Assembly (NCBI RefSeq): GCF_002764115.1
Contig: NZ_CP017942.1
Location: 124,001 to 188,000 of the forward strand
Length of the DNA stretch: 64,000 nucleotides
Direction: 5' to 3'
DNA from: Phyllobacterium zundukense
GTDB taxonomy: Bacteria; Pseudomonadota; Alphaproteobacteria; Rhizobiales; Rhizobiaceae
Part shown: one piece after another, positions 1 through 64,000 of the stretch
Numbering within the stretch: position 1 is the stretch's first letter
Layout of the letters: each line of letters begins with the position of its first letter
Made by a program: the position numbers and the translations under genes
The notes under the pieces: model-generated
Seen by the model: the letters and a program-made list of their open reading frames with translations, nothing else
Told to the model about the DNA's origin: nothing
The model's database searches: none

Positions 1-2
1 CC

Positions 3-215
3 GACATGTGCATGTTCGAACCTGACCCCGTGACGAAAGAATTGACGGTTGTCTCGATCCACAGGGGTGTGACGCGAGCGATGATCGAAGACAATTGCGG
101 CTGGCCGGTTCGTTTTGCGACGGAGCCGGTGGAAACGCCAATCCCCACCGAAACAGAAATCTCGGTTCTGCGGGATATCAACGCCAGAACCAAAAAAGCG
201 CATGAGGCAGCCTGA
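3..215 (+). CDS. pcaJ: 3-oxoadipate CoA-transferase subunit B, C-terminal fragment
   Basis: This is the 3' end of a gene cut by the window edge; the reading frame is open from base 3. The last 70 residues (motifs MCMFEPD, SIHRGVT, IEDNCGWPVRFA) match the C-terminus of the beta subunit of succinyl-CoA:3-oxoadipate CoA-transferase, which activates beta-ketoadipate to beta-ketoadipyl-CoA in aromatic (protocatechuate/catechol) degradation. The stop TGA overlaps the ATG of the thiolase gene (TGATG), indicating translational coupling and a shared operon. The order pcaJ-pcaF is common in rhizobia. Assignment as PcaJ rather than another CoA-transferase subunit rests mainly on the neighbouring pcaF. 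Confidence 0.85.
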   Translation, partial: DMCMFEPDPVTKELTVVSIHRGVTRAMIEDNCGWPVRFATEPVETPIPTETEISVLRDINARTKKAHEAA

Positions 216-1420
216 TGTCTGACGTTTACATTTGCGATTATATCCGGACGCCGATCGGTCGCTTTGGCGGGGCGCTATCAACTGTACGCGCCGATGATCT
301 CGGCGGAATTCCGCTCAAGGCGCTGATGGAGCGCAACAGGGACATGGATTGGGAAGCTGTTGACGAGGTCATTTATGGTTGTGCCAACCAGGCAGGCGAA
401 GACAATCGCAATGTCGCTCGCATGTCGTTGTTGCTGGCGGGGCTCCCTGTCACCGTTCCCGGGACAACGATGAACCGGCTGTGCGGTTCCGGCATGGACG
501 CCATCATAACCGCCGCGCGCGCGATCAAGACCGGGGAAATCGAACTCGCGATCGCCGGGGGCGTCGAATCCATGTCGCGCGCGCCCTTTGTCATGCCAAA
601 GGCGGAGAGTGCATTTTCGCGTCATGCCGAGATCCATGACACGACGATCGGCTGGCGCTTCATCAATCCGCTGATGCAACAGCAATATGGTGTCGATTCG
701 ATGCCTGAGACCGGCGAGAATGTTGCAGAGGACTACAACGTATCACGCGTCGATCAGGACGCTTTTGCGGTACGTTCCCAACAAAAGGCTGGAGTTGCAA
801 TGGCAAATGGCCGTCTTGCACGCGAGATCACCCCGGTCAACATTCCGCAGCGCAAGGGCGATCCGCTCATCGTCGATCGCGACGAGCATCCGCGTCCGCA
901 GACGACGATCGAGCAACTGGCCAAGCTGCCAACGCCTTTCCGGAAGGGAGGTTCGGTAACGGCGGGCAATGCGTCCGGCGTCAATGACGGTGCTGCAGCC
1001 CTGATCATCGCTTCCGAAGCCGCGGCACAGAGATTTGGACTGACGCCCATTGCCCGCATTCTCGGTGGAACAACGGCTGGTGTCCCGCCGCGCATCATGG
1101 GCATTGGTCCTATCGCGGCAACTGAAAAACTGTGCGCACGCCTCGGCCTCACTCCGCAGGATTTCGACATCGTCGAACTTAATGAGGCATTCGCGTCGCA
1201 AGCCCTAGCAACTCTGCGAGCGCTAGGCATTGCCGACGATGCGGAATTCGTTAACCCGAATGGCGGCGCGATCGCACTTGGCCATCCGCTCGGCATGACC
1301 GGCGCTCGCATTACTGGCACCGCCGCACTTGAACTTAATCTACGTGATGCGAAGCGGGCGCTTGCTACCATGTGCATTGGCGTGGGGCAGGGCATTGCCA
1401 TTGCGCTGGAAAGGCTGTGA
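215..1420 (+). CDS. pcaF: beta-ketoadipyl-CoA thiolase
   Basis: A 401-residue thiolase that cleaves beta-ketoadipyl-CoA into succinyl-CoA and acetyl-CoA, the last step of the beta-ketoadipate pathway in the cytoplasm. Family features are clear: nucleophilic Cys90 in NRLCGSGM, the NEAFA motif, the GGAIALGHPLGMTGAR histidine motif, and the second catalytic Cys in CIGVGQG near the end. The stretch from DTTIGWRFINP to SMPETGENVA is typical of PcaF rather than acetoacetyl-CoA thiolase. Length is normal for the family. The ATG overlaps the pcaJ stop and has GAGG upstream. No terminator is visible behind it. Confidence 0.93.
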   Translation: MSDVYICDYIRTPIGRFGGALSTVRADDLGGIPLKALMERNRDMDWEAVDEVIYGCANQAGEDNRNVARMSLLLAGLPVTVPGTTMNRLCGSGMDAIITAARAIKTGEIELAIAGGVESMSRAPFVMPKAESAFSRHAEIHDTTIGWRFINPLMQQQYGVDSMPETGENVAEDYNVSRVDQDAFAVRSQQKAGVAMANGRLAREITPVNIPQRKGDPLIVDRDEHPRPQTTIEQLAKLPTPFRKGGSVTAGNASGVNDGAAALIIASEAAAQRFGLTPIARILGGTTAGVPPRIMGIGPIAATEKLCARLGLTPQDFDIVELNEAFASQALATLRALGIADDAEFVNPNGGAIALGHPLGMTGARITGTAALELNLRDAKRALATMCIGVGQGIAIALERL

Positions 1421-1451
1421 GGCCGTCTTGACACTGTAATCGCATTCGGCA

Positions 1452-1473
1452 AAAGTGAAACCGGTTTCACTTT
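1452..1473. promoter_or_regulatory. 22-bp perfect palindrome, candidate LacI-family operator
   Basis: The core GTGAAACCGGTTTCAC is a perfect dyad, extended by AAA/TTT on either side to 22 bp, and it lies immediately before the amino acid ABC operon. LacI/GalR-family operators are palindromes with a central CG and A/T-rich arms of this kind, and a LacI-type regulator is encoded at the far end of the same gene group (5353-6351). A competing reading is a decayed copy of a dispersed rhizobial intergenic palindrome, many of which carry a similar AAGTG..AACCGGTTT core. Confidence 0.55.
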
Positions 1474-1476
1474 CTG

Positions 1477-2160
1477 TTGGATTGCCGTTTGACGTTTGAT
1501 GTGACGATATTGGCGCCGCATGTGCCATTCCTTCTGAAGGGAGCTCTGCTTACAGCCGAGGCCTGTGCTCTGGCGCTGGTCGGCAGCCTAGTCATTGGAT
1601 TGATCGTCGCAGCCCTAAGAACATCCTCATCGGTAATTCTCTCGCGTGCTGCCTTCGTCTATGTCGATCTGTTCCGCAACATTCCATTCATCGTTCAGCT
1701 CTTCTTCTTTTTCTACGGATTGCCGGAAGTTGGTATTTATATCGATGCGTTCACGACAGGCGTTATCGCCCTGTCGATTGCGGGCGGTGCCTTCAGCTCG
1801 GATGTCATCCGGTCCGGCATTCTGGCAATCGACACAGGGATTCTTGAAGCAGCCGAAGTGAGCGGCTTGTCGAGGCCTGTCGTATTCCGCAAAATCGTCA
1901 TGCCGATTGCTTTGCGGACATCCATTCGGCCGCTCGGATCGGTTTTTATCAATCTGGTGCTGACATCGTCGATCCTTTCGACAATAACCCTCAATGAACT
2001 GACGGGCTCTGCAAAGATCGTTGCATCGGATACCTTCCGGCCATTTGAAGTCTATGCAGTGCTGCTGATCGCCTATGCAAGCTTGACCTATCTGGTTTCG
2101 CTCGCGATCGAGGCATTGCATCGCCACCTCAACCGCGACCGTATGTCGGAAGTAGCCTGA
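1477..2160 (+). CDS. polar amino acid ABC transporter permease
   Basis: A 227-residue inner-membrane subunit of the HisM/GlnP family. It has hydrophobic segments around residues 20-45, 70-105 and 190-215, and the EAA-loop region (EAAEVSGLSRPVVFRKIVMPIALR) that contacts the ATPase. The motif DLFRNIPFIVQLFFFFYGLP is characteristic of polar amino acid permeases. No in-frame ATG exists near the N-terminus and no good ribosome site precedes the TTG at 1477. TTG 1489, GTG 1501 or GTG 1522 are alternatives, so the exact start is uncertain. It is coupled to the next permease by a TGATG overlap. Confidence 0.88.
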   Translation: MDCRLTFDVTILAPHVPFLLKGALLTAEACALALVGSLVIGLIVAALRTSSSVILSRAAFVYVDLFRNIPFIVQLFFFFYGLPEVGIYIDAFTTGVIALSIAGGAFSSDVIRSGILAIDTGILEAAEVSGLSRPVVFRKIVMPIALRTSIRPLGSVFINLVLTSSILSTITLNELTGSAKIVASDTFRPFEVYAVLLIAYASLTYLVSLAIEALHRHLNRDRMSEVA

Positions 2161-2831
2161 TGCGGTACACCAGTTTCACCTCATACGACTTCATCTTGCT
2201 CGCACAGGGCCTTGGCGTTTCTCTCACTTTGTTCCTCGCTACAACTCTGATCGGGCTGCTCGTCGGCACGATCTGGGCGATTGTTCGATTCTATCGCGTG
2301 CCGGTACTCACTCAATTCATCACATTCTTCGCCGAGCTCCTGAAGAATTCGCCCGTTCTTGTGCAGCTTTTCCTCGTTTTCTTCGGGCTTCCTGCCTTTG
2401 CAAAAATCAACGTGACGCCGGTTGAGGCCGCCGTGATTACGCTCTCGGGCAATACCGCCGCGTTCGTCTACGTCATCGCCGTTTCAGCTATCGAGTCGAT
2501 CGGCCGTGACCAGATTGAGTCAGCGCGCGTATTTGGATTGTCGCGCTGGCAGGTGCTCCGCCACGTGATCGCACCGCAGGCCCTGGCTTTTGCAGTGGGA
2601 CCATTGACCGGCTTGCTCGTCAACCAGCTTCAGGTCACGTCGCTGATATCGGTAATTGGCGTGGTGGACCTGACCAAGATTGGCAACATTCTGAATCTTA
2701 GAACGCTCAAGCCTTTCATCGTCTGGACCATTGTCGGTGGGCTTTATTACATCACGGCAAAACTTGTCGCCTTCGGTGGCGCAAGACTGGAACAGCGGCT
2801 GCGTGCCCACACTACATGGAAAGGTCTGTGA
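2160..2831 (+). CDS. polar amino acid ABC transporter permease (second)
   Basis: A 223-residue second permease of the same family, presumably forming a heterodimer with the preceding one. It shows the motif ELLKNSPVLVQLFLVFFGLPAF and the ATPase-contact loop ESARVFGLSRWQVLRHVIAPQ, with hydrophobic segments at about residues 12-38, 60-105 and 180-210. Its ATG overlaps the stop of the upstream permease, and the ATPase gene follows after one base. The operon therefore encodes a complete importer, with the binding protein last. Confidence 0.9.
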   Translation: MRYTSFTSYDFILLAQGLGVSLTLFLATTLIGLLVGTIWAIVRFYRVPVLTQFITFFAELLKNSPVLVQLFLVFFGLPAFAKINVTPVEAAVITLSGNTAAFVYVIAVSAIESIGRDQIESARVFGLSRWQVLRHVIAPQALAFAVGPLTGLLVNQLQVTSLISVIGVVDLTKIGNILNLRTLKPFIVWTIVGGLYYITAKLVAFGGARLEQRLRAHTTWKGL

Positions 2832-2832
2832 C

Positions 2833-3567
2833 ATGATCAGCGCCCGGGGCGTACGCAAATCCTTTGGCTCAGCGACGGTGCTTGATGGCATCGACCTTGA
2901 CGTTCATAGCGGTGAGGTCGTCTCGATCCTCGGTTCCAGCGGCTCCGGAAAATCCACACTCGTCCGTTGTATGAATGGCCTGGAAAAGCTCGACGGCGGG
3001 CGCATCACCATCGATGATTTTGATGTGTCGCGTCCGAAAGAGCTGGTTGAAGCGCGCAAACGTTCAGCAACCGTGTTTCAGCTTTTCAATCTGTATCCGC
3101 ACATGACGGCGGTGCAGAATATAACGTTGGCACCGATACAGGTTTTGAAACAGTCGCGCGCGCAGGCAGAAGCGGAAGCGCGCGCCTTGCTAGACTCAGT
3201 CGGACTCGGCGCAAGAGCCGATGCCTATCCGGCACAGCTCTCCGGCGGACAGCGGCAACGCGTAGGAATTTGCCGGGCGTTGGCGATGAAGCCGCGCTAT
3301 CTGCTTCTCGACGAAATCACCAGCGCTCTCGATCCAGAAATGACCGCCGAAGTGCTCAATATTCTCGCGCGTTTGGCGAAGACCGGAACAACAATGGTTT
3401 TCGTAACGCATGAGATCGAGTTTGCGCGAACAATATCCTCGCGCATCGTTTTCCTCGACAAAGGTCAACTCGTTGTGGACCTGCCTACGAGCGAATTTTT
3501 TGCAACCGATGGCGGTATGGCAAAGCCGCGCATCGCCCAGTTCCTCTCCAAGATGCGCAAAGACTGA
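2833..3567 (+). CDS. polar amino acid ABC transporter ATP-binding protein
   Basis: A 244-residue ATPase of the GlnQ/HisP family that energises the importer on the cytoplasmic face. Visible motifs are Walker A GSSGSGKST, the Q-loop (TVFQLFNLYPHMT), signature LSGGQRQR, Walker B LLLDEITSALDPE and the switch His in VTHE. The Walker B continuation DEI replaces the usual DEP; the catalytic Glu is kept. The ATG at 2833 is chosen because it follows the permease stop by one base and gives the usual family N-terminus (MISARGVRKSFG); a longer reading frame upstream would run through the permease gene. Confidence 0.93.
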   Translation: MISARGVRKSFGSATVLDGIDLDVHSGEVVSILGSSGSGKSTLVRCMNGLEKLDGGRITIDDFDVSRPKELVEARKRSATVFQLFNLYPHMTAVQNITLAPIQVLKQSRAQAEAEARALLDSVGLGARADAYPAQLSGGQRQRVGICRALAMKPRYLLLDEITSALDPEMTAEVLNILARLAKTGTTMVFVTHEIEFARTISSRIVFLDKGQLVVDLPTSEFFATDGGMAKPRIAQFLSKMRKD

Positions 3568-3569
3568 TC

Positions 3570-4505
3570 ATGATCCTGCTGGCAAACTCCGAAGCCTGGC
3601 CTGGCTTCGACAAAACCGTCGAACTCCTCAAGCTCAATGCTTGTGGCATTGACGCCATGATTGCGGGCATCAGCGAGGTCGAACGCGAGATCAAAGTGCG
3701 CAGCGTCGGCTATGGCGGCTGGCCGAACATGCTCGGCAAAATGGAATTGGATGCGGGCGTCATGGACGGCACGACACGTGAGGTCGGGTCGGTCGGTGCC
3801 GTTCCCGATACGCTCCCCGTTGCAGCCCTGGCGCATGAAGTCATGAAGCGTTTGCCTCATGTGATGCTCACTGGCGAAGGCGCTCGGCGATTTGCAACTG
3901 AGATCGGTTTTCCTGTTGATGAAGTATTGTGCGAAGACAGCAAGCGAGTCTGGTGGGAGCGGTTAGAGAGAGAGCTTTCGACGGACGAACGCAAAGCGTT
4001 CCCCGATATTGCGCTCGCACCGCTGAGCCGAACCATTACCGATCCAGAGCGTGTTCGCGACACCACCGTTTTCCTGGCGCAGGATTTTGCCAAGGGGATT
4101 CATGCGGTAACCTCCACCTCCGGTTGGGCCTGGAAATATCCGGGCAGGCTTGGAGATTCACCCATTCCCGGTGCCGGTTTTTATGCGGACAGCCGCTACG
4201 GCGCCGCCGCCTGTACGCATACGGGTGAAATGACCATGCGGTGCGGCACAGCGCGCAGCATCGTCCTCGCCTTGCGCCTTGGCTATTCTCTCCGGGAAGC
4301 CGTCGACATGGCTATGGAAGATCTCGCTCAGTTGAAAACTGGTTTCCTTGCCGGCGTTGTCATCCATGCAATTGACGCCTGGGGGAATCATGATGTTGCA
4401 AGTTTCCAATGCCCCCAAGAGATCAAGTATTGGTTTTGGGAGCCGAAGATGGCCAATCCGGAAAAACGGATAGCCAGGAAATACGATCTACAGCACACAA
4501 CATAA
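3570..4505 (+). CDS. glycosylasparaginase-type Ntn hydrolase (N4-(beta-N-acetylglucosaminyl)-L-asparaginase family)
   Basis: A 311-residue protein of the asparaginase-2 / glycosylasparaginase family. These enzymes self-cleave before a threonine that becomes the nucleophile and hydrolyse the amide between asparagine and a glycan amine, or isoaspartyl peptides. The DGTTREVGSVGAV segment (about residues 66-78), the cleavage site after Asp164 with Thr165 as likely nucleophile (RVRDTTVF), and the downstream signature TSTSGWAWKYPGRLGDSPIP (about 181-200) followed by GAGFYADS all fit. No signal peptide is seen, so the substrate would be imported first. It sits between the ATPase and binding-protein genes of an amino acid importer, implying that the importer delivers its substrate. 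Plain isoaspartyl peptidase or asparaginase activity is the main alternative. Confidence 0.85.
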   Translation: MILLANSEAWPGFDKTVELLKLNACGIDAMIAGISEVEREIKVRSVGYGGWPNMLGKMELDAGVMDGTTREVGSVGAVPDTLPVAALAHEVMKRLPHVMLTGEGARRFATEIGFPVDEVLCEDSKRVWWERLERELSTDERKAFPDIALAPLSRTITDPERVRDTTVFLAQDFAKGIHAVTSTSGWAWKYPGRLGDSPIPGAGFYADSRYGAAACTHTGEMTMRCGTARSIVLALRLGYSLREAVDMAMEDLAQLKTGFLAGVVIHAIDAWGNHDVASFQCPQEIKYWFWEPKMANPEKRIARKYDLQHTT

Positions 4506-4515
4506 GGGGAAGTTC

Positions 4516-5313
4516 ATGAAAACCATGATTGCAAAATTGACAGCGTTTGCGTTGACGGCCGCTCTGGCATTTGCCGGCACCGCTCACGCCGGAAAGATCG
4601 AAGAAATCCGCGAGCGTGGCACAGTCCGCATCGGGGTCTCACTCGGCGGCGAACCGATCGGCTTCCGTGACGACAAGAATAACCCAGTTGGGTACGACGT
4701 CGATGTCGCGACGCAGCTGGCTGCAAAGCTAGGCGTGCCCGTCGAGTTTACCGATGTGTCGGGTGATGCCCGCATTTCCATGCTCGTTTCCGGCCAGCTC
4801 GATATCGTCGTCGCCAACACCTCGGCAACACTTGAGCGCGCCAAGACAGTGGATTTTTCCATACCTTATAATCGGGCTGGCTTGCGGGTCATCGTACAAA
4901 AGGACGCCGGTATCGCATCGCTCAAAGATCTCTCGGGAAAGAAAGTCGTTGTCGGACGCGGGACAACGGGCGAAACCTTCATAAAGAAGAGCGTTCCGGA
5001 CGCTGAGCTGGTCTATACCGACACATTCTCGCCGGACGGTGTGCTGCTCCTTCAACAGAAACGAGCCGATGCAGCAATCGAGGATTCCTCGCTGCTCGAT
5101 TATCTTGCAACCAAGAACGAAAATCTCGTAACTCTTGAGGGACTCTACTCGAACGATCCCATTGGCATCGCTGTCGCCAAGGGTGATCCCGAATTCGTTC
5201 GCTGGCTCGACATGTTCGTCTCGGATTATATCCAGTCCGGTGCCTATGACACCAACTACAAGAAGTGGTGGGGTGAAAAGGCTAATCCGCCTGCGCTCAC
5301 ACCCCTCTGGTAA
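4516..5313 (+). CDS. polar amino acid ABC transporter substrate-binding protein
   Basis: A 265-residue periplasmic binding protein of family 3 (GlnH/HisJ type). An N-terminal Sec signal peptide ends near THA-GK (residues 1-26). The mature part begins with EEIRERGTVRIGVSLGGEPIG and contains the GYDVDVATQLAAKLG and NTSATLERAKTVDFSIPY motifs; the Arg in the latter normally binds the substrate alpha-carboxylate. A strong AAGGGGA ribosome site precedes the ATG. It is the last gene of the operon and ends just before a strong hairpin. Given the neighbouring hydrolase, an asparagine-linked compound is a plausible ligand; the sequence itself does not fix the ligand. Confidence 0.92.
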   Translation: MKTMIAKLTAFALTAALAFAGTAHAGKIEEIRERGTVRIGVSLGGEPIGFRDDKNNPVGYDVDVATQLAAKLGVPVEFTDVSGDARISMLVSGQLDIVVANTSATLERAKTVDFSIPYNRAGLRVIVQKDAGIASLKDLSGKKVVVGRGTTGETFIKKSVPDAELVYTDTFSPDGVLLLQQKRADAAIEDSSLLDYLATKNENLVTLEGLYSNDPIGIAVAKGDPEFVRWLDMFVSDYIQSGAYDTNYKKWWGEKANPPALTPLW

Positions 5314-5321
5314 TCGAGCGG

Positions 5322-5347
5322 AATGGCCGGGGTTTGCCCCGGCCATT
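5322..5347. terminator. bidirectional Rho-independent terminator
   Basis: A perfect 11-bp stem (AATGGCCGGGG / CCCCGGCCATT) with a TTTG loop lies between the convergent binding-protein and LacI genes, with T/A tracts on both sides. It can serve both strands. Confidence 0.85.
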
Positions 5348-5352
5348 TGCAC

Positions 5353-6351
5353 TCAGGAACTTGAGCGCAATACAAAGTAAGTCGGAACCTGGACCAACAT
5401 TCCGCCCGATTGGAAAAGTTCCGGTGTCGTCAGGAACCGCAATATCTCACTGATATAGAGGGTCTTATCATAGCCGATCGATGATATCGGATAGGCTTCA
5501 TATTCGGCCAAGGTGACATCGTCGAAGCCGTAAAGTCGAAATTCCGCCGGTCTGTTTTCTGGAAACACGCTCCTGTGCACATCGAGCACGCCCATGGCCA
5601 TTGCATCCGATGTGCAAAAGACAGCATCCGATTTTTGCCATTCCGGAGATGCGGCAACACGGCGGCCGCTTTGATAGGAATAATCGCCTCGCATTTCCGC
5701 TATCAATGAAATTGCATTGCGTTGCATCTCTGACTTGTAATGACCGATGCGTGCCTGCTCGACGGGAGACGCGGCCCGGCCCGTTATGAGCGTAGCCGTT
5801 CGTACGCCCTTCCTGGCTGCGTCGGAAACCGCTTCAGCAATGCCGGTCAGTTCATCCGGAATGATGGCTGGTGCGCCGCCATCCCGCATACCGTTGAGCA
5901 TCAGCACGCTGTCGTTGCGGAACATTTTGCGTACCGTTGCGGCGTTGGCGAAATCCGAAAAAACGAGAGCCGCATCGACATGATAGGCAATGCCGCTGCG
6001 CAGGAATTCTTCAATACGTTCTGAAGACCCCACCCGCACGAAAATCACTTGCTTGCCAATCGACTGGATTTCGCTGATCAGGAGATCGAAAAGATCGAGA
6101 TCGGAAAGATCATGGATGTGGTTGACGACAACTGCCACGAGATTGACGGTCTTTGTGGTGAGGCTGCGCGCCAGAAGGTTAGGCTTGTAACCGAGCTCCT
6201 GTGCCGCTTGCAGTACCCGCTCACGCTTATCGGCAGAAACAGGTCTAGGCTCGCTTGACAGTGCACGCGATGCAATCGCGCGAGAAACACCGGCGAGTTC
6301 GGCAACGTCTGCAATTGTCGGCTGCCCGAGGCGTTTGCGAGATTCAATCAT
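5353..6351 (-). CDS. LacI-family transcriptional regulator
   Basis: A 332-residue regulator with an N-terminal LacI helix-turn-helix (PTIADVAELAGVSRAIASRAL, ending in the hinge LGYKPNLLARSL) and a periplasmic-binding-protein-like effector domain (FDLLISEIQSIGKQVIF, then VFCTSDAMAMGVLD and LYGFDDV). It faces the ABC/hydrolase operon tail to tail and is the obvious candidate to control it through the palindrome at 1452-1473. The ATG at 6351 is preferred over the one at 6357, because AAAGG lies six bases before it. No matching palindrome was found in front of its own gene. Confidence 0.9.
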   Translation of the reverse strand: MIESRKRLGQPTIADVAELAGVSRAIASRALSSEPRPVSADKRERVLQAAQELGYKPNLLARSLTTKTVNLVAVVVNHIHDLSDLDLFDLLISEIQSIGKQVIFVRVGSSERIEEFLRSGIAYHVDAALVFSDFANAATVRKMFRNDSVLMLNGMRDGGAPAIIPDELTGIAEAVSDAARKGVRTATLITGRAASPVEQARIGHYKSEMQRNAISLIAEMRGDYSYQSGRRVAASPEWQKSDAVFCTSDAMAMGVLDVHRSVFPENRPAEFRLYGFDDVTLAEYEAYPISSIGYDKTLYISEILRFLTTPELFQSGGMLVQVPTYFVLRSSS

Positions 6352-6469
6352 GGGCATCCTTTACACCAGGTCGGCGTTCCCATGTTTGCTCAAGCCAGGC
6401 ACAAGCGAAAAGGAAGCGAACCAGCCCATGCTTACCCGCTTCGTCACTCAAGGTTCAATGATAAAGTAT

Positions 6470-6490
6470 GGGCGCCCTTGATAGGCGCCC
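6470..6490 (-). terminator. possible terminator of the AlgX-like gene
   Basis: A perfect 7-bp stem GGGCGCC / GGCGCCC with a 7-base loop sits 14 bases beyond the stop of the 6504-8273 gene. The T-tract on the minus strand is poor, so strength is uncertain. Confidence 0.4.
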
Positions 6491-6503
6491 AATTGTACGA
6501 ATG

Positions 6504-8273
6504 CTATCCAGGCTTGGCCATGTGCATCTGGCGCGCTTCCTGGGCGTTCAGGCGTGCAAGCGTCGTGCTCGCCCATTCCCAATCTGGTGCTAGCTCCGTG
6601 CTTCTGAGCGCGGCTTCGATCGCCTTTGCACGCTGTCCGTGGATCTCGTGAAGTTGAGATCGCAGGATGTAAACTTCCGCCCGCTGCCGTGCATGGAATA
6701 GTGTCTCCAGAAGCCTGTCCGTCGCGACCAGTCCCTGCTCAGGATCGGTCTTGCTGCGCACGCGGAGATTGGCGAGCTTGAGAAGCGGCCATGTCCAATC
6801 AGGCTTGGCATCGGCCGCCTGCACGAAGGCTTCGGCGGCATCTTCCGTATTGTCCAATGCCTCGTGACAACGCCCCAGCAACTGCCAAGCATCAGACGAG
6901 TCGGGACGGCGAATGAGGTACTCTCGTAGGGAATCGATGCAAGGGGCAAATTTCTGCTGTCGGTAAAACACCTGCGCCAGCTGGTAATTCCACCAGTCCA
7001 CACTCCTATCAAGCTCAATCGCTTTGCGTAGCTCGGTCTCCGCCTGCTCGGGACGTTCCAATCGCATCAGGGTTAAGGCGAGTTGATGTCGTGCACGGGC
7101 ATTCCAGGGCTCAGCCTTGACGGCGCGCTCCGCAAAGACTCGCGCCTCGTCGAGCCGCTCACCCAAGCGCGAAAGTTCAACGGAGATCATGTGATGCGCT
7201 TCAGGATTATCCGGATGGCGTTTTTTCAGATCTGCAATAAGATCGGAATGAATGGATTTGCCGCTGTGCGCACAAAGCAGGGCTTCGTAGACCCGCCGCA
7301 CGGGGAAAACGCCAAGATCAATCGTCGCAGTTTGCGTTTTCACGTGTGCCAGGTCTTCCTGTGACAAGAGCTTGAGCTTGGTCCGAACGACTGACGCATA
7401 GCTGAATGTTGGTGTGTCCACAGGAGGATCAATAAGAAAACGTTCGACAAATTGTGAAAGTACGACGTCGGGCTGGTAGGCCTCGATCAATTCGCGATCA
7501 AAGGTCTTACCGTAGACATAGACCAGCGTGCTGAAACTCTCCTTGAGAAAAGGCAGCAGGTTGCCCCCAAAAGAATCGCCAAACATGACGCAACGGGGCA
7601 ATGTTGCATCCTTGTTGACGAAAACCCTGATCCTTCCGCGGTTCGGTATCCGATTGTCGAAGGCAAGCTTACCGCCCGCATTCTCGATACGTGCTGACAA
7701 TGTGGGAGCTGACACTGGCGGTTCAAACTTTATGCCGAGATCTCCAACATAGGGAACTTCTTCGAAATCCACGTGCGAACGTTCAACACGCAGCGGCTCG
7801 ATACCGCAATCCGACAAGCCCCTGCAAAAAGCCTGATAACCAATATAGGCACCGAACCCGCTCCAATGGGTATCGGTCTTCGGATAAACCAACCCCTCAG
7901 CCTTCCCTGCGCGGATGGCGTCGAGCGGATAGATGATTTTTCGTGCACGTTCGGGGCCAAGTGCCGCCATAATCTGATGGATAGGGCGTTGGTCGGCAAT
8001 TTCCACCCAGTCGGGAAGCTGCTCTGAATAAACAAGCTCCTTGTTGGGAGCGACGAATACCAAATGCTGCGCCCCGATCGAGGCCACGTATTCATCGCGT
8101 TCCGCAATCAGTTTGCGCCAGGCATCGAGGCCCCGTACATCCAGAACGTGGCGGCCAGTAATCTGATCGATGACCCGATTTGAATCATGATCAAGAAAGA
8201 TCCATCCATCCTTGCCGAGGAGATATTTCTTGCTCTTGTCGGCACGTGATGTCGAAACGAAATCATCGTTCAT
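6504..8273 (-). CDS. AlgX/AlgJ-like SGNH acetyltransferase domain fused to TPR repeats
   Basis: A 589-residue protein in two parts. Residues about 15-300 resemble the AlgJ/AlgX/DltD-type SGNH fold that O-acetylates exopolysaccharides: a start block KKYLLGKDGWIFL, a catalytic-type TDTHWSGFGAYIGY motif (Asp-x-His) and a GDSFGGNLLPFL block carrying the nucleophile-type serine. Residues about 360-589 are tetratricopeptide repeats. No signal peptide or membrane segment is seen, unusual for a periplasmic acetylation enzyme. The ATG at 8273 is chosen because GGAGGTG precedes it and it overlaps the GH16 stop by four bases (ATGA); a longer form begins at 8303. It is the last gene of the 14861-6504 operon. 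The role in acetylating the local exopolysaccharide is inferred. Confidence 0.75.
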   Translation of the reverse strand: MNDDFVSTSRADKSKKYLLGKDGWIFLDHDSNRVIDQITGRHVLDVRGLDAWRKLIAERDEYVASIGAQHLVFVAPNKELVYSEQLPDWVEIADQRPIHQIMAALGPERARKIIYPLDAIRAGKAEGLVYPKTDTHWSGFGAYIGYQAFCRGLSDCGIEPLRVERSHVDFEEVPYVGDLGIKFEPPVSAPTLSARIENAGGKLAFDNRIPNRGRIRVFVNKDATLPRCVMFGDSFGGNLLPFLKESFSTLVYVYGKTFDRELIEAYQPDVVLSQFVERFLIDPPVDTPTFSYASVVRTKLKLLSQEDLAHVKTQTATIDLGVFPVRRVYEALLCAHSGKSIHSDLIADLKKRHPDNPEAHHMISVELSRLGERLDEARVFAERAVKAEPWNARARHQLALTLMRLERPEQAETELRKAIELDRSVDWWNYQLAQVFYRQQKFAPCIDSLREYLIRRPDSSDAWQLLGRCHEALDNTEDAAEAFVQAADAKPDWTWPLLKLANLRVRSKTDPEQGLVATDRLLETLFHARQRAEVYILRSQLHEIHGQRAKAIEAALRSTELAPDWEWASTTLARLNAQEARQMHMAKPG

Positions 8274-9109
8274 GAACACCTCCAAATTGGCACGTTTTGC
8301 CATTCGATATTTTGAAAGACACGAATGTTTCGAATGGAGGTCGCCGCTCCATCTACGTCTCCATCATCTCTTCCAGCGAAAGCAGCTACAGCATTGCTAA
8401 AGAGCACCTGCGCCGGCGTATGGGCGAACGTGTTGTCCACTTCGTAAATTTTCTTGTCGTCAAAGAAGAACTGGAACCGATCCTCGCTCCACAACATGCC
8501 ATAGCGATGGAACGCATCGGCCAGTTTCAGGCGTGGCCGATAGGTCTTCGAGAAGACCTCCCGATCGGGAAGCCAGCGCCGTGCCGTGACCTGCACCGCA
8601 TTGGGATACTTGGCCTCAGCGACGTCAAGTTCAAAACGCGTATCGCCTTCGGTCTCGCGAACGGATGTGAGCCAGAACGCATTGTTGACCCCTGGTTCGT
8701 TGGCGATCCTCATCTCGCACTCGAAATAGCCGTAGCACTGACGGAAGTCGCGTGTCCGTACATACCCACCGGTAAACGGCCGCTTTCCATCAATGTTGCG
8801 CGCATTCCGACCAAGTTTGAGTGACATGCCACCGCCCGAAATGGTCACATTCCCAGGCAAGCGAACCGTCTTGGTTTCTCCGCCACTGTCATTGACCCTG
8901 ACCCACCGTGCGTCAAAGCCGGCATTGTCGGTAAAATTGTCGCTAAACGACAGCTGCCATTTGCCGTCTTCACGCCTTAGAGGTGCGGGAAGGTCCGAAC
9001 ACAGCGCATACGCAAGTCCGGGCCGGGCGAGCAATCCAGCCGACGCTACCCCGAAACCTGCAAGGCTCAGAAATGAACGTCGACTGAATCGCGCGGGGGG
9101 TTGCGTCAT
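8270..9109 (-). CDS. GH16-family glycoside hydrolase (beta-glucanase/ExoK-like)
   Basis: A 279-residue secreted endo-beta-glycanase of glycoside hydrolase family 16. The N-terminus has a twin-arginine-like signal (RFSRRSFLSLAGFGVASAGLL). The catalytic E-x-D-x-x-E signature is visible as FELDVAEA at about residue 150, preceded by the family element GYFECEMRIANEPGVNNAFW. Such enzymes in rhizobial exopolysaccharide loci (ExoK, ExsH) trim or process the polymer; the same role is inferred here. Its start overlaps the stop of the pyruvyl transferase gene by four bases, placing it firmly in the same operon. Confidence 0.88.
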   Translation of the reverse strand: MTQPPARFSRRSFLSLAGFGVASAGLLARPGLAYALCSDLPAPLRREDGKWQLSFSDNFTDNAGFDARWVRVNDSGGETKTVRLPGNVTISGGGMSLKLGRNARNIDGKRPFTGGYVRTRDFRQCYGYFECEMRIANEPGVNNAFWLTSVRETEGDTRFELDVAEAKYPNAVQVTARRWLPDREVFSKTYRPRLKLADAFHRYGMLWSEDRFQFFFDDKKIYEVDNTFAHTPAQVLFSNAVAAFAGRDDGDVDGAATSIRNIRVFQNIEWQNVPIWRCS

Positions 9110-10455
9110 ACGGCGACCTTTGCCGGAGCCTCCTGCTTGCTGTTAACGCTGCGCAGGGTGGTTTCAAGATTCCAAGCGCGGTTGCGTAGGGTCTCGACCT
9201 CTCCCGTCATGAAATCGATCTCGCTGCGGAACCAGGACACGGCTTCGTGTATGTTATGCGGCACCTGAACCAGATTGGGAGCTGATAGCGGCTTGTCGGC
9301 CGGTGCAGCAACGGGTTTTGGCAATACGTGGTTGAGCTTGTTCTCGGTCAGGAAGCGATGATACTCGGCGTAGTTGATCCGATAGATGTGCTGTACCTTC
9401 GAGAAATCCGCACGCTCGAGCAACTTCTCAAGATTGATCGGCAAATAATCTTCGATCTCGATTGACGGGATGGCGAACAGCGAGGCCAACTCCCGAATGC
9501 GTGAATCATATGTGAAGAAAATTGCAGGGATTCCCTGATGTAGCGCGATCACGTTGCCATGCAGGCGGAAGCCAACCATCACATCCACATTGGCAGCTGC
9601 ATCAGCAGCCCATTCCTCGATATCGAAGAAGGCACTCATGCGGTTGTTGAGCATCTCCTCAGCTTCGGTATGACCGAGCAAATTGAACTTGGTGAGGATT
9701 GCCTTGATGTTGTCCTGCTTTTCCTTACCCGAAGAGAAGATCGCAAGGGTTTCCTCGCGTTCGCCCTGCGAATAAAGTTTGCTTGACGGACGCTTGGCGA
9801 CCGCATCGATCAGCGCGCGCTGCATACGGTTGGTCTTCGTTGCGTTGCTCGCATAATCGGCAGAAAGGTATTTATTGAGCGTAAGTCCGATCCGCGCCTG
9901 GGCAGGGTCGATTGACTTGATAGTGATAGAGGGCTTCAGTGAGCGGTAAAAGCTCGGGCAGCCGATAACACGCACGTTCTTGATGCCGAGATCGTTGAAT
10001 ATCTCTGCGCTGTAGAAACCGCGCACGCCAATCGTCTCGCACTTATCCGCGATGATTTTCCAAGCTTCGACTGTCCCTTTGGGGACGTTCAGCTTCTTAT
10101 ACTTGCCGGCCTGTGCACCAACACCGATCGCCACAACGGGACCTTTCAATTTCTTGAGCAAGGGCACTACATGGGCGAGATCGACGGTTTCGGTCAGGTA
10201 ATTCGAACCGCGGACGACAGTGGCATCATAGGTTCCGTCCTGCGGCCAGAGTTTCTCATTGCCCGCATGGGAGAACTGCACGTTGCGGATATCGTCATAG
10301 GCGAGCGCCTTAAGTGTCGCGTCGTAGACGAGAACGTCGCCTGTATTGATGCCGCCTTTATTGAAGGCTGCGAGCGGATCCTCGAACTTCAAATAGGCGG
10401 ATTTGTTGCCAGGTTTTACCGCAGCACCACCATTTAGAACAAAAAGTTTCTTCAT
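9106..10455 (-). CDS. polysaccharide pyruvyl transferase family protein
   Basis: A 449-residue protein of the polysaccharide pyruvyl transferase family, which adds ketal-linked pyruvate from phosphoenolpyruvate to sugars of exopolysaccharides. Visible marks are GGINTGDVLVYDA near the N-terminus, VVRGSNYL, VVAIGVGAQAG, IGVRGFYSAEIFNDLGIKNVRVIGCP, and the C-terminal VGFRLHGNVIALHQGIPAIFFTYDSR with the conserved Arg-Leu-His. Residues about 375-449 form a family-external tail. A paralogue lies at 16375-17562; both share the GSNY, IGVGAQ/IGIGAQ, VRVIGCP and RLHGN blocks. Gene spacing to the upstream GT is two bases. Confidence 0.9.
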   Translation of the reverse strand: MKKLFVLNGGAAVKPGNKSAYLKFEDPLAAFNKGGINTGDVLVYDATLKALAYDDIRNVQFSHAGNEKLWPQDGTYDATVVRGSNYLTETVDLAHVVPLLKKLKGPVVAIGVGAQAGKYKKLNVPKGTVEAWKIIADKCETIGVRGFYSAEIFNDLGIKNVRVIGCPSFYRSLKPSITIKSIDPAQARIGLTLNKYLSADYASNATKTNRMQRALIDAVAKRPSSKLYSQGEREETLAIFSSGKEKQDNIKAILTKFNLLGHTEAEEMLNNRMSAFFDIEEWAADAAANVDVMVGFRLHGNVIALHQGIPAIFFTYDSRIRELASLFAIPSIEIEDYLPINLEKLLERADFSKVQHIYRINYAEYHRFLTENKLNHVLPKPVAAPADKPLSAPNLVQVPHNIHEAVSWFRSEIDFMTGEVETLRNRAWNLETTLRSVNSKQEAPAKVAV

Positions 10456-10457
10456 CG

Positions 10458-13328
10458 CTAGTCCCTCAAATTATTCATGTTGACTGATCCGGCAGCAGCT
10501 AACTGCAGCTGCCTGATTTCGGAAATTTCGTCACGTTCCCTTGGTCCTGCCTCTCGGAAAAGCCGCTCCGCTGTCTGCGGACGATCAGGAGAAACCGAAG
10601 GAGATGTTTGTTCTACAAGCTTCAAACCAGCTCCCGGGGAACGGGTGGAAAGACGGTCTGGAAACCAGGCCATCAACTGCTGTACCAAGGGTTCGACGCT
10701 GCGATCCCATGCTAGCGAAGCGCCGCGCTCGGCTGCGGCTTCAGACAGACGGCGAAGCGCAGCCGAATCTTCGGCCAATGCCGCAATCATTTCGGTCATT
10801 TCGCTGATGATCACATTGTCGTCCGTCGATTCAATCAGCAGCCCGTCAACGCCATGCTCAATCAACTCGCCGACAGCACCGACGGCGGTTGCGATTGGCA
10901 CGCAGCCAAGACGTTGCGCCTCGATTATGGTCAACGGCGCACCTTCCCAGCGCGACGGCAACACCACCACGTCGGCCCAGGCAAATGCTTTATTCAGATG
11001 GCGGCTTGAATAGACTGGCGCATCAACATGAACACCGATTTCGGCAAAGCGTTCTTTCCAGGAGCCGCCCGCTCCAGTGTCCATGACGTCGCTACCAATG
11101 ATCTTCCACTCGATCGGCACTGACTGTTGCCGCAAATCCCGAACCGTAGCGAACAATCTCTCGATACCTTTTTGCGCATCGAGACGTCCGAGAAAGAGAA
11201 CATTGAGCTTGTCCTTCTGCGTCCGGCTGCGCCGGATAGATAGCAGTCCGTCGCGTTCCTTGGAAGATAACGCATAGCTAGCGGCATTCTGAATATGCAT
11301 GAGTTTGGCAGATGGAACGCCCATGGCGTGCAGCCATTCCGCCATATCATTGGAGCAAGTCAGGATAGTGTCATAGACATGTTCGAACGCGAGAGAGAGA
11401 TAGGGGTGTCCGGCGTCACGGCCCATTTTCGATTTGTCGAGCACATGTACGTAATTCAGTACCTTGACGCCGCGGCGGCGCAGATCACCCAGCACCGCAT
11501 TCACTGGAGCCACATGGTTATTGATAACCACGTCGAGTCCGGCAAGAAAGCCCATGATTTGTTCGGCTCTTGCAGCCTCGTCATGGCCCATCATCAGGTC
11601 ATGACCGGCAAACTGGTGGGGACCTCCCCAAAGCGGATAATCGTCCGCCAGGAAATTGATAGTCTTGAAGACCCCATCATTCTCGGGAACCCGATTATAA
11701 ACCGGTTTTCCCAGAAGAAAGAGATGTACTTCGCAGCCTGTACCCTTGAGGGCCTGGGCTACTGCATAGGCGACTTTTTCTACGCCACCGAAACTCGCTA
11801 TTGGCAAGAGGAAGCCAACTCGGAGCGGATTCGAGGCTTGCGTCAGCCTTGGCATAACGGGTCTTGCCGCCACAGCATGCCGCAGCAGCTCAAAATACCG
11901 GTTGCGATTTGGGAAATAAACCGACCGCCATATCCACCGGTTCCCGGATTGCGACCGATATCCGGAATCCCGCAAAGCGCCAAGCGTGGCAAGAAGCGCG
12001 TTCGTCGGCGATAGGGCTGTGCTCTGCATCTCCCGCGCAGTGAATGGTCCACTGACGACAATCTCGATCACATTGGGAGCGGGAACCGGCTTGTGAAGTG
12101 ATCGGGTCCAATCATCGGATACGTCGTCGGCACAGGTCGAAAAGATATCAAGCGTACACATCCAGCCGAAAGGTTTATCGGCAAGGGGTTCCGCCTCACC
12201 AATCTTGCGTATGTCGATGCCGATCTTTGAATTGCTCCGCTCAAAACGAATGGCGACAAAATGGTGCTTTTGAGAAAATTTCTCGCCAAGCCAGAGCAGA
12301 TTATGGATGAGACCGAGCCGGGTCAGAGCCTCTCGATGGGCTGCTGTCATCCAGAGCAAGAAGGGGGGGACGCCGAAAGTTTCCGGTTCGGCCTTCGCCG
12401 CCCAGAAGCGCGTCACAAAATCCTCCAGAGTGCATTTGGCGTGCTCGACTGTCGGATCCGTGAACAGATCAACCGCATAAGTGCCCATGCCAATGGCTGC
12501 GTAACGCGGCGCTTCCTGATGTTCCCAGGCGAGGAGGGTTTCGGCGGCGAAGAGTTGTTTATGCTTCTGGCGGATATAGGTCAGAATGCCTTCACGGGTG
12601 CGGTTTGAATCGCGAAGCATACTCTCGGCACGTTGCCGGTACTCGAACCCGAAGAAAGGATAGTTTGCACCGAGGAAGCCACGTCCGATCGCCTGGAGCC
12701 AGAAATCCCAATCCTCGAATCCGGACTTCATGCTCTCGTCGAAGCGAATGCCGGCATCAAGCATGCGTCGAGAAACCAGACTACCCGCTTCACAGATATT
12801 GTCGAAAGTCAGATGCAAAAGACGCGAGTATTGCGTCGTATAGTTTCCATTCCATTCGATGCCAAACTTGTCGATATTTGGGTAGATCCAGTCAACCTTG
12901 TCGTCCGACTTCATGAATTCGAGAATATCGCGGATCGCCGTGGGCGTAATGCGATTGTCGGCATCCAGGAAATAGACAGCCTCGAGATCCGGGAAATTAC
13001 GCAAGGCGAATTCAATTCCGTAATTGCGTGCCGAGCTCAGTCCCCCATTGGCTTTACGCAAGTAAAAAACGTTTGGATGGGCCAGCGCATAGGTTCGACC
13101 GATCTCACCTGTTTCAGGGAATGGGCACCCGTCATCGACGATCACGGCAGCAATGTCGAAAGGCGCTTCCTGAGCCAAAGCGGATTCGAGGGCTTCTGCA
13201 AGCAACACCGAATGCTTGTATGCGGGAATAAGGATAGCAACCTTCGGCGAGAATGAATGTACTCCATCATCCTCGGACGGTGGCGTGGCCGTGACCTGTT
13301 CCAGAAGATGTTTGACTTGGTCCAGCAT
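10458..13328 (-). CDS. two-domain glycosyltransferase (GT2 + GT4)
   Basis: A 956-residue protein with two glycosyltransferase modules. The N-terminal GT2/GT-A domain (about 25-260) has VAILIPAYKHS, VIVDDGCPFP, the metal-binding-type DADNR and a later FEDWDFW acceptor/base motif. The C-terminal GT4/GT-B domain (about 500-880) has VGFLLPIASFGGVEKVAY, LNVLFLGRLDAQKGIERL and the EX7E-type WEGAPLTIIEAQRLGCVPIAT. It could add two successive sugars to a lipid-linked intermediate in the cytoplasm. It lies between the unknown 508-residue protein and the pyruvyl transferase with gaps of six and two bases. Confidence 0.88.
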   Translation of the reverse strand: MLDQVKHLLEQVTATPPSEDDGVHSFSPKVAILIPAYKHSVLLAEALESALAQEAPFDIAAVIVDDGCPFPETGEIGRTYALAHPNVFYLRKANGGLSSARNYGIEFALRNFPDLEAVYFLDADNRITPTAIRDILEFMKSDDKVDWIYPNIDKFGIEWNGNYTTQYSRLLHLTFDNICEAGSLVSRRMLDAGIRFDESMKSGFEDWDFWLQAIGRGFLGANYPFFGFEYRQRAESMLRDSNRTREGILTYIRQKHKQLFAAETLLAWEHQEAPRYAAIGMGTYAVDLFTDPTVEHAKCTLEDFVTRFWAAKAEPETFGVPPFLLWMTAAHREALTRLGLIHNLLWLGEKFSQKHHFVAIRFERSNSKIGIDIRKIGEAEPLADKPFGWMCTLDIFSTCADDVSDDWTRSLHKPVPAPNVIEIVVSGPFTAREMQSTALSPTNALLATLGALRDSGYRSQSGNRWIWRSVYFPNRNRYFELLRHAVAARPVMPRLTQASNPLRVGFLLPIASFGGVEKVAYAVAQALKGTGCEVHLFLLGKPVYNRVPENDGVFKTINFLADDYPLWGGPHQFAGHDLMMGHDEAARAEQIMGFLAGLDVVINNHVAPVNAVLGDLRRRGVKVLNYVHVLDKSKMGRDAGHPYLSLAFEHVYDTILTCSNDMAEWLHAMGVPSAKLMHIQNAASYALSSKERDGLLSIRRSRTQKDKLNVLFLGRLDAQKGIERLFATVRDLRQQSVPIEWKIIGSDVMDTGAGGSWKERFAEIGVHVDAPVYSSRHLNKAFAWADVVVLPSRWEGAPLTIIEAQRLGCVPIATAVGAVGELIEHGVDGLLIESTDDNVIISEMTEMIAALAEDSAALRRLSEAAAERGASLAWDRSVEPLVQQLMAWFPDRLSTRSPGAGLKLVEQTSPSVSPDRPQTAERLFREAGPRERDEISEIRQLQLAAAGSVNMNNLRD

Positions 13329-13334
13329 GAGACG

Positions 13335-14861
13335 TTACCCGTTGACCATGAGGCTGATGTCGCGAAATTTCGCCCAAGCGAAGCTGTTGTCACCCGGAGT
13401 TTTCATCCTCGTCGCAAAATAGATGTTCTGCCATACACCGACTTGTTCGGTGATGAAGGCATTGAGACGCGGTTCTTCACCATGAGCGACGCTTGACCAA
13501 CCCGAGAATGCCTCTCCGGCACCCGCTACGCGCGCTTCTTCGAAAAGCTGACGGGCACTATCGAGATCCCCGGCAATAGCGAGCGCGAAATCAACATCCT
13601 GCGATGCATCGTTATCAATAACGGCAGTTGACGAGATCCGCAGGATTCGAGGCGGGCAAGCGGCCGGGAGCCGGCCGATCGTTATCCCGGTTGCTGGCGG
13701 ATGACAACCTATGGCCTTTTCCTCCGGCAACGGCAGAATTGCTGCGAATTCGAATGAAATTTCCTCGGTATTGGCCAAAGCCGCGAGATCCAGAATGCCG
13801 GGCGCTATCGGCATTTCCCTGAAGCCCCCATCGCTCGCCTGACGGGATTGAGCCGGCAAATAATTCGCCCAGCTCGGGAGCAGCACGCCAGGCATTCCGC
13901 ACCAGATCTGCATTGCAAGGCTGTTTTTCAACAATGGTGTGTCGTTCGCAGAATCGCGGACCTGAAACATCTCCAACGGCTGAAGCCCGCCCAGCGACAA
14001 GAGGGGCATTTCATCATCCATGCCCTCAATATGCAGTTGCAAATTCAATGTCCGTCGCAGTCCGGCGAGCGTGCGTGATAGGCCCAGATAATTCCATCCC
14101 TGACCAAGCTTCGAGAGGGGAACAACCCAGCTTTCGACGACCTGCCTGTCTTCAAGAGTAACGAGCTCAGCGTGCAAAGTGGCATCATCGCGACGAGCCA
14201 GGCGCTCAAAATGGATCGCGATCGCGCTCACACCGGCACTGGCGACAGGCAGTATCTGGGATACTCCCTCAAAGGAGGCATCGGCCAAAACGTTGGACCG
14301 GGATGAGCTGCTGACCGGCTCATTCGAGAAGACCAGGTCGAAGGGCTGCAAGCCTTGCCGATCGACAAAGCTTTCGATCGTGGCGAAACGGTTCTGTAGA
14401 TTGTCGTTCAAGGTGCGCAGAGCCAGCAATTCGCGGTTGGACTGAGCAATTCTCTTGGCGTCAGATACCAACAAGCCGGAAAGCTTCTGGATAATGAGAC
14501 CTGTTGTCTCGATCTCCCTACCTGAATGCCATTCGAAGATCGCAGGGTGGTCGGCAATGCCGCGATCTCGCAGCCAATCGAGCAGACGTTTTTCCCGACC
14601 CCTATGGGCAGGATTGATAAGGATAGCGAGCGTGCATAGCGGAGCTTCATGCACTTCAAACTTTTGGCCCGAGGCATCGGACAGCATGGCCGCGTCATCC
14701 TTCACGCCGTCAAAACCCAATATTTTGACAGCATTCGACAGACCTTGGGGAAGCTCGTCATGGTCTATTCCCATGCGAAGCAAGATAGGTTCCTTCAGTA
14801 AATCAATTTCTCTAGGAGATTTCGTAGCCGGTGAGAGCTTATACGAAGTCTGAAGTGTCAT
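13335..14861 (-). CDS. conserved hypothetical protein, first gene of an exopolysaccharide operon
   Basis: A 508-residue protein that I do not recognise. No signal peptide or membrane segment is seen. Residues about 20-100 (PILLRMGIDHDELPQG ... LLDWLRDRGIADHPAIFEWHSG) look like a small alpha/beta domain, then a short helical stretch (SDAKRIAQSNRELLALRTLNDNLQNRF, about 133-160). Residues about 200-508 are rich in beta-type segments with repeated 'ISAIAIHFERL' and 'NYLGLSRTLAGLRRTLNLQL' features, suggesting a jelly-roll or carbohydrate-associated fold. It is the promoter-proximal gene of the operon ending at 6504. A good ribosome site (AGGGAAATAGGAA) precedes the ATG. Confidence 0.7.
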   Translation of the reverse strand: MTLQTSYKLSPATKSPREIDLLKEPILLRMGIDHDELPQGLSNAVKILGFDGVKDDAAMLSDASGQKFEVHEAPLCTLAILINPAHRGREKRLLDWLRDRGIADHPAIFEWHSGREIETTGLIIQKLSGLLVSDAKRIAQSNRELLALRTLNDNLQNRFATIESFVDRQGLQPFDLVFSNEPVSSSSRSNVLADASFEGVSQILPVASAGVSAIAIHFERLARRDDATLHAELVTLEDRQVVESWVVPLSKLGQGWNYLGLSRTLAGLRRTLNLQLHIEGMDDEMPLLSLGGLQPLEMFQVRDSANDTPLLKNSLAMQIWCGMPGVLLPSWANYLPAQSRQASDGGFREMPIAPGILDLAALANTEEISFEFAAILPLPEEKAIGCHPPATGITIGRLPAACPPRILRISSTAVIDNDASQDVDFALAIAGDLDSARQLFEEARVAGAGEAFSGWSSVAHGEEPRLNAFITEQVGVWQNIYFATRMKTPGDNSFAWAKFRDISLMVNG

Positions 14862-15010
14862 TTCCTATTTCCCTGGCCAATCCATTGTCGCAGAACAGCG
14901 TTACTAATGAAATATAATGGCAACTTCATGAAGCTTGTCAAACATTTCTATTGCAGTGCAACAATAAAAATATTTTGCCTATTTAATAATATTCTACAAT
15001 CAATGTGATC

Positions 15011-15047
15011 GTATTCTTGATATAACTTGCAGACAGTTTACCCGCAA
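15011..15047 (-). promoter_or_regulatory. predicted promoter of the 14861-6504 operon
   Basis: On the minus strand a -35-like TTGCGG (15042-15047) and a -10-like TATATC (15019-15024) are separated by 17 bases. The segment 15011-15030 matches 16 of 20 bases of the equivalent segment (27251-27270) ahead of the RTX gene. A MarR-type dyad abuts the -35 on the upstream side. Confidence 0.5.
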
Positions 15048-15048
15048 T

Positions 15049-15069
15049 TTACTTCAAAATTTGAACTAT
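15049..15069. promoter_or_regulatory. MarR-type operator, copy A
   Basis: The sequence reads TTACTTCAA-AAT-TTGAACTAT, with a perfect TTCAAA-A-TTTGAA core. Two further copies lie at 27317-27337 and 30713-30733, the last next to the MarR gene. The upstream position relative to the predicted promoter fits an activator site. Confidence 0.65.
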
Positions 15070-15128
15070 ATGTTTTACTCGACAAAAATTGCGTCGCGAC
15101 CGGCGTGTAGGCAAAAATAAGCATCCAG

Positions 15129-15155
15129 CGCCGGCGATATCTGAATTCGCCGGCG
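15129..15155 (-). terminator. possible terminator after galE
   Basis: A 9-bp stem CGCCGGCGA / TCGCCGGCG with a 9-base loop lies about 60 bases past the galE stop, followed on the minus strand after about ten bases by TTATTTTTG. The rest of 14862-15216 is A/T-rich and holds only the promoter and operator listed. Confidence 0.5.
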
Positions 15156-15216
15156 TTGCCTTCAGTTGACGGAGCAGACACGGTTGCTCAAACCTGTTGA
15201 TCCGGTCTCGCTTCAA

Positions 15217-16236
15217 TTATACGGCAATGCGTTCATCCAGTTCGGCGTCACGCCGGATGACCTGCAATTGACGCTCCCATGCCAGCGCATCGCCAACGAT
15301 CAGATCAAGATCGGCTCGCTGGGGCGTGAAACCAAATTCATTCCGGACACGTTCGTTGCCGGCCACCAAAACGGCCGGGTCACCAGCCCGGCGCGGCGCC
15401 GTGCGTACCGGAAAATCAACACCTGACACGCGCTTCACGGCATCGATGATCTCAAGCACCGAATAGCCATACCCGTAACCGCAATTGGCTGCCGTACTCT
15501 TGCCGCCTGCTTCGAGATAGTTCAACGCACTGAGGTGTGCCTGAGCTAGATCGCTGACGTGGATATAATCTCGAATGCAGGTCCCATCAGCTGTCGGATA
15601 ATCTGTGCCATAGACCTCGATATGCGAACGCTCGCCGGTTGCAGCCTGACTGGCAATCTTGATCAGGTGAGTTGCGCGCGGGAAGGACTGGCCGGAACGC
15701 AATTGCGGATCGGCTCCTGCCACATTGAAATAGCGCAGCGCTACATAATTGAAGTCGGGATGAGCGACAGCGCCATCGCGCAACATCCATTCCGTCATCA
15801 ATTTTGACGTGCCGTAAGGGGAGATGGGCTGGTGAGGCATATCTTCCGTGATGGGCGTCTTTTCCGGTTCGCCGTAGACAGCTGCCGTCGAGGAGAAGAT
15901 GAAATGCTTTATTCCCTCGGCAACCGCTGTTTCGATTAGCGCGCGCGATTGCACCGTGTTGTTGCGATAGTAGAAGAGTGGATCGCGTACGGAATCGGGT
16001 ACAACGATCGAGCCGGCAAAATGCAAGATCGCCGTGACATTGTGTCGACGGATCAGATCACGCACAAGCACCTGATCTCCGATGTCACCTTGGATGAAAG
16101 GAACGTCGTCGGGCACAAGCCAGGCAAAACCACAGCTCAAATCATCGAGGACTATAACGGATCTGCCTGCATCTTTGAGTGCGAGCACCATGTGGCTGCC
16201 TATATAGCCTGCACCACCTGTAACGAGAACTGTCAT
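15217..16236 (-). CDS. galE: UDP-glucose 4-epimerase
   Basis: A 339-residue extended short-chain dehydrogenase that interconverts UDP-glucose and UDP-galactose with bound NAD. It has the N-terminal GGAGYIGSH nucleotide-binding motif, the catalytic FSSTAAVYG serine/threonine region, YGTSK (Tyr-x3-Lys), and the GalE-typical YGTDYPTADGTCIRDYIHV segment. Length is usual for the family. As part of the exopolysaccharide operon it would supply UDP-galactose, as ExoB does in Sinorhizobium, which suggests galactose in the polymer. Confidence 0.93.
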   Translation of the reverse strand: MTVLVTGGAGYIGSHMVLALKDAGRSVIVLDDLSCGFAWLVPDDVPFIQGDIGDQVLVRDLIRRHNVTAILHFAGSIVVPDSVRDPLFYYRNNTVQSRALIETAVAEGIKHFIFSSTAAVYGEPEKTPITEDMPHQPISPYGTSKLMTEWMLRDGAVAHPDFNYVALRYFNVAGADPQLRSGQSFPRATHLIKIASQAATGERSHIEVYGTDYPTADGTCIRDYIHVSDLAQAHLSALNYLEAGGKSTAANCGYGYGYSVLEIIDAVKRVSGVDFPVRTAPRRAGDPAVLVAGNERVRNEFGFTPQRADLDLIVGDALAWERQLQVIRRDAELDERIAV

Positions 16237-16374
16237 GGGGAAACTCCTGCAACGCTGTTGGGGGGATTGTTTGTAAGAAGATGGTTTTTGCCAATTAACG
16301 AATTTTGCTTAGGTTTTCCTCCCTGTCGCTCTGAATTCCTCCCATGAAAATAGACTGACACTAAGCCGTTGGAT

Positions 16375-17562
16375 TCAGGCAACCCGACGAACCGAAGCCG
16401 GCGCCTGCTTTCCTGTCTCGAGCATCTTGTGATCGACACCATTCTCGGTGAGAAACCGGTGCATTTCCCCGTAAGCTCCATACCAGGCGCGATTGTATTT
16501 ATCGAACAACGACTGATCCCAGTAATCTTCCAGTCGGAATGGCTTGTCACCGAATACGTCGAAGCTTGGAATCTGATAGGTTTCGGCAAACTCGACCGTG
16601 CGGCTGTCGTAAGTGAAATAGATCGACGGCACGCCATTGGCCAAGGCCATAAGATTGCCGTGCAGGCGATATCCGAGGACTAGATCCTTGGATTGTACCA
16701 GCCTTTCATAATCGGCAACGACATCAGAATAGAACATGCGTTCGCGGTAGAGTTTTTCGACTGTTTCATCGAGGTACCAATCGGAAGCCCATTGGTTTGC
16801 CTTCAGCGCAGCAATTGCTTCTTCCTTTTGCTCGTCAGTGCCAAAGACCAGCTTCTTTTCTTCGACCTCACCCTGTGCCATCAGCGTAGCGTCAAAGCGG
16901 CTGGCCATTTCCTTCACGAGATCACGGTGAAACGTGAGATAGCGCTCGATATTCTGAGCGTAAGTCGGCGATACTTCCCGGCGAATGGTGATCCCGACAT
17001 TCCGCACGTTATCGAGCGCTGGCAATTTTACTCTCATATCCGGATCGTTGCGGCGGAAAGCCGTGGGACAACCGATAATACGCACATTGTGAATGCCAAT
17101 ATCGCCGAGGACCTGGGCCGAATATGCCCCACGCACGCCAACCGATACGGTGGAATCAGCGATGACGCGGAGCACAGTCTTGGTCTCTTCTGAAAGTTCC
17201 AGCTGCCCCTTGACCGGCGCCTGAGCGCCGATACCAAAGGCGATGACTGGCAGACCAAGTCGCTTGAGGACAGGGATCGCATCGCTCCAATCCATGTGCT
17301 GGTGGACATAGTTGGAGCCGCGCAGGATCACATAATCATATTCCTCGCGCAGGCGATCGATGTACTCCATCTTCGGGTTCACGATGGGCAAATCCGAGAG
17401 CTTGTCGTAGTTCATCAATTTCAACGACGAGTCGAAGACGAACGCGTCGCCGATATTGTGGTAGTGATTAATATTGCCCTGCACATTGCCGTACTGGTAC
17501 CAACGAACATTGTCGTGATCGTAAACTTCGCCGGATGGGATCATTACGAGTACACGTGCCAT
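16375..17562 (-). CDS. polysaccharide pyruvyl transferase family protein (paralogue)
   Basis: A 395-residue member of the polysaccharide pyruvyl transferase family, paralogous to 9106-10455. Shared blocks are YHNIGDAFVFD, VILRGSNYVHQHM, VIAFGIGAQAP, SVGVRGAYSAQVLGDIGIHNVRIIGCP and GYRLHGNLMALANGVPSIYFTYDSR. It lacks the long C-terminal tail of its paralogue. Two enzymes of this kind in one locus suggest two pyruvylated positions, or one catalytic and one divergent function. It lies between a GT4 gene and galE in the 26349-15217 gene train; the 138-base gap to galE holds no evident gene. Confidence 0.88.
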   Translation of the reverse strand: MARVLVMIPSGEVYDHDNVRWYQYGNVQGNINHYHNIGDAFVFDSSLKLMNYDKLSDLPIVNPKMEYIDRLREEYDYVILRGSNYVHQHMDWSDAIPVLKRLGLPVIAFGIGAQAPVKGQLELSEETKTVLRVIADSTVSVGVRGAYSAQVLGDIGIHNVRIIGCPTAFRRNDPDMRVKLPALDNVRNVGITIRREVSPTYAQNIERYLTFHRDLVKEMASRFDATLMAQGEVEEKKLVFGTDEQKEEAIAALKANQWASDWYLDETVEKLYRERMFYSDVVADYERLVQSKDLVLGYRLHGNLMALANGVPSIYFTYDSRTVEFAETYQIPSFDVFGDKPFRLEDYWDQSLFDKYNRAWYGAYGEMHRFLTENGVDHKMLETGKQAPASVRRVA

Positions 17563-17599
17563 GAGGTCTTCCTTCTTGTGGCGGTATAAGCTGAGAGGT

Positions 17600-18928
17600 T
17601 CAGCTTGCTTGCGAGAGAACGGCGTCCGTTCTCGCGGCGATGTTGAGCGGCTGGCGCCGATTGGATTTCAGCAAGTCGCTATAGAGAGCAAGGTGTTCTT
17701 CAGCGCAGTCGATGTAGTTTGTTGGCTGACGGATATCGTGATGCAGCCTATCCCAGATGAGGGGATCACTCAGCACTTCGGTGAAGCGGTCGGCAAGGTC
17801 CTCGGCACTGCGCACACGGAAATGCAGGCCGTCCTGGCCATCGCGTACCTTTTCGGCCATCCCACCGATGTTGGAACAGATGATTGGCCGGCGATGGTGC
17901 AGGGCTTCCTGAATGACGATCGGCGAGTTTTCCCACCAGATCGAAGGCATCACCACCCAATCGACCGATTGCATAAGGCGGGGCATTTCCGCATTCTGAT
18001 AGGCGCCATAGAATCTTACGCGCGGGCCAGCTTCCTCGATCAACTTTTCCATGCGGTCCTGAAAATCGCGTGGTTGTTTCTCGAGATTGCCGCCAAATAT
18101 CATCAAGCGGGAATCCTCACCCCACGTTTCCTCCGGCACGCGAGACACGGCGTCAATCAGAACGTCGATGCCCTTGAAAGGTGTCATCTGCCCAAAATAG
18201 GCGAAACGGTTGCGACGCGGTTTCGGTCCCGTGAGTTCGCGCGGGGGTGTTAGGCTGTCGATGGAAATCCCATTCTCCATCACACTGAGTTTGTTAGGAT
18301 CGAGACCCCATTCTGCGTATTTCCGGGCCAGAAAGACACTTGGCGCAACGAATGCATCAGCAAGTTCAAGCATACCACGCACAAACCGCTCGCGTTTCAG
18401 AAAGCGAGCCGGCGGAATATCGGGGAAGCAGGCATGGCAATCGATCGGCGAGGCCTCATTGCAGAGTTTCGCCGAACCGGCTTTTACCATCTGACCGTCA
18501 TTATTGCAGATCGACAGATACTCATGGAAAGTCACCAGAATGGCTGTGTCCGGCAACGCTTCGCGAATGGCGTAGAGAGTCTCAAGACCAAGGCCAAGCA
18601 CATGGTGGAAATGCACGACATGCGGATTAAAATCCCCGACAAAGCGCAAAAGGTCACGGCGGATTTCATCCGTGTTCTTGTTCGACAAATAGAAATGATC
18701 GTATTCGTCCGCATGGAAGAGGATTTCATCGCTACTACGGCGTAGGCTCATCAGAGCTGTCGTGCCATGGCGCGGGATCGGATGCCCCGCGCGTGCGAGA
18801 TACACGGACTGAACGCCGGGCAGCGTGTTCAGTCCCTTGTGCAAATTGTACGATGCGATCTCGCCGCCGCCGAGTGAAATACTCGGATGGGCATGCGAAA
18901 TCACCAGAACCCGTAGCTGTTCCGTCAT
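17600..18928 (-). CDS. GT4-family glycosyltransferase
   Basis: A 442-residue retaining glycosyltransferase with the GT-B fold. The N-terminus has VLVISHAHPSISLGGGEIASYNLHKG (acceptor-side glycine motif), the central part HFHHVLGLGLETLY and CHACFPD, and the C-terminal nucleotide-sugar site includes RFAYFGQMTPFKGIDVLI and WENSPIVIQEALHHRRPIICSNIGGMAE (EX7E type). It is closely related to the GT4 at 21987-23249, which shares CHSCFKDI and WWENAPLVIQEAQ blocks, so the two are duplicates. Its start overlaps the stop of 18925-21183 by four bases. Confidence 0.9.
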   Translation of the reverse strand: MTEQLRVLVISHAHPSISLGGGEIASYNLHKGLNTLPGVQSVYLARAGHPIPRHGTTALMSLRRSSDEILFHADEYDHFYLSNKNTDEIRRDLLRFVGDFNPHVVHFHHVLGLGLETLYAIREALPDTAILVTFHEYLSICNNDGQMVKAGSAKLCNEASPIDCHACFPDIPPARFLKRERFVRGMLELADAFVAPSVFLARKYAEWGLDPNKLSVMENGISIDSLTPPRELTGPKPRRNRFAYFGQMTPFKGIDVLIDAVSRVPEETWGEDSRLMIFGGNLEKQPRDFQDRMEKLIEEAGPRVRFYGAYQNAEMPRLMQSVDWVVMPSIWWENSPIVIQEALHHRRPIICSNIGGMAEKVRDGQDGLHFRVRSAEDLADRFTEVLSDPLIWDRLHHDIRQPTNYIDCAEEHLALYSDLLKSNRRQPLNIAARTDAVLSQAS

Positions 18929-21183
18929 GCCGGTACCTCCGTTGATGAGCTACGATCGGCTGATGGGCGATCTTTTGTGAGAATGTTTGCCCAGCGGGCA
19001 TCGAATACCTGGCGATCGATTCGTTCGATGAGGGCAATCGTCGACGCCTTGTCTGACACCGAAATGTCGTCGGAACCTAGCATCTGGGCCGACGGCAGCC
19101 AATAGGACTTGAGGCCAGATTGCTTGAGCTTCAGGCCGAGATCGAGACCCTTTTCATGCGTCCCAAGATATCCGCGCGTAAATCCATTCACTGAAAACAA
19201 CGCATTTCTGGGCAGGACACAGCATTCAAATGTCGCCGTGGCAACTTCCGTAGTCCCCATGCCCGTAACCGCATCTATGGGATAACCGGCATAACGGCTG
19301 ATCAAGGCACGATCGGATTGTGCTCCCGCGACCCATGTTCCGGCCCATCGAATCGAGTCGTCCTCATATGCAAGGGTAGGCGACAGCACACATTCCTTGC
19401 GGGCCTCATAGGCCGCCAGCAATTTGTGAAACCAGCCTGTGTTCCTCGGCAAAAGCGAGGCAGCAAGAAAGACAACACTTTCCGTGGAGACGGCCCGTGC
19501 GCCAACCTCCAGCGCATCATAAAGATCTTCGGAACCGCTGGCCGATACCAGGCGCAGACGCAGACCGTAGAAATCAGCCAGCCTGCGCACCTGTACACCA
19601 ATGCGATCGATAATCTCGGTCGCAGCGGCAATGACAATCGGCGCTCTGCGGGTTTCAGGATCAAGCGCGAGCAAGGCAAGGAGCGGCGCAATTTCTTCAA
19701 CGCGCTCATCAACACCGATAATGAGCGCAGGCCCGATGGCTTCCTCAAAGGCACCCAAATCAACAACGCCAAAGATTTCAGGGGCTGGCCGGCTCACGCC
19801 CCGCAACAACGGTACCAATTGCTGATCGACAATGTGGCGAAGCGCCCAGGCATTCGGATCAATCGCGCGAATTTGCCGAACGACCGCATCACGCGATGTG
19901 AGCCGGGTCAGCGTCAGCGGCATGAAGGCGCGCCGTGCATCGCTCAAATTAAGCTCCAGATAGAATGGGGCCGTGCTGTCACCTTCCAGTTCCGGTGCGA
20001 AGGCCACAAATCCGTGCGCATGTCGGTTGGGGTCGAGCCCCGCGTTGAATGGCGGCTGGTTGTCAAATTCTCGCGTGACATCTGGACGGTCTACGCGCGT
20101 CCAGTTGCCGTCGAGTTGTGTTTCTCCGCGATGGCGGCGCAGTTTCACGGTCTCTACATGGCTGTCCGGATCGAGCAGCCAACCGGAAACGAGAATGCCA
20201 CTGCCCTCAACACGAAACACATTGTCGATACCCATACGAACCGGGAATGGCAAGCTGGAAACCGTTTCCGTTCCATCAAAACGATTGGCAGCCGAACGCA
20301 TACGCAGAAGGACTTCTGTTGAACTGCGCACGCGAGGCAATATGGCTCGCACATGGCTGGGTGTCTCACGCGATCCCACCATCAGCCGCCGGTCGTAGAC
20401 CTCAGTAAAGCGCCAGCCCCTACGACCGCGGAAAAGGAGGCGTTCGATATCGTTTGGTTCGACCGCCTCATTCGCGAGCAACAAGCCGGCAAAACCGGAC
20501 GACTGCTCGTTCAAATCCGGCCTTGCGAAGACGCTGATTGCGCATTCGGCGAGGGAAGGGGTCCTGCCGCTGATCAGCAGCCGTGTCACGGAAGGCGTCA
20601 AGTCCTGCGCCCAACCTTGTACGAATATCTCGCCCTCATCGCTTCCACCGATCAGTTCGATACAGCCGTCGGAGCGCGCACCGGCCTGCAACAACACGGT
20701 GATCGCTGAAAGCTTCTTGCGGCCAATCGGACCCGAGATCAGGCCCTCCACCAGACCATCGATAACAGCTGGCAAATTGGACCCGGCAAGATCAGTGATC
20801 ATTGCGATCAAATCGCCTGTAGAGGCGGCGCGGCTGGCAAAGGCATAACGCGTCGCCTTTGCCTTATGCTGGAACATAATCGTTTTCAGCGAGCCTCGGC
20901 GCAGGATGTTGGTTGGAACAATGGCCACGAATCCGTGCGTGCCGGCGGGCGACGGTTCCTTAAGGGGCCAACTGACAAGAGTGACCTTGATGCTCATGGC
21001 GGGGTCGCCATTCAGGAAAGCCGCAACCTGTTCGGATGTCATGCTCCCAATGCCCAAGGCGAGGACAAGAGTGTCGTCGATAGGACAACCGACCACCATC
21101 TCGCCTTCCATAACCATCGGATGGCGTTCGGGAGCTTTACCGGTTCTCGTCACTGGCAGCACGTCTTTTTCATCTCGCAGCAT
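18925..21183 (-). CDS. GT2-like protein with degenerate catalytic motifs and GW-DP domains
   Basis: A 752-residue protein whose architecture matches the GT2 at 24088-26349 but whose glycosyltransferase part (about 500-740) looks inactive. Where the paralogue has VMLNSDVVP, this protein has VFLAASLLP, and the EDSDLCLK base motif is EKGLDLGLK. The N-terminal two thirds contain two beta-rich segments with the local 'GW..D' signature (GEIFVQGWAQDLTP and SGILVSGWLLDPDS, ending in HAHGFVAFAPEL). It may be a scaffold or partner of its paralogue. A divergent active enzyme is possible. Spacing to the flanking genes is tight, and it overlaps the GT4 downstream by four bases. Confidence 0.72.
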   Translation of the reverse strand: MLRDEKDVLPVTRTGKAPERHPMVMEGEMVVGCPIDDTLVLALGIGSMTSEQVAAFLNGDPAMSIKVTLVSWPLKEPSPAGTHGFVAIVPTNILRRGSLKTIMFQHKAKATRYAFASRAASTGDLIAMITDLAGSNLPAVIDGLVEGLISGPIGRKKLSAITVLLQAGARSDGCIELIGGSDEGEIFVQGWAQDLTPSVTRLLISGRTPSLAECAISVFARPDLNEQSSGFAGLLLANEAVEPNDIERLLFRGRRGWRFTEVYDRRLMVGSRETPSHVRAILPRVRSSTEVLLRMRSAANRFDGTETVSSLPFPVRMGIDNVFRVEGSGILVSGWLLDPDSHVETVKLRRHRGETQLDGNWTRVDRPDVTREFDNQPPFNAGLDPNRHAHGFVAFAPELEGDSTAPFYLELNLSDARRAFMPLTLTRLTSRDAVVRQIRAIDPNAWALRHIVDQQLVPLLRGVSRPAPEIFGVVDLGAFEEAIGPALIIGVDERVEEIAPLLALLALDPETRRAPIVIAAATEIIDRIGVQVRRLADFYGLRLRLVSASGSEDLYDALEVGARAVSTESVVFLAASLLPRNTGWFHKLLAAYEARKECVLSPTLAYEDDSIRWAGTWVAGAQSDRALISRYAGYPIDAVTGMGTTEVATATFECCVLPRNALFSVNGFTRGYLGTHEKGLDLGLKLKQSGLKSYWLPSAQMLGSDDISVSDKASTIALIERIDRQVFDARWANILTKDRPSADRSSSTEVPA

Positions 21184-21202
21184 CTAGAACCCCTCCATGA
21201 CC

Positions 21203-21976
21203 TCAAGGAAGGACCGATATTGACACGAGCGCTCCGGCGGCAAAGCCAACCAGAACAAACAACAGCAGGAACAATGGTTTGATATCGCCGCTGGATCGCT
21301 TTTGAAAACCCTCTATGCGCTTCTCCAGCCCGGCTACAACGCCATCCAATCGCATGAGGTGAACATCGAGTTCCGTCAAACGCTGGTTGACGTCTCCGCG
21401 CAGGCCCTCAATCGAACTGCTGACATCAATAAGATCAACAGAAGAACCGCTCCCTGTCCCATCAATGACGGGAGCGGGACGTTGCAGCGAGCGCTGGCTT
21501 ACCTGCAATTGGCGCTGCGCCGCCATCAACATGTCGAGTTTATCGAGAATGCGCGTCATCGGAGCCGCTATGAGCGCTTCTGCCGCCTGCTCATCGGGTT
21601 TCGGAACACGCAAGGCTTGTTCGACGCCTGCACCATTGATGGCAACGACAACCAGTTCGCCGGCCCGCATCGAAGCAAATTGAGGCAGCATGACATCGAA
21701 CGCATGCCCGCCATCGCCAATTCCGCTACGCTTCAGATCAGGGCGCTCCTTGTCGGCTATCGCTTCGGCAATCGGCTTGCCATCCAGAAGCACGCGGATC
21801 GTCAGTCTTCTGCCCGGAGCGGCGGGATCGAATGCCCAACCGAACAGGCGACCATCGTCGATGGCATCAACGCGTCCCTTCGTGGGTTCGACCTTGTTAG
21901 GCTGAGCATTGTCCTGCTCGGGGATGGCATTTGGCTTGACTGGCGCCTGTGCCGACACTTGTGTCACGATCGACAT
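21203..21976 (-). CDS. C-terminally membrane-anchored coiled-coil protein with a GW-DP domain
   Basis: A 257-residue protein of unknown function. Residues about 35-105 carry a beta-rich module (GRLFGWAFDPAAPGRR ... RPDLKRSGIGDGGHAFDVML) that recurs in rhizobial glycosyltransferase-associated proteins. Residues about 125-225 are helical and coiled-coil-like (LDKLDMLMAAQRQLQ, LRGDVNQRLTELDVHLMRL). The last 25 residues form one hydrophobic helix (PLFLLLFVLVGFAAGALVSI). The ATG at 21976 is chosen for its GAGAGGT site and because it avoids overlap with the upstream GT4. A role in organising the exopolysaccharide synthesis enzymes at the membrane is inferred from position only. Confidence 0.7.
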   Translation of the reverse strand: MSIVTQVSAQAPVKPNAIPEQDNAQPNKVEPTKGRVDAIDDGRLFGWAFDPAAPGRRLTIRVLLDGKPIAEAIADKERPDLKRSGIGDGGHAFDVMLPQFASMRAGELVVVAINGAGVEQALRVPKPDEQAAEALIAAPMTRILDKLDMLMAAQRQLQVSQRSLQRPAPVIDGTGSGSSVDLIDVSSSIEGLRGDVNQRLTELDVHLMRLDGVVAGLEKRIEGFQKRSSGDIKPLFLLLFVLVGFAAGALVSISVLP

Positions 21977-21986
21977 AATGTACCTC

Positions 21987-23249
21987 TCAGGCTGCTTCAA
22001 CACGAAGTGGACGCAGCGTCTCGATCAGGTCGAGATATCGTACCGCTGTCGTGTCGATTGTATCGGGGTGGCGTGCCCCAAGTGAAAGGACCTGACGCAA
22101 ATCAGGATCCTCGGCGATACGCCGCATGGCAGCCGCCAGGGCCAGCGGGTCATTTGGTGGAACGGTTAGACCATTGACACCGCTCTCGATCATCTCGGCC
22201 ATACCGCCAATATTGCTGGTGATCACCGGACAGTTCTGACCCTGAGCCTCCTGGATAACCAAGGGTGCATTTTCCCACCAGATGGAAGGCATGATCGCAC
22301 AATCGACCGTCGCTATCAGGTCCGCGATGTCTTCCCGGCGATAGGCGCCACGTCGTTGCACATTCGGCGACGTTTCGGCAAAGAGACGATCAATGTCCGC
22401 AACGAAACTTTCACTCTGGAACGGAGCGGCGCCGTGTACACGCAATTCGAAGTCGAGACCTTCGGAAATCAGATGTTTGGCCGCTTCGAGCAGCACCGTT
22501 GTTCCCTTCCACGGGTTGAGGTTGCCAAAGTAACCAAAAACCGGCCTCGTGCGCTGTGCGCTTTCTGGCTTCTTTGCCACGGGCCGTTCAGGTTGTCCGT
22601 TTGGGATCACACTGATCAATCGTTCGCAAAGACCCCAGTCAACATAGCGCTGCTTGAGAAATTCACTCGGCGCTACAAAGCCATCTACCGCACTCAAAAG
22701 CGATTTCAGATGACGCTCCCGCAGAACGAACTTGTCCAGGGCGATATCCTTGAAACAGCTGTGGCATCGATCAGGACTCGCGCCATGGCACAATTCTTTG
22801 CTCGTTGTTCGCACCATCAATCCGTCATGATGACAGATCGGATAATAATCGTGCAACGTCATGACGATTCTGCATTCGGGCAAAGTGCGACGCACGATGT
22901 GCGGGAATTCGGCACCCAGAAGCAGCAGGTGATGCAGATGGACAATGTCAGGCCGGAAATCGCGCAGCAATTCAACGATGTCCGGCACAATGCCGTAAAG
23001 GTCGACCTGGCTCATGAAGAAGCGATCAAAATGACCCGACCACAAAAGAATTTCATCACCATTGGTGCCGATGCTCTGGAAACTTGTACCCGGTCGCGCT
23101 TCACGATGGATATGATTGGTCGCACCCAGAAACAGCGCCTCGCATCCAGCGCGCTGATAGGCGCGGAAAAGATCATGGGCAAAGATCTCGGTGCCACCCG
23201 GATGCAGAGCCGGATGGTTGTGGGCCGCGACAAGAACACGGGAGGTCAT
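21987..23249 (-). CDS. GT4-family glycosyltransferase
   Basis: A 420-residue GT-B glycosyltransferase. Motifs include VLVAAHNHPALHPGGTEIFAHDL at the N-terminus, HLHHLLLLGAEFPHI, CHSCFKDIAL, FGYFGNLNPWKGTTVLLEAA, and WENAPLVIQEAQGQNCPVITSNIGGMAE with the EX7E-type signature. It is a paralogue of 17600-18928. The ATG at 23249 overlaps the TAA of the methyltransferase gene by one base and is preferred over a GTG at 23267. It presumably adds one sugar of the repeat unit; donor and acceptor are not evident. Confidence 0.9.
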   Translation of the reverse strand: MTSRVLVAAHNHPALHPGGTEIFAHDLFRAYQRAGCEALFLGATNHIHREARPGTSFQSIGTNGDEILLWSGHFDRFFMSQVDLYGIVPDIVELLRDFRPDIVHLHHLLLLGAEFPHIVRRTLPECRIVMTLHDYYPICHHDGLMVRTTSKELCHGASPDRCHSCFKDIALDKFVLRERHLKSLLSAVDGFVAPSEFLKQRYVDWGLCERLISVIPNGQPERPVAKKPESAQRTRPVFGYFGNLNPWKGTTVLLEAAKHLISEGLDFELRVHGAAPFQSESFVADIDRLFAETSPNVQRRGAYRREDIADLIATVDCAIMPSIWWENAPLVIQEAQGQNCPVITSNIGGMAEMIESGVNGLTVPPNDPLALAAAMRRIAEDPDLRQVLSLGARHPDTIDTTAVRYLDLIETLRPLRVEAA

Positions 23250-24091
23250 TACCTGTCCCCCTTGCACTCGGCGATGAACAAATCCTGGTAGTGATCAGCA
23301 GGAACACCGCGCCAGTGTCCAAATGATTTGGTCGTGATCGATAGGCCGGCATGCGTCAATGCATTATCCAGGAACCCATCGTCGAAGCCCACAGCTGCAA
23401 GTGGCGGCAACTCCGGAACAAACCAGCACGGCCCCTCGTCATAGCGTTGAAATCCGAGGCGTGCGTCGCGCTTGTTGAAAGGATTTTCCTGAGCCGATTG
23501 ATCAACCACGAAGGAGGTCATGAACAAGCGTCCGCCAGGCGCAAGTACGCGCTCCACTTCACGCAGATAGGCGCTCACTTCCTCATCCGGCAGATGGGTG
23601 ACAACCGACGTCATGATGATGAAGTCGAACTGTCTGTCATCAAAGGGGAGCACGAGCTCAAGTCCGTTGATTTCACCCTTGGGATTATAAAGGGAATGGG
23701 CGATATCCAGGTGGCGGAACTCAAAATTTGAATACGCCGAGCTGATCATCTGCTGGCACCAGTTGATACCACCGGCAACCGGATCGATCCCGCGATAACT
23801 GCCCTTTGCCGGGTCAAGATACTGGGTCAAAGGGACTGCCATGCGCCCTATACCACAGCCGATATCCAGAACGCGGCTGTCCGGCAACAAACCGCCTTTG
23901 CGAATGAAATGACCGAGAAATTCTGCGCCGACGGCTTGAAAATTACCATCGCCCACAAAAATGCTGTCTGGATCAGGGCGTGGCAAGAACCGGTTGCGCT
24001 GTACGATTTCCATCAGCCATTCGACATGATCATTATTGAACGTCGGAGTAAGTTCAGGTTGGGCTTTCTTGAGTGCAATAATCTCAGTCAA
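23249..24091 (-). CDS. class I SAM-dependent methyltransferase
   Basis: A 280-residue methyltransferase with the Rossmann-fold motif I VLDIGCGIGRMAVPL (about residue 75), acidic loop YRGIDPVAGG, and post-motifs PFDDRQFDFIIMTSVVTHLPDEEV and ERVLAPGGRLFMTSFVV. In this position it probably methylates a sugar intermediate or the polymer terminus, which can control chain length in other systems. The substrate is not indicated by the sequence. It overlaps the upstream GT2 by four bases (24088-24091) and the downstream GT4 by one base. Confidence 0.85.
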   Translation of the reverse strand: MTEIIALKKAQPELTPTFNNDHVEWLMEIVQRNRFLPRPDPDSIFVGDGNFQAVGAEFLGHFIRKGGLLPDSRVLDIGCGIGRMAVPLTQYLDPAKGSYRGIDPVAGGINWCQQMISSAYSNFEFRHLDIAHSLYNPKGEINGLELVLPFDDRQFDFIIMTSVVTHLPDEEVSAYLREVERVLAPGGRLFMTSFVVDQSAQENPFNKRDARLGFQRYDEGPCWFVPELPPLAAVGFDDGFLDNALTHAGLSITTKSFGHWRGVPADHYQDLFIAECKGDR

Positions 24092-26349
24092 GCGGCGCTC
24101 CTTTCAGATTTTTCACCAACGAAGGGAGCGATGGTGTCGTCCACCGCTTCGTCGAGATAGGTCGTCATCAATTCGGCAATGTCATCGTTCCACCGCTTCG
24201 TGTGGAGCCACGCATTGTATTGGCTCGCCAAGCCTCGCATGTAATCGGCGCTACGGCGGATTGACCGCCGTTCAAAGTGATAGAGAGCCACGCCGGGCTC
24301 ATAGGCGATTTGAAACCCGATCTGGCGAATTTTCAGGCATAGATCGCTGTCTTCATAGTCCCCGATCACGTAGTCCTCAGTGAAACCACCCACGAGATCA
24401 AAAATATCCTTGCGGGTAACGAGGCATGCACCTGTCACACCGGGTACCGTGCGAGCAATCTGAGCCGGTGAATAATCGCCGGGCATACCTTTATAGAAGT
24501 GATGGTTGAGCCAGATGCCGCGCTGATCCCTGGCAAAATAGAGCCCTGCATGCTGCAGCGAGCCATCTTCAAAGAGAAGTTTCGGTCCTACCGCACCAAG
24601 CTTTTTTTGCTCGAGCAAGGGCTTGACCAAAGCATCCAGCCAACCGGGCCCACATGGCACGACGTCGGAGTTCAACATCACTAGAATCGTGCCATTGGCA
24701 AGGCTCGCACCGGCATTGCAAGCCCGGGCATAGCCGCTGTTGCGATTCATGGTTGCCAGCTTCATGGGCAGGTCGTGCAGGATATGCAGGCCACCAAGCA
24801 GATGTTCCGTGTCATCCTGAATTTCAGGAGAATCGAGCACGAAAATAACTTCCGCATTCTTCACAAGCCACGGATCGGTTGCCATGGCCGAGAGCTGAAA
24901 ACGCAGAAAATCGAGATTCCGATATAGTGGAATGACGATCGAAGCCACAGGCGCATCTGGCATCACACCATATTCCTTGATATCCGCGATCCGGACCGTC
25001 TGGCCGAGCTTTTGCTCCACCTCCTTCAAGGCAGGCGCAAGAATATTTTCGAAAACCTGCTCTCGCGCATGTTGCGGCGGGACAGCACGCAAGATGCGGT
25101 TACGCTGAGCCGCCGGTTCAAATGGCTGCAGTTGCGGTACCAGCATAGTTGTCGCACCGGATGCGAGCCGCATCTGGAAACGCGGCTGCAGCAATGGACC
25201 TAGGTTTTTGCCCTGCGGGAGCCATGCAGCAAAGCCCGTTACATCAGCGCCAAGCCCATCCTCACGCTCGCCCGTTTTGCCGGGAAACTTGTAAAAATTT
25301 GGCTGGAGCGGCAGCGCGGTTCCATTCTCGGAAAGATATTCGATCTTGGCGAGCATTGCCGCTGGATCGTGGCTCCAGCCGCCAACAAGCAGGCCCCCGT
25401 CAAGCGCGAGCGCCAGATCTATTTCAGCGGCAGGATGTGTCGGAGATTTCGCAATCTGGCGGGTTGCCAAAGGTATACGCATCTGCATATCGATAGCAGT
25501 GGCGACACCGGCGCCCGGTACTTGCGCCAACTGGCGGACAAGAAACTCTCGCAGTTCCACATCACCTTGACGCTTCCCCCACCACTTCTGGAATTCAACA
25601 GGCTGGCCATCGTTGTCAGACAATTTGCGTACGGCGACACCATTCTTGCCGGAAAGCACAAGATGGAAAGATTGTGGCAGTGGCCGTGCCGACTCGACAA
25701 GAAGGTGGCACGATTGCCAACCCTTTTTGGGTTGACTACCTACGACAAATTTTATCGGCAGCACGGTTACGGCATTGGACGTGATTGCGTAGATGGCAGT
25801 AATATCGCCGAGGTCTGGATCAACCGCCGTTTCAAGGAGATGCTGCCCATCAATGGGTTGACCGCAAAAGCGGACCTGGCGCGGCTCAGGCGTCAGCGCG
25901 AGAGTAATTTCACGGGCGACACTGGCAAAGATTTGGTTTTGCGAAAGGCGAAAAGTGCTGCGCCATGTGCTCAGAATATTGTTGAGTAGTTTGATATGTC
26001 CGGCGGCCGTCAGATTGTGGACAGCGCGATCCACATCGAAGGAGGCAAGCTCAACTGCCGGGTAAAGGGTAGCCTGCTCGGTAGGACCGAGGGCACCAGC
26101 CGAAAGAGTAAGATGGATCGGCTCATCCTTGGTCCGCATGACCCAAAGAACACGCTGGCCGCCACTCTCAAGTGGAATGTTCAAGCTTACGAGCGGAACT
26201 GGTAATTCTTTCGTTACCAAAGTGCATTTTGTCGAGGTCCGGGTCGCGCCAGGAAGATCCCAGATCACGACGGCCACATCCGCACAGAGACGCGAGATCG
26301 AGATGCTCTCTGTGTCGCCTGCAAGATCCGTCGAATGGTCGAGGCTCAA
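24088..26349 (-). CDS. GT2-family glycosyltransferase with N-terminal accessory domains
   Basis: A 753-residue protein. The C-terminal GT2 domain (about 475-735) has SIVIPLYRNLDFLRFQLSAM, GYARACNAG, the metal motif in VMLNSDVVP and the base motif GDYEDSDLCLKI. The N-terminal half is beta-rich and includes a 'GW..DP' segment (GLLVGGWSHDPAAM ... DVTGFAAWLP, about 310-375). Its closest local relative is 18925-21183, which has lost the catalytic motifs. It starts at a TTG with GAAAGGG upstream, about 35 bases past a terminator behind the RTX gene. The layout recalls expE2 after expE1 in Sinorhizobium. Confidence 0.85.
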   Translation of the reverse strand: MSLDHSTDLAGDTESISISRLCADVAVVIWDLPGATRTSTKCTLVTKELPVPLVSLNIPLESGGQRVLWVMRTKDEPIHLTLSAGALGPTEQATLYPAVELASFDVDRAVHNLTAAGHIKLLNNILSTWRSTFRLSQNQIFASVAREITLALTPEPRQVRFCGQPIDGQHLLETAVDPDLGDITAIYAITSNAVTVLPIKFVVGSQPKKGWQSCHLLVESARPLPQSFHLVLSGKNGVAVRKLSDNDGQPVEFQKWWGKRQGDVELREFLVRQLAQVPGAGVATAIDMQMRIPLATRQIAKSPTHPAAEIDLALALDGGLLVGGWSHDPAAMLAKIEYLSENGTALPLQPNFYKFPGKTGEREDGLGADVTGFAAWLPQGKNLGPLLQPRFQMRLASGATTMLVPQLQPFEPAAQRNRILRAVPPQHAREQVFENILAPALKEVEQKLGQTVRIADIKEYGVMPDAPVASIVIPLYRNLDFLRFQLSAMATDPWLVKNAEVIFVLDSPEIQDDTEHLLGGLHILHDLPMKLATMNRNSGYARACNAGASLANGTILVMLNSDVVPCGPGWLDALVKPLLEQKKLGAVGPKLLFEDGSLQHAGLYFARDQRGIWLNHHFYKGMPGDYSPAQIARTVPGVTGACLVTRKDIFDLVGGFTEDYVIGDYEDSDLCLKIRQIGFQIAYEPGVALYHFERRSIRRSADYMRGLASQYNAWLHTKRWNDDIAELMTTYLDEAVDDTIAPFVGEKSERSAA

Positions 26350-26383
26350 TACGTTACCCTTTCATTCATATCGGAAAGAAAAA

Positions 26384-26409
26384 CGTGCCCCGCCTGACGG
26401 CAGGGCACG
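26384..26409 (-). terminator. Rho-independent terminator behind the RTX gene
   Basis: On the minus strand the stem CGTGCCC-TGCC / GGCG-GGGCACG with a GTCA loop is followed by TTTTTCTTT. It lies 13 bases past the RTX stop and about 35 bases before the next gene, so the RTX transcript is probably mostly monocistronic, with partial read-through into the glycosyltransferase genes. Confidence 0.85.
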
Positions 26410-26421
26410 CAATATTCATTA

Positions 26422-27081
26422 TCAATGAACGACGAAGTAATCGCCCGGATGATTTGTGACCTCGTCGGCACTGACGCCAACGAGAGTGACGGAATCGCCA
26501 TGACCGAGGTCGACAACAACGTTATCGCCAACCTGCGTGACACGAGATGCCAAGTCATCGGCCGAGTGAATATCCTGGCCGTTGATACCGCTGGAGATTT
26601 GGAGGATGTCTTCACCAGGGGTAAAATCAAGCACGACGTCGTTGCCGCCGCCGCCATTGAACAAGAACACATCATTACCGGCGCCACCGACGAGAACGTC
26701 ATCACCTGCGCCGCCTGAAAGTAAGTCATTGCCGGCACCACCGAGAAGCACATCGCTTCCGGCATCGCCGAACAGGGTGTCAGACCCGGCGCCGCCCTGG
26801 AGAACATCTTCTCCAGCACCACCGAACAAGACATCATTTCCGTCGCCGCCGCTCAGGACGTCAGCTCCGTGTTCCCCGAAAAGAATGTCGGATCCATTGC
26901 CGCCGAAGAGGGCATCATCGCCCTTTCCACCGAACAACAGGTCGTTACCGTCATCCCCGAATATCGAGTCATCCCCTTTACCGCCCAAGACAACATCATC
27001 ACCGCCATGGGCGCGGATGAAATCGTCAAAACGCGAGCCAAACAAAACGTCGTCGTAGGCGCCGCCTTCTAGAGTGGCCAT
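26422..27081 (-). CDS. RTX-type calcium-binding secreted protein (ExpE1/WgeA-like)
   Basis: A 219-residue protein built almost wholly of about 15 tandem nonapeptides of the form GGxGxDxLx (residues about 6-140, for example GGKGDDSIF, GGAGNDLLS), which form a calcium-binding parallel beta-roll. The C-terminal 70 residues (VFLFNGGGGNDVVLDFTPGEDIL to the end) look like a type I secretion signal region; there is no N-terminal signal. The ATG at 27081 is chosen because AAGGAGAAGCAG precedes it. A longer frame begins at 27180. A type I secretion ABC/HlyD pair lies next to it. In Sinorhizobium, ExpE1/WgeA is a small secreted RTX protein of the galactoglucan locus; the same role is inferred. Confidence 0.88.
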   Translation of the reverse strand: MATLEGGAYDDVLFGSRFDDFIRAHGGDDVVLGGKGDDSIFGDDGNDLLFGGKGDDALFGGNGSDILFGEHGADVLSGGDGNDVLFGGAGEDVLQGGAGSDTLFGDAGSDVLLGGAGNDLLSGGAGDDVLVGGAGNDVFLFNGGGGNDVVLDFTPGEDILQISSGINGQDIHSADDLASRVTQVGDNVVVDLGHGDSVTLVGVSADEVTNHPGDYFVVH

Positions 27082-27250
27082 CTGCTTCTCCTTCTGTCCT
27101 GCTTTGAGCTTATCGATTGCCGAAATCGTTCCGACGATCGATGCTTTGACGATTGTGCGTTGCAACAAATCGAAATGCAACCCAACCTAAGAATATAAAT
27201 GTGTCATTCCATAGTAACAAATTATTACAATGATGTATTACACGCAAATA

Positions 27251-27287
27251 GTACTCAAGATATAATTTGCCATTAGAATAACAGTAA
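27251..27287 (-). promoter_or_regulatory. predicted promoter of the RTX gene
   Basis: On the minus strand a -35-like TTACTG (27282-27287) and a -10-like TATATC (27259-27264) are 17 bases apart. The 20 bases at 27251-27270 match those of the 14861 operon promoter at 16 positions. The whole 27082-27372 gap is strongly A/T-rich. Confidence 0.5.
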
Positions 27288-27316
27288 TTCATTTATACAA
27301 CTTCATTGCATGTAAT

Positions 27317-27337
27317 TTATTTCAAAATTTGAAATAC
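27317..27337. promoter_or_regulatory. MarR-type operator, copy B
   Basis: TTATTTCAA-AAT-TTGAAATAC contains a 19-bp perfect palindrome (TATTTCAAA-A-TTTGAAATA). It is the second of three related dyads in the locus and lies about 30 bases upstream of the predicted -35. Confidence 0.7.
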
Positions 27338-27372
27338 CAGCTGAATACAGGCATTTTAGCAAGGTTTTCCCG

Positions 27373-28791
27373 TTAATCTTCTCTAAACGCACGATTGAAG
27401 CTGTCGGAAATAGGCGATATGATATATTCAATCGCTTTGCGTGCCTTGTGTACGATTAACACTTCCGCTGGCATGCCGGGATAAAGTTTGACCGACGGGT
27501 TGGCGGCAAGCGACTTAGGTGCGATTTCTGCCCGAGCAACGAAATAAGGCGTATCGTTCTTTTCGTCGATGACCTGATCCGCCGCGATGTAGATGACCTT
27601 GCCGTCGAGCGGCGTCAGAGAACGTTGATTATAGGCAGTGAGACGGACCTGTGCCGGGGAGCCCACAACCACACTGTCAACGTCGCGTGGACTGATTTTC
27701 ATTTCAACGACCATGGGCTCATTCTCTGGTACAATATCAAGGATTGGCTCGCCGGCAGCAACAACGCCACCAGGTGTACGTAGCCGTATATTGGCGACTA
27801 TGCCGGCTTGCGGCGATCGTATTTCGACGCGACGCATCACATCCTTGGCGGCCACGATTCGCTCTTCCGCATCCGCTAATTCAACCTGACTTGTGGTGAT
27901 CTCTCCCGCAATCTCCGATTGCAGATCGCTTTCAATACCGGTCAATGCAAACTCGGCGCCAGCCTTTGCCTGTTCGGCCTTTGCCTTGTCGCCCGCATAC
28001 TCGCCGCGGTCACCAGCGAGTTCGCTGAGCCTCGTGTCGAGCTCGGTCAGCTTGGACTTTTGAGCAAACCCCTTTTTGACAAGCCCCGCAATCGCGTTCC
28101 GCTGCTCAGTAATCAATTCGATCTGCCGATCAGTTGCCGCGATTTGCGCCTCCGACGACTTTGCCTGCTCGGTATATTGCTCAATCGTTTTTTGCTGGAT
28201 ATCGATACGGCTCAGCTTCTGGGTGTAGCGCTTCTGGAAAAATATCTGTTCCGCCTTGATGGCACCCTCGGCGGAGATATCGCCTACCTCGCCAAAGTTA
28301 TCCGGGAACCTGATTTTCTTTTCGCCTGCCTGTTCCGCACGCAGACGCGCCAGTTTGGCGATCAAGCCGACCCGGCGACTCTGCAGGGATTGCAGATCAG
28401 AACGTGCCCTTGTGTTATCAAGCCTAATCAAGGGCTGGCCTACCGTCACTTCATCGCCCTCCTGCACCAGGAGACGATCAAGGATACCACCCTCAAAATG
28501 GCTGACTGTCTTGCGCTTCGAATCGACGATCACGGTGCCGAGCGCGACCGCGGCGCTACCCAACTCCGCCGAATAGGCCCAGCCGAAAAATCCACCGAAT
28601 GCCAGCACGATGGTCATTACCCCGGCAATGATGAGTTTGCGCAACGGAGAACGCTCGTCCTCCCGTTCGAGATCGATGGCCCATTCCGGCCGCACGCTTC
28701 CGAATTTGGTCGGCAAGTTTTCGCCCATCGACGTTGCGCGTGGCGCCAAAAGCTGTGTAACACGCTTTGGCAAATTGGTTTTGCCGGTCAT
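27373..28791 (-). CDS. HlyD-family type I secretion membrane fusion protein (ExpD2/WgdB-like)
   Basis: A 472-residue periplasmic adaptor. A single membrane helix lies at about residues 50-75 (KLIIAGVMTIVLAFGGFFGWAY), followed by a lipoyl-type half (GGILDRLLVQEGDEVTVGQPLIRLD), a long coiled-coil (about 135-300), and the second lipoyl half (VEIRSPQAGIVANIRLRTPGG). It connects the inner-membrane ABC exporter to a TolC-type channel, which is not encoded here. Its ATG overlaps the ABC gene stop by four bases. The likely cargo is the adjacent RTX protein. Confidence 0.93.
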   Translation of the reverse strand: MTGKTNLPKRVTQLLAPRATSMGENLPTKFGSVRPEWAIDLEREDERSPLRKLIIAGVMTIVLAFGGFFGWAYSAELGSAAVALGTVIVDSKRKTVSHFEGGILDRLLVQEGDEVTVGQPLIRLDNTRARSDLQSLQSRRVGLIAKLARLRAEQAGEKKIRFPDNFGEVGDISAEGAIKAEQIFFQKRYTQKLSRIDIQQKTIEQYTEQAKSSEAQIAATDRQIELITEQRNAIAGLVKKGFAQKSKLTELDTRLSELAGDRGEYAGDKAKAEQAKAGAEFALTGIESDLQSEIAGEITTSQVELADAEERIVAAKDVMRRVEIRSPQAGIVANIRLRTPGGVVAAGEPILDIVPENEPMVVEMKISPRDVDSVVVGSPAQVRLTAYNQRSLTPLDGKVIYIAADQVIDEKNDTPYFVARAEIAPKSLAANPSVKLYPGMPAEVLIVHKARKAIEYIISPISDSFNRAFRED

Positions 28792-30557
28792 GATCCTGCT
28801 GCTCCCATTTTCGGGCCAGTTGGGGTAATGGACGCGACCACATCAGTGCGCGGACCAAACTGGGTAATGCGACCGTTTTCGAGCACAAGTAGCTTGTCGG
28901 CCACCTGCATGATGGTCGGACGATGTGCGATCATCACAACAATGGCCCCATCATCGCGAGCCTGTTCGATGGCACGCATCAACGCTCTTTCCCCAACCGC
29001 ATCAAGATTGGCGTTCGGCTCGTCGAGCACGATGAGACGTGGGCGATTGTAAAGGCATCGTGCAAGACCAATCCGCTGACGTTGACCACCCGAAAGTGTC
29101 AGGCGCCCATCGCCCACCGGCGTGTCGTAACCGAGCGGCAGGCGCCCGATCATTTCATGAACATCGGCAAGGCGGGCCGCTTCGAGAACACGGTGGGGAT
29201 CGCCTTCACCCATCCGGGCAATGTTGTCCTTGATGGTCCCTTCAAGAAGTGCCACCGACTGCGGCAGGTACCCGGCAATCTCTCCGAATGAACTCCGTTC
29301 CCAGAGATAGACATTGTTCCCATCGAGAAAGACGCCACCGGAAGTGGGCTTGACGATTCCGATCATCAAGCGCGCCAGTGTCGACTTGCCGGCAGCTGAC
29401 GGGCCGACAATACCAAGCACTTCGCCTGGCGACAAAGTGAAGGAAATACCCTTGATGATCGGCATCTCGACGCCTGGGGCAGCATAGACGAGCCGATCAA
29501 TAATCAAGTCACCATGGGGTCTGGGTGTCGGCATGGTCTGCCGTACGGCAAGGTTCTGCGCGAGAAGCGCCTGAATTCGCTGCCAGTTGCCAACCGCCAG
29601 CACCCATTGGCGCCACGTCTCGACTATGTGGTCGAAAGGCATCAACAGCCGACCGATGATGATACTTGTCGCAATCATCGCGCCTGGGGTGATTTCCTGT
29701 TCCATGGCCAGCAGCGTTCCAGCGCCCAGCGTAGCGATCTGCACCATGAAGCGCAGTGTACGGGCAATGCTTGTCATGGCGCGACTGCGATTGCCACCAA
29801 GATCGAGCAAATCCAGCGCATTCAACTGCAATCCACGCCAGCGTCTCGCCAGCGCTGGCAACATGCCCATTGCCTCGATCGCCTCGGCATGGCGCAAGGT
29901 TGCGCCAATTTTGGAAATGGCCTCGACATTTGCCTGATTTGCATCTTTGAGCAGGCTGCGGGTCATTAGGTCGGTAATCACGCCGCAGCAAACAAGGATG
30001 ATCACCGCGACAACGCCGATAATTCCAAGGACCGGGTGCATAAGGAAAAGCACCCCAAGAAAAATTGGCGACCACGCGGCGTCGAGTGGTGCGCTCACGG
30101 CCGAGGACGTCAGAAAGGTGCGCAGTTCTGAAAGATCTCGCAGCGATTGCGTTGCCTTTGGAAGGCCCTGATCGACAGATGCCTGAACTGCAGCAGTCAG
30201 AACCGGGAGATTGAGGCGGCGTACGAGCGCGCTGCCCATGGCCTGAAACGACAAGGCACGAATAAATTCAAGAATACCAAAAACGATCAAGGCGCCGACA
30301 GCCAGCATCGTCAGCATGAGCAGCGTATCCGTGCTGCGGCTGTTCAGCACTCTGTCATGGACCTGCAACATATACAGAGGTACCGTAAGTTGCAGGAGGG
30401 CGATACACGCGCTCAGCAATACGGCATAGAGCAGGCCCGCCAAAAACACGCGGCGTGCCCGAAAAATCAGCGTTTGAGGGGTCGGTACAGTGGGCGTCAT
30501 CGCTTTTTTTCCAACATTGCTCTTGCCATTTGCATTGATTTGACGAGTATCAGTCAT
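28788..30557 (-). CDS. type I secretion ABC transporter (PrtD family; ExpD1/WgdA-like)
   Basis: A 589-residue inner-membrane exporter with a six-helix membrane domain (about 30-320) and an ATPase domain (about 345-580). Walker A is GPSAAGKST, the signature LSGGQRQRIGLAR, Walker B LIVLDEPNANLD and the switch region MIAHRPTIM. There is no C39 peptidase domain at the N-terminus, so it belongs to the PrtD/RTX-exporter group. AAGG lies a few bases before the ATG. It is divergent from the MarR gene, and the shared intergenic region carries operator copy C. It should export the RTX protein at 26422-27081. Confidence 0.93.
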   Translation of the reverse strand: MTDTRQINANGKSNVGKKAMTPTVPTPQTLIFRARRVFLAGLLYAVLLSACIALLQLTVPLYMLQVHDRVLNSRSTDTLLMLTMLAVGALIVFGILEFIRALSFQAMGSALVRRLNLPVLTAAVQASVDQGLPKATQSLRDLSELRTFLTSSAVSAPLDAAWSPIFLGVLFLMHPVLGIIGVVAVIILVCCGVITDLMTRSLLKDANQANVEAISKIGATLRHAEAIEAMGMLPALARRWRGLQLNALDLLDLGGNRSRAMTSIARTLRFMVQIATLGAGTLLAMEQEITPGAMIATSIIIGRLLMPFDHIVETWRQWVLAVGNWQRIQALLAQNLAVRQTMPTPRPHGDLIIDRLVYAAPGVEMPIIKGISFTLSPGEVLGIVGPSAAGKSTLARLMIGIVKPTSGGVFLDGNNVYLWERSSFGEIAGYLPQSVALLEGTIKDNIARMGEGDPHRVLEAARLADVHEMIGRLPLGYDTPVGDGRLTLSGGQRQRIGLARCLYNRPRLIVLDEPNANLDAVGERALMRAIEQARDDGAIVVMIAHRPTIMQVADKLLVLENGRITQFGPRTDVVASITPTGPKMGAAGS

Positions 30558-30712
30558 GTGTTATCTGCCTTGGAAATGACACAGCTGCCGGTTAGCCATA
30601 CGACCTTGGTCTAAGGCCAGAGACTAGTAAAGTATTACCGTGCAGAATGTGACAGAAAAAAGTTCATTTGGTGGGGAAATATGCAAGGGAGGGGTGAAAA
30701 TATACTCGCAAC

Positions 30713-30733
30713 TTACTTCAATTTTTGAAGTAA
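30713..30733. promoter_or_regulatory. MarR-type operator, copy C
   Basis: TTACTTCAA-TTT-TTGAAGTAA has perfect 9-bp arms and is the best of the three dyads. It lies 20 bases before the preferred start of the MarR gene and in the region shared with the divergent secretion operon, so autoregulation and control of both directions are possible. Confidence 0.75.
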
Positions 30734-30753
30734 ATTTGACCATGGAGACAAAG

Positions 30754-31326
30754 ATGATACAAAAACTTCTACGCGAAGGAGTGGAAGTCGAAACATCTAT
30801 TGACGGCTACGACGCCGCCGATTTCCCTGAAATTACCGCAGAAAAACAGGGACATAGACACCCAGTTCATACTGTTGTTGTAACACATTTCGAACTGGCA
30901 AGAATGATAGAAAGAGTGAATCGTCGCTTCGCTAGTTTGTTGAGAACAGAAATGACGAAGCTGGGAATTGAAGATGTTGGCCCAGCCCAGGCGATGGTTT
31001 TGATGGCCATCGGCGATGTCGAACTTTCCGTCGGGGAACTGCTGGACCGGGGTCATTACGTCGGTTCAAACATTTCCTATTATCTAAAACAGCTTGCCGA
31101 TGGGGGATACATCGACAGGGTCGCATCCCAACGGGACAAGCGGTCTGCCCGAATTCGGTTGACGGAAAAAGGAGAGCAGCTTTGTGCTAATTTGCGCAAC
31201 GCGGGGGGGGCATACAACCGCGTGCTCGCCAGGGATGCCGATGATCTCCGTAATCTTGAGATCGCGTTCCAGACCTTGCACAGACTTGAACTGGTTTGGG
31301 GCAATGCCGCACGATACGGCATCTGA
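30754..31326 (+). CDS. MarR-family transcriptional regulator (ExpG/WggR-like)
   Basis: A winged-helix regulator of about 190 residues. The core VTHFELARMIERVNRRFASLL, then LSVGELLDRGHYVGSNISYYLKQLADGGYIDR (recognition helix) and the wing SQRDKRSARIRLTEKG are typical of MarR. The ATG at 30754 is chosen because GGAG lies six bases upstream; ATG 30742 is an alternative. The frame is open back to 30640, but that would place the dyad at 30713-30733 inside the gene. By position and family it matches ExpG/WggR, the MarR-type activator of the galactoglucan genes in Sinorhizobium meliloti. It is the likely binder of the three dyads in this locus. Confidence 0.85.
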   Translation: MIQKLLREGVEVETSIDGYDAADFPEITAEKQGHRHPVHTVVVTHFELARMIERVNRRFASLLRTEMTKLGIEDVGPAQAMVLMAIGDVELSVGELLDRGHYVGSNISYYLKQLADGGYIDRVASQRDKRSARIRLTEKGEQLCANLRNAGGAYNRVLARDADDLRNLEIAFQTLHRLELVWGNAARYGI

Positions 31327-31370
31327 TCCCCGTTTGGCCTGTGCTTTAATGTTTGGAAGGGACTGACGTC

Positions 31371-32591
31371 ATGCATGTGGCTTTCGTTCACAGGCGTGGC
31401 TTCGGTCAATTCGCGGCCCTGGCCGAACATCTCGCTACAAACGGGCATGATGTAAGCCTTATCTGTGAAACCGTGGACCGCCGCCTCCCATCGGTCCGCG
31501 TCATCAGACACAGAGTGGAGCCGGGTCCTCGCGCCGATGAGCAGATGGCCAGGCACATGGGTATTCCTGATCATCATGTCCGTATTGGCCATCGGGTCGC
31601 AGAAACATTCGATTCGATGGCACGTCACGGCGAGCGGCCAGACATTGTGATCGGTCATATAGGCTGGGGAAGCATGATGTTCGTCAAGGACGTCCTGCCG
31701 GCGGTCCCAGCCATTGGCTATTGTGAATTTTTCTATAGGGCGGAGGGTGCGGATGTCGGATTTGCCCCCGACGACAATCCGGATGCTGAAACCCGCAAAC
31801 GATTGAGGTTGCGCAATATAGCGCAGCTTCTCTCTTTGGACGCCATCGATGGCGGCGTCAGCCCCACCCATTGGCAGAAAAGCCTATACCCTGCGGCAGC
31901 CCAAAGCCGGATTGCCGTTTGCCATGAAGGGGTTGACACGCAGAGCTTTCGTCCTGACCTGAACGCCTCGTTGAAACTACCGGACGGGCGTGTTCTGAAA
32001 GCGGGCGATCCACCGATCATCACATTCGTCGCCCGGGATCTCGAACCCTATCGCGGCTTTCCGCAGGCACTTGAGGCAGCAGCAAAAGTCATACGCAAAA
32101 ATGCGGATGCGCTTTTTGTTTTTGTTGGGGGCGATGGTGTCAGCTATGGCACGCCGCCGCCCAGCGGAGGGTCCTGGAAGGACGCACTGCTTGCCGGGCA
32201 CGACATTCCCGCGGACAGGATTCTCTTTCCTGGGGCAATCTCGCATGATCTTCTGCGGAAACTCTACCAGATATCGACCGCTCATATATATCTCACTTAT
32301 CCGTTCGTCCTTTCATGGTCGGTGATCGAGGCAATGGCGTGTGGCGCTCTTATCATCGGATCCGAGACACCGCCAGTCCAAGAAGTCATCCGATCTGGTC
32401 AAAACGGCCTTCTGGTTCCCTTCTACGATACCGACGCACTCGCCAACACGATTCTGCGCGTTCTTCATCAACCCAATGACTTTATGCCAATGCGTGTAGC
32501 CGCACGGAAGACGATCGAGAGACGTTTCCGATTAATAGACTGCCTTTCACGGCAGAAGTCCCTGATCAACTCGGTGCTGAGAGCTGCATAG
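31371..32591 (+). CDS. GT4-family glycosyltransferase
   Basis: A 406-residue GT-B glycosyltransferase. Blocks include HVAFVHRRGFGQFAALAEHLATNGHDV at the N-terminus, DIVIGHIGWGSMMFVKDVLP, VCHEGVDTQSFRPD, ITFVARDLEPYRGFPQALEAA and the donor site SWSVIEAMACGALIIGSETPPVQEVI. Related proteins are often found in polysaccharide loci of rhizobia. It follows the MarR gene on the same strand after 44 bases and may be co-transcribed with it. The ATG at 31371 is preferred over a TTG at 31353, which only adds MEGTDV. It is the only sugar-transfer gene of the locus on the plus strand. Confidence 0.88.
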   Translation: MHVAFVHRRGFGQFAALAEHLATNGHDVSLICETVDRRLPSVRVIRHRVEPGPRADEQMARHMGIPDHHVRIGHRVAETFDSMARHGERPDIVIGHIGWGSMMFVKDVLPAVPAIGYCEFFYRAEGADVGFAPDDNPDAETRKRLRLRNIAQLLSLDAIDGGVSPTHWQKSLYPAAAQSRIAVCHEGVDTQSFRPDLNASLKLPDGRVLKAGDPPIITFVARDLEPYRGFPQALEAAAKVIRKNADALFVFVGGDGVSYGTPPPSGGSWKDALLAGHDIPADRILFPGAISHDLLRKLYQISTAHIYLTYPFVLSWSVIEAMACGALIIGSETPPVQEVIRSGQNGLLVPFYDTDALANTILRVLHQPNDFMPMRVAARKTIERRFRLIDCLSRQKSLINSVLRAA

Positions 32592-33023
32592 ACGGCGGAT
32601 TTTCCGGCTATCGATTCCTGCTTTGTCGGTTGACGGCTGCGTTCCTTTCCTGAATTTCTCTCAGGCTGGTCTCGATTGCATTTGCCGTTCCAAATTGCCC
32701 CTAGCCAGATCCCGATATTCCCCTGCTCGACGACAGCTTGCAGCCCAGTTGACCGGGTCGCAGCCATTTCTCAAATCGCGCGAATGCGCCCGTTTTGCGG
32801 GTATTTAGTTGTGCTATTTCTGTCAATCAGACTTTATATACAACATCTGTTAAATGCGCCATCGCCAGACATTTTACTTGTATTTACAATATCTTATGCC
32901 GCGGGATCATATCCTTGACGGATTTGGAGAATAGAAAATTTCAACGGTGCCCGGTGGCTGAAACCTTTGTCAAACAAGCGGAACGTGATACCCGTTCGCA
33001 AACAGCAGCGCGAGCGTGAAACC
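32592..33023. other. intergenic region without a supported gene
   Basis: The 432 bases between the GT4 and cyclase genes hold no frame with recognisable protein features. The section 32800-32930 is A/T-rich and probably contains the cyclase promoter. No strong hairpin or dyad was seen. Confidence 0.5.
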
Positions 33024-34247
33024 ATGAAAGATGCCGATATCGTTGAAATCGAGGCATGGCTCGATACACAGGGTCTTTGCGGTGCGTCAGAGACGGATCT
33101 GATCAATGGTTTCTGTGCACGATGCGTCGGCGCCGGCATCAGGCTTGAACGCGCCAACGCGTTTGTGGACACCCTTCATCCGATCTACGAGGGAAGAGTA
33201 TTTCTTTGGCGAAGGGAAGGTGAGCTCGAAAAGCCAATCATTGAATACGGTTCATCGCAATGGGGCGAGAGCGCTGAAAACTGGCAGAATTCAACCTTCT
33301 TCCATCTCTTGCAGATTGGTGAGGACGAAATGCATCAGCGTATCGGGATGATGGAGATGCCAACTTTTCGACATCTCGTCACGCTGAAAGACGAGGGATG
33401 TACCGATTATCTGGCACTGATCAATCGTTTCTCAAGTGAAGGCAGCATCGGCGAGATGGATTGTTTCTATTCGTCATGGGCAACGGATGACCCGCACGGT
33501 TTCAGCGAGACCGATATTGCAACATTGAGACGGCTGGTGCGCGGATTAGGCTTGGCCATTAAGTGTGCCTCTCTGACACGTATCGTCAAAACATTGGCCG
33601 ATGTCTATCTCGGCCGCGATGCAGCAAAGCGTGTACTTGCTGGGCGTATCAATCGAGGTGCCGCGGAGCGTATCGAAGCCGTACTTTGGTACTCTGATTT
33701 GAGAGATTACACGCGCATTTCAGACGCTGCATCACCCGACGCGATCATTCCGATGCTGAACGACTACGCCGAAGCCGTCATTTCCTCGATTCAGGAGGCT
33801 GGTGGCGATGTCCTGAAACTTATCGGCGATGGAACGCTGGCGATTTTCACCGACGGCGATTCCGCCACTGCATGCACTGCAGCGCTGAAAGCTCAGAAGC
33901 TTTTGCGCAAGCGGCTGGTTGTTCTGAATCAGACAAGGGAAGCCGCCGGCCAGCCGGCAACGAATGTCTATCTCGGCGTGCACATAGGCGAGGTCTTCTA
34001 CGGCAATATCGGTAGCGACACCCGTTTGGACTTTACTGTCGTTGGACCTGCGGTCAATGAAGTCAGCCGGATCGCATCCATGTGCCGGTCCGTCGATCAG
34101 GACATTCTCATCTCGGAAAGTTTTGCAGCGGCACTGCCAACTGAACTGCGCTCCAAACTCGTGTGTGTCGGCCGGTTCGCGTTGCGAGGGGTGGGACGGG
34201 CGCAGGAGCTATTCACAATTGACCCGGCCATAATCAGAAGCATCTGA
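33024..34247 (+). CDS. class III adenylate/guanylate cyclase, soluble
   Basis: A 407-residue protein ending in a class III cyclase catalytic domain (about 220-395). Visible are WYSDLRDYTRISD with the first metal Asp, GGDVLKLIGDGTLAIF with the second metal site, and VGPAVNEVSRIASMC, which replaces the usual GxxVNxAARL. The N-terminal 200 residues form an unrecognised sensor-like domain (CARCVGAGIRLERANAFVDTLHPIYEGR), a layout common in rhizobial cyclases that often carry small regulatory modules. No membrane segment is seen. The ATG at 33024 is preferred over a TTG at 32967. It would produce cAMP; a link to exopolysaccharide control is only positional. Confidence 0.85.
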   Translation: MKDADIVEIEAWLDTQGLCGASETDLINGFCARCVGAGIRLERANAFVDTLHPIYEGRVFLWRREGELEKPIIEYGSSQWGESAENWQNSTFFHLLQIGEDEMHQRIGMMEMPTFRHLVTLKDEGCTDYLALINRFSSEGSIGEMDCFYSSWATDDPHGFSETDIATLRRLVRGLGLAIKCASLTRIVKTLADVYLGRDAAKRVLAGRINRGAAERIEAVLWYSDLRDYTRISDAASPDAIIPMLNDYAEAVISSIQEAGGDVLKLIGDGTLAIFTDGDSATACTAALKAQKLLRKRLVVLNQTREAAGQPATNVYLGVHIGEVFYGNIGSDTRLDFTVVGPAVNEVSRIASMCRSVDQDILISESFAAALPTELRSKLVCVGRFALRGVGRAQELFTIDPAIIRSI

Positions 34248-34964
34248 AACCCGCAGCTGAAAGTACCAACTGTGACTTACCGCTACAAAGTCGCACTTCG
34301 AAATAGAACCCACCCGCAGAAACACGGTAAAGCGGCTCACTCGCTCGACCAGTGAGGTGACGTTGGCTTCACCGAACTTCTTCTTGAACTGCATCAGATC
34401 GCACTCCCAATGCCCAAACTGCTGGCGCTGCCGCACAATGTCCGGCCGATGCAAAATGCTCAGATGCGGACTGAAACGGCGGCCATGGCGACGCCGGGCA
34501 TGCCGCGGCCGGCGGCGCGCTCGGCGTTCCGGCAGGTGATGCCACAGCTTGATCGCCTGGCCATCCTTCGAATAGGCAAACCGGTAGATTGTCTCGTGAC
34601 AGACCGTCATGCCATGCCGTCCGCCTTCCAGCTTCAGACGGCCGGCGACTTGCTCGGGCGACCAGCCATGGCGAATCCGCTCGATAATCGCCTCGCGCAG
34701 TTGCGGCAGCCGAACCAGCTTGCGTCGATTGCCCCGCCGATCCTTGGACTTCGTATCGGCGATCGGACCGTAATAACCAGCCAGTTCAAGCATCTCGGGA
34801 TCATCGAAACGATTGCGCTTCAGTTCGCGAAAAATCGTTGAGCGATGCCGTCCGAGTTTCTCGGCAATAACGTCGACGCTGATCTTCGCAGCGTGCCAGC
34901 GTTCGATCTTGCGGCGTTCGTCGAGCGTGATTTGGGAGTAGGTGCGCCGAAACGGTTGATCCAT
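34209..34964 (-). pseudogene. IS30-family transposase, 3'-truncated
   Basis: The frame starts at ATG 34964 (MDQPFRRTYSQITLDERR) and keeps the IS30 N-terminal helix-turn-helix (DVIAEKLGRHRSTIFRELKRN), the WSPEQVAGRL block and the first catalytic Asp in FGHWECDL. It loses homology right after VERVSRFTVFLR near 34316, where it runs into a repeat copy and then the 3' end of the cyclase gene. The second Asp and the Glu of the DDE triad are missing, so it cannot be active. Intact relatives are roughly 100 residues longer. Confidence 0.85.
34281..34315 (+). repeat. 35-bp direct repeat, left copy (IS30 terminal sequence)
   Basis: It begins CGCTACAAAGTCGCACTTCG and matches 34998-35032 at 34 of 35 positions in the same orientation. 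An intact IS30 element would have inverted ends; the direct orientation shows that the original 3' end of the element is gone. Confidence 0.8.
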
Positions 34965-34997
34965 GGCGATTCCTTTGTTGCGATAAGCCATTGTTAT

Positions 34998-35032
34998 CGC
35001 TACAAAGTCGCGCTTCGAAATAGAACCCACCC
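34998..35032 (+). repeat. 35-bp direct repeat, right copy (IS30 terminal sequence)
   Basis: It begins CGCTACAAAGTCGCGCTTCG and lies just upstream of the truncated transposase start. Eight bases separate it from the target duplication of the next mobile element. Confidence 0.8.
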
Positions 35033-35276
35033 TGCTACAGGCAATGTGGCGGCAAGGTTGAAATGTCGCCGGTTGTGCAAAGTAAGAATGTCACTTTGCG
35101 CTGCCACGCGGCACGATGATCAGCCCCGATCTGGCCGGCTGGTCCGGATTGCAAGGACAGATCGGGGCGGGTGACGGGCACCCTTCGGCTTTAGCTTTTA
35201 GGGTTTCAATCATCGCGCTCCTGGGGAATGATCTGGATCGGATCGACACTCCAGTTGGGTCTGCCAGGATTACGCA

Positions 35277-36017
35277 ATGCTTCCCAAAATTGAGCTGCTT
35301 GCCGACGTTGATGTACTGACCCTGTCACCGCTGGTTCGCGGCATGATCATGACCGTATCTTATGCCAACACCGAAGGGGGCATTGGACTGACAGCGACGG
35401 GGGCGATGAACCGCAAGTTCGTGCACTGGGCCGCTGTTCACTTCGAGTGGCCTGACTACACCTGTGAGGACCTGTACAGCGTCAACAAAGTTCTCAATGA
35501 AGCTGACATGCCGCCGCTTTGGGTGGTCCGAGACATGCTCAGCCATTTAAAACTTCTTCGGCGAAAAAAAGACACGCTGCTTCCCACCAAACGTGGCCGG
35601 GACTTTCTGGCAAGACCGCAGGCATTCTTCAATCTGATCGCGACGGATTATCTCTATGCTTATATCCACGATGGGCAGACGCAGCAGGATGTCCATGAGC
35701 GGATGCGTTGGTGGCACGTCTTTCTCAATCTTATCAATATCAAGGCAGGAAAGGGCTGTTCGCTGAACGACCTGGTGAACGAGTTATACCCGAGCGAGTC
35801 ATACTCGGCGGAGCAAGCAGAAGTGACTGTCGAAGCTTGGACGGTAAAGTCGGAGTTCCGCTACGACATCATTCGTCCCCTGTGCTGGTTGGGATTGCTA
35901 CACGAAGATCGCGAGGGACTGACTATTCTGCAGGACGGAACCTACCACAAGACACCGTTGTGGGCTGCCTGTTTAAGGCTGGAATCAGACACGCAATCCG
36001 AATTTACCCTCCATTGA
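35277..36017 (+). CDS. passenger gene of unknown function inside the insertion element
   Basis: A 246-residue protein that I do not recognise. No signal peptide or membrane helix is seen. The middle part (PPLWVVRDMLSHLKLLRRKKDTLLPTKRGRDFL, about 79-111) reads like a winged-helix module with a basic wing. The C-terminal part (SAEQAEVTVEAWTVKSEFRYDIIRPLCWLGLLHE ... HKTPLWAACLRL) has a second helix-turn-helix-like pattern. It is oriented opposite to the transposase and overlaps its 3' end by 14 bases, so it is an integral cargo of the element. The ribosome site before ATG 35277 is weak, and the frame is closed shortly upstream. Regulator and toxin/defence roles are both possible. Confidence 0.6.
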   Translation: MLPKIELLADVDVLTLSPLVRGMIMTVSYANTEGGIGLTATGAMNRKFVHWAAVHFEWPDYTCEDLYSVNKVLNEADMPPLWVVRDMLSHLKLLRRKKDTLLPTKRGRDFLARPQAFFNLIATDYLYAYIHDGQTQQDVHERMRWWHVFLNLINIKAGKGCSLNDLVNELYPSESYSAEQAEVTVEAWTVKSEFRYDIIRPLCWLGLLHEDREGLTILQDGTYHKTPLWAACLRLESDTQSEFTLH

Positions 36018-37410
36018 ACTGTGTCGGGTAAGACTGCCCTTGCTCCATTGCACTTTGCTGGGAAAGCGCCCGTTGACGTCGAGCGATCACGGCCGGATCG
36101 TTCCCGAAATCTTTCGTCCGTCCAGGCTTTTGACCTCGCGGCTTATAGCCATTCTTCTCGCTATTGGTCTTGACCTTTGGCGTCTGCACCTCCTGCCGCT
36201 CCTTGATATAGGCCAGAACGTCGCCGAGGCGCTTGTTCTCGATGATCGCCGCATGCGTCACCCGTTGGTCCTTGTCGAACGTCCTGTAGGGCAGGGAATG
36301 CCCCTTCCAGCGAATGTCGAGTCGGCCGTCGGCGTAGGCGTAGGTCTCGACATAGCGACCGACCGGCCCGCGCGTCACCTCATTCTCCTCGAGCATGATC
36401 CGCTTGCGCTCGAACGAGAACGTCAGCTGCGCGCCGACGTAGCGCTGCTCGCGCTTGCATAGGATCTCCCGGAGCCGATCCAGCGCAAGATTGACGGGTC
36501 GATGCAGGTCGCCGGACCGGGCAGGGGTAACCGCAAACCGGGCGTTATAGCGCTCCATGAAGCCAGGCAAGAACGCATTACCGGCTTCCATGTCGCAGAT
36601 GCCGGCCAGCCGCAATTCCTTGACCAGCCGATCCTGTAGCGTCCGGTTCATCCGCTCGACACGGCCCTTGGCCTAGCTCGAATTTGCACAAAGAATCTCG
36701 ATGTTTAACTCCGACAGCGCCCGGCCGAACTGGGTCATGCCCTGACCACCTTTGGCATCCTTCTTCGCCACCCGAAACACCGAATGCTTGTCCGAATAAA
36801 AGGCAACCGGAGCGCCATGCGCCTTCAGATAAAGCTCCAGCGCCCCAAAATAGCTAAACGCACTTTCTGACCGCACGAAGCGCAACTGCATCAGCTTGCC
36901 GGTCGCATCGTCGATGAACACCAGCAGCGAACAGGGCGGCCCACGATCTTCAAACCAGCGATGCTCGGACCCGTCGATCTGCACCAGCTCGCCATAGGCT
37001 TCGCGCCGCAACCGAGGCTGATGAAACGTCCGGCGCTGCTGGCGTGACAACCATAATCCAGCCTCCGTCATCCAGCTACGCAGCGTCTCGCGCGACACCG
37101 TCAGCCCGTGCTCTTCGGCCAGCTTCTCTGCCGCCAAGGTCGGACCGAAATCGGCATAGCGCTCGCGCACAATCGCCACGGCATAGTCGCGCACGCCGTC
37201 GCAGATCCGGTTGTTCGACGGCCGGCCGCGGGCCCTGTGCCGGATCGAGGCCGCACCGTCCGCCCGGATCCGCTCCAGCAGTCGACGCACCTGGCGCGTG
37301 CTCAGCGCCAGCACACGGGCGGCCGAAATGATCGTCATTCGGCCGTCAATGACCTTCGACAAAACCTCAATCCTCTGCAGTTCACGCTCGCTCATCGCAA
37401 TCAATCCCAT
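36004..37410 (-). pseudogene. ISNCY-like DDE transposase interrupted by one amber codon
   Basis: The frame starts at ATG 37410, with GGGAGA upstream, and has an N-terminal helix-turn-helix (VIDGRMTIISAARVLALSTRQVRRLLERI), then QIDGSEHRWFEDRG and YSDKHSVFR with two acidic catalytic residues. At 36673-36675 a TAG stops it after ILCANSS. Reading continues in the same frame with AKGRVERMNRTLQDRLVKELR, which carries the catalytic Glu. A single CAG-to-TAG change would explain it. The 3' part runs to 36004. The stop removes the Glu, so the element cannot move unless the amber is suppressed or a relative acts in trans. Confidence 0.88.
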
Positions 37411-37570
37411 TCGCAATCTCCCACGCCAATTAAAACGCGGGGAGAGTGACATTCTTACTTTGCAGGATCAGGACACTTCAACTTTGCGGCCACAGGCAAA
37501 AGTCGCATAAGGAGAATTATGGAACCAGTCATTCGGTTCCAATCCTGCCGGAGCAGCGACGCTAGGCGAC

Positions 37571-37861
37571 TTAGACAAGGTTGACGGGCGGCTTGCCCAA
37601 GCATCCAAAATGTGGCGAAGCTATACGCCCTTCAATACCGCGATGGAACGTCTTGACGCCAACGCTGCGCGCATCTGTGCTTTTGGTCGAGCCATGCGGA
37701 CCCAATCGCTCCGCATACACATCCGGCCATCCGATATCTTTGAGAATATGTTCTGGAAGCTCGTTGACATGCCGTCTTGTACGCACTGCCAGCCAATAGG
37801 TCGGGACCTCGGAAATCAACCGCATCAGCTTTCGAACAATGCTGAAATCGAAATAAGCCAT
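37571..37861 (-). CDS. DUF1127 domain protein with C-terminal extension
   Basis: A 96-residue protein with the DUF1127 core at about residues 15-50 (YWLAVRTRRHVNELPEHILKDIGW), a short Arg-rich motif protein common in alphaproteobacteria. Some members act in phosphate and carbon metabolism or RNA turnover; the role here is unknown. The last 45 residues (HGSTKSTDARSVGV onward) have no recognised family and may result from loss of the original stop. AAGGAGACAGG precedes the ATG. It lies 71 bases beyond the right-hand target duplication of the insertion element. Confidence 0.7.
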   Translation of the reverse strand: MAYFDFSIVRKLMRLISEVPTYWLAVRTRRHVNELPEHILKDIGWPDVYAERLGPHGSTKSTDARSVGVKTFHRGIEGRIASPHFGCLGKPPVNLV

Positions 37862-37917
37862 ATTCCTGTCTCCTTCGCCGCGTTCGGCACAGTTCTCTCA
37901 GCGTGCTTTACCCACCA

Positions 37918-37956
37918 CCGAACGGCATCAGGGCACTAAACCCTGAGACCGTTCGG
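37918..37956. other. long two-part hairpin
   Basis: CCGAACGG / CCGTTCGG and TCAGGG / CCCTGA form two stacked stems separated by a two-base internal loop, with a 7-base apex. A second small hairpin (ATGACC-GGCA-GGTCAT) lies at 37970-37985. Both sit between the CxxC gene and the DUF1127 gene. No T-tract follows, so a structured leader or processing site is as likely as a terminator. Confidence 0.6.
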
Positions 37957-37986
37957 ACTTGCGCCTATGATGACCGGCAGGTCATT

Positions 37987-38145
37987 TCAAACTGCATGCT
38001 GTTCATGATTTCCGCCGCGGCTGGCTTCGCGCAGCTTCTGTGCACACTCCTCGCAGCAGACCTCCACGACATGTGTTCCGATTTTGACCTCGATGGCAGT
38101 GGCATCGAGTTTGTCATCGCAGACTGCGCAGGTTTTCTCAGTCAT
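37987..38145 (-). CDS. small CxxC...CxxC protein (52 residues)
   Basis: A 52-residue protein starting MTEKTCAVCDDKLDATAI, with four-plus cysteines in two pairs (CAVC near residue 6 and VCCEEC near 29-34), spaced as in a zinc-binding or metal-binding fold. Short proteins of this pattern are common in rhizobia, but I know no proven function. GGGAGATAGGA precedes the ATG, supporting translation. It follows an AraC-type regulator gene on the same strand after 87 bases and may be under its control. Confidence 0.75.
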   Translation of the reverse strand: MTEKTCAVCDDKLDATAIEVKIGTHVVEVCCEECAQKLREASRGGNHEQHAV

Positions 38146-38232
38146 ATTCCTATCTCCCTAGTAGCCCGCCTATCGGGCAGCCATAGGAGATCATCCCGCG
38201 TATTTGGCCGCTATCGAGATCTTTAGGCGTTT

Positions 38233-39063
38233 CTACGAACGCCCCGCAGACTGCATGAAGTCGGTCGGTGAGCGGCCATATGTCTGCCGAAACGCGGCGG
38301 CGAAATGGCTGTGGCTGGAAAATCCCAAATCCAGGGCCAAGGCAGACAAATCGTCGTATTTTGCAATCAAATCCAAAGCTCGCGCGAGACGGAGCCGCAT
38401 ATGATAGCGATAGAGAGGAATGCCTTCGACCTGTTGGAACACCTGCGTTAGGTATACCGGCGAGCCGCCGATTTCCGCAGCAATTTCTGCCAGGGTCCAG
38501 CGCCGGGAAAGATCGCTAGCTAGGAGAACTTTGACGCGGTCCGCCAGCCGGCTGCGTGCAAACGTAGCTTGAGGCTCGTGTGACGTGCGTGGCCCGAGGC
38601 TACGGCATACCAGAGTCAACACTAGGCTTTCCACCTCCAATGGCTCAATGGAGCCGTTTTCCAGACCATGCCGAAGCAATGCGACCATGACTTGTGCGCG
38701 AGGGTCGATGCGTTGATGTTGACGGCGGAATCCGAGCGCTCCACGATCGTTCAAAAGGGAACTGGGCACCAGTTCATGCAATAGAGGTTCCGACAGGCTA
38801 ACCGACAGGTTTGCATCGCCTCCTTCTACCGGGTGACTGACCTGATAGGTTTCGCCAGCGTTAAAGAACAGTACGTGATTTGCATCTGCAACAACTTGAT
38901 CGCTGCCGACATGCCGCACATAAAGGCCGCGATAGGGGAATACGAGATGCGTAGCCGAAGCACATTCTTCCGCGCTGCGATGCCGGCAAGTGCCGCTGCA
39001 GCGGACGTTCCGCACCGCTACGATATTCGTATCCAGCAGATGGCTGACTTCAAACTCGGACAT
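38233..39063 (-). CDS. AraC-family transcriptional regulator
   Basis: A 276-residue regulator with the double helix-turn-helix of AraC proteins at the C-terminus (about 175-272): WTLAEIAAEIGGSPVYLTQVFQQVEGIPLYRYHMRLRLARAL and DLSALALDLGFSSHSHFAAAFRQTYGRSPTDF. The N-terminal half is a cupin-like sensing domain (ATHLVFPYRGLYVRHVGSDQVVADANHVLFFNAGETYQVSHP). The effector is unknown. The downstream 52-residue CxxC gene is the nearest candidate target. A short 5-bp GCCCG/CGGGC hairpin at 38164-38178 may end its transcript. Confidence 0.9.
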   Translation of the reverse strand: MSEFEVSHLLDTNIVAVRNVRCSGTCRHRSAEECASATHLVFPYRGLYVRHVGSDQVVADANHVLFFNAGETYQVSHPVEGGDANLSVSLSEPLLHELVPSSLLNDRGALGFRRQHQRIDPRAQVMVALLRHGLENGSIEPLEVESLVLTLVCRSLGPRTSHEPQATFARSRLADRVKVLLASDLSRRWTLAEIAAEIGGSPVYLTQVFQQVEGIPLYRYHMRLRLARALDLIAKYDDLSALALDLGFSSHSHFAAAFRQTYGRSPTDFMQSAGRS

Positions 39064-39200
39064 ACTGCCGCTCCGATTGCTATGGTATCCCCGGATACAT
39101 ACAGCAATGCTCCTGACATCGGACTGTCAGGAGTGTGGCAATGACCCCAGAAGTTTTGATTGCACCTGCCCGATATGTTGAAGTTCAGCAGCAGACGCAA

Positions 39201-39240
39201 TTATCCCTTTTGCGAGCAAGAATAATGATGGTAGGGATAA
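39201..39240. promoter_or_regulatory. AGGGATAA dyad, distal copy
   Basis: TTATCCCT (39201-39208) and AGGGATAA (39233-39240) face each other with exactly 24 bases between them; the arms extend to 10 bp (AATTATCCCT). The same layout recurs at 39282-39321. Confidence 0.6.
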
Positions 39241-39281
39241 TTTATGGAAAATCAGCTTTTTAATTAAGAAAAAGTGCATTA

Positions 39282-39321
39282 TTATCCCTCATGCTCGATC
39301 GAAATGACTGATTAGGGATAA
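39282..39321. promoter_or_regulatory. AGGGATAA dyad, proximal copy overlapping the ribosome site
   Basis: TTATCCCT (39282-39289) and AGGGATAA (39314-39321) are again 24 bases apart. The right half-site supplies the AGGG ribosome site and ends one base before the ATG at 39323, so binding there would block expression. The A/T-rich stretch between the two dyads probably holds the promoter. Confidence 0.6.
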
Positions 39322-39322
39322 G

Positions 39323-40378
39323 ATGAGTAAATTCAAAGAATTATCATCGGAGCAAATCCGCCAGCACGTCGATACCGAACAGGCTTACGAGGTCTATGAG
39401 AAACGCCTGAAAGAATATGACCAGCGCTATTCTGGTTCGATGTCGTGGAAGACGAGCACGAACGACAAGGAATATCTCTACAAAAAGACCAATGGCATCT
39501 GGAAGTCGCTGGGACCACGAGCGCCCGAAACCGAAACGATCTACAACCAGTTCCATTCGGGTCGCGAAAATTCGAAGGAACGCGTAACACGTCTGGCACA
39601 ACGCCTGGATGAACTCGCGCCAGTCAACCGGGCGATGGCATTGGGGCGCGTGCCACTTTTGACGGCGCGCATTATCCGCGCCCTGGACAAGCTGGGCCTG
39701 ATTGGCACGGCGGTCGATGTCGTTGGAACCAATGCACTTTTTGTCTATGAACGCCTGGCCGGTGTCCATATCACCAGTGGATTACTTTCGACGCAGGATG
39801 TCGATCTATTGATGGATTCGCGATTCAACCTGCGGTTGATTGCTAAGGATTTTTCAAACAAGGGCCTGATCGGTCTCCTGCAGAAGATCGACCACTCCTT
39901 CGCACCTCTCGCCAAGAACAGTTACCGGGCCGCGAACCGGGAGGGCTTTCTTGTCGACCTCATCAAACCAACACCAAAAAATGTCATGACCACGGGTGGG
40001 AAGTCGCGTTTCAGCGCCGATGCAGATGATCTGCAAGCTATTGAAATCGAAGGGCTTTCGTGGCTGGTCAATAGTCCGAAAACATCCGCTGTCGTGATCG
40101 ATCAAAGAGGCTATCCCCTCAGCTTTTCCTGTCCGGATCCGAGGGCGTTTGCGCTTCATAAATTTTGGTTGTCGCGCCGTGCCGATCGCGATGCCGCCAA
40201 GAAAGTGCGCGACGGCATGCAGGCGCGGGTCGTTGCGGAGCTTATCCGGACACGCCTGCCGCACCTTTCGTTTGAATCCAATGACTTGCAGGCCCTCCCC
40301 CTTGCCTTGCGGCAGCTTGCACCGGAGTTCCTGCCCGTCGAAGACGGCGAAGAGCCCAGCCTCACGCCAAACTGGTGA
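39323..40378 (+). CDS. nucleotidyltransferase-fold protein (GSU2403-like)
   Basis: A 351-residue protein of a nucleotidyltransferase-fold family. The motif region GTNALFVYERLAGVHI ... STQDVDLLMDSRFNL (about 137-175) has the G-x(n)-D-x-D arrangement of polymerase-beta-like nucleotidyltransferases. The N-terminal 120 residues are helical and charged; the C-terminus (FALHKFWLSRRADRDAAKKVRDGMQARVVAELI) is helical as well. Its substrate is unknown; related folds occur in toxin-antitoxin and abortive-infection systems, but no partner gene is adjacent. The start overlaps an operator-like dyad, implying tight control. It lies among mobile-element remnants. Confidence 0.72.
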   Translation: MSKFKELSSEQIRQHVDTEQAYEVYEKRLKEYDQRYSGSMSWKTSTNDKEYLYKKTNGIWKSLGPRAPETETIYNQFHSGRENSKERVTRLAQRLDELAPVNRAMALGRVPLLTARIIRALDKLGLIGTAVDVVGTNALFVYERLAGVHITSGLLSTQDVDLLMDSRFNLRLIAKDFSNKGLIGLLQKIDHSFAPLAKNSYRAANREGFLVDLIKPTPKNVMTTGGKSRFSADADDLQAIEIEGLSWLVNSPKTSAVVIDQRGYPLSFSCPDPRAFALHKFWLSRRADRDAAKKVRDGMQARVVAELIRTRLPHLSFESNDLQALPLALRQLAPEFLPVEDGEEPSLTPNW

Positions 40379-40526
40379 CCGATCCGGCATACTCGCCCAG
40401 ACACACCAAAAGTTCACGCGCAGGTTGATAAAACCGTGCCAGATTCGCGGATTCGCGTGTGAGATTCCCATATTCCCGTATGGAAATGCGCATCTTTCTG
40501 TCGAAAACCATTCAGAATAGCGAAAG

Positions 40527-40551
40527 GGGTGCCAATAGTCCGTTGGCACCC
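40527..40551. terminator. Rho-independent terminator
   Basis: A perfect 9-bp stem GGGTGCCAA / TTGGCACCC with a 7-base loop, followed on the plus strand by a T-rich stretch (CTATTTTC). It lies between the convergent nucleotidyltransferase and gcvP genes. Confidence 0.7.
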
Positions 40552-40600
40552 ACCTCTATTTTCAAAACTCAATTGAGCGAACGCTCAGTTAATTACCAGC

Positions 40601-43399
40601 TTAACTATAGGCCTGCATCGGCGGGCACGAGCAAACCAGATTGCGGTCACCGGCAACATTGTCGATGCGCGAAACCGGCGGCCAATATTTCGGGTTCTCC
40701 TCATTCTCACCTGCCGGCAAACTTGCTTGCGCCCGGCTATAGGGATGCGACCAGTCATCTGCCAGAACATCCCCCGCCGGATGCGGTGCATTGACCAGCG
40801 GGTTGTCGTCCTTCGGCCACGCCCCACTCGCCACTTTTTCCGCCTCGCCGGCAATAGCGATCATCGCATCGCAGAACCGATCGATCTCGCGTTTCGATTC
40901 CGACTCGGTCGGCTCGACCATCAGCGTTCCGGCAATCGGCCAGGACATGGTCGGCGCATGGAAGCCATAGTCAATGAGGCGCTTGGCGATATCCTCGACG
41001 CTGATCCCGGCGCTGTCCTTCAGCACCCGCGTATCAAGAATGCATTCATGCGCCACCCTTCCGTTGCGGCCCTGGAACAACACCGGATAGGTGTCCTTCA
41101 GCCGCTCGGCGATGTAATTCGCATTGAGGATTGCCATTTCCGTTGCGCGCTTCAGCCCCGCACCGCCCATCATGCGGATATACATCCAGGTGATCGGCAG
41201 GATTGACGCACTGCCGAAGGGCGCGGCCGAAACAGCATGGGCCGAACCCTTGGCGACATGGCCCGGCAGGAAGGGCGCCAGATGCTTTTTGACGCCGATG
41301 GGACCGACACCGGGTCCGCCGCCGCCATGCGGAATGCAGAAGGTCTTGTGCAGGTTCATATGGCAGACATCGGCACCGATGTCGCCGGGACGGGCCAGAC
41401 CAACCAGCGCATTCAAATTCGCGCCGTCGAAATAGACCTGTCCGCCATGGTCGTGGATAATCGCACAGATATCCTTCACGCCTTCTTCGAACACGCCATG
41501 CGTCGAAGGATAGGTGATCATGAGTGCCGCAAGATTGGCGCTGTGCAGTTCGGCCTTGGCTTTCAGATCCTCCAGATCGATATCGCCCTCTTCTTCGCAA
41601 GCAACGACGACGACCCGCATTCCCGCCATATGCGCACTGGCCGGATTGGTGCCATGCGCAGATTCCGGAATGAGGCAGATATCGCGATGAGCATCGCCGC
41701 GATCGAGGTGGTAGCGGCGGATTGCCAGCAAGCCCGCATATTCGCCCTGGCTGCCGGCATTGGGCTGCAGGGAGACCGCATCGAAGCCCGTGATCTCGGA
41801 GAGCCAAGCCTCCAGATCGTCGGTGAGCGACTTGTATCCAAGCGCATGATCGGCCGGCGCAAAGGGATGCACATTGGCAACGCTTCGCCAGCTGACCGGC
41901 AGCATCTCGGCGGCAGCGTTCAGCTTCATCGTGCAGGAGCCGAGCGGGATCATGGCGCGGTCGAGCGCAAGGTCCTTATCGGCAAGCCGGCGCAGGAACC
42001 GCATCATCTCGGTTTCTGAACGCTGCTGGTGGAAAACGGCCTGGGTCATGAAGCCTTCAGCCGATCTGGTACCGGGCAGTTTCGACCCCGGATCATTCGG
42101 CAGGTTCGCCCCGAACAATGCAGCCAGAGCGACAAGGTCATCTTCGCTCGTCGTCTCGTCCACAGTGATGCCGAGACGGTCCTGATCGACGATGCGGAGC
42201 AGGCGTCCGTCCTTCTCGGCAGCATCCGCGATGGAAGCCGCCTTGCCGGGAACGCTGACCGTTATCGTGTCGAAGAAGCGATTGCCGCCAAGCCTCAAAC
42301 CAGCGGCTTCAAGCCCTGCTGCGAGACGTGCAGCCTGGGCGTGGACGCGCGCCGCTATCGCCCGCAGCCCCTGCGGGCCATGCCAGATGGCGAAGGACAC
42401 GGCCATATTGGCAAGCAATGCTTGCGCGGTACAGATGTTGGATGTCGCCTTGTCGCGGCGAATATGCTGTTCGCGGGTTTGCAGGGCGAGACGGTACCCT
42501 GCCCTTCCCTTGCTGTCGACCGACTGGCCCACCAGACGACCGGGAATAAGCCTCGTCAGGGTATCGCTGACAGCGAGATAGGCGGCGTGTGGTCCACCGT
42601 AGCCGATTGGCACACCGAAGCGTTGCATGGAGCCAGCGGCAATATCCGCGCCAAGCGAAGCCGGCGAGGCACTGATCGTCAGCGCCAGAGGATCTGCTAC
42701 GGCGATGACCAGCGCACCCGCGGCTTTTGCCGCCTTGATGATGGCGGAATGGTCGCCATAGACGCCATATGTATCCGGCCATGGAACGATGATCGCTGCG
42801 ACGGCAGAGTCGATCTCACCGCCATTCACGCTCATGCCGAGCGGTTCCGCACGGGTCCTGACGACATCGAGAATCTGTGGATGCACGTCGCCGGCGAGCA
42901 CGATGCGCGTGCGCTTTTCGCGGTGATGACGGTAGGCGATGCCGACAGCTTCGGCGACGGCAGTCGCTTCGTCAAGCAGCGAGGCCGAGGCAACCGGCAA
43001 GCCTGTTAGCTCAGTGACCAGCGTCTGGAAATGGAACAGCAGTTCAAGCCGTCCCTGGCTGATCTCGGACTGATAAGGCGTATAGGCCGTATACCAGGCG
43101 GGGTTCTCGAAGAGATTGCGCTGGATCACCGCAGGCACATGGGTGCCGTGATAGCCCTGCCCGATGAAGCTCTTGTGCGTCTTGTTTTGTCCCATCTTGG
43201 CGGCAAGTTCCGCCAATGCTTCGGCCTCGTTGACCGCCTCGGGAATATTCAGCGGCCTTTCCAGCCGGATGGATTTCGGCACGGCCTGTGAAATCAGGGT
43301 TTCCAGCGAAGGAATGCCAAGCGCTGCCAGCATTGCCCGCGAACCCTGAATACTCGGGCCGATATGACGGTCAGTGAAAGGGAATATTGTGTTGTTCAT
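40601..43399 (-). CDS. gcvP: glycine dehydrogenase (decarboxylating), P protein
   Basis: A 932-residue pyridoxal-phosphate enzyme that decarboxylates glycine and transfers the aminomethyl group to the lipoyl arm of the H protein. The fused alpha-beta form is seen in full: N-terminus [11 protein letters not shown], glycine-rich [13 protein letters not shown] in the first half, and the PLP-lysine motif [24 protein letters not shown] in the second half. Length is normal. The ATG at 43399 is chosen, with AGAAGG upstream; a longer frame starts at 43450. It is the last gene of the gcvT-gcvH-gcvP operon controlled by the glycine riboswitch. Confidence 0.96.
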
Positions 43400-43471
43400 G
43401 GTGCGCCTTCTTGTCTGCAATTCAAAGACCTCCCCGTCGCTTGGCAGCAACAGGAAGAGGCCTTTCTATTC

Positions 43472-43840
43472 CTATCCAACAATCGCTTTGTAAGCGGCCT
43501 CATCCAGCAGGCCGGCGAGTTGGTTCGTGTCAGACAATTTCATCTTCCATAGCCAGCCATCGCCGGTGGCAGAGGAATTGACCAGCGCCGGATCGCTCGC
43601 CGCGGCTTCGTTGACTTCGGTTACTTCGCCGTCCACGGGCGCATAGACGTCCGAAGCCGCCTTCACCGATTCCACGACAACAGCGGCATCACCCTTCGAG
43701 AGGGACTGGCCGACATCCGGCAATTGTACAAAAACGAGATCGCCGAGCTGATCCTGGGCATGATCGGTAATGCCGACGGTGGCAACGCCGTTCTCGACGC
43801 GAACCCATTCGTGATCCTCAGTAAAATAAGTGACTGCCAT
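43472..43840 (-). CDS. gcvH: glycine cleavage system H protein
   Basis: A 122-residue lipoyl carrier that shuttles the aminomethyl group between P and T proteins. The lipoylated lysine is Lys60 in [10 protein letters not shown]. The flanking GDAAVVVES and [12 protein letters not shown] segments are typical. It lies five bases behind gcvT, and 72 bases separate it from gcvP. Confidence 0.96.
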
Positions 43841-43845
43841 CTGTA

Positions 43846-44949
43846 TTATCCTTTGTGATAGCGATGTGGCGTGAAGGGAAGTGAATGAACGTGCAGCGCA
43901 ATACGAGTGCCTCGCACATCCGCGAAAACCTGCGTGCCGATCGGGGCGAAATCCTTGCCGACATAGCCCATGGCGACAGGATAACCGGCCGAAGGACCAA
44001 AGCCGCCCGATGTCACGACACCCACGGTGTTCCCATTGGTATCAACCAGGATGGAATCGGAGCGCACGGGCTGACGGCTATCGGGCTTCAGGCCAACCCG
44101 CTTGCGGCCGGGGCCCTTGGCAATCTTGGCGAGAAGCGCCTTGGCGCCTATGAAGCCAGCCTTTTCACGGACAGGCTTGGCAATAGTCCAGGTGAGACCG
44201 GCATCGACAGGATCGATCTCCGGCGTAATGTCATGGCCATGCAGGCACAGCCCGGCTTCCAGCCGCAGACTGTCGCGCGCCGCAAGGCCGACCCACGCAA
44301 CGCGCTCGTCGGCAAAGAGTTTCGCTACGAGTTTGCGCGCTTCATCTGCCGGCAGACCGATCTCGAAACCATCCTCGCCCGTATAGCCCGAGCGGCTCAT
44401 GAACCAGCCCGGCTTGGGTTCGAAGCCATGCATGAAGGCAAGCTCCGTTCCGGCGATTCCGCCCTTGCGCAGGACGTCTGCGGCCTGCGGTCCCTGGATT
44501 GCCAGGAACACACGATCAAGCGCATCGATCTTGCAGTCAAATCCCTTGGCAACTTCGCGCAAATGCGCCTCGTCGCTCACAGCGTTGCCGGCATTGGCCA
44601 CGACCATGAAGTGGTCGTCACCCAGCCTCGTGATGATCAGATCATCCAGGATGCCAGCCTGCTCATTGAGGAAGAACGTATATTTGGATTGTCCCGTCTG
44701 CAGCGAGTCTGCATCCAGCGGGCAGGCCCGGGAAAGCAGCGTCGAAGCGCCGGGGCCAGTTACATCGAAGAGCTGCATATGCGAGATGTCGAACAGGCCG
44801 GCCTTCTCGCGTGTATGCAGATGTTCTTTCATCACCCCGAGCGGATAGGTGATCGGCATGGACCATCCCGCAAACCCGCCAAAGCGCGCATTGGCCGCTT
44901 TGTGCAGATCCTCGAGAGGCAGGGATTTCAGATTATCGTTGGTGCCCAT
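43846..44949 (-). CDS. gcvT: glycine cleavage system aminomethyltransferase (T protein)
   Basis: A 367-residue folate-dependent enzyme that releases ammonia from the H-protein intermediate and makes methylenetetrahydrofolate. Family blocks seen are [35 protein letters not shown] at the N-terminus, [25 protein letters not shown] and the C-terminal [22 protein letters not shown]. The ATG at 44949 is preferred because GGAG lies just upstream; a longer frame begins at 44970. It is the first gene of the operon, about 50 bases downstream of the riboswitch. Confidence 0.95.
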
Positions 44950-45001
44950 TTTCACTCCAGAGACATGCAAAGACCTCCGCCACGACGACGGATCGTATCT
45001 T

Positions 45002-45200
45002 TACCCCTCTGTCGGAAGCCTGAGAGACTCGCTCTAGCCCGAACCATGAGATTCCGGCTGAACTTACACCTTCGGCGCGGGGTTTCCCCCGACTTTCCAG
45101 AGTTGTCTTATCCGCTTGCGGTTCCTGGTACCTGAGAGATTTCGGGCGATTTCCCCTTCGGTGGCCCTATGCATTGCTGCACAGAACACTCTCCCGCAAA
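45002..45200 (-). promoter_or_regulatory. tandem glycine riboswitch
   Basis: On the minus strand two glycine aptamers follow one another. The first runs from GCGGGAGAG (near 45196) through CACCGAAGGGG to ATCTCTCAGGTACC (near 45130). The second runs from CAACTCTGGA (near 45105) through CGCCGAAGGTG to GTCTCTCAGGC (near 45018) and GACAGAGGGG. These are the conserved elements of the family. It lies in front of gcvT and should switch on the glycine cleavage operon when glycine is abundant. No clear intrinsic terminator is seen after the second aptamer. Confidence 0.93.
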
Positions 45201-45415
45201 CTGACAGAGCCTTTTGATTTTGCAAATCGCAGACCCTCGACAAGCCGGACCATAGCGCACCCGGTTAAAGCTGTCATCGCCCAAACCACCGATTTGACGC
45301 TTTGTGGACAGAAATTGTCGAAGAGGGGATATTGTGCTTTGGTCGTACGACTTCGCGAAGCGTGACCAGCTATCCGGCTGTGCTTACTTTTGCAGTAGAA
45401 ATCGAGGATCGAACA

Positions 45416-45749
45416 ATGACAATCCGGGTCAAGGTTGGGGAAGCAAAGGCCCACCTATCTGAGCTTCTGGCCAAGGTCGAAGCCGGAGAAGAGGTTGTCA
45501 TATCGCGTGGTGACAGCATTGATCGCCATGGCGCGTTTACGCCGGCTAAATCTAAAGGATCTAGATATCGACGGTGACCGTGCAATTCTTTCAATCGCGC
45601 TCAAACACAACCTGTCGGCCTATGATGCCGCCTATCTTGCCTTAGCGATCGACCAGAGTTTGCCTCTAGCGACAAATGATAGAAAGCTTGCGGCCGCTGC
45701 ACGTGCTGAGGCCGTCAAAATATTAGGCCCTCTGAACAACGCCCTTTGA
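45416..45749 (+). pseudogene. Phd/PIN toxin-antitoxin remnant (antitoxin head joined to toxin tail)
   Basis: From ATG 45416 the frame encodes a Phd/YefM-type antitoxin N-terminus (MTIRVKVGEAKAHLSELLAKV, EAGEEVVISRGDSI), then breaks near 45520. In another frame the sequence to 45749 encodes the C-terminal half of a VapC-type PIN toxin (LSAYDAAYLALAIDQSLPLATNDRKLAAAA). The antitoxin C-terminus and the toxin N-terminus with its first catalytic Asp are missing, so an internal deletion of roughly 0.3 kb probably fused the two genes. No active toxin is expected. Confidence 0.8.
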
Positions 45750-46769
45750 AAGCCGTTTTTGCTCCCGTTGCAAAGCGATCACGCCAAGCGATTGCCCCCT
45801 GCCCCGCACAGCATGTGTGCCGAGATATTCAGCATCGATATCACTGGAGAGTTTCATGCGGCTCGCGAGTTCGCTTGAGATCAGTACGGGCGCTTCCAGC
45901 GTGCGGCAAAGGGTTTCGAGCCGCGCGGCCGTGTTCACCGTATCACCGAAATAGGTGATCTTGTGGTGGTCGACGCCGATTTCGGCAGTAATGACCGGAC
46001 CGCCATGCAATGCGGCCCGCAATTGGGGGACACGGCCAAATTGCTTGAGCCATTTGTCGCTATCGGCTTCGATGGCATCCAGAATGTCGAAAACACAATG
46101 AATACATCTCCCCTTTCTGAGGCCCCGGCGCATCGGCCAGGTGATAATGGCGGCATCGCCAACGTAGTCATCAATCGTTCCTTTGCGCCGCCGCACCGGT
46201 TCGGCAAAGGTGGCAAACAGCGCGCTGAGGAATTGCTGGGCGCGCAAGTCGCCAAATTCTGCGGCAAAGGCGGTTGAATCGACGAGGTCGATGAACAGGA
46301 AGACACGCTCTTCCTCGATCGGCTTGCGGTAGCGTCCAAGGAGCAAGTTAAAGAAAATACCGCGGCCGAGCAGTTCGCGGATGCGTGATACGAAGCTCAG
46401 GATGGCCGAAACGCCCAATGCATAGAACACGACATTGTCCGGCAGCATTGTAGCGTTGCTCCACGTGGCCTCCGGCAGGACATTTAACCACCAAAGCAAC
46501 GTGCCGCAGACCGTATAGCCGATACTTATAAGGGCATAATAGGCGATGAAGGTGAGAAGGATATAGACCGGTGTCGATCGGGCACTGATCCACGCATAGA
46601 GGCGCGGGAACAGGACGCCACGCTCAAACGCAATAATCGGAACGCACACGAACAGGGCAAATATTGCGCCGATCGCTGACGCCCTACCATAAAACAGGGC
46701 TCCATAGAGTATGCCGCTGGCGGCGACGACACAAAGAGCGAATATCCAGGAACCGAGGGAGTTTCTCAT
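45723..46769 (-). CDS. membrane-bound class III adenylate/guanylate cyclase
   Basis: A 348-residue protein with four or so hydrophobic helices in the first 135 residues (WIFALCVVAASGILYGALFY, AIGAIFALFVCVPIIAF, VYILLTFIAYYALISIGYTVC, VVFYALGVSAILSF) and a C-terminal class III cyclase domain. Catalytic features are FLFIDLVDSTAFAAEFGD (first metal Asp), GTIDDYVGDAAIITWP (second metal Asp) and YFGDTVNTAARLE. It probably makes cAMP at the inner membrane. It overlaps the 3' end of the toxin-antitoxin remnant by 27 bases on the other strand. The soluble cyclase at 33024-34247 is a separate subtype. Confidence 0.9.
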   Translation of the reverse strand: MRNSLGSWIFALCVVAASGILYGALFYGRASAIGAIFALFVCVPIIAFERGVLFPRLYAWISARSTPVYILLTFIAYYALISIGYTVCGTLLWWLNVLPEATWSNATMLPDNVVFYALGVSAILSFVSRIRELLGRGIFFNLLLGRYRKPIEEERVFLFIDLVDSTAFAAEFGDLRAQQFLSALFATFAEPVRRRKGTIDDYVGDAAIITWPMRRGLRKGRCIHCVFDILDAIEADSDKWLKQFGRVPQLRAALHGGPVITAEIGVDHHKITYFGDTVNTAARLETLCRTLEAPVLISSELASRMKLSSDIDAEYLGTHAVRGRGQSLGVIALQREQKRLSKGVVQRA

Positions 46770-46906
46770 AGGCGAATCCAGCCGGGAATGATCGACGGAG
46801 ACATTCCCATCTTGTGCCCGGTAAATCCATCCGTCCCAACGATAAAATGGATATTCGCCTGTTCGCCGGCTCTATTGCCGGCGATGCATCGCAAGGGGGC
46901 CCCCGC

Positions 46907-49306
46907 TTACTCGCCGTAGGGCACCCAGATATTCTTCACCTGCACGGCGCGGCGCAGATAGTCCTTGCCCTGGCCTTGCTGGTTGCTCAGCCAGTCGCGC
47001 TGGCGGCCGTTGTTGACCCAGGTCGCCTTGAGATTGCCACACGAGGCCTTCTCGACCATCGCGCTGCCCTCCTTGGAGCCGACATACCAGAGCGCATCCA
47101 CTTCGTCGTGATCGGCCAGCGTCTTGGCCAGCACATCGCGTTCGCCGGTGACGATATTCACCACGCCGTCCGGCACATCGGAAGTGTCGAGCACCTGATA
47201 GAGGTTGGCGGCAAGGAGAGGATGCCGGGTCGAAGGCACTGCGATTACACGGTTGCCCATGGCGATCGCGGGAAGCACCAGCGAGACGAAGGACAGGAGC
47301 GGCAGTTCGTCCGGACAGACGATGCCCATGACGCCCCAGGGTTCGTTCATCGCCAGCGTCACATGGCGCGACTTGGTCGTATGTACAGCGCCATCATATT
47401 TATCGGACTGCGCCGCATAATAGAAGATACGGCGCAATGTGACCGCGAATTCTTCCGATGCGGCCTTCGCCGAAACCCCGGTGCTCTCTACAAGCAGCGC
47501 TTCGAACTCGGCCTGGCGGGCGCTGAGGTTTTCGCCGAGATAATACAGCACCTGCGCACGGTTGTGTGCCGTCGCGCCGCCCCAGGAACCGGCCTTGGCG
47601 GCTGCTTCCACGGCGTTGCGAATATCCTTGCGGTTGCCGAGACCAGCCTGGCCGATGACCTGACCGCCCTTGCCCAGAACCGAATAGCTATAGCCGCCAT
47701 CCGGACGCGCCTGCTTGCCGCCGACATAGTTTTTCGCCGTGCGATCGATCGTGCCGGTGGTCGCGATTTTCGCTTCGCCATCCGGCGCAGCGGAAGACTT
47801 GAAAGGCTGCTCCGTCTTGGCCGGCGGCAAGCGCTTTTCCCAATCCGCAGTCAGATATTCGTAGAGACCTTCGCGGCCGCCTTCGCGGCCAAAGCCACTT
47901 TCGCGATAGCCGCCGAAGCCGGCGCCAGCATCGAGCAGGTTAGTCGAGTTGATCCAGACGACGCCGGCCTTGACGCGCGCTGCCATATCGAGCGCGAGAT
48001 TGATATTCTCCGACCAGATCGATGCGGCGAGGCCGTATTTCGTATTGTTGGCAAGCGCGATCGCCTCATCCGGCGTGCGGAAGGTGGTTGCGGTGGCAAC
48101 CGGGCCGAATATTTCCACTTCGCAGACCGTCGAAGCAGGTTCCACATCGGTGAAGAAGCCGGGCGCAAAGAAACTGCCCTTGGACGGGAGCTTGATCGGC
48201 GCCTGCCACAGCGTGCCGCCTTCAACCTTGCCCTGTTCGACCAGCGCGGAAACACGCTTCAACTGACCGGCCGAGACAAGCGCGCCAATATCCATGGTCT
48301 TGTCCAGTGGATCGCCGACGCGCAAGGTTTCCATGCGTTTACGCAGCTTGTCGTAGAAGCGCGGCGCAATGCCTTCCTGCACGAGGATGCGCGATCCGGC
48401 GCAGCAGACTTCGCCCTGGTTAAACCAGATTGCATCGACCACACCTTCGACCGCGCCATCCATGTCGGCATCTTCGAAGACGATGAACGGCGACTTGCCG
48501 CCGAGTTCCAGTGACAGCTTTTTCTCCGAGCCTGCGATCTGTTCGCGGATAATGCGCCCGACTTCGGTCGAACCGGTAAAGGCAACCTTGTCGATATCGT
48601 CATGGCCACAGATCAAGGCGCCCGTTTCGCCATCACCGTGAACAATGTTGACGACGCCGGCGGGAAGGCCGACCTCATGGCAGACCTCGGCAAAGGCGAT
48701 CGCCGTCAGCGGCGTCAATTCCGCCGGCTTGAGGACGACGGTATTGCCGGCGGCGAGTGCCGGGGCGATCTTCCAGGCCAGCATCAGCAGCGGGAAATTC
48801 CACGGAATGACCTGCCCGCAGACACCCACCGGCGAAAAACCTTCGAACTCGGTCTCGACCATCTCCGCCCAACCGGCATTATGGTAGAAATGCCGGGCGA
48901 CGAGCGGAATGTCGATGTCGCGCGTCTCGCGGATCGGCTTGCCATTGTCCATCGTCTCCAGCACGGAGAAGAAACGCTCACGCTTCTGGATATGGCGGGC
49001 GATGGCATAGAGATATTTGGCGCGCTCATGCCCCGGCAGTTTCGACCACTTGCCAAAAGCGCTTCGCGCGGCTTTCACCGCGGCATCGACATCTTCGGCC
49101 GTGCCATGCGCTACTTTTGCAAGGACCGCATCATTGGCCGGGTTGATGACAGCAAATGTCTTGTGACCCTCGACGCCGGTGAACTTGCCACTAATAAAAT
49201 GGCCGAACCCCTTGGAGTTGAGTTCAAGCCAGTGCTTGACGTCGGTGTTGCTCTCAGGAGCGGGGCCGTATTCCATGGTGCGAAGGATGTCCTTGATCTG
49301 TCCCAT
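46907..49306 (-). CDS. double-domain aldehyde dehydrogenase (ALDH16-like)
   Basis: A 799-residue protein with two aldehyde dehydrogenase modules. The first (about 20-490) is complete: PWNFPLLMLAWKIAPALAAGN, GSTEVGR, catalytic Glu in LELGGKSPFIV and catalytic Cys in FNQGEVCCAGSRI. The second (about 515-799) keeps the cofactor-type fold (PWGVMGIVCPDELPLLSFVSLVLPAIAMGN) but is short and lacks the Cys motif, as in ALDH16-type proteins. The ATG at 49306 has AAGG upstream. It follows deoC by ten bases and probably oxidises the aldehyde released by DeoC (acetaldehyde or an analogue) to the acid. It ends the sugar operon. Confidence 0.88.
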   Translation of the reverse strand: MGQIKDILRTMEYGPAPESNTDVKHWLELNSKGFGHFISGKFTGVEGHKTFAVINPANDAVLAKVAHGTAEDVDAAVKAARSAFGKWSKLPGHERAKYLYAIARHIQKRERFFSVLETMDNGKPIRETRDIDIPLVARHFYHNAGWAEMVETEFEGFSPVGVCGQVIPWNFPLLMLAWKIAPALAAGNTVVLKPAELTPLTAIAFAEVCHEVGLPAGVVNIVHGDGETGALICGHDDIDKVAFTGSTEVGRIIREQIAGSEKKLSLELGGKSPFIVFEDADMDGAVEGVVDAIWFNQGEVCCAGSRILVQEGIAPRFYDKLRKRMETLRVGDPLDKTMDIGALVSAGQLKRVSALVEQGKVEGGTLWQAPIKLPSKGSFFAPGFFTDVEPASTVCEVEIFGPVATATTFRTPDEAIALANNTKYGLAASIWSENINLALDMAARVKAGVVWINSTNLLDAGAGFGGYRESGFGREGGREGLYEYLTADWEKRLPPAKTEQPFKSSAAPDGEAKIATTGTIDRTAKNYVGGKQARPDGGYSYSVLGKGGQVIGQAGLGNRKDIRNAVEAAAKAGSWGGATAHNRAQVLYYLGENLSARQAEFEALLVESTGVSAKAASEEFAVTLRRIFYYAAQSDKYDGAVHTTKSRHVTLAMNEPWGVMGIVCPDELPLLSFVSLVLPAIAMGNRVIAVPSTRHPLLAANLYQVLDTSDVPDGVVNIVTGERDVLAKTLADHDEVDALWYVGSKEGSAMVEKASCGNLKATWVNNGRQRDWLSNQQGQGKDYLRRAVQVKNIWVPYGE

Positions 49307-49316
49307 GATTTTTTCC

Positions 49317-50321
49317 TTAGGCGAGCGCGTGGCGCGAAGACGCGGCATAGCGGCCCGTCACATAATGTTCCAGCTGGCGCTCGATATCGCCGAGCATCGA
49401 ACTTGCCCCTAAACGGAACAGGTCCGGCTGCAGCCAAGGCAGTCCGAGCTCTTCCTTCATCAGGATCAGCCAGTTCATGGCATCCTTGGCAGTCTTCATA
49501 CCGCCAGCCGGCTTGAAACCGACCGTCTGGCCGGACAGTTCGCCATAATCACGCAAGGCACGCAGCATGATCAGGCTGACGGGAAGCGTGGCGTTCACGT
49601 CTTCCTTGCCGGTCGATGTCTTGATGAAATCGGCCCCCGCCTGCATCGCCACCATGGAGGCGCGGTAGACATTGCGCAGCGTGTTGAGATCGCCGGTTGC
49701 CAGAATGGCTTTCATGTGGGCATCGCCCGATGCTTCGCGCATCTGCGCGATCTCGTCATAGAGCGCCGACCAGTTCTGCGTCAGCACGTGTTCGCGCGTG
49801 ATGACAATGTCGATTTCGGCAGCGCCCTCGCCCACCGCATAATGGATTTCGGCAAGACGCTGTGGCAGCGGTGTCAGGCCTGCTGGAAAACCGGTCGCCA
49901 CCGAGGCGACGGGAATGCCCGAGCCATGCAAGGCCTTTACTGCATGGGGCACCATTGTCGGGTAAACGCAGACAGCACCGGTCGTAATGTTCTCATCGGC
50001 AAGCCCCAGCGCTTCGAGAATATCCTCACGCACCGGGCGCTTCGCCTTGGCACACAGCCGGCGAACCCGGCCCGCCGTATCGTCACCGGCAAGCGTGGTG
50101 AGATCGATGCAGGTGATCGCCTTGACCAGCCAGGCCGCCTGATATTCCTTTTTCACGGTCCGGCGCGTTGTCAGCGTCGCAGCACGGCGCTCTGTCGCCG
50201 AACGGTTGACGGCAATATCCTCGAACCACTCGGGCTTGAGTTTTGTACCGGTGTTGCGGGCATGGGAATGTGCCAGCTCGATTTCTGTTCCTTTTGGAAC
50301 CACTGCATGTTGGGTGTTCAT
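49317..50321 (-). CDS. deoC: deoxyribose-phosphate aldolase
   Basis: A 334-residue class I aldolase that splits 2-deoxy-D-ribose 5-phosphate into glyceraldehyde 3-phosphate and acetaldehyde. The Schiff-base lysine is in ADFIKTSTGK. Other blocks are CIDLTTLAGDDT, VCVYPTMVPHAVKAL, SVATGFPAG, EIDIVI and VGFKPAGGMKTAKDAMNWL. It is longer than E. coli DeoC (about 260) because of an N-terminal extension of about 60 residues, which resembles eukaryotic and rhizobial forms. The ATG overlaps the permease stop by four bases, so it belongs to the import operon and its substrate should derive from the imported sugar. Confidence 0.94.
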   Translation of the reverse strand: MNTQHAVVPKGTEIELAHSHARNTGTKLKPEWFEDIAVNRSATERRAATLTTRRTVKKEYQAAWLVKAITCIDLTTLAGDDTAGRVRRLCAKAKRPVREDILEALGLADENITTGAVCVYPTMVPHAVKALHGSGIPVASVATGFPAGLTPLPQRLAEIHYAVGEGAAEIDIVITREHVLTQNWSALYDEIAQMREASGDAHMKAILATGDLNTLRNVYRASMVAMQAGADFIKTSTGKEDVNATLPVSLIMLRALRDYGELSGQTVGFKPAGGMKTAKDAMNWLILMKEELGLPWLQPDLFRLGASSMLGDIERQLEHYVTGRYAASSRHALA

Positions 50322-51325
50322 CCCCGACCCTTCCTGTGATCGATGAAGCGATTGAGCAAGATGGCTGCAACGATAATGATACCGGTTACAGTCATCTGAT
50401 AGAAGGAGCCCAATCCCAGAAGATTGAATATATTACGAAGTACCTGAAGCAGCATTACGGCAAAGAATGTGCCGAGGACACCGCCACGCCCACCGAAGAG
50501 GCTTGTTCCGCCAAGAACAACCGCTGCGATGGCGTCCAGTTCGAGACCCTGCGCCGCCGTCGGTTGACCGATACGCAAACGCGAGGTCAGCAGAATACCG
50601 CCGAGCGCCGCCATGAAACCGGAAACAGCGAACACTGCAGTGACGATGAAACGTGTCGGCAGACCAGACAGGCGCGCCGCTTCAGGATTGCCGCCAGTCG
50701 CGAAAACATACTCGCCGAACACGGTCAGACGCAAAACCAGCCCGGCCAGGATACATAGAACGATGAAGATGAGCCCCATGGACGAGACGGCAAAGCCAGG
50801 CAGGATCGGCACCATCGTTGAGCCAATCGCGGCAAATCCCTGCGGCAGGCCGCTGACCGGCACGCCGTCAGTCATCAGATAGGTGATGCCGCGAAAAGAC
50901 ACGAGACCGGCCAGCGTGACGATGAAGCTCGGCACCTGCGCGAGGGCGCTGATCGCACCCATCGCCGCGCCGCAGGCTGTGCCAACAAGCGCCGTGATTG
51001 CCACGGCGACGACAGGGTCGAAGCCATGCGACATCAGCACGGCTACAAGCATGCCGCAGAGCGCCACGACACTGCCGACCGACAGGTCGATATTGCCTGT
51101 CAGAATAACGAAGGTCATGCCGATCGCGACAACGCCGACCACCGCCGCCTGCTGGAACAGGTTGGCGATATTGGTAAAGGTCAGGAAGTTATTCGACAGC
51201 GTCGCAGCAATGACCACGACGGCGAGAAAGATGACGATGAAATTATATTCGATCGCCAGATCGGCAAGGCGTTTGCCCATTGCCGGTGAAGGCGGCTGAA
51301 CCTGCGACAAAGCGGTATTAGACAT
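50318..51325 (-). CDS. ribose-type sugar ABC transporter permease
   Basis: A 335-residue permease of the RbsC family with eight to ten membrane helices. Typical motifs are VGVVAIGMTFVILTGNIDLSVGSVVAL, PSFIVTLAGLVSFRGITYLMTDG, FATGGNPEAARLSGL and AAVVLGGTSLFGGRGGVLGTFF. The ATG at 51325 lies in the last codons of the ATPase gene (eight-base overlap). A longer frame upstream is the ATPase gene's other frame. It works as a homodimer with the ATPase at 51318-52808 and the binding protein at 56444-57439. Confidence 0.92.
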   Translation of the reverse strand: MSNTALSQVQPPSPAMGKRLADLAIEYNFIVIFLAVVVIAATLSNNFLTFTNIANLFQQAAVVGVVAIGMTFVILTGNIDLSVGSVVALCGMLVAVLMSHGFDPVVAVAITALVGTACGAAMGAISALAQVPSFIVTLAGLVSFRGITYLMTDGVPVSGLPQGFAAIGSTMVPILPGFAVSSMGLIFIVLCILAGLVLRLTVFGEYVFATGGNPEAARLSGLPTRFIVTAVFAVSGFMAALGGILLTSRLRIGQPTAAQGLELDAIAAVVLGGTSLFGGRGGVLGTFFAVMLLQVLRNIFNLLGLGSFYQMTVTGIIIVAAILLNRFIDHRKGRG

Positions 51326-52808
51326 GATTTTCACCCAGAATTGTGGCCCGCAATATGGTGTCGCGGTCGGTGACGGAAGGATCGTACTTGCCGATGTTGC
51401 GGCCTTCGTGGAAGACCCAGATCGCATCGCAAGCCGCATAAAGTTCTTCGAGCTCGCTGCTGGCGACGATGACCGCTGCCCCGTCCTCGGCAAGCTTGTC
51501 GACGAGACTATAGAGGTCGGCCTTGGCTCCGATATCGAGGCCGCGGCTTGGCTCGTCCAGCAACAGAACGCGCGCGCCGTTGATGATCCATTTTGCCAGG
51601 ACGACCTTCTGCTGATTGCCGCCGGAGAGCTGGACAACCGCCTGTTCCGGCTTGCCATATTTTGTGGAAAGGCTTTTCAGAACCGGCGTCGTGCGCTGCT
51701 TTTGCAGGGAATGCCGCGTCAGCCAGCTCTCGCGCATCGATGGCAGGGTGGCATTCTTGTAGATCGGCGCGTGGAGGATGAGACCTTCGGTCTTGCGGCT
51801 TTCCGGCACCAGGCCAATGCCGCGCCCGATCGCGTCTGCCGGATGGCGCGGGTGGAAGGCCTTGTCCTCCAGCAGGATCTCGCCTTCGAAACTGTTGGCA
51901 CCGAAAAGCGCCTTCAGGAATGAGGTACGGCCCGAGCCGTTGAGACCTGTCAGACCGACCACCTCGCCCCAACGAACCTCCAGTCCGGCAATATCGAGGC
52001 CCTCGGCCCCGCGCAACCGGTTGACGTGCAGCGCTACATTTCCGGTGACTGCCTTGCGCGCCTTGCGCTCGATCAGCGAACGCTCCTTGCCAATGATGGC
52101 CTCAACCAATGCTTCGTCGCTAGTGCTCGCGACGTCGAACGTATCGATGGTCTTGCCGCCTCGCAGAACGGTGACACGATCGCCGATCTCACGCAGTTCG
52201 CCAAGGCGATGACTGACATAGAGAATGGCGACGCCGTGCCTGACAAGGTCGCGGATGACCTCGAACACGCTTTCAAGCTCGGTCTCGTTGAGCGACGCCG
52301 AAGGCTCGTCCATGATGATGATCTTGGCGTCCATGGTGAGCGAACGGGCAATGGCCGTCAGCTGCTGATTGGCAACGGAGAGCGTTTCAACCCGGACGTC
52401 CGGCGAGAATTTGGCACCGACCCGTTTTAGCGCTTCGCTGGAGCGCCGGCGGCGTTCCTTGTGATTGATGAGGCCAAATTTGCTGGGCGCATGACCAAGA
52501 AACAGATTCTGTTCCACCGTCAATTGCGGAACGAGATCAAGCTCCTGATAGATCATCGAGATGCCAAGCCGCGCGGCTTCCGCCGGCGAGCGCAACTCGA
52601 CAGGCACGCCATCCAGCATCAGTACGCCATCGGTCGGGCGAAATGCTCCGGCGATGATCTTGAGCAGGGTTGACTTGCCCGCGCCATTGGCTCCGAGGAG
52701 ACAGTGGACCTCCCCCGCACGCACATTCAACGACGCCGATTCCAGCGCGATGATATTGGGCATGAAGATCTTCGATACACGCTCGACGGTCAGGACATCA
52801 TTCGCCAT
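51318..52808 (-). CDS. sugar ABC transporter ATP-binding protein (RbsA type)
   Basis: A 496-residue ATPase with two fused nucleotide-binding domains. The first has Walker A LGANGAGKSTLLKI and a Walker B IIIMDEPSASLNE. The second has a degenerate Walker A (TGLNGSGRTSFLKAL), signature LSGGNQQKVVLAKWI and RVLLLDEPSRGLDIGAK. This is the pattern of RbsA/MglA importers of simple sugars and polyols. Its start overlaps the regulator gene by 11 bases. Confidence 0.93.
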   Translation of the reverse strand: MANDVLTVERVSKIFMPNIIALESASLNVRAGEVHCLLGANGAGKSTLLKIIAGAFRPTDGVLMLDGVPVELRSPAEAARLGISMIYQELDLVPQLTVEQNLFLGHAPSKFGLINHKERRRRSSEALKRVGAKFSPDVRVETLSVANQQLTAIARSLTMDAKIIIMDEPSASLNETELESVFEVIRDLVRHGVAILYVSHRLGELREIGDRVTVLRGGKTIDTFDVASTSDEALVEAIIGKERSLIERKARKAVTGNVALHVNRLRGAEGLDIAGLEVRWGEVVGLTGLNGSGRTSFLKALFGANSFEGEILLEDKAFHPRHPADAIGRGIGLVPESRKTEGLILHAPIYKNATLPSMRESWLTRHSLQKQRTTPVLKSLSTKYGKPEQAVVQLSGGNQQKVVLAKWIINGARVLLLDEPSRGLDIGAKADLYSLVDKLAEDGAAVIVASSELEELYAACDAIWVFHEGRNIGKYDPSVTDRDTILRATILGENHV

Positions 52809-53796
52809 CTTTTATCCCCAACGCAAAGCGGGCGGTCGCTTCGTCGGTGACGATGACCGAGACATAGCCGGCTTTCAGCGCCGAGACGGCGATCTGCAAT
52901 TTCTCTTCGCCTGCTACCACGCCAATCGACCACTGTTTCGTTTTGAGATATTCGAGACGCAAACCGACGGTCCTGTCGTCGATGGCCGTATCGACAATCT
53001 TGCCGTCACGATCAACGAAACGGCCAAGGATATCACCTACTGCACCGGCTTCCTTCAGGCGGTCGATATCCGCTTCATCAAGATAGCCGGAACTGAGAAG
53101 AACGGACTCGTGGGTGATGCCGCCCATACCGAAGCAGACGACGTCAGCCTGCATGGCCAGCGTCAACACCCGTTCGATGATCGGGTCCTCCTCCAGCACC
53201 TCCCGGGTGCTCTTCTTGCCGACGATTGCCGGAACCGGAAGCAGCGTTGCCGAACCATTGCCCGCCTTGGCGAATTCTTCAGCGACTGCACTCGTATGGG
53301 TCGCTGTCGAGCGCAGATTGGTCGAACCGTTGACGAGAACCACGTGAACGCCGGGATTCCAGTTGCTGGGCAGGAACCTTGCGACAGCCGACATGGTACG
53401 GCCCCAGGACACGCCAATCAGATCTGCCTTGGGATTGAGCCCGGCAAGGTATTTGGCAGCGGCCTGCGCAACGCTTTCCATCAGCAGGGCCGAATCCGTC
53501 GTGCCGCCGGAGGGAACGACGATGGCATCCTTGAGGCCGAATTCCTGCTGCAGCCGGACTTCCAGTTCGGTCTTGCGATAGGCACGCGGGGTGATTTCGA
53601 TGCGGACCACGCCAAGCTCCTTGGCTTCCGTCAACAGCCGTCCGACCTGCCAGCGGGTCAGGCCAAGTTCCGTTGCAATCTCGCTCTGCGTCCGTTCGAG
53701 GTCGTAGTAAAGCTTGGCAACACGCACCATGAGATGTTCACGCTGCTCGTCGGATGGTAACCGGACGGATGGATTGTTCAGTCTTGCATCGTTCAT
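52798..53796 (-). CDS. SorC-family transcriptional regulator
   Basis: A 332-residue regulator with an N-terminal helix-turn-helix (RVAKLYYDLERTQSEIATELGLTRWQVGRLLTEAKELGVVRI, about 25-65) and a C-terminal sugar-phosphate sensing domain (IGVSWGRTMSAVARFLP, VVCFGMGGI, GDILGRFVDRDGKIVD, QIAVSALKAGYVSVIVTDEATARFAL). Members such as EryD and SorC sense phosphorylated intermediates and control linked operons. It lies inside the operon between kinase and ATPase genes, with overlaps on both sides, so it is likely to control the operon promoter near 57440-57635. Confidence 0.9.
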   Translation of the reverse strand: MNDARLNNPSVRLPSDEQREHLMVRVAKLYYDLERTQSEIATELGLTRWQVGRLLTEAKELGVVRIEITPRAYRKTELEVRLQQEFGLKDAIVVPSGGTTDSALLMESVAQAAAKYLAGLNPKADLIGVSWGRTMSAVARFLPSNWNPGVHVVLVNGSTNLRSTATHTSAVAEEFAKAGNGSATLLPVPAIVGKKSTREVLEEDPIIERVLTLAMQADVVCFGMGGITHESVLLSSGYLDEADIDRLKEAGAVGDILGRFVDRDGKIVDTAIDDRTVGLRLEYLKTKQWSIGVVAGEEKLQIAVSALKAGYVSVIVTDEATARFALGIKDGE

Positions 53797-55313
53797 CGTT
53801 CGGCCCCCGCCCTTTGCCGTGCACTCAATGCGTGGAGCATCGGCGTCAATGATTCCGTTGCATTTCTATAAAGTTCCATCGTGTCGCGATAGCGCGCCGA
53901 CCATCTTGCATCCGGCACAACCCCTTTCGTGGATGCCGCGCAGGCCTCGGAAGCCGTGATCAGATCGGGAAACAGACCGAGCGCATGGGCCGAACAGACC
54001 GCAGTGCCAATCAGCGAAAGATTGTCTTCATGCGCGACATGAACCCGCCTGCCCAAGGCATCGACAGTGGCCTGTAACCACAGGGAATTCTTGCATATTC
54101 CACCGGCAATGACGATGCGGTCGACCACAACGCCGCGCTCTTCCAGAACGGCAACGACATTGGCCGAGCCGAGCGCGATAGCATCGACAGCGGAGGCGTA
54201 GACGTCGGCGCGGTCATGGCCAAGCGACAGGCCGAGAACGGCACCGCGCAGATCCGCATCGCGATAGGGCGTGCGGTTGCCCATCCAGTAATCCAGCGTC
54301 AGCAGGCCGGAATTGCGCGCCTGCAGATTCGACGCGTCGCGGATCAACGCCGCATGGCCTTGCTCATCGAGCCCGAAGAGTTTCTGGCTGAACCAGTTGA
54401 GAATCGAGCCCGCCGAGACCTGCCCAGCTTCGACCAGCCACAGACCATCCACCAGGGCATTGGGATAAGGTCCCCAGAAGCCGCTGACATCGCCCTGCTC
54501 CTTCAGGTGGGTCAGATGCACAACCGAAGTCCCACCAATGATGAGCATGCCGCCCGCAGCAACCGTTCCCGCACCGAGCACGCCGATATGTGCGTCAATG
54601 CCTCCCTGGGCAACAATCGCCCGGCCGGTGATGCCGAACTCTTTCGCAATGTCCGGCAGCAGTTCACCGATTGCATCACCGACGGGCACGATGCGTTGCG
54701 GCAGCTTTTGCTGCAGTTCGGGGATGCCAAGGGCTTCGTAGATTTCCGGCACGAAGGCGGCATTCTTCGAATCGTAATTCCATTTGCACGCAGCATTCAT
54801 GCGCGAGCCAACCCACGCGCCGCACAGCCGGTAATTGATGAAATCCAGTGCTTCGCAGATGATATCCGCCTCGGCGAAGATTGCAGGTTCGTTCGCGGCC
54901 AGCCACATGGCTTTTGGAACCAGCCATTCCACTGCGTCGCCGCCGCCGCTATAGGCCATGACCGGATGTTCGACACTTTCAGTCGCGCGGGCTTCCTTGC
55001 TGGCCCGGCAATCCATCCACAGGATCGCCGGATAGAGCGGCTCGCTCCGCGCGTTGCAAATCACGACGGAAGACGCCGTCGTCGCTACGCAGACAGCGGC
55101 GATCTCGCCCGATCCGCATTGCGCAACGGCGCTGCGCCCTGCGTCGACAACCGCCTTCCACCACTCTTCCGGCTGCTGTTCTGCCCAGCCGGCGCGCGGA
55201 TAGGTGGTGGCATAGCTGGCTTGCGACAGGGAGAGCATCATCCTGCGCTCCACATCGTAAACCCCCGCCCTGACACCTCCCGTGCCAAGATCGAAGTTCA
55301 GGACAAGTGTCAT
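53793..55313 (-). CDS. FGGY-family carbohydrate kinase
   Basis: A 506-residue sugar kinase. The N-terminal phosphate-1 motif is LNFDLGTGGVRAGVYD, followed by CVATTASSVVICN and LWMDCRASKEA. The C-terminal half has GGTSVVHL, the YRDADLRGAVLGLSLGHDRADVY block and the adenosine motif IVIAGGICKNSLWLQATVDALG. Substrates of this family include xylulose, ribulose, erythritol and similar compounds; the sequence does not identify one. In this operon it would phosphorylate the imported sugar, or the ketose made by the neighbouring dehydrogenase. The start overlaps nothing; its stop overlaps the regulator start by four bases. Confidence 0.9.
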   Translation of the reverse strand: MTLVLNFDLGTGGVRAGVYDVERRMMLSLSQASYATTYPRAGWAEQQPEEWWKAVVDAGRSAVAQCGSGEIAAVCVATTASSVVICNARSEPLYPAILWMDCRASKEARATESVEHPVMAYSGGGDAVEWLVPKAMWLAANEPAIFAEADIICEALDFINYRLCGAWVGSRMNAACKWNYDSKNAAFVPEIYEALGIPELQQKLPQRIVPVGDAIGELLPDIAKEFGITGRAIVAQGGIDAHIGVLGAGTVAAGGMLIIGGTSVVHLTHLKEQGDVSGFWGPYPNALVDGLWLVEAGQVSAGSILNWFSQKLFGLDEQGHAALIRDASNLQARNSGLLTLDYWMGNRTPYRDADLRGAVLGLSLGHDRADVYASAVDAIALGSANVVAVLEERGVVVDRIVIAGGICKNSLWLQATVDALGRRVHVAHEDNLSLIGTAVCSAHALGLFPDLITASEACAASTKGVVPDARWSARYRDTMELYRNATESLTPMLHALSARQRAGAER

Positions 55314-55341
55314 CCCTTAAAACTCCTCCCGTTCCGCCCGC

Positions 55342-56364
55342 TCAGGGACGGAACATCACTTTCGAAAAGAACATGGACCTTTCGGTCTGAAATTTCTCGA
55401 ACATGCCGGGCAGTTCGGCAAGATCGAGATCATGGGTGATCATGAACTCCCATTCAAGCTCGCCCGAACCGAGCTTTTCCAGTGTGACTGTCCATTGCGG
55501 CCCCGGATAGGGCGCGCCGAAGGAGTTCCACGATCCGTGCAGGGAAATCTCCTGCCTGAGGAAATGCTGGAAGGTCTTGTTGTCCAGCGTGACGTCCGCA
55601 ACCGGAATGCCGATGAACACGACATGACCGCTGGGCGCAGCCATTTTCACCGCCATATTGATCGACGAGGGATGACCGGCGGCTTCGATAATCGTGTCGC
55701 AAAGCAGATGCGACGGGATATCTGCGCCGGCAAGCAAAGTGTGCTTTGCGCCCGCGCGGCGCGCCATCGCCAGTTTCTCCTCGGATACATCCACGGCGAC
55801 AACTTCGCTGGCACCCATCAATCGCATCCACTGGATGGCGAAGAGGCCTATCGGTCCGCAGCCGATGACGGCACCGCGCTGGCCCATGCCGATACCGCCG
55901 GCCTTCCAGATCGCATGGAGCGCAATCGAAGCCGGATCCGTCATGGCGACGGCACGCGGATCGATGCCTTCCGGCGTCTTCAGCAGGTTGGAAACCGGGA
56001 CGCAGACATATTCCGCATAGGCGCCATTTCGCCGCGAGCCGAAATAATCATAGTCCCGGCAGCGCGAAAACTGACCCTTCTGGCACTGGTCGCACTTGAA
56101 ACAGGGCAGCATGGGCGGAACTGCGACCAGTTCGCCGACCTTGAAGCCTTCGACGCCCGCGCCGATCGCGGTAATGTGGCCGGAAAACTCATGACCGCAG
56201 ATGAGCGGCATCTTGTGGGCACCCTTGATCAGCATGCGCGGCATGTCCGACCCGCAGACACCGACCGAGGCAACACGCAAGAGGACGTGGCCGGCGGCGA
56301 GTTCCGGAACCGGAACATCTTCGAGGCGAATATCGCCAGGGGCATAAAGCACTGCTGCGCGCAT
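55342..56364 (-). CDS. zinc-dependent alcohol dehydrogenase (GatD-like polyol dehydrogenase)
   Basis: A 340-residue medium-chain dehydrogenase. The catalytic zinc site is seen in VGVCGSDMPRMLIKGAH and GHEFSGHI. The structural zinc cysteines are in PCFKCDQCQKGQFSRC, and the NAD motif is GAVIGCGPIGLFAI. The CGSD-(M/I)-PR and GAHxxP blocks recall galactitol-1-phosphate 5-dehydrogenase and related polyol dehydrogenases. It would oxidise a polyol or polyol phosphate within the imported-sugar pathway. The ATG at 56364 has AAGGA upstream; the frame is open to 56538 but overlaps the binding-protein gene there. Confidence 0.9.
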   Translation of the reverse strand: MRAAVLYAPGDIRLEDVPVPELAAGHVLLRVASVGVCGSDMPRMLIKGAHKMPLICGHEFSGHITAIGAGVEGFKVGELVAVPPMLPCFKCDQCQKGQFSRCRDYDYFGSRRNGAYAEYVCVPVSNLLKTPEGIDPRAVAMTDPASIALHAIWKAGGIGMGQRGAVIGCGPIGLFAIQWMRLMGASEVVAVDVSEEKLAMARRAGAKHTLLAGADIPSHLLCDTIIEAAGHPSSINMAVKMAAPSGHVVFIGIPVADVTLDNKTFQHFLRQEISLHGSWNSFGAPYPGPQWTVTLEKLGSGELEWEFMITHDLDLAELPGMFEKFQTERSMFFSKVMFRP

Positions 56365-56443
56365 GAAAAAATCCTTGGATGGAAAACTGCAAAGAAACTG
56401 CGGGGCAGGATGTTCCCTGCCCCGCAGGCTCGGGAGGCGGCCC

Positions 56444-57439
56444 TTACTGGCCGAGAACTTGCGGACGATACTCGGCGAACAATCCTTCGCGCGGGAAATC
56501 GGCGACGTTCTTCGACGTAACGAGCGTCGATCCTGCATCGACGAACTTGGCCACTTCCTTCTTGGCCGCCGCTTCTCGCGCGACCTGGATCGTCACATCG
56601 CCGAGATATTTCGGATCGTTCAGCGTGGAGGCGATGTAGTTGCCGCCTTCGGCAATGATGGTCAGCGCTTCCGACAGTCCGTCGACACCGGCGACGAGCA
56701 CATCGTTGCGGTTGTTTTCCTTCAGAACCTGCAATGCACCCAGCGCCATATCGTCATTGTGCGCATAGACCACCTTCACATCCGGATTGGCCTGGAGCAG
56801 ATCCTGCATGGCGGTAACGGCATTGGCGCGGATATATTCCGCATAAGGACCCTCGACGATGGTGTGACCGGAGCCTTCGAGCGCAGCGTGGAAACCATCG
56901 CGGCGATCCATCATCACGGCGCCGCCGGCATCGCCCTGAATTTCGATGATCTTGGCCTTCTCAACCCCGTCGGCTTTCAACCGGGCGACGACGGCTTCGC
57001 CAACCATCTGGCCCATCTTCTTGTTGTCGCGCCCGACATGGGCTGTGACGCCCTTGCCGTTGACGCTGCGATCGACCGTGATGACCGGAATGCCGGCGGC
57101 AATAGCGGCCTCGAGCGAGGGAACGACCGCGTCGGGATTGACCGGATTGATGATCAGCGCGTTGACGCCCTGCGTGATGAGATCCTGGATATCATTGTTC
57201 TGCTTGCTGACATCACCATTGGCATCAAGGAACACGAGCGTGTCACCGCCCGCCTTGGCGGCAGCTTCAGCGCCCGTCTTCAACTGTACATAGAACGGCG
57301 ACTGCAACGTCACCTGACTGAAGCCGATCTTCAAGCCCTCCGCATTGGCGGCAGGCAGGGGCATGCCAAAGCCTACGGCGAGCGACAGCGCGGATACGGC
57401 AAGGGCAAATTTCGACAGAAAGCGACGGCGATTGAGCAT
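56444..57439 (-). CDS. ribose-type ABC transporter substrate-binding protein
   Basis: A 331-residue periplasmic sugar-binding protein of the RbsB family. The signal region (MLNRRRFLSKFALAVSALSL, ending near ANA-EG) has an RRRFL start that may be a twin-arginine signal. The mature part has IGFSQVTLQSPFYVQL, LIINPVNPDAVVPSLEAA, PVITVDRSV, VYAHNDDMALGALQVL and VAGVDGLSEAL. The ATG at 57439 follows a strong GGGAGGAAAA site. It is the first gene of the operon that ends with the aldehyde dehydrogenase. Confidence 0.93.
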   Translation of the reverse strand: MLNRRRFLSKFALAVSALSLAVGFGMPLPAANAEGLKIGFSQVTLQSPFYVQLKTGAEAAAKAGGDTLVFLDANGDVSKQNNDIQDLITQGVNALIINPVNPDAVVPSLEAAIAAGIPVITVDRSVNGKGVTAHVGRDNKKMGQMVGEAVVARLKADGVEKAKIIEIQGDAGGAVMMDRRDGFHAALEGSGHTIVEGPYAEYIRANAVTAMQDLLQANPDVKVVYAHNDDMALGALQVLKENNRNDVLVAGVDGLSEALTIIAEGGNYIASTLNDPKYLGDVTIQVAREAAAKKEVAKFVDAGSTLVTSKNVADFPREGLFAEYRPQVLGQ

Positions 57440-57635
57440 GGTTTTCCTCCCCAAAGACTCAGATTTTCGGCAAAACAACAAAAGTGCAAATATTGCTCAT
57501 TTGTAAATTCAGATAAGCAGAAGTTTTTTGACCTGTCAACGCGGCGTGTTCAAAATGCCGTGATGCGATCGCCGCTTGCCTTTGGCTCGTCGCAGGAACT
57601 AAGCTCCCCCAGCTCCTCAACATCCGAGTCCTCCC
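57440..57635. promoter_or_regulatory. divergent promoter region of sugar operon and dehydratase
   Basis: The 196 bases between the divergent binding-protein and dehydratase genes include an A/T-rich part (57460-57530) suited to the sugar operon promoter. GCAA-ATA-TTGC at 57486-57496, followed by CATTTGTAAATTC, is a weak candidate for the SorC regulator. No strong dyad is present. Confidence 0.35.
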
Positions 57636-58574
57636 ATGTCCCTTGAGATTACGCATGAACGCATCGCCGGGATCGAACGGCTGATCCGTCCGCATATCCG
57701 CCACACACCGGTCCTGCGCGTCGACATGGCTGATTTCGGCCTTGCGGCCAGACCCGTCGACCTGAAGCTCGAATGCCTGCAGCATTCGGGATCGTTCAAG
57801 GCGCGCGGTGCCTTTACCAATCTTTTGACCCGGCCAGTGCCAGATGCCGGCGTCGTTGCAGCCTCGGGCGGCAATCATGGTGCGGCGGTCGCCTATGCCG
57901 CCATGCGGCTGGGCGTGCGCGCCGCCATCTTCGTGCCGGGCGTCACCTCTCCCGCCAAGGCCGAACGCATTCGCGGCTACGGTGCCAATCTGGTCATCGG
58001 CGGTGAGCGCTATGCGGATGCGCTCGCGGCAAGTGAGCGATACGCCAAAGAAAGCGGCGCTCTCGCCATTCACGCCTTCGATCAACCGGAAACCCTGCTT
58101 GGCCAGGGAACACTTGGCGCGGAGATCGAAGCCGATCTGCCGGAGATCACGACGCTCCTGGTGGCAGTTGGAGGCGGCGGCCTGATTGGCGGCATTGCTG
58201 CATGGTTTCGCGGCAGGGTGAAGATCGTCGCCGTCGAACCGGAGGGCTCGCCGACCCTGCACCTCGCTTTGGCAGCCGGAGAACCTGTGGACGCACCGGC
58301 CGAAGGTATCGCGGCCGACTCGCTGGCGCCGAAGCGGGTGGGTGAGCTGATGTTTCCGATCGCTCAGGCCTTTGTCGAGCGCTCGATACTGGTGTCCGAC
58401 GATGATATCCGTGCCGCGCAACATGCCCTCTGGGACAAGGTGCGTATCGTGGCCGAGCCTGGTGGCGCTGCAGCGCTCGCCGCGCTGCTGTCTGGAAGAT
58501 ATGCGCCCGGGCCGGATGAGCGCATGGCTGTCCTCGTCTGCGGCGCCAATACGACCGCTGTGAAGTTCGATTAA
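57636..58574 (+). CDS. PLP-dependent serine/threonine dehydratase-like protein
   Basis: A 312-residue fold-type II pyridoxal-phosphate enzyme. The cofactor lysine is in HSGSFKARGAF, the substrate loop is ASGGNHGAAVAYAA, and the phosphate-binding glycine run is VAVGGGGLIGGIAAWF. It resembles short biodegradative threonine/serine dehydratases without a regulatory ACT domain, which release ammonia and a 2-oxo acid. Serine racemase or hydroxyaspartate dehydratase are alternatives. It is transcribed away from the sugar operon and followed by a terminator. Confidence 0.88.
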   Translation: MSLEITHERIAGIERLIRPHIRHTPVLRVDMADFGLAARPVDLKLECLQHSGSFKARGAFTNLLTRPVPDAGVVAASGGNHGAAVAYAAMRLGVRAAIFVPGVTSPAKAERIRGYGANLVIGGERYADALAASERYAKESGALAIHAFDQPETLLGQGTLGAEIEADLPEITTLLVAVGGGGLIGGIAAWFRGRVKIVAVEPEGSPTLHLALAAGEPVDAPAEGIAADSLAPKRVGELMFPIAQAFVERSILVSDDDIRAAQHALWDKVRIVAEPGGAAALAALLSGRYAPGPDERMAVLVCGANTTAVKFD

Positions 58575-58604
58575 ACTCGAGACATTTTATCTGAAGCCCC
58601 GAAA

Positions 58605-58637
58605 CGCAAAAAACCCGCTTGAGGCGGGGTTTTTGCG
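58605..58637 (+). terminator. Rho-independent terminator
   Basis: CGCAAAAAACCCGC and GCGGGGTTTTTGCG form a near-perfect stem with a short TTGAG loop, including A and T tracts, 30 bases after the dehydratase stop. A similar terminator occurs at 63018-63048. Confidence 0.88.
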
Positions 58638-58705
58638 GATCTGGTGGATGAGAACCTGATTTTGACGGGAAGGATTTGGTCTTGGGTTTCAGGCTTTGTC
58701 GGTTC

Positions 58706-58740
58706 GGGTCTCAGTCAGTCCACTGGACTGACTGAGACCC
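58706..58740. repeat. 35-base hairpin with perfect 16-bp arms
   Basis: GGGTCTCAGTCAGTCC and its exact complement are separated by only ACT. It overlaps the 3' end of the decayed royal-jelly-type fragment. No T-tract follows on either strand, so a simple terminator is unlikely. Confidence 0.85.
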
Positions 58741-59028
58741 TTTGCCGGACGACCGCACACCCTTCAGCTTATGCGCCTGACGCGGTGAGGCGTGGAGGGT
58801 ATTGCCGGTGGTTACGGTCCAATAGAGGGTGCTGCCGTCCGTTGACAAGGCGATGCCGTTGATGCCGATGAGAACCGGTTGGCCTTCCCACACAGCCTCG
58901 CCATGCGAAACGACCCGGATATCCTTCTTGATCTGAACCGAAGAATCCTGATTCAACAGGCGCCGGGCACTGTTGCCGTCGAAATTGGGCGCGCGTTGCG
59001 GCGGATGGCCGCGAGCGTCCGCGTGCAT
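58711..59028 (-). pseudogene. fragment of a major royal jelly / dopachrome-tautomerase-type gene
   Basis: The frame from about 59028 to 58780 encodes ARRLLNQDSSVQIKKDIRVV, then VSHGEAVW and IGINGIALSTDGSTLYWTVT, a stretch typical of the central beta-propeller part of yellow/major-royal-jelly-type proteins. After TGNTLHAS the homology stops and the frame runs into the 35-base hairpin. The N-terminal half and C-terminal third of a normal protein (about 350-400 residues) are missing, and no start is preserved. It is a relic. Confidence 0.65.
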
Positions 59029-59172
59029 CGGTAAGCACTTCGACCAGACGCACTCTGGCGGACAGCCGCGAACGAGATGCTAATCACCACGCCCTATAAT
59101 ACTAATCAACGCCCTCTTGACTCCTAATTGACACCGGACATACTCCTGATATCCACTCCTGATGGAATCAGC

Positions 59173-60393
59173 ATGTACAAGCGATTTGTCGAGCAGCGCG
59201 CGGAAGAGGCCCTTTCAGATACCCCCGTGGTGCTGATCGTCGGCCCTCGCCGCGCAGGCAAGACGACGCTGGTGCGCAAGATGGGAGATGCGGGGCGCAC
59301 CTATATCACCCTCGATAACCAGACGGTGCTCGACGCGGCGCGGTCCAATCCGGTGGGCTTCATCCGGGGACTGGACCGGGCGATCATCGATGAGATCCAA
59401 CGCGCACCCGATCTGCTGCTCGCGATCAAGAAAACTGTCGACGAGGACTACCGCCCCGGCCGTTTCTTGCTGACCGGCTCGGCCAATGTCCTCACCCTTC
59501 CCCGCGTTGCCGACAGCCTGGCTGGCCGGATGGAGACCCTTCAGATGCTGCCTCTGGCGCAAGCCGAGGTCGCTGGCCGAACACCCACATTCCTGAACCG
59601 TCTGTTCGAGGGGAAGCTGCAGGGCGACAAGGCGGCCGTTGTCGGAGACGATCTGGTCCGGCTAGTGCTCCAGGGCGGCTTTCCCGAAGCTATCGCCCGC
59701 GAGAGCGAACGACGGCGCCAGGATTGGGCCCGGTCCTATCTGACCTCCATTCTGACGCGGGATCTGCGGGACATCGCCGAGATCGAGAGACTGACTGACC
59801 TGCCCAAATTCGTTCGCCTGCTGGCGGAGCATTCAGGTCAGTTGGTCAATTATTCGGAGTTCGCCGGCAGCATTGATGTCAACTACAAGACCGGCCAGCG
59901 CTATGTCGGGCTACTGGAACAGGTGTTTCTCGTTTCGACACTTCAGCCCTGGTACTCGAATGCGCTGAAACGGATCATCAAGACGCCGAAGCTGCATTTC
60001 CTCGATTCCGGATTGCTCGCCACCAATCGAGGCCTGACCTTCGAGCGCGTGGCGGCGGATCGCGGCGCATTTGGCGCGCTGCTGGAGAGCTTCGTGTTCT
60101 CCGAGGTCAGAAAGCTGATGACCGGCTCGGAGCTGCGGCTGACGCCCTATCACTTCCGTGATCAGAAGATGCGTGAAGTCGATATCGTGCTGGAGCGCGA
60201 CGACGGCATGATCGTCGGGATCGAGGTGAAAGCCAGCGCCACGGTTAAGACGGCAGATTTCAGCGGCCTGCGAACGCTGGCGGAGGCCTGCGGCGACAGG
60301 TTCGCCTATGGCGTCGTTCTCTACGACAGCGGCGACCTCGTTCCTTTCGGGAATCGGCTTGCGGCCGCTCCTTTATCGACCCTCTGGGCTTGA
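59173..60393 (+). CDS. ATP-binding protein with C-terminal DUF4143 domain
   Basis: A 406-residue protein of the AAA_14/DUF4143 type. The P-loop is VVLIVGPRRAGKTTLVRKM (about residues 18-37), Walker B is RAIIDEIQRAPDLLLAIKK, followed by GRFLLTGSANVLTLPRVADSLAGR, and the C-terminal DUF4143 part includes LHFLDSGLLA, VFSEVRKL and REVDIVLERDDGMIVGIEVKAS, a PD-(D/E)xK nuclease-like motif. The role is unknown; members are frequent in accessory regions and suspected in defence or stress. The ATG at 59173 is preferred over one at 59128 because it gives the usual family start (MYKRFVEQR). It ends 35 bases before an IS3 element. Confidence 0.85.
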   Translation: MYKRFVEQRAEEALSDTPVVLIVGPRRAGKTTLVRKMGDAGRTYITLDNQTVLDAARSNPVGFIRGLDRAIIDEIQRAPDLLLAIKKTVDEDYRPGRFLLTGSANVLTLPRVADSLAGRMETLQMLPLAQAEVAGRTPTFLNRLFEGKLQGDKAAVVGDDLVRLVLQGGFPEAIARESERRRQDWARSYLTSILTRDLRDIAEIERLTDLPKFVRLLAEHSGQLVNYSEFAGSIDVNYKTGQRYVGLLEQVFLVSTLQPWYSNALKRIIKTPKLHFLDSGLLATNRGLTFERVAADRGAFGALLESFVFSEVRKLMTGSELRLTPYHFRDQKMREVDIVLERDDGMIVGIEVKASATVKTADFSGLRTLAEACGDRFAYGVVLYDSGDLVPFGNRLAAAPLSTLWA

Positions 60394-60453
60394 GAACGCG
60401 CATGGAAGCCTGCATTCTCAAACTTGCTGACCTGCTCCCGCTTATGTCCGCAT

Positions 60454-61302
60454 TTATAAGTTAGCTCTGTTCTGGTTTTGGCCTTTTTGGGACCGGGTTG
60501 CGAACTCATAGGGTGTCATGCCGTCAAGGCTGGTGTGGGGGCGGTTCAGATTATAGTCAATCCTCCATTCCTCGATGATCTGGCGGGCGTGCCGATAGCT
60601 GGTGAAGAGATGCTCGTTGAGGCACTCATCGCGCAGTCTGCCGTTGAAGCTTTCGATAAAGCCGTTCTGCATCGGTTTTCCCGGTGCGATATAGTGCCAG
60701 TCGACCTGGCGTTCCTGCTGCCATTCCAAGATGGCATTCGAGGTCAGTTCGGTGCCATTGTCCGAGACAACCATGCAGGGAATTCCACGGTGTTCGACGA
60801 TCCTGTCGAGCTCCCGGCCAACGCGCGTTCCCGAGATCGAATTGTCGACGACGGTTGCCAGACATTCGCGGCTGAAGTCATCGATGACGCAGAGCACCCG
60901 GAAGCGGCGGCCGTCGGTCAAAGAATCCGAGACGAAGTCGAGGCTCCAACGCTGGTTTGGTCCCTGGGGGATCGCCATCGGCGCACGTGTGCCAAGCGCT
61001 CGTTTGCGGCCGCCACGCTTGCGCACCGTCAGCCGCTCCTCTTTGTAGAGGCGGTAAAGCTTCTTCCAATTGACCTCGACACCTTCTCGCTTCAGCAGAA
61101 TGTGAAGCCGGCGGTAGCCAAAGCGGCGACGTTCGCTGGCCAGCTCCCGCATGCGGTGGCGGAGATCTGCATCATCCGCCCGGCTTGACCGATAGCGATA
61201 AACCCGCGGATCAATCCCCACCAGTCCACAGGCACGGCGTTGCGAGTAGTTCTTTTCATTCATGGCCCAGTTCACGGCATCTCTCCTCGAACCGGGCCTC
61301 AA
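60454..61302 (-). CDS. IS3-family transposase OrfB
   Basis: A 282-residue integrase-type transposase with a complete DDE triad: Asp in [10 protein letters not shown], Asp in [12 protein letters not shown] and Glu in [17 protein letters not shown]. The N-terminal part has the HTH_21-type segment [31 protein letters not shown]. It begins at a TTG overlapping the orfA stop, as usual for OrfAB expression by frameshift or coupling. Since orfA is interrupted, transposition is unlikely without help. Confidence 0.9.
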
Positions 61303-61448
61303 AAGTTTTTTCCAAGCATCTCTTTGAGCGTCGATACATCCAGCATCGCATCCGCCAAGAGACGCTTCAGTTTGCCGTTTTCTTCCTCAAGTGCCTTTAG
61401 CCTCTTGGCTTCCGGCACTTCCATGCCACCAAACTTCGAGCGCCACTT
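61299..61448 (-). pseudogene. IS3 OrfA, C-terminal part
   Basis: The frame encodes KWRSKFGGMEVPEAKRLKAL, then [20 protein letters not shown] to KNF, the leucine-zipper half of an IS3 OrfA. Its first codon abuts the inserted IS110/IS1111 element. Joined with 62771-62887 it restores an 88-residue OrfA. Confidence 0.88.
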
Positions 61449-62769
61449 AATGGGATGGACGCCTCTCCCTCCAACGGTCAAGCTGGTTGAGAGAATGTTC
61501 AGCCAAAGGAGGAGAAGATGGCAATTGCATTCATAGGTATCGATCTTGCAAAGAACGTGTTCCAGCTTCACGGAACCGATGCGGCGGGCCGGCAGCTATT
61601 CAGCAAACGCTTGCGCCGAGATCAGTTGCTGCCTGAATTGGTTAAGCTGCCACCTTGTATAATCGGCATAGAGGCTTGCACCGGGGCATTCTTTTGGCAG
61701 CGCCAGTTCGAGAAGCTGGGGTACTCGGTGAAGATCATTGCGCCCCAGTACGTAAAGCCTTTCGTCAAGCACCAAAAGAATGATCAGAACGACGCCGAAG
61801 CGATCTGCACTGCGATGCGTCAGCCTAACATGAAGTTCGTTCCGACGAAGAACCAGGAGCAGCAGGACATACAGTCTCTCCACCGCGCACGCAGTCGCTT
61901 GGTGAATCACCGAACAGCTCTTGTCAGCCAAATGCGTGGCCTTTTACTTGATCGTGGGATCACCGTCGGCATCACAATCCGTCGCGCAAGGCGGGCCATC
62001 CCGGAAATCATCGCGGACATGACCAACGATCTGACAGATATGACCCGCGACGTTATAGCTAAGCTCCTTGAGTTTCTTGATCAAATCGATCAAAGGGTCA
62101 AAGCTTTCGATCGACGTATCGAAGCGGTTTTCCGCGCGAATCCGACGTGCCAGCGGATCGCACGCATTTGTGGTGTAGGTCCGAAGACAGCAACAGCTAT
62201 CGTGGCCGCGGTGGGCGATGGCAGTGAGTTCAAGAACGGCAGACATCTGGCCGCGTGGATGGGCCTTGTGCCCAGGCAACATTCCAGCGGAAATCGGAAG
62301 ATCCTGATGGGGATCAGCAAGCGCGGTGACCAGCACCTACGAACCTTACTCGTGCACGGCGCGCGGGCCGTAGTCAGAGTAACAGCCAAAAGGGAAGACG
62401 CCTTTAGCCGCTGGGTCAACGCCCTTCGTGAGCGGCGTGGGATGAATCGTGCGATCGTCGCGGTGGCAAATAAGAATGCTCGGATAATCTGGGCCGTGCT
62501 CAGGCGAGACGTGGAATTCCAGTCGGCAACCTGAGGCTGGGATAAGGATTGCAAGGAGATCCAAGAAATGTGACCGACCGCCAATATCCGGTTTGTGAGG
62601 AACCTGACTTTTATAATGGCCCTTCGAGGCCGACCATTTGTTGAGGCTCACAGCGCGGAATTCCCATTTGGGCGCACCAATCCGGTGACGCCGGATAGAT
62701 GTTCGCAACCTGGGAGAGCGCGGTTAGTTCAAATCGAGAGAACCTTGCAATGGGAGAGACGTCCATAGA
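61449..62769 (+). mobile_element. IS110/IS1111-family element inserted in IS3 orfA
   Basis: The 1.32-kb insert has subterminal inverted repeats TGGACGCCTCTCCC (61456-61469) and GGGAGAGACGTCCA (62752-62765), as in the IS1111 group. It has no clear target duplication: removing 61449-62769 joins the orfA codons for TFY and KWRSKF in frame. About 230 bases between the transposase stop and the right end hold no gene and may contain the guide-RNA region reported for IS110-type elements. Confidence 0.85.
61518..62534 (+). CDS. IS110-family transposase
   Basis: A 338-residue transposase. The RuvC-like DEDD domain is seen as FIGIDLAKNVFQLHG (first Asp), IIGIEACTGAFFWQ (Glu) and KNDQNDAEAICTA (Asp pair). 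The C-terminal Tnp_20 part has ICGVGPKTATAIVAAVGDGSEFKNGRHLAAWMGLVPRQ with the catalytic-type serine region HSSGNRKILMGISKRGDQHLR. The length is complete and a strong AAGGAGGAG site precedes the ATG, so the gene appears intact. Confidence 0.93.
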   Translation: MAIAFIGIDLAKNVFQLHGTDAAGRQLFSKRLRRDQLLPELVKLPPCIIGIEACTGAFFWQRQFEKLGYSVKIIAPQYVKPFVKHQKNDQNDAEAICTAMRQPNMKFVPTKNQEQQDIQSLHRARSRLVNHRTALVSQMRGLLLDRGITVGITIRRARRAIPEIIADMTNDLTDMTRDVIAKLLEFLDQIDQRVKAFDRRIEAVFRANPTCQRIARICGVGPKTATAIVAAVGDGSEFKNGRHLAAWMGLVPRQHSSGNRKILMGISKRGDQHLRTLLVHGARAVVRVTAKREDAFSRWVNALRERRGMNRAIVAVANKNARIIWAVLRRDVEFQSAT

Positions 62770-62770
62770 T

Positions 62771-62887
62771 GTAAAACGTCGCATCGCTGACACCGTATTT
62801 CCGGCAAAGGTCAGCAGCCGATAATCCGGCCTGATGCTCCTTCAAAATACCGATGATCTGCTCGTCGCTGAAACGGGATCGCTTCAT
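62771..62887 (-). pseudogene. IS3 OrfA, N-terminal part
   Basis: From ATG 62887 (AGGAGACAGAAA upstream) the frame encodes MKRSRFSDEQIIGILKEHQA, GLSAADLCRKYGVSDATFY, the helix-turn-helix half of an IS3 OrfA. It breaks at the right end of the IS110/IS1111 element. Confidence 0.88.
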
Positions 62888-62952
62888 TTTCTGTCTCCTG
62901 GTGTGGAGAACAGACTAACCTCAAATCGAGGACATTCCAGGGGAGCAGGTCA

Positions 62953-63014
62953 TTGGCGCAGCGGTTTTCCTGGCCAGCGACGGCGTCACCTGGTTGAAGG
63001 AGCTTGCCGTATAA
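62953..63014 (+). pseudogene. possible short-chain dehydrogenase gene tail
   Basis: Directly beyond the IS3 end, one frame reads GAAVFLASDGVTWLKELAV and a stop, resembling the last 20 residues of short-chain dehydrogenases. The rest of such a gene is absent from the other side of the element. The match is short and may be accidental. Confidence 0.25.
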
Positions 63015-63017
63015 ACG

Positions 63018-63048
63018 CCAAAAACTCCGCTTGAGGCGGGGTTTTTGG
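63018..63048. terminator. Rho-independent terminator
   Basis: CCAAAAACTCCGC and GGCGGGGTTTTTGG form a stem with a TTGA loop and T/A tracts on both strands. On the minus strand it lies about 30 bases past the tRNA and can end the rRNA operon transcript. Confidence 0.8.
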
Positions 63049-63079
63049 ATAAGAAGCTGGCTTTGTCGGGCATTGAGTT

Positions 63080-63156
<77 letters not shown>

Positions 63157-63324
63157 CCACCATATCCGGCTGTTGACCGGGATTGTTTGCCGCTTTTGCT
63201 GTTTTGCGTAAGTTTGATCTTACATTGTTTGGGCTGCAAAAGCAAAAGGCCGCCCTGCGTTAAAAGCGGCGGCCTGTTGGATTGTTCTGTGTGTTTGTGA
63301 GCTTTGAATAACGTTGCGTTTGGC

Positions 63325-63443
63325 AGACCTGGCAGCGACCTACTCTCCCGCGTCTTGAGACGAAGTACCATTGGCGCTGGGGCGTTTCACGGCCGAGTTC
63401 GGAATGGGATCGGGTGCAGCCACCCCGCTGTAACCACCAGGTC
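63325..63443 (-). rRNA. rrf: 5S ribosomal RNA
   Basis: On the minus strand the sequence from GACCTGGTGGTTACAGCG to GGTCGCTGCCAGGTC has complementary ends and the conserved CCGATCCCATTCCGAACTCG loop. Length about 118 bases. It lies between 23S and tRNA-fMet. Confidence 0.93.
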
Positions 63444-63649
63444 AGCAAAGCGCAACGTTATGTGAGAAGCTGGAGTTTTTGTTTGTTTTGATTGGAGGTT
63501 GCTTGCGTTCCGGGCGTAAGCCCGCAAGGCCAAGCGGCCGTCGCGGCTTATGCCGCGCGCTGTCGCAGCGCCCGCACCAAAGGTGCGATACGGCGCGTGA
63601 GACAAATCCAATCGATCTGTCTCGCAAGCGAGACAGATGGATATAAGTA

Positions 63650-64000
<351 letters not shown>

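Follow-up and report, generated by a model that had tools for sequence, protein, structure and literature searches.

A likely WggR regulon in Phyllobacterium zundukense with a predicted fourth site before an unlinked RTX gene

Three similar 21-bp dyads, here named A, B and C, were found together with a gene for a MarR family regulator in an exopolysaccharide cluster of Phyllobacterium zundukense. The cluster lies in the window, the whole stretch of 64,000 nucleotides that was analysed. It is likely that the regulator, a homologue of WggR (also named ExpG) of Sinorhizobium meliloti, binds A, B, C and most likely a fourth dyad before an unlinked gene for an RTX protein, named D in the following. 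WggR would thereby coordinate polymer synthesis, export, its own level and the unlinked D.

The dyads could be read directly from the sequence and were as the first-pass annotation had described them. Dyad A (TTACTTCAAAATTTGAACTAT, 15049-15069) has a perfect core of 13 bp, dyad B (TTATTTCAAAATTTGAAATAC, 27317-27337) a perfect core of 19 bp and dyad C (TTACTTCAATTTTTGAAGTAA, 30713-30733) perfect arms of 9 bp. Dyad A is the predicted WggR site of the wga operon and lies 187 bp from the start at 14861. Dyad B, the predicted site of the wge (RTX) operon, lies 235 bp from the likely RTX start at 27081, although the RTX reading frame as listed extends to 27180. Dyad C is located 155 bp from the wgdA start (30557) and 20 bp from the likely start of the MarR gene, an ATG at 30754 preceded by GGAG. 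The earlier placement of the dyads at the starts of the 14861 operon, the RTX gene and the MarR gene was thus retained, with the addition that C is a predicted site common to the secretion operon and the MarR gene.

The MarR gene (30754-31326, forward strand) encodes a protein of 190 residues, and the scan of a longer reading frame (30640-31326) gave a match to Pfam MarR_2 at 1.9e-12. Alignment with S. meliloti WggR showed 67% identity over 184 residues and a near-identical winged helix, with a recognition stretch of 26 residues (SVGELLDRGHYVGSNISYYLKQLADG) that is identical in both proteins. The gene adjoins wgcA, is divergent from wgdAB and lies inside a galactoglucan-type cluster. Alignment and gene context identify the protein as the homologue of WggR/ExpG, encoded in the corresponding cluster. 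According to published accounts, WggR of S. meliloti binds conserved palindromes before wgaA, between wggR and wgdA, and before wgeA (PMC1403797, PMC3233446), and mutation of the palindrome abolishes recognisable WggR binding (PMC1403797, PMC3233446, PMC3418255, PMC10458429). S. meliloti dyads were found at the same three places in the loci examined (L060 and L077; in L077 with no mismatches at C, 2 at A and 4 at B). The homology, the shared places and the published binding support the predicted role of the MarR protein as regulator of the three promoters. Since palindrome binding by S. meliloti WggR has been published, this part of the earlier annotation is right but already known for the family.

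The genes around the dyads were compared with S. meliloti, and the wga to wge gene names are used as in reviews. Homologues were found of the glycosyltransferase gene wgcA (31353-32591, forward strand, 76% identity), the type I secretion ABC transporter gene wgdA (28788-30557, reverse strand, 76%, above the TIGR01842 cut-off), the HlyD-type adaptor gene wgdB (27373-28791, reverse strand, 66%) and wgeA, which encodes an RTX calcium-binding protein (26422-27081, reverse strand, 69%). Family scans and the S. meliloti comparison assigned the region 15217-26349 (reverse strand) to the rest of the wge operon, with homologues of wgeB-G, a pyruvyl transferase and a galE-type epimerase. Single wge letters follow gene order. 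Compared with annotated S. meliloti pSymB, identities were 71% for wgeG, 66% for wgeC, 60% for wgeE, 59% for wgeB and 48% for wgeF; wgeD is absent from this list, its best piece having fallen on wgeG. Family scans and comparisons with S. meliloti and Phyllobacterium placed a wga operon of a second type (type II) at 6504-14861 on the reverse strand. It holds genes for a DUF6212 protein (wgaA), a wgaB-like glycosyltransferase, a pyruvyl transferase, a GH16 protein and an SGNH/TPR protein.

With homologues of wge, wgd and wgcA present, as in the galactoglucan (EPS II) cluster, the window cluster corresponds by its sequence, in Phyllobacterium, to the galactoglucan (exp/wg) cluster of S. meliloti. 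The two share the regulator, the gene order wge-wgd-wggR-wgcA and the three dyad places. In contrast, the S. meliloti wga operon with its rfb sugar genes was not recovered. The window operon is of type II (wgaA 28% and wgaB 38% identical to S. meliloti) and lies at the opposite end of the cluster, beyond galE at the wge end and not right of wgcA. Four rfb genes are annotated in S. meliloti, whereas no rfb-type family was detected among five reading frames scanned in 6504-14861. Because the wga operon is unlike that of S. meliloti and lacks rfb genes, the polymer may not be galactoglucan itself. This genome furthermore adds the fourth dyad before an unlinked RTX gene. Another close relative is plasmid p_2 of Phyllobacterium sp. 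628, which likewise carries the cluster on a large plasmid with a 95% identical wggR, dyads B and C, and one dyad before wgaA, but has a type I wga operon at the S. meliloti position, its wgaA being 26% identical to that of the window. LdtR-type activators are also of the MarR family, a likeness by description, and two papers on LdtR mention ExpG; their targets differ from those of WggR.

A chance origin of A, B and C was ruled out by shuffling of the window, by the genome scan and by conservation in 55 loci. At up to 3 mismatches, the window contained A, B and C only (six strand matches), whereas 100 dinucleotide shuffles gave a mean of 0.16 matches and a maximum of 3, and none reached 6. Occurrence of the dyad at random frequency, the outcome that the first-pass annotation had named as speaking against a common regulator, was not what the genome scan gave. 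In the genome of 6,208,009 bases (6 contigs), only five places had up to 2 mismatches, namely A, B, C, C1:3752019 and C2:186442. At up to 3 mismatches there were 28 strand matches against 25 for a reversed-pattern control, and matches with 3 mismatches therefore carry no weight alone.

Relatives of WggR were found in Phyllobacterium (87-99% identity), Brucella/Ochrobactrum, Sinorhizobium/Ensifer, Mesorhizobium and others. Searching with the WggR sequence gave 56 loci from these taxa, and after removal of one from an archaeon (L076, 38% over 67 residues) the remaining 55, comprising 1,102,043 bases, were scanned at up to 4 mismatches on one strand, the pattern being near-symmetric. The dyad before wggR (C) was present in 55 of 55 loci, that in the wgeA promoter (B) in 47 and that right of wgcA, the usual place of A, in 43, with two matches in the A stretch of L069. 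No dyad at this threshold was found outside the A, B and C stretches in the 1.10 Mb. Eight loci, one of them on a short contig (L056), had no B site at up to 4 mismatches. The 12 loci without A at the usual place are from Phyllobacterium or Rhizobiales, and wgaA was not found in the flank examined. The reversed pattern gave 14 matches at up to 4 mismatches across the same loci, so that weak single matches mean little. A search of plasmids with WggR gave 124 records, Azospirillum and Paracoccus among them; the dyad counts rest on the 55 loci.

Scanning of 20 Phyllobacterium genomes with an exact, narrow form of the pattern gave 29 places, with at least one in every genome, and none for its reversed control. 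By their coordinates 20 of these places were C, 2 were A and 5 were the site before D, while one stood 175 bp upstream of the start of a second RTX gene of G002 and one elsewhere (in G009, isolated, 266 bp before a predicted reading frame of 168 residues). Outside Phyllobacterium, 23 of 31 genomes contained the exact pattern, with all matches inside cluster loci by their coordinates, and the reversed control gave one place, in G047. At up to 2 mismatches, 18 of 19 non-Phyllobacterium genomes were matched, and the off-cluster places in those 19 were four singles, in G023, G038, G043 and G050. The regulon is real, well conserved and ordinary in its core.

The regulon probably extends beyond the cluster locus. 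In the genome scan A, B and C are in the cluster and a further dyad at C1:3752019 is not. This fourth dyad is on what is presumably the chromosome (the largest contig), 126 bp upstream of the gene for D, an RTX protein of 622 residues with 15 RTX (PF00353) stretches that is followed by two more RTX genes, neither with a dyad of its own. Of the 14 RTX reading frames located in the regions covered, WgeA and D alone have a dyad with up to 3 mismatches. Weaker candidates, among them C3:486359 (113 bp upstream of a different RTX gene, 4 mismatches) and the site of a second WgeA copy (5 mismatches at 226 bp), were left out of the regulon because of the frequency of reversed-pattern matches at up to 4 mismatches.

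Twenty Phyllobacterium genomes were searched with the D relative from G019 as query, and 18 gave matches at E<=1e-30 and two gave none. Close relatives were present in 12, with identities of 65-100% across almost the full query or 70-75% across the N-terminal 340-380 residues. The other six matches were weaker (37-51%), and among these a long match in G012 (37%, one internal stop) was counted as no D; G014 likewise gave no match to D. All 12 genomes with D carry the dyad with 2-4 mismatches. In 11 of them it lies 112-126 bp upstream, and G015 has it at 84 bp, a distance that rests on an uncertain D start. For seven of the 12 sites, which the exact narrow pattern does not match, the evidence comes from the promoter scan.

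It might be argued that the dyad before D is a functionless leftover or a chance palindrome, since the D promoter is AT-rich, five other RTX reading frames of the genome reach 4 to 6 mismatches, and the isolated exact match in G009 precedes an unrelated reading frame. We consider this improbable, as the dyad was kept in 12 of 12 genomes while aligned upstream DNA had diverged to as low as 40% pairwise identity. In the promoter alignment the dyad and the DNA after it were conserved, with little likeness before it among distant genomes. Shuffled D promoters reached up to 3 mismatches in 7 of 3600 cases and up to 4 in 73 of 3600. D is, as a prediction, a well-supported unlinked target that extends the WggR regulon and is new compared with the known core. 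Outside the genus, 10 of 19 genomes had RTX matches to D at E<=1e-25 (37-53% identity), and no dyad at up to 2 mismatches was found beside these relatives, a threshold at which sites with more mismatches would escape. Among the matches listed (titles and abstracts, open PubMed Central), no paper was found that connects WggR with an RTX gene outside the cluster or deals with this regulon in Phyllobacterium.

Besides WggR, the genome encodes two MarR relatives, with identities to it of 52% and 37%. The recognition region of the closer one (C1:253205-253777, on the largest contig) is similar to that of WggR (NLSYYLKQL against NISYYLKQL), and its DNA preference could therefore be close. Moreover, a wggR match was found in all 20 Phyllobacterium genomes, but in G019 the frame looks interrupted (the match covers 139 of 191 residues) and the dyad before D is nevertheless kept. 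On a P. zundukense plasmid the wggR match was in two pieces, without an annotated gene. Nonetheless it is quite improbable that one of these relatives takes the place of WggR at the dyads, or at least at the one before D. Tracing across the genus covered the 52% paralogue, for which 11 of the 20 genomes gave no match at E<=1e-20, and six of these (G001, G004, G005, G010, G018 and G019) carry D and its dyad. In nine paralogue loci, two of them with a match that does not begin at the start codon, the best dyad within 250 bp before the match had 6-9 mismatches in each. A different inverted repeat, TTCGCA-N2-TGCGAA, was found about 57 bp before the paralogue in four of the nine, and TACAATA-N4-TATTGTA in this genome only; both are unlike the dyad. 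Dyad C, on the other hand, is a neighbour of wggR in each of the 55 loci and 20 genomes checked. On these comparisons WggR appears the likelier binder of the dyads.

Equally improbable is that an unrelated regulator binds the dyads, or that they act as hairpins in leader RNA, conserved only through promoters common to wggR. Perfect inverted repeats are able to form hairpins, and in S. meliloti PhoB, MucR and ExpR are described as acting at these promoters (PMC3233446, PMC10458429). Against this, the sites of A, B, D and wgd lie 126-235 bp upstream in this genome, C lies between divergent genes, and a scan of the DNA around each of the four dyads gave no terminator-like structure. The dyads also agree with the three palindrome places given for WggR in the S. 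meliloti reports (PMC1403797, PMC3233446). In S. meliloti a PHO box overlaps the WggR sites according to reviews; here no match overlapping the dyads was obtained with a simple consensus, which missed the box in S. meliloti as well and is thus uninformative. Scans of the four promoters with a sigma-70 consensus gave 1, 2, 0 and 1 matches, against shuffle means of 1.1, 1.4, 0.5 and 0.7.

With WggR as the preferred binder, a dimer of the protein encoded at 30754-31326 would bind the dyads A, B and C and would coordinate the wga and wge operons, which would make a galactoglucan-type exopolysaccharide, with wgd, which would export the helper RTX protein. At C it would also set its own level. The same protein would most likely bind the fourth dyad and control the unlinked D. 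Binding in this organism, control of D and activation at A, B, D and wgd are what we infer. An upstream site at 187 bp (A), 235 bp (B), 155 bp (wgdA) or 126 bp (D) would fit activation or relief of repression, while binding at C, 20 bp before the wggR start, could limit WggR's own expression. Whether control is positive or negative does not follow from the dyads, because C is only 20 bp before the MarR start and WggR is reported both to activate and (slightly) to repress depending on the condition (PMC3233446, PMC10458429). The introduction of one paper lists wggR among the activated genes (PMC3418255).

The distribution of D followed that of the wga operon. The wgaA of the window is 83% identical to a P. 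zundukense copy and 82% to that of S. shofinae. Among the 20 Phyllobacterium genomes, wgaA was of type II in 12 (73-100% identity to the window), of type I in six (23-26%) and absent in two (E<=1e-10), and type II wgaA and D occurred in exactly the same 12. A dyad-like site with 0-4 mismatches was present 137-187 bp before the start of type II wgaA in 12 of 12, the weakest in G005, G007 and G015. This suggests that the type II wga operon is a swapped operon that kept its predicted site. In a family sample of 297 genomes, type II wgaA (E<=1e-60) was found in four, all of this genus; S. shofinae, reached by another route than this sample, has it too. When a tree was built from the wggR region, the type II genomes, 12 in number, did not form one group. 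The six type I genomes separate three of them (G006, G013 and G015) from the other nine, with a support of 0.985 for the nine plus six. Because of this split, D and the type II cassette must have changed together at least twice, as counted on this tree, which is a tree of the cluster and not of the species and could be blurred by cluster exchange. The match of D and type II wga in the same 12 genomes counts few independent events.

No type I exporter was found among three reading frames scanned beside the D cluster, and WgdA is one of four PrtD-type exporters of the genome above the family cut-off, so that WgdAB could export D. It is plausible that the polymer has an RTX partner, as the lack of galactoglucan in an S. 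meliloti tolC mutant was explained by failed secretion of the RTX protein WgeA (PMC2912261). It may tentatively be proposed, as a possibility that we regard as somewhat doubtful, that the WggR regulon gained D as a trans target on another replicon, travelling with the type II wga operon. D, perhaps with WgdAB as its exporter, would then serve the type II polysaccharide as a partner in the matrix or in polymer handling, and polymer, exporter and partner would be switched together across two replicons.

The three cluster sites indicate that a well-studied rhizobial switch for a slime polymer has been kept, by its anatomy, across several genera, and the fourth dyad suggests a wider reach of this switch than had been assumed. 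From a short dyad, one additional target on a second replicon is predicted, and the same 12 of 20 genomes carry both this target and the swapped cassette. If the proposal is true, the regulator would keep command while the product genes are exchanged, and the so far unstudied RTX protein D would be a partner of the polymer.

Two RTX genes of the window's genome, each preceded by a weak match to the dyad (the predicted WggR site), were identified on contig C3. The first, at L275:2669 (G000:C3:514668, + strand) and distant from the cluster, encodes a second WgeA-like RTX protein of 201 aa with the same N-terminus as WgeA. A poor dyad with 5 mismatches was found 226 bp upstream, a spacing close to that of site B, the dyad before wgeA. 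A further RTX gene, of 441 aa (L167:4494; G000:C3:486493, + strand), was preceded at 113 bp by a dyad with 4 mismatches, and this spacing resembles that at D, the dyad-bearing RTX gene unlinked to the cluster. The whole-genome scan returned a fifth dyad with 2 mismatches at L080:2943-2962 (G000:C2:186442-186461), located in AT-rich surroundings between two ORFs, neither of which had a Pfam match. In G002, another Phyllobacterium genome, a second RTX gene was observed at L113:5183 (G002:C76:191182), on a contig other than D's. Judged by eye, it is similar to the RTX gene following D, and its own dyad, 175 bp upstream, is perhaps an independent gain.

At the cluster itself, the wggR frame was apparently interrupted in P. 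zundukense/G019 (L242:20001-20571 and L199), with a match in two pieces and no annotated gene in P. zundukense and a short match in G019; this seems to be a pseudogene or a sequencing error. Right of wgcA in P. zundukense, a VirB-type secretion gene block (L242:21844-30912) occupies the position of the type I wga operon in other species. An adenylate/guanylate cyclase-domain protein adjoins the cluster at 32967-34247 of the window and was also found near it in loci L021, L022 and L078.

A WggR paralogue, 52% identical, is encoded at G000:C1:253205-253777 (L105) and was found in 9 of the 20 Phyllobacterium genomes. In four of the nine loci a TTCGCA-N2-TGCGAA repeat precedes it by about 57 bp, and this repeat may be the paralogue's own site.
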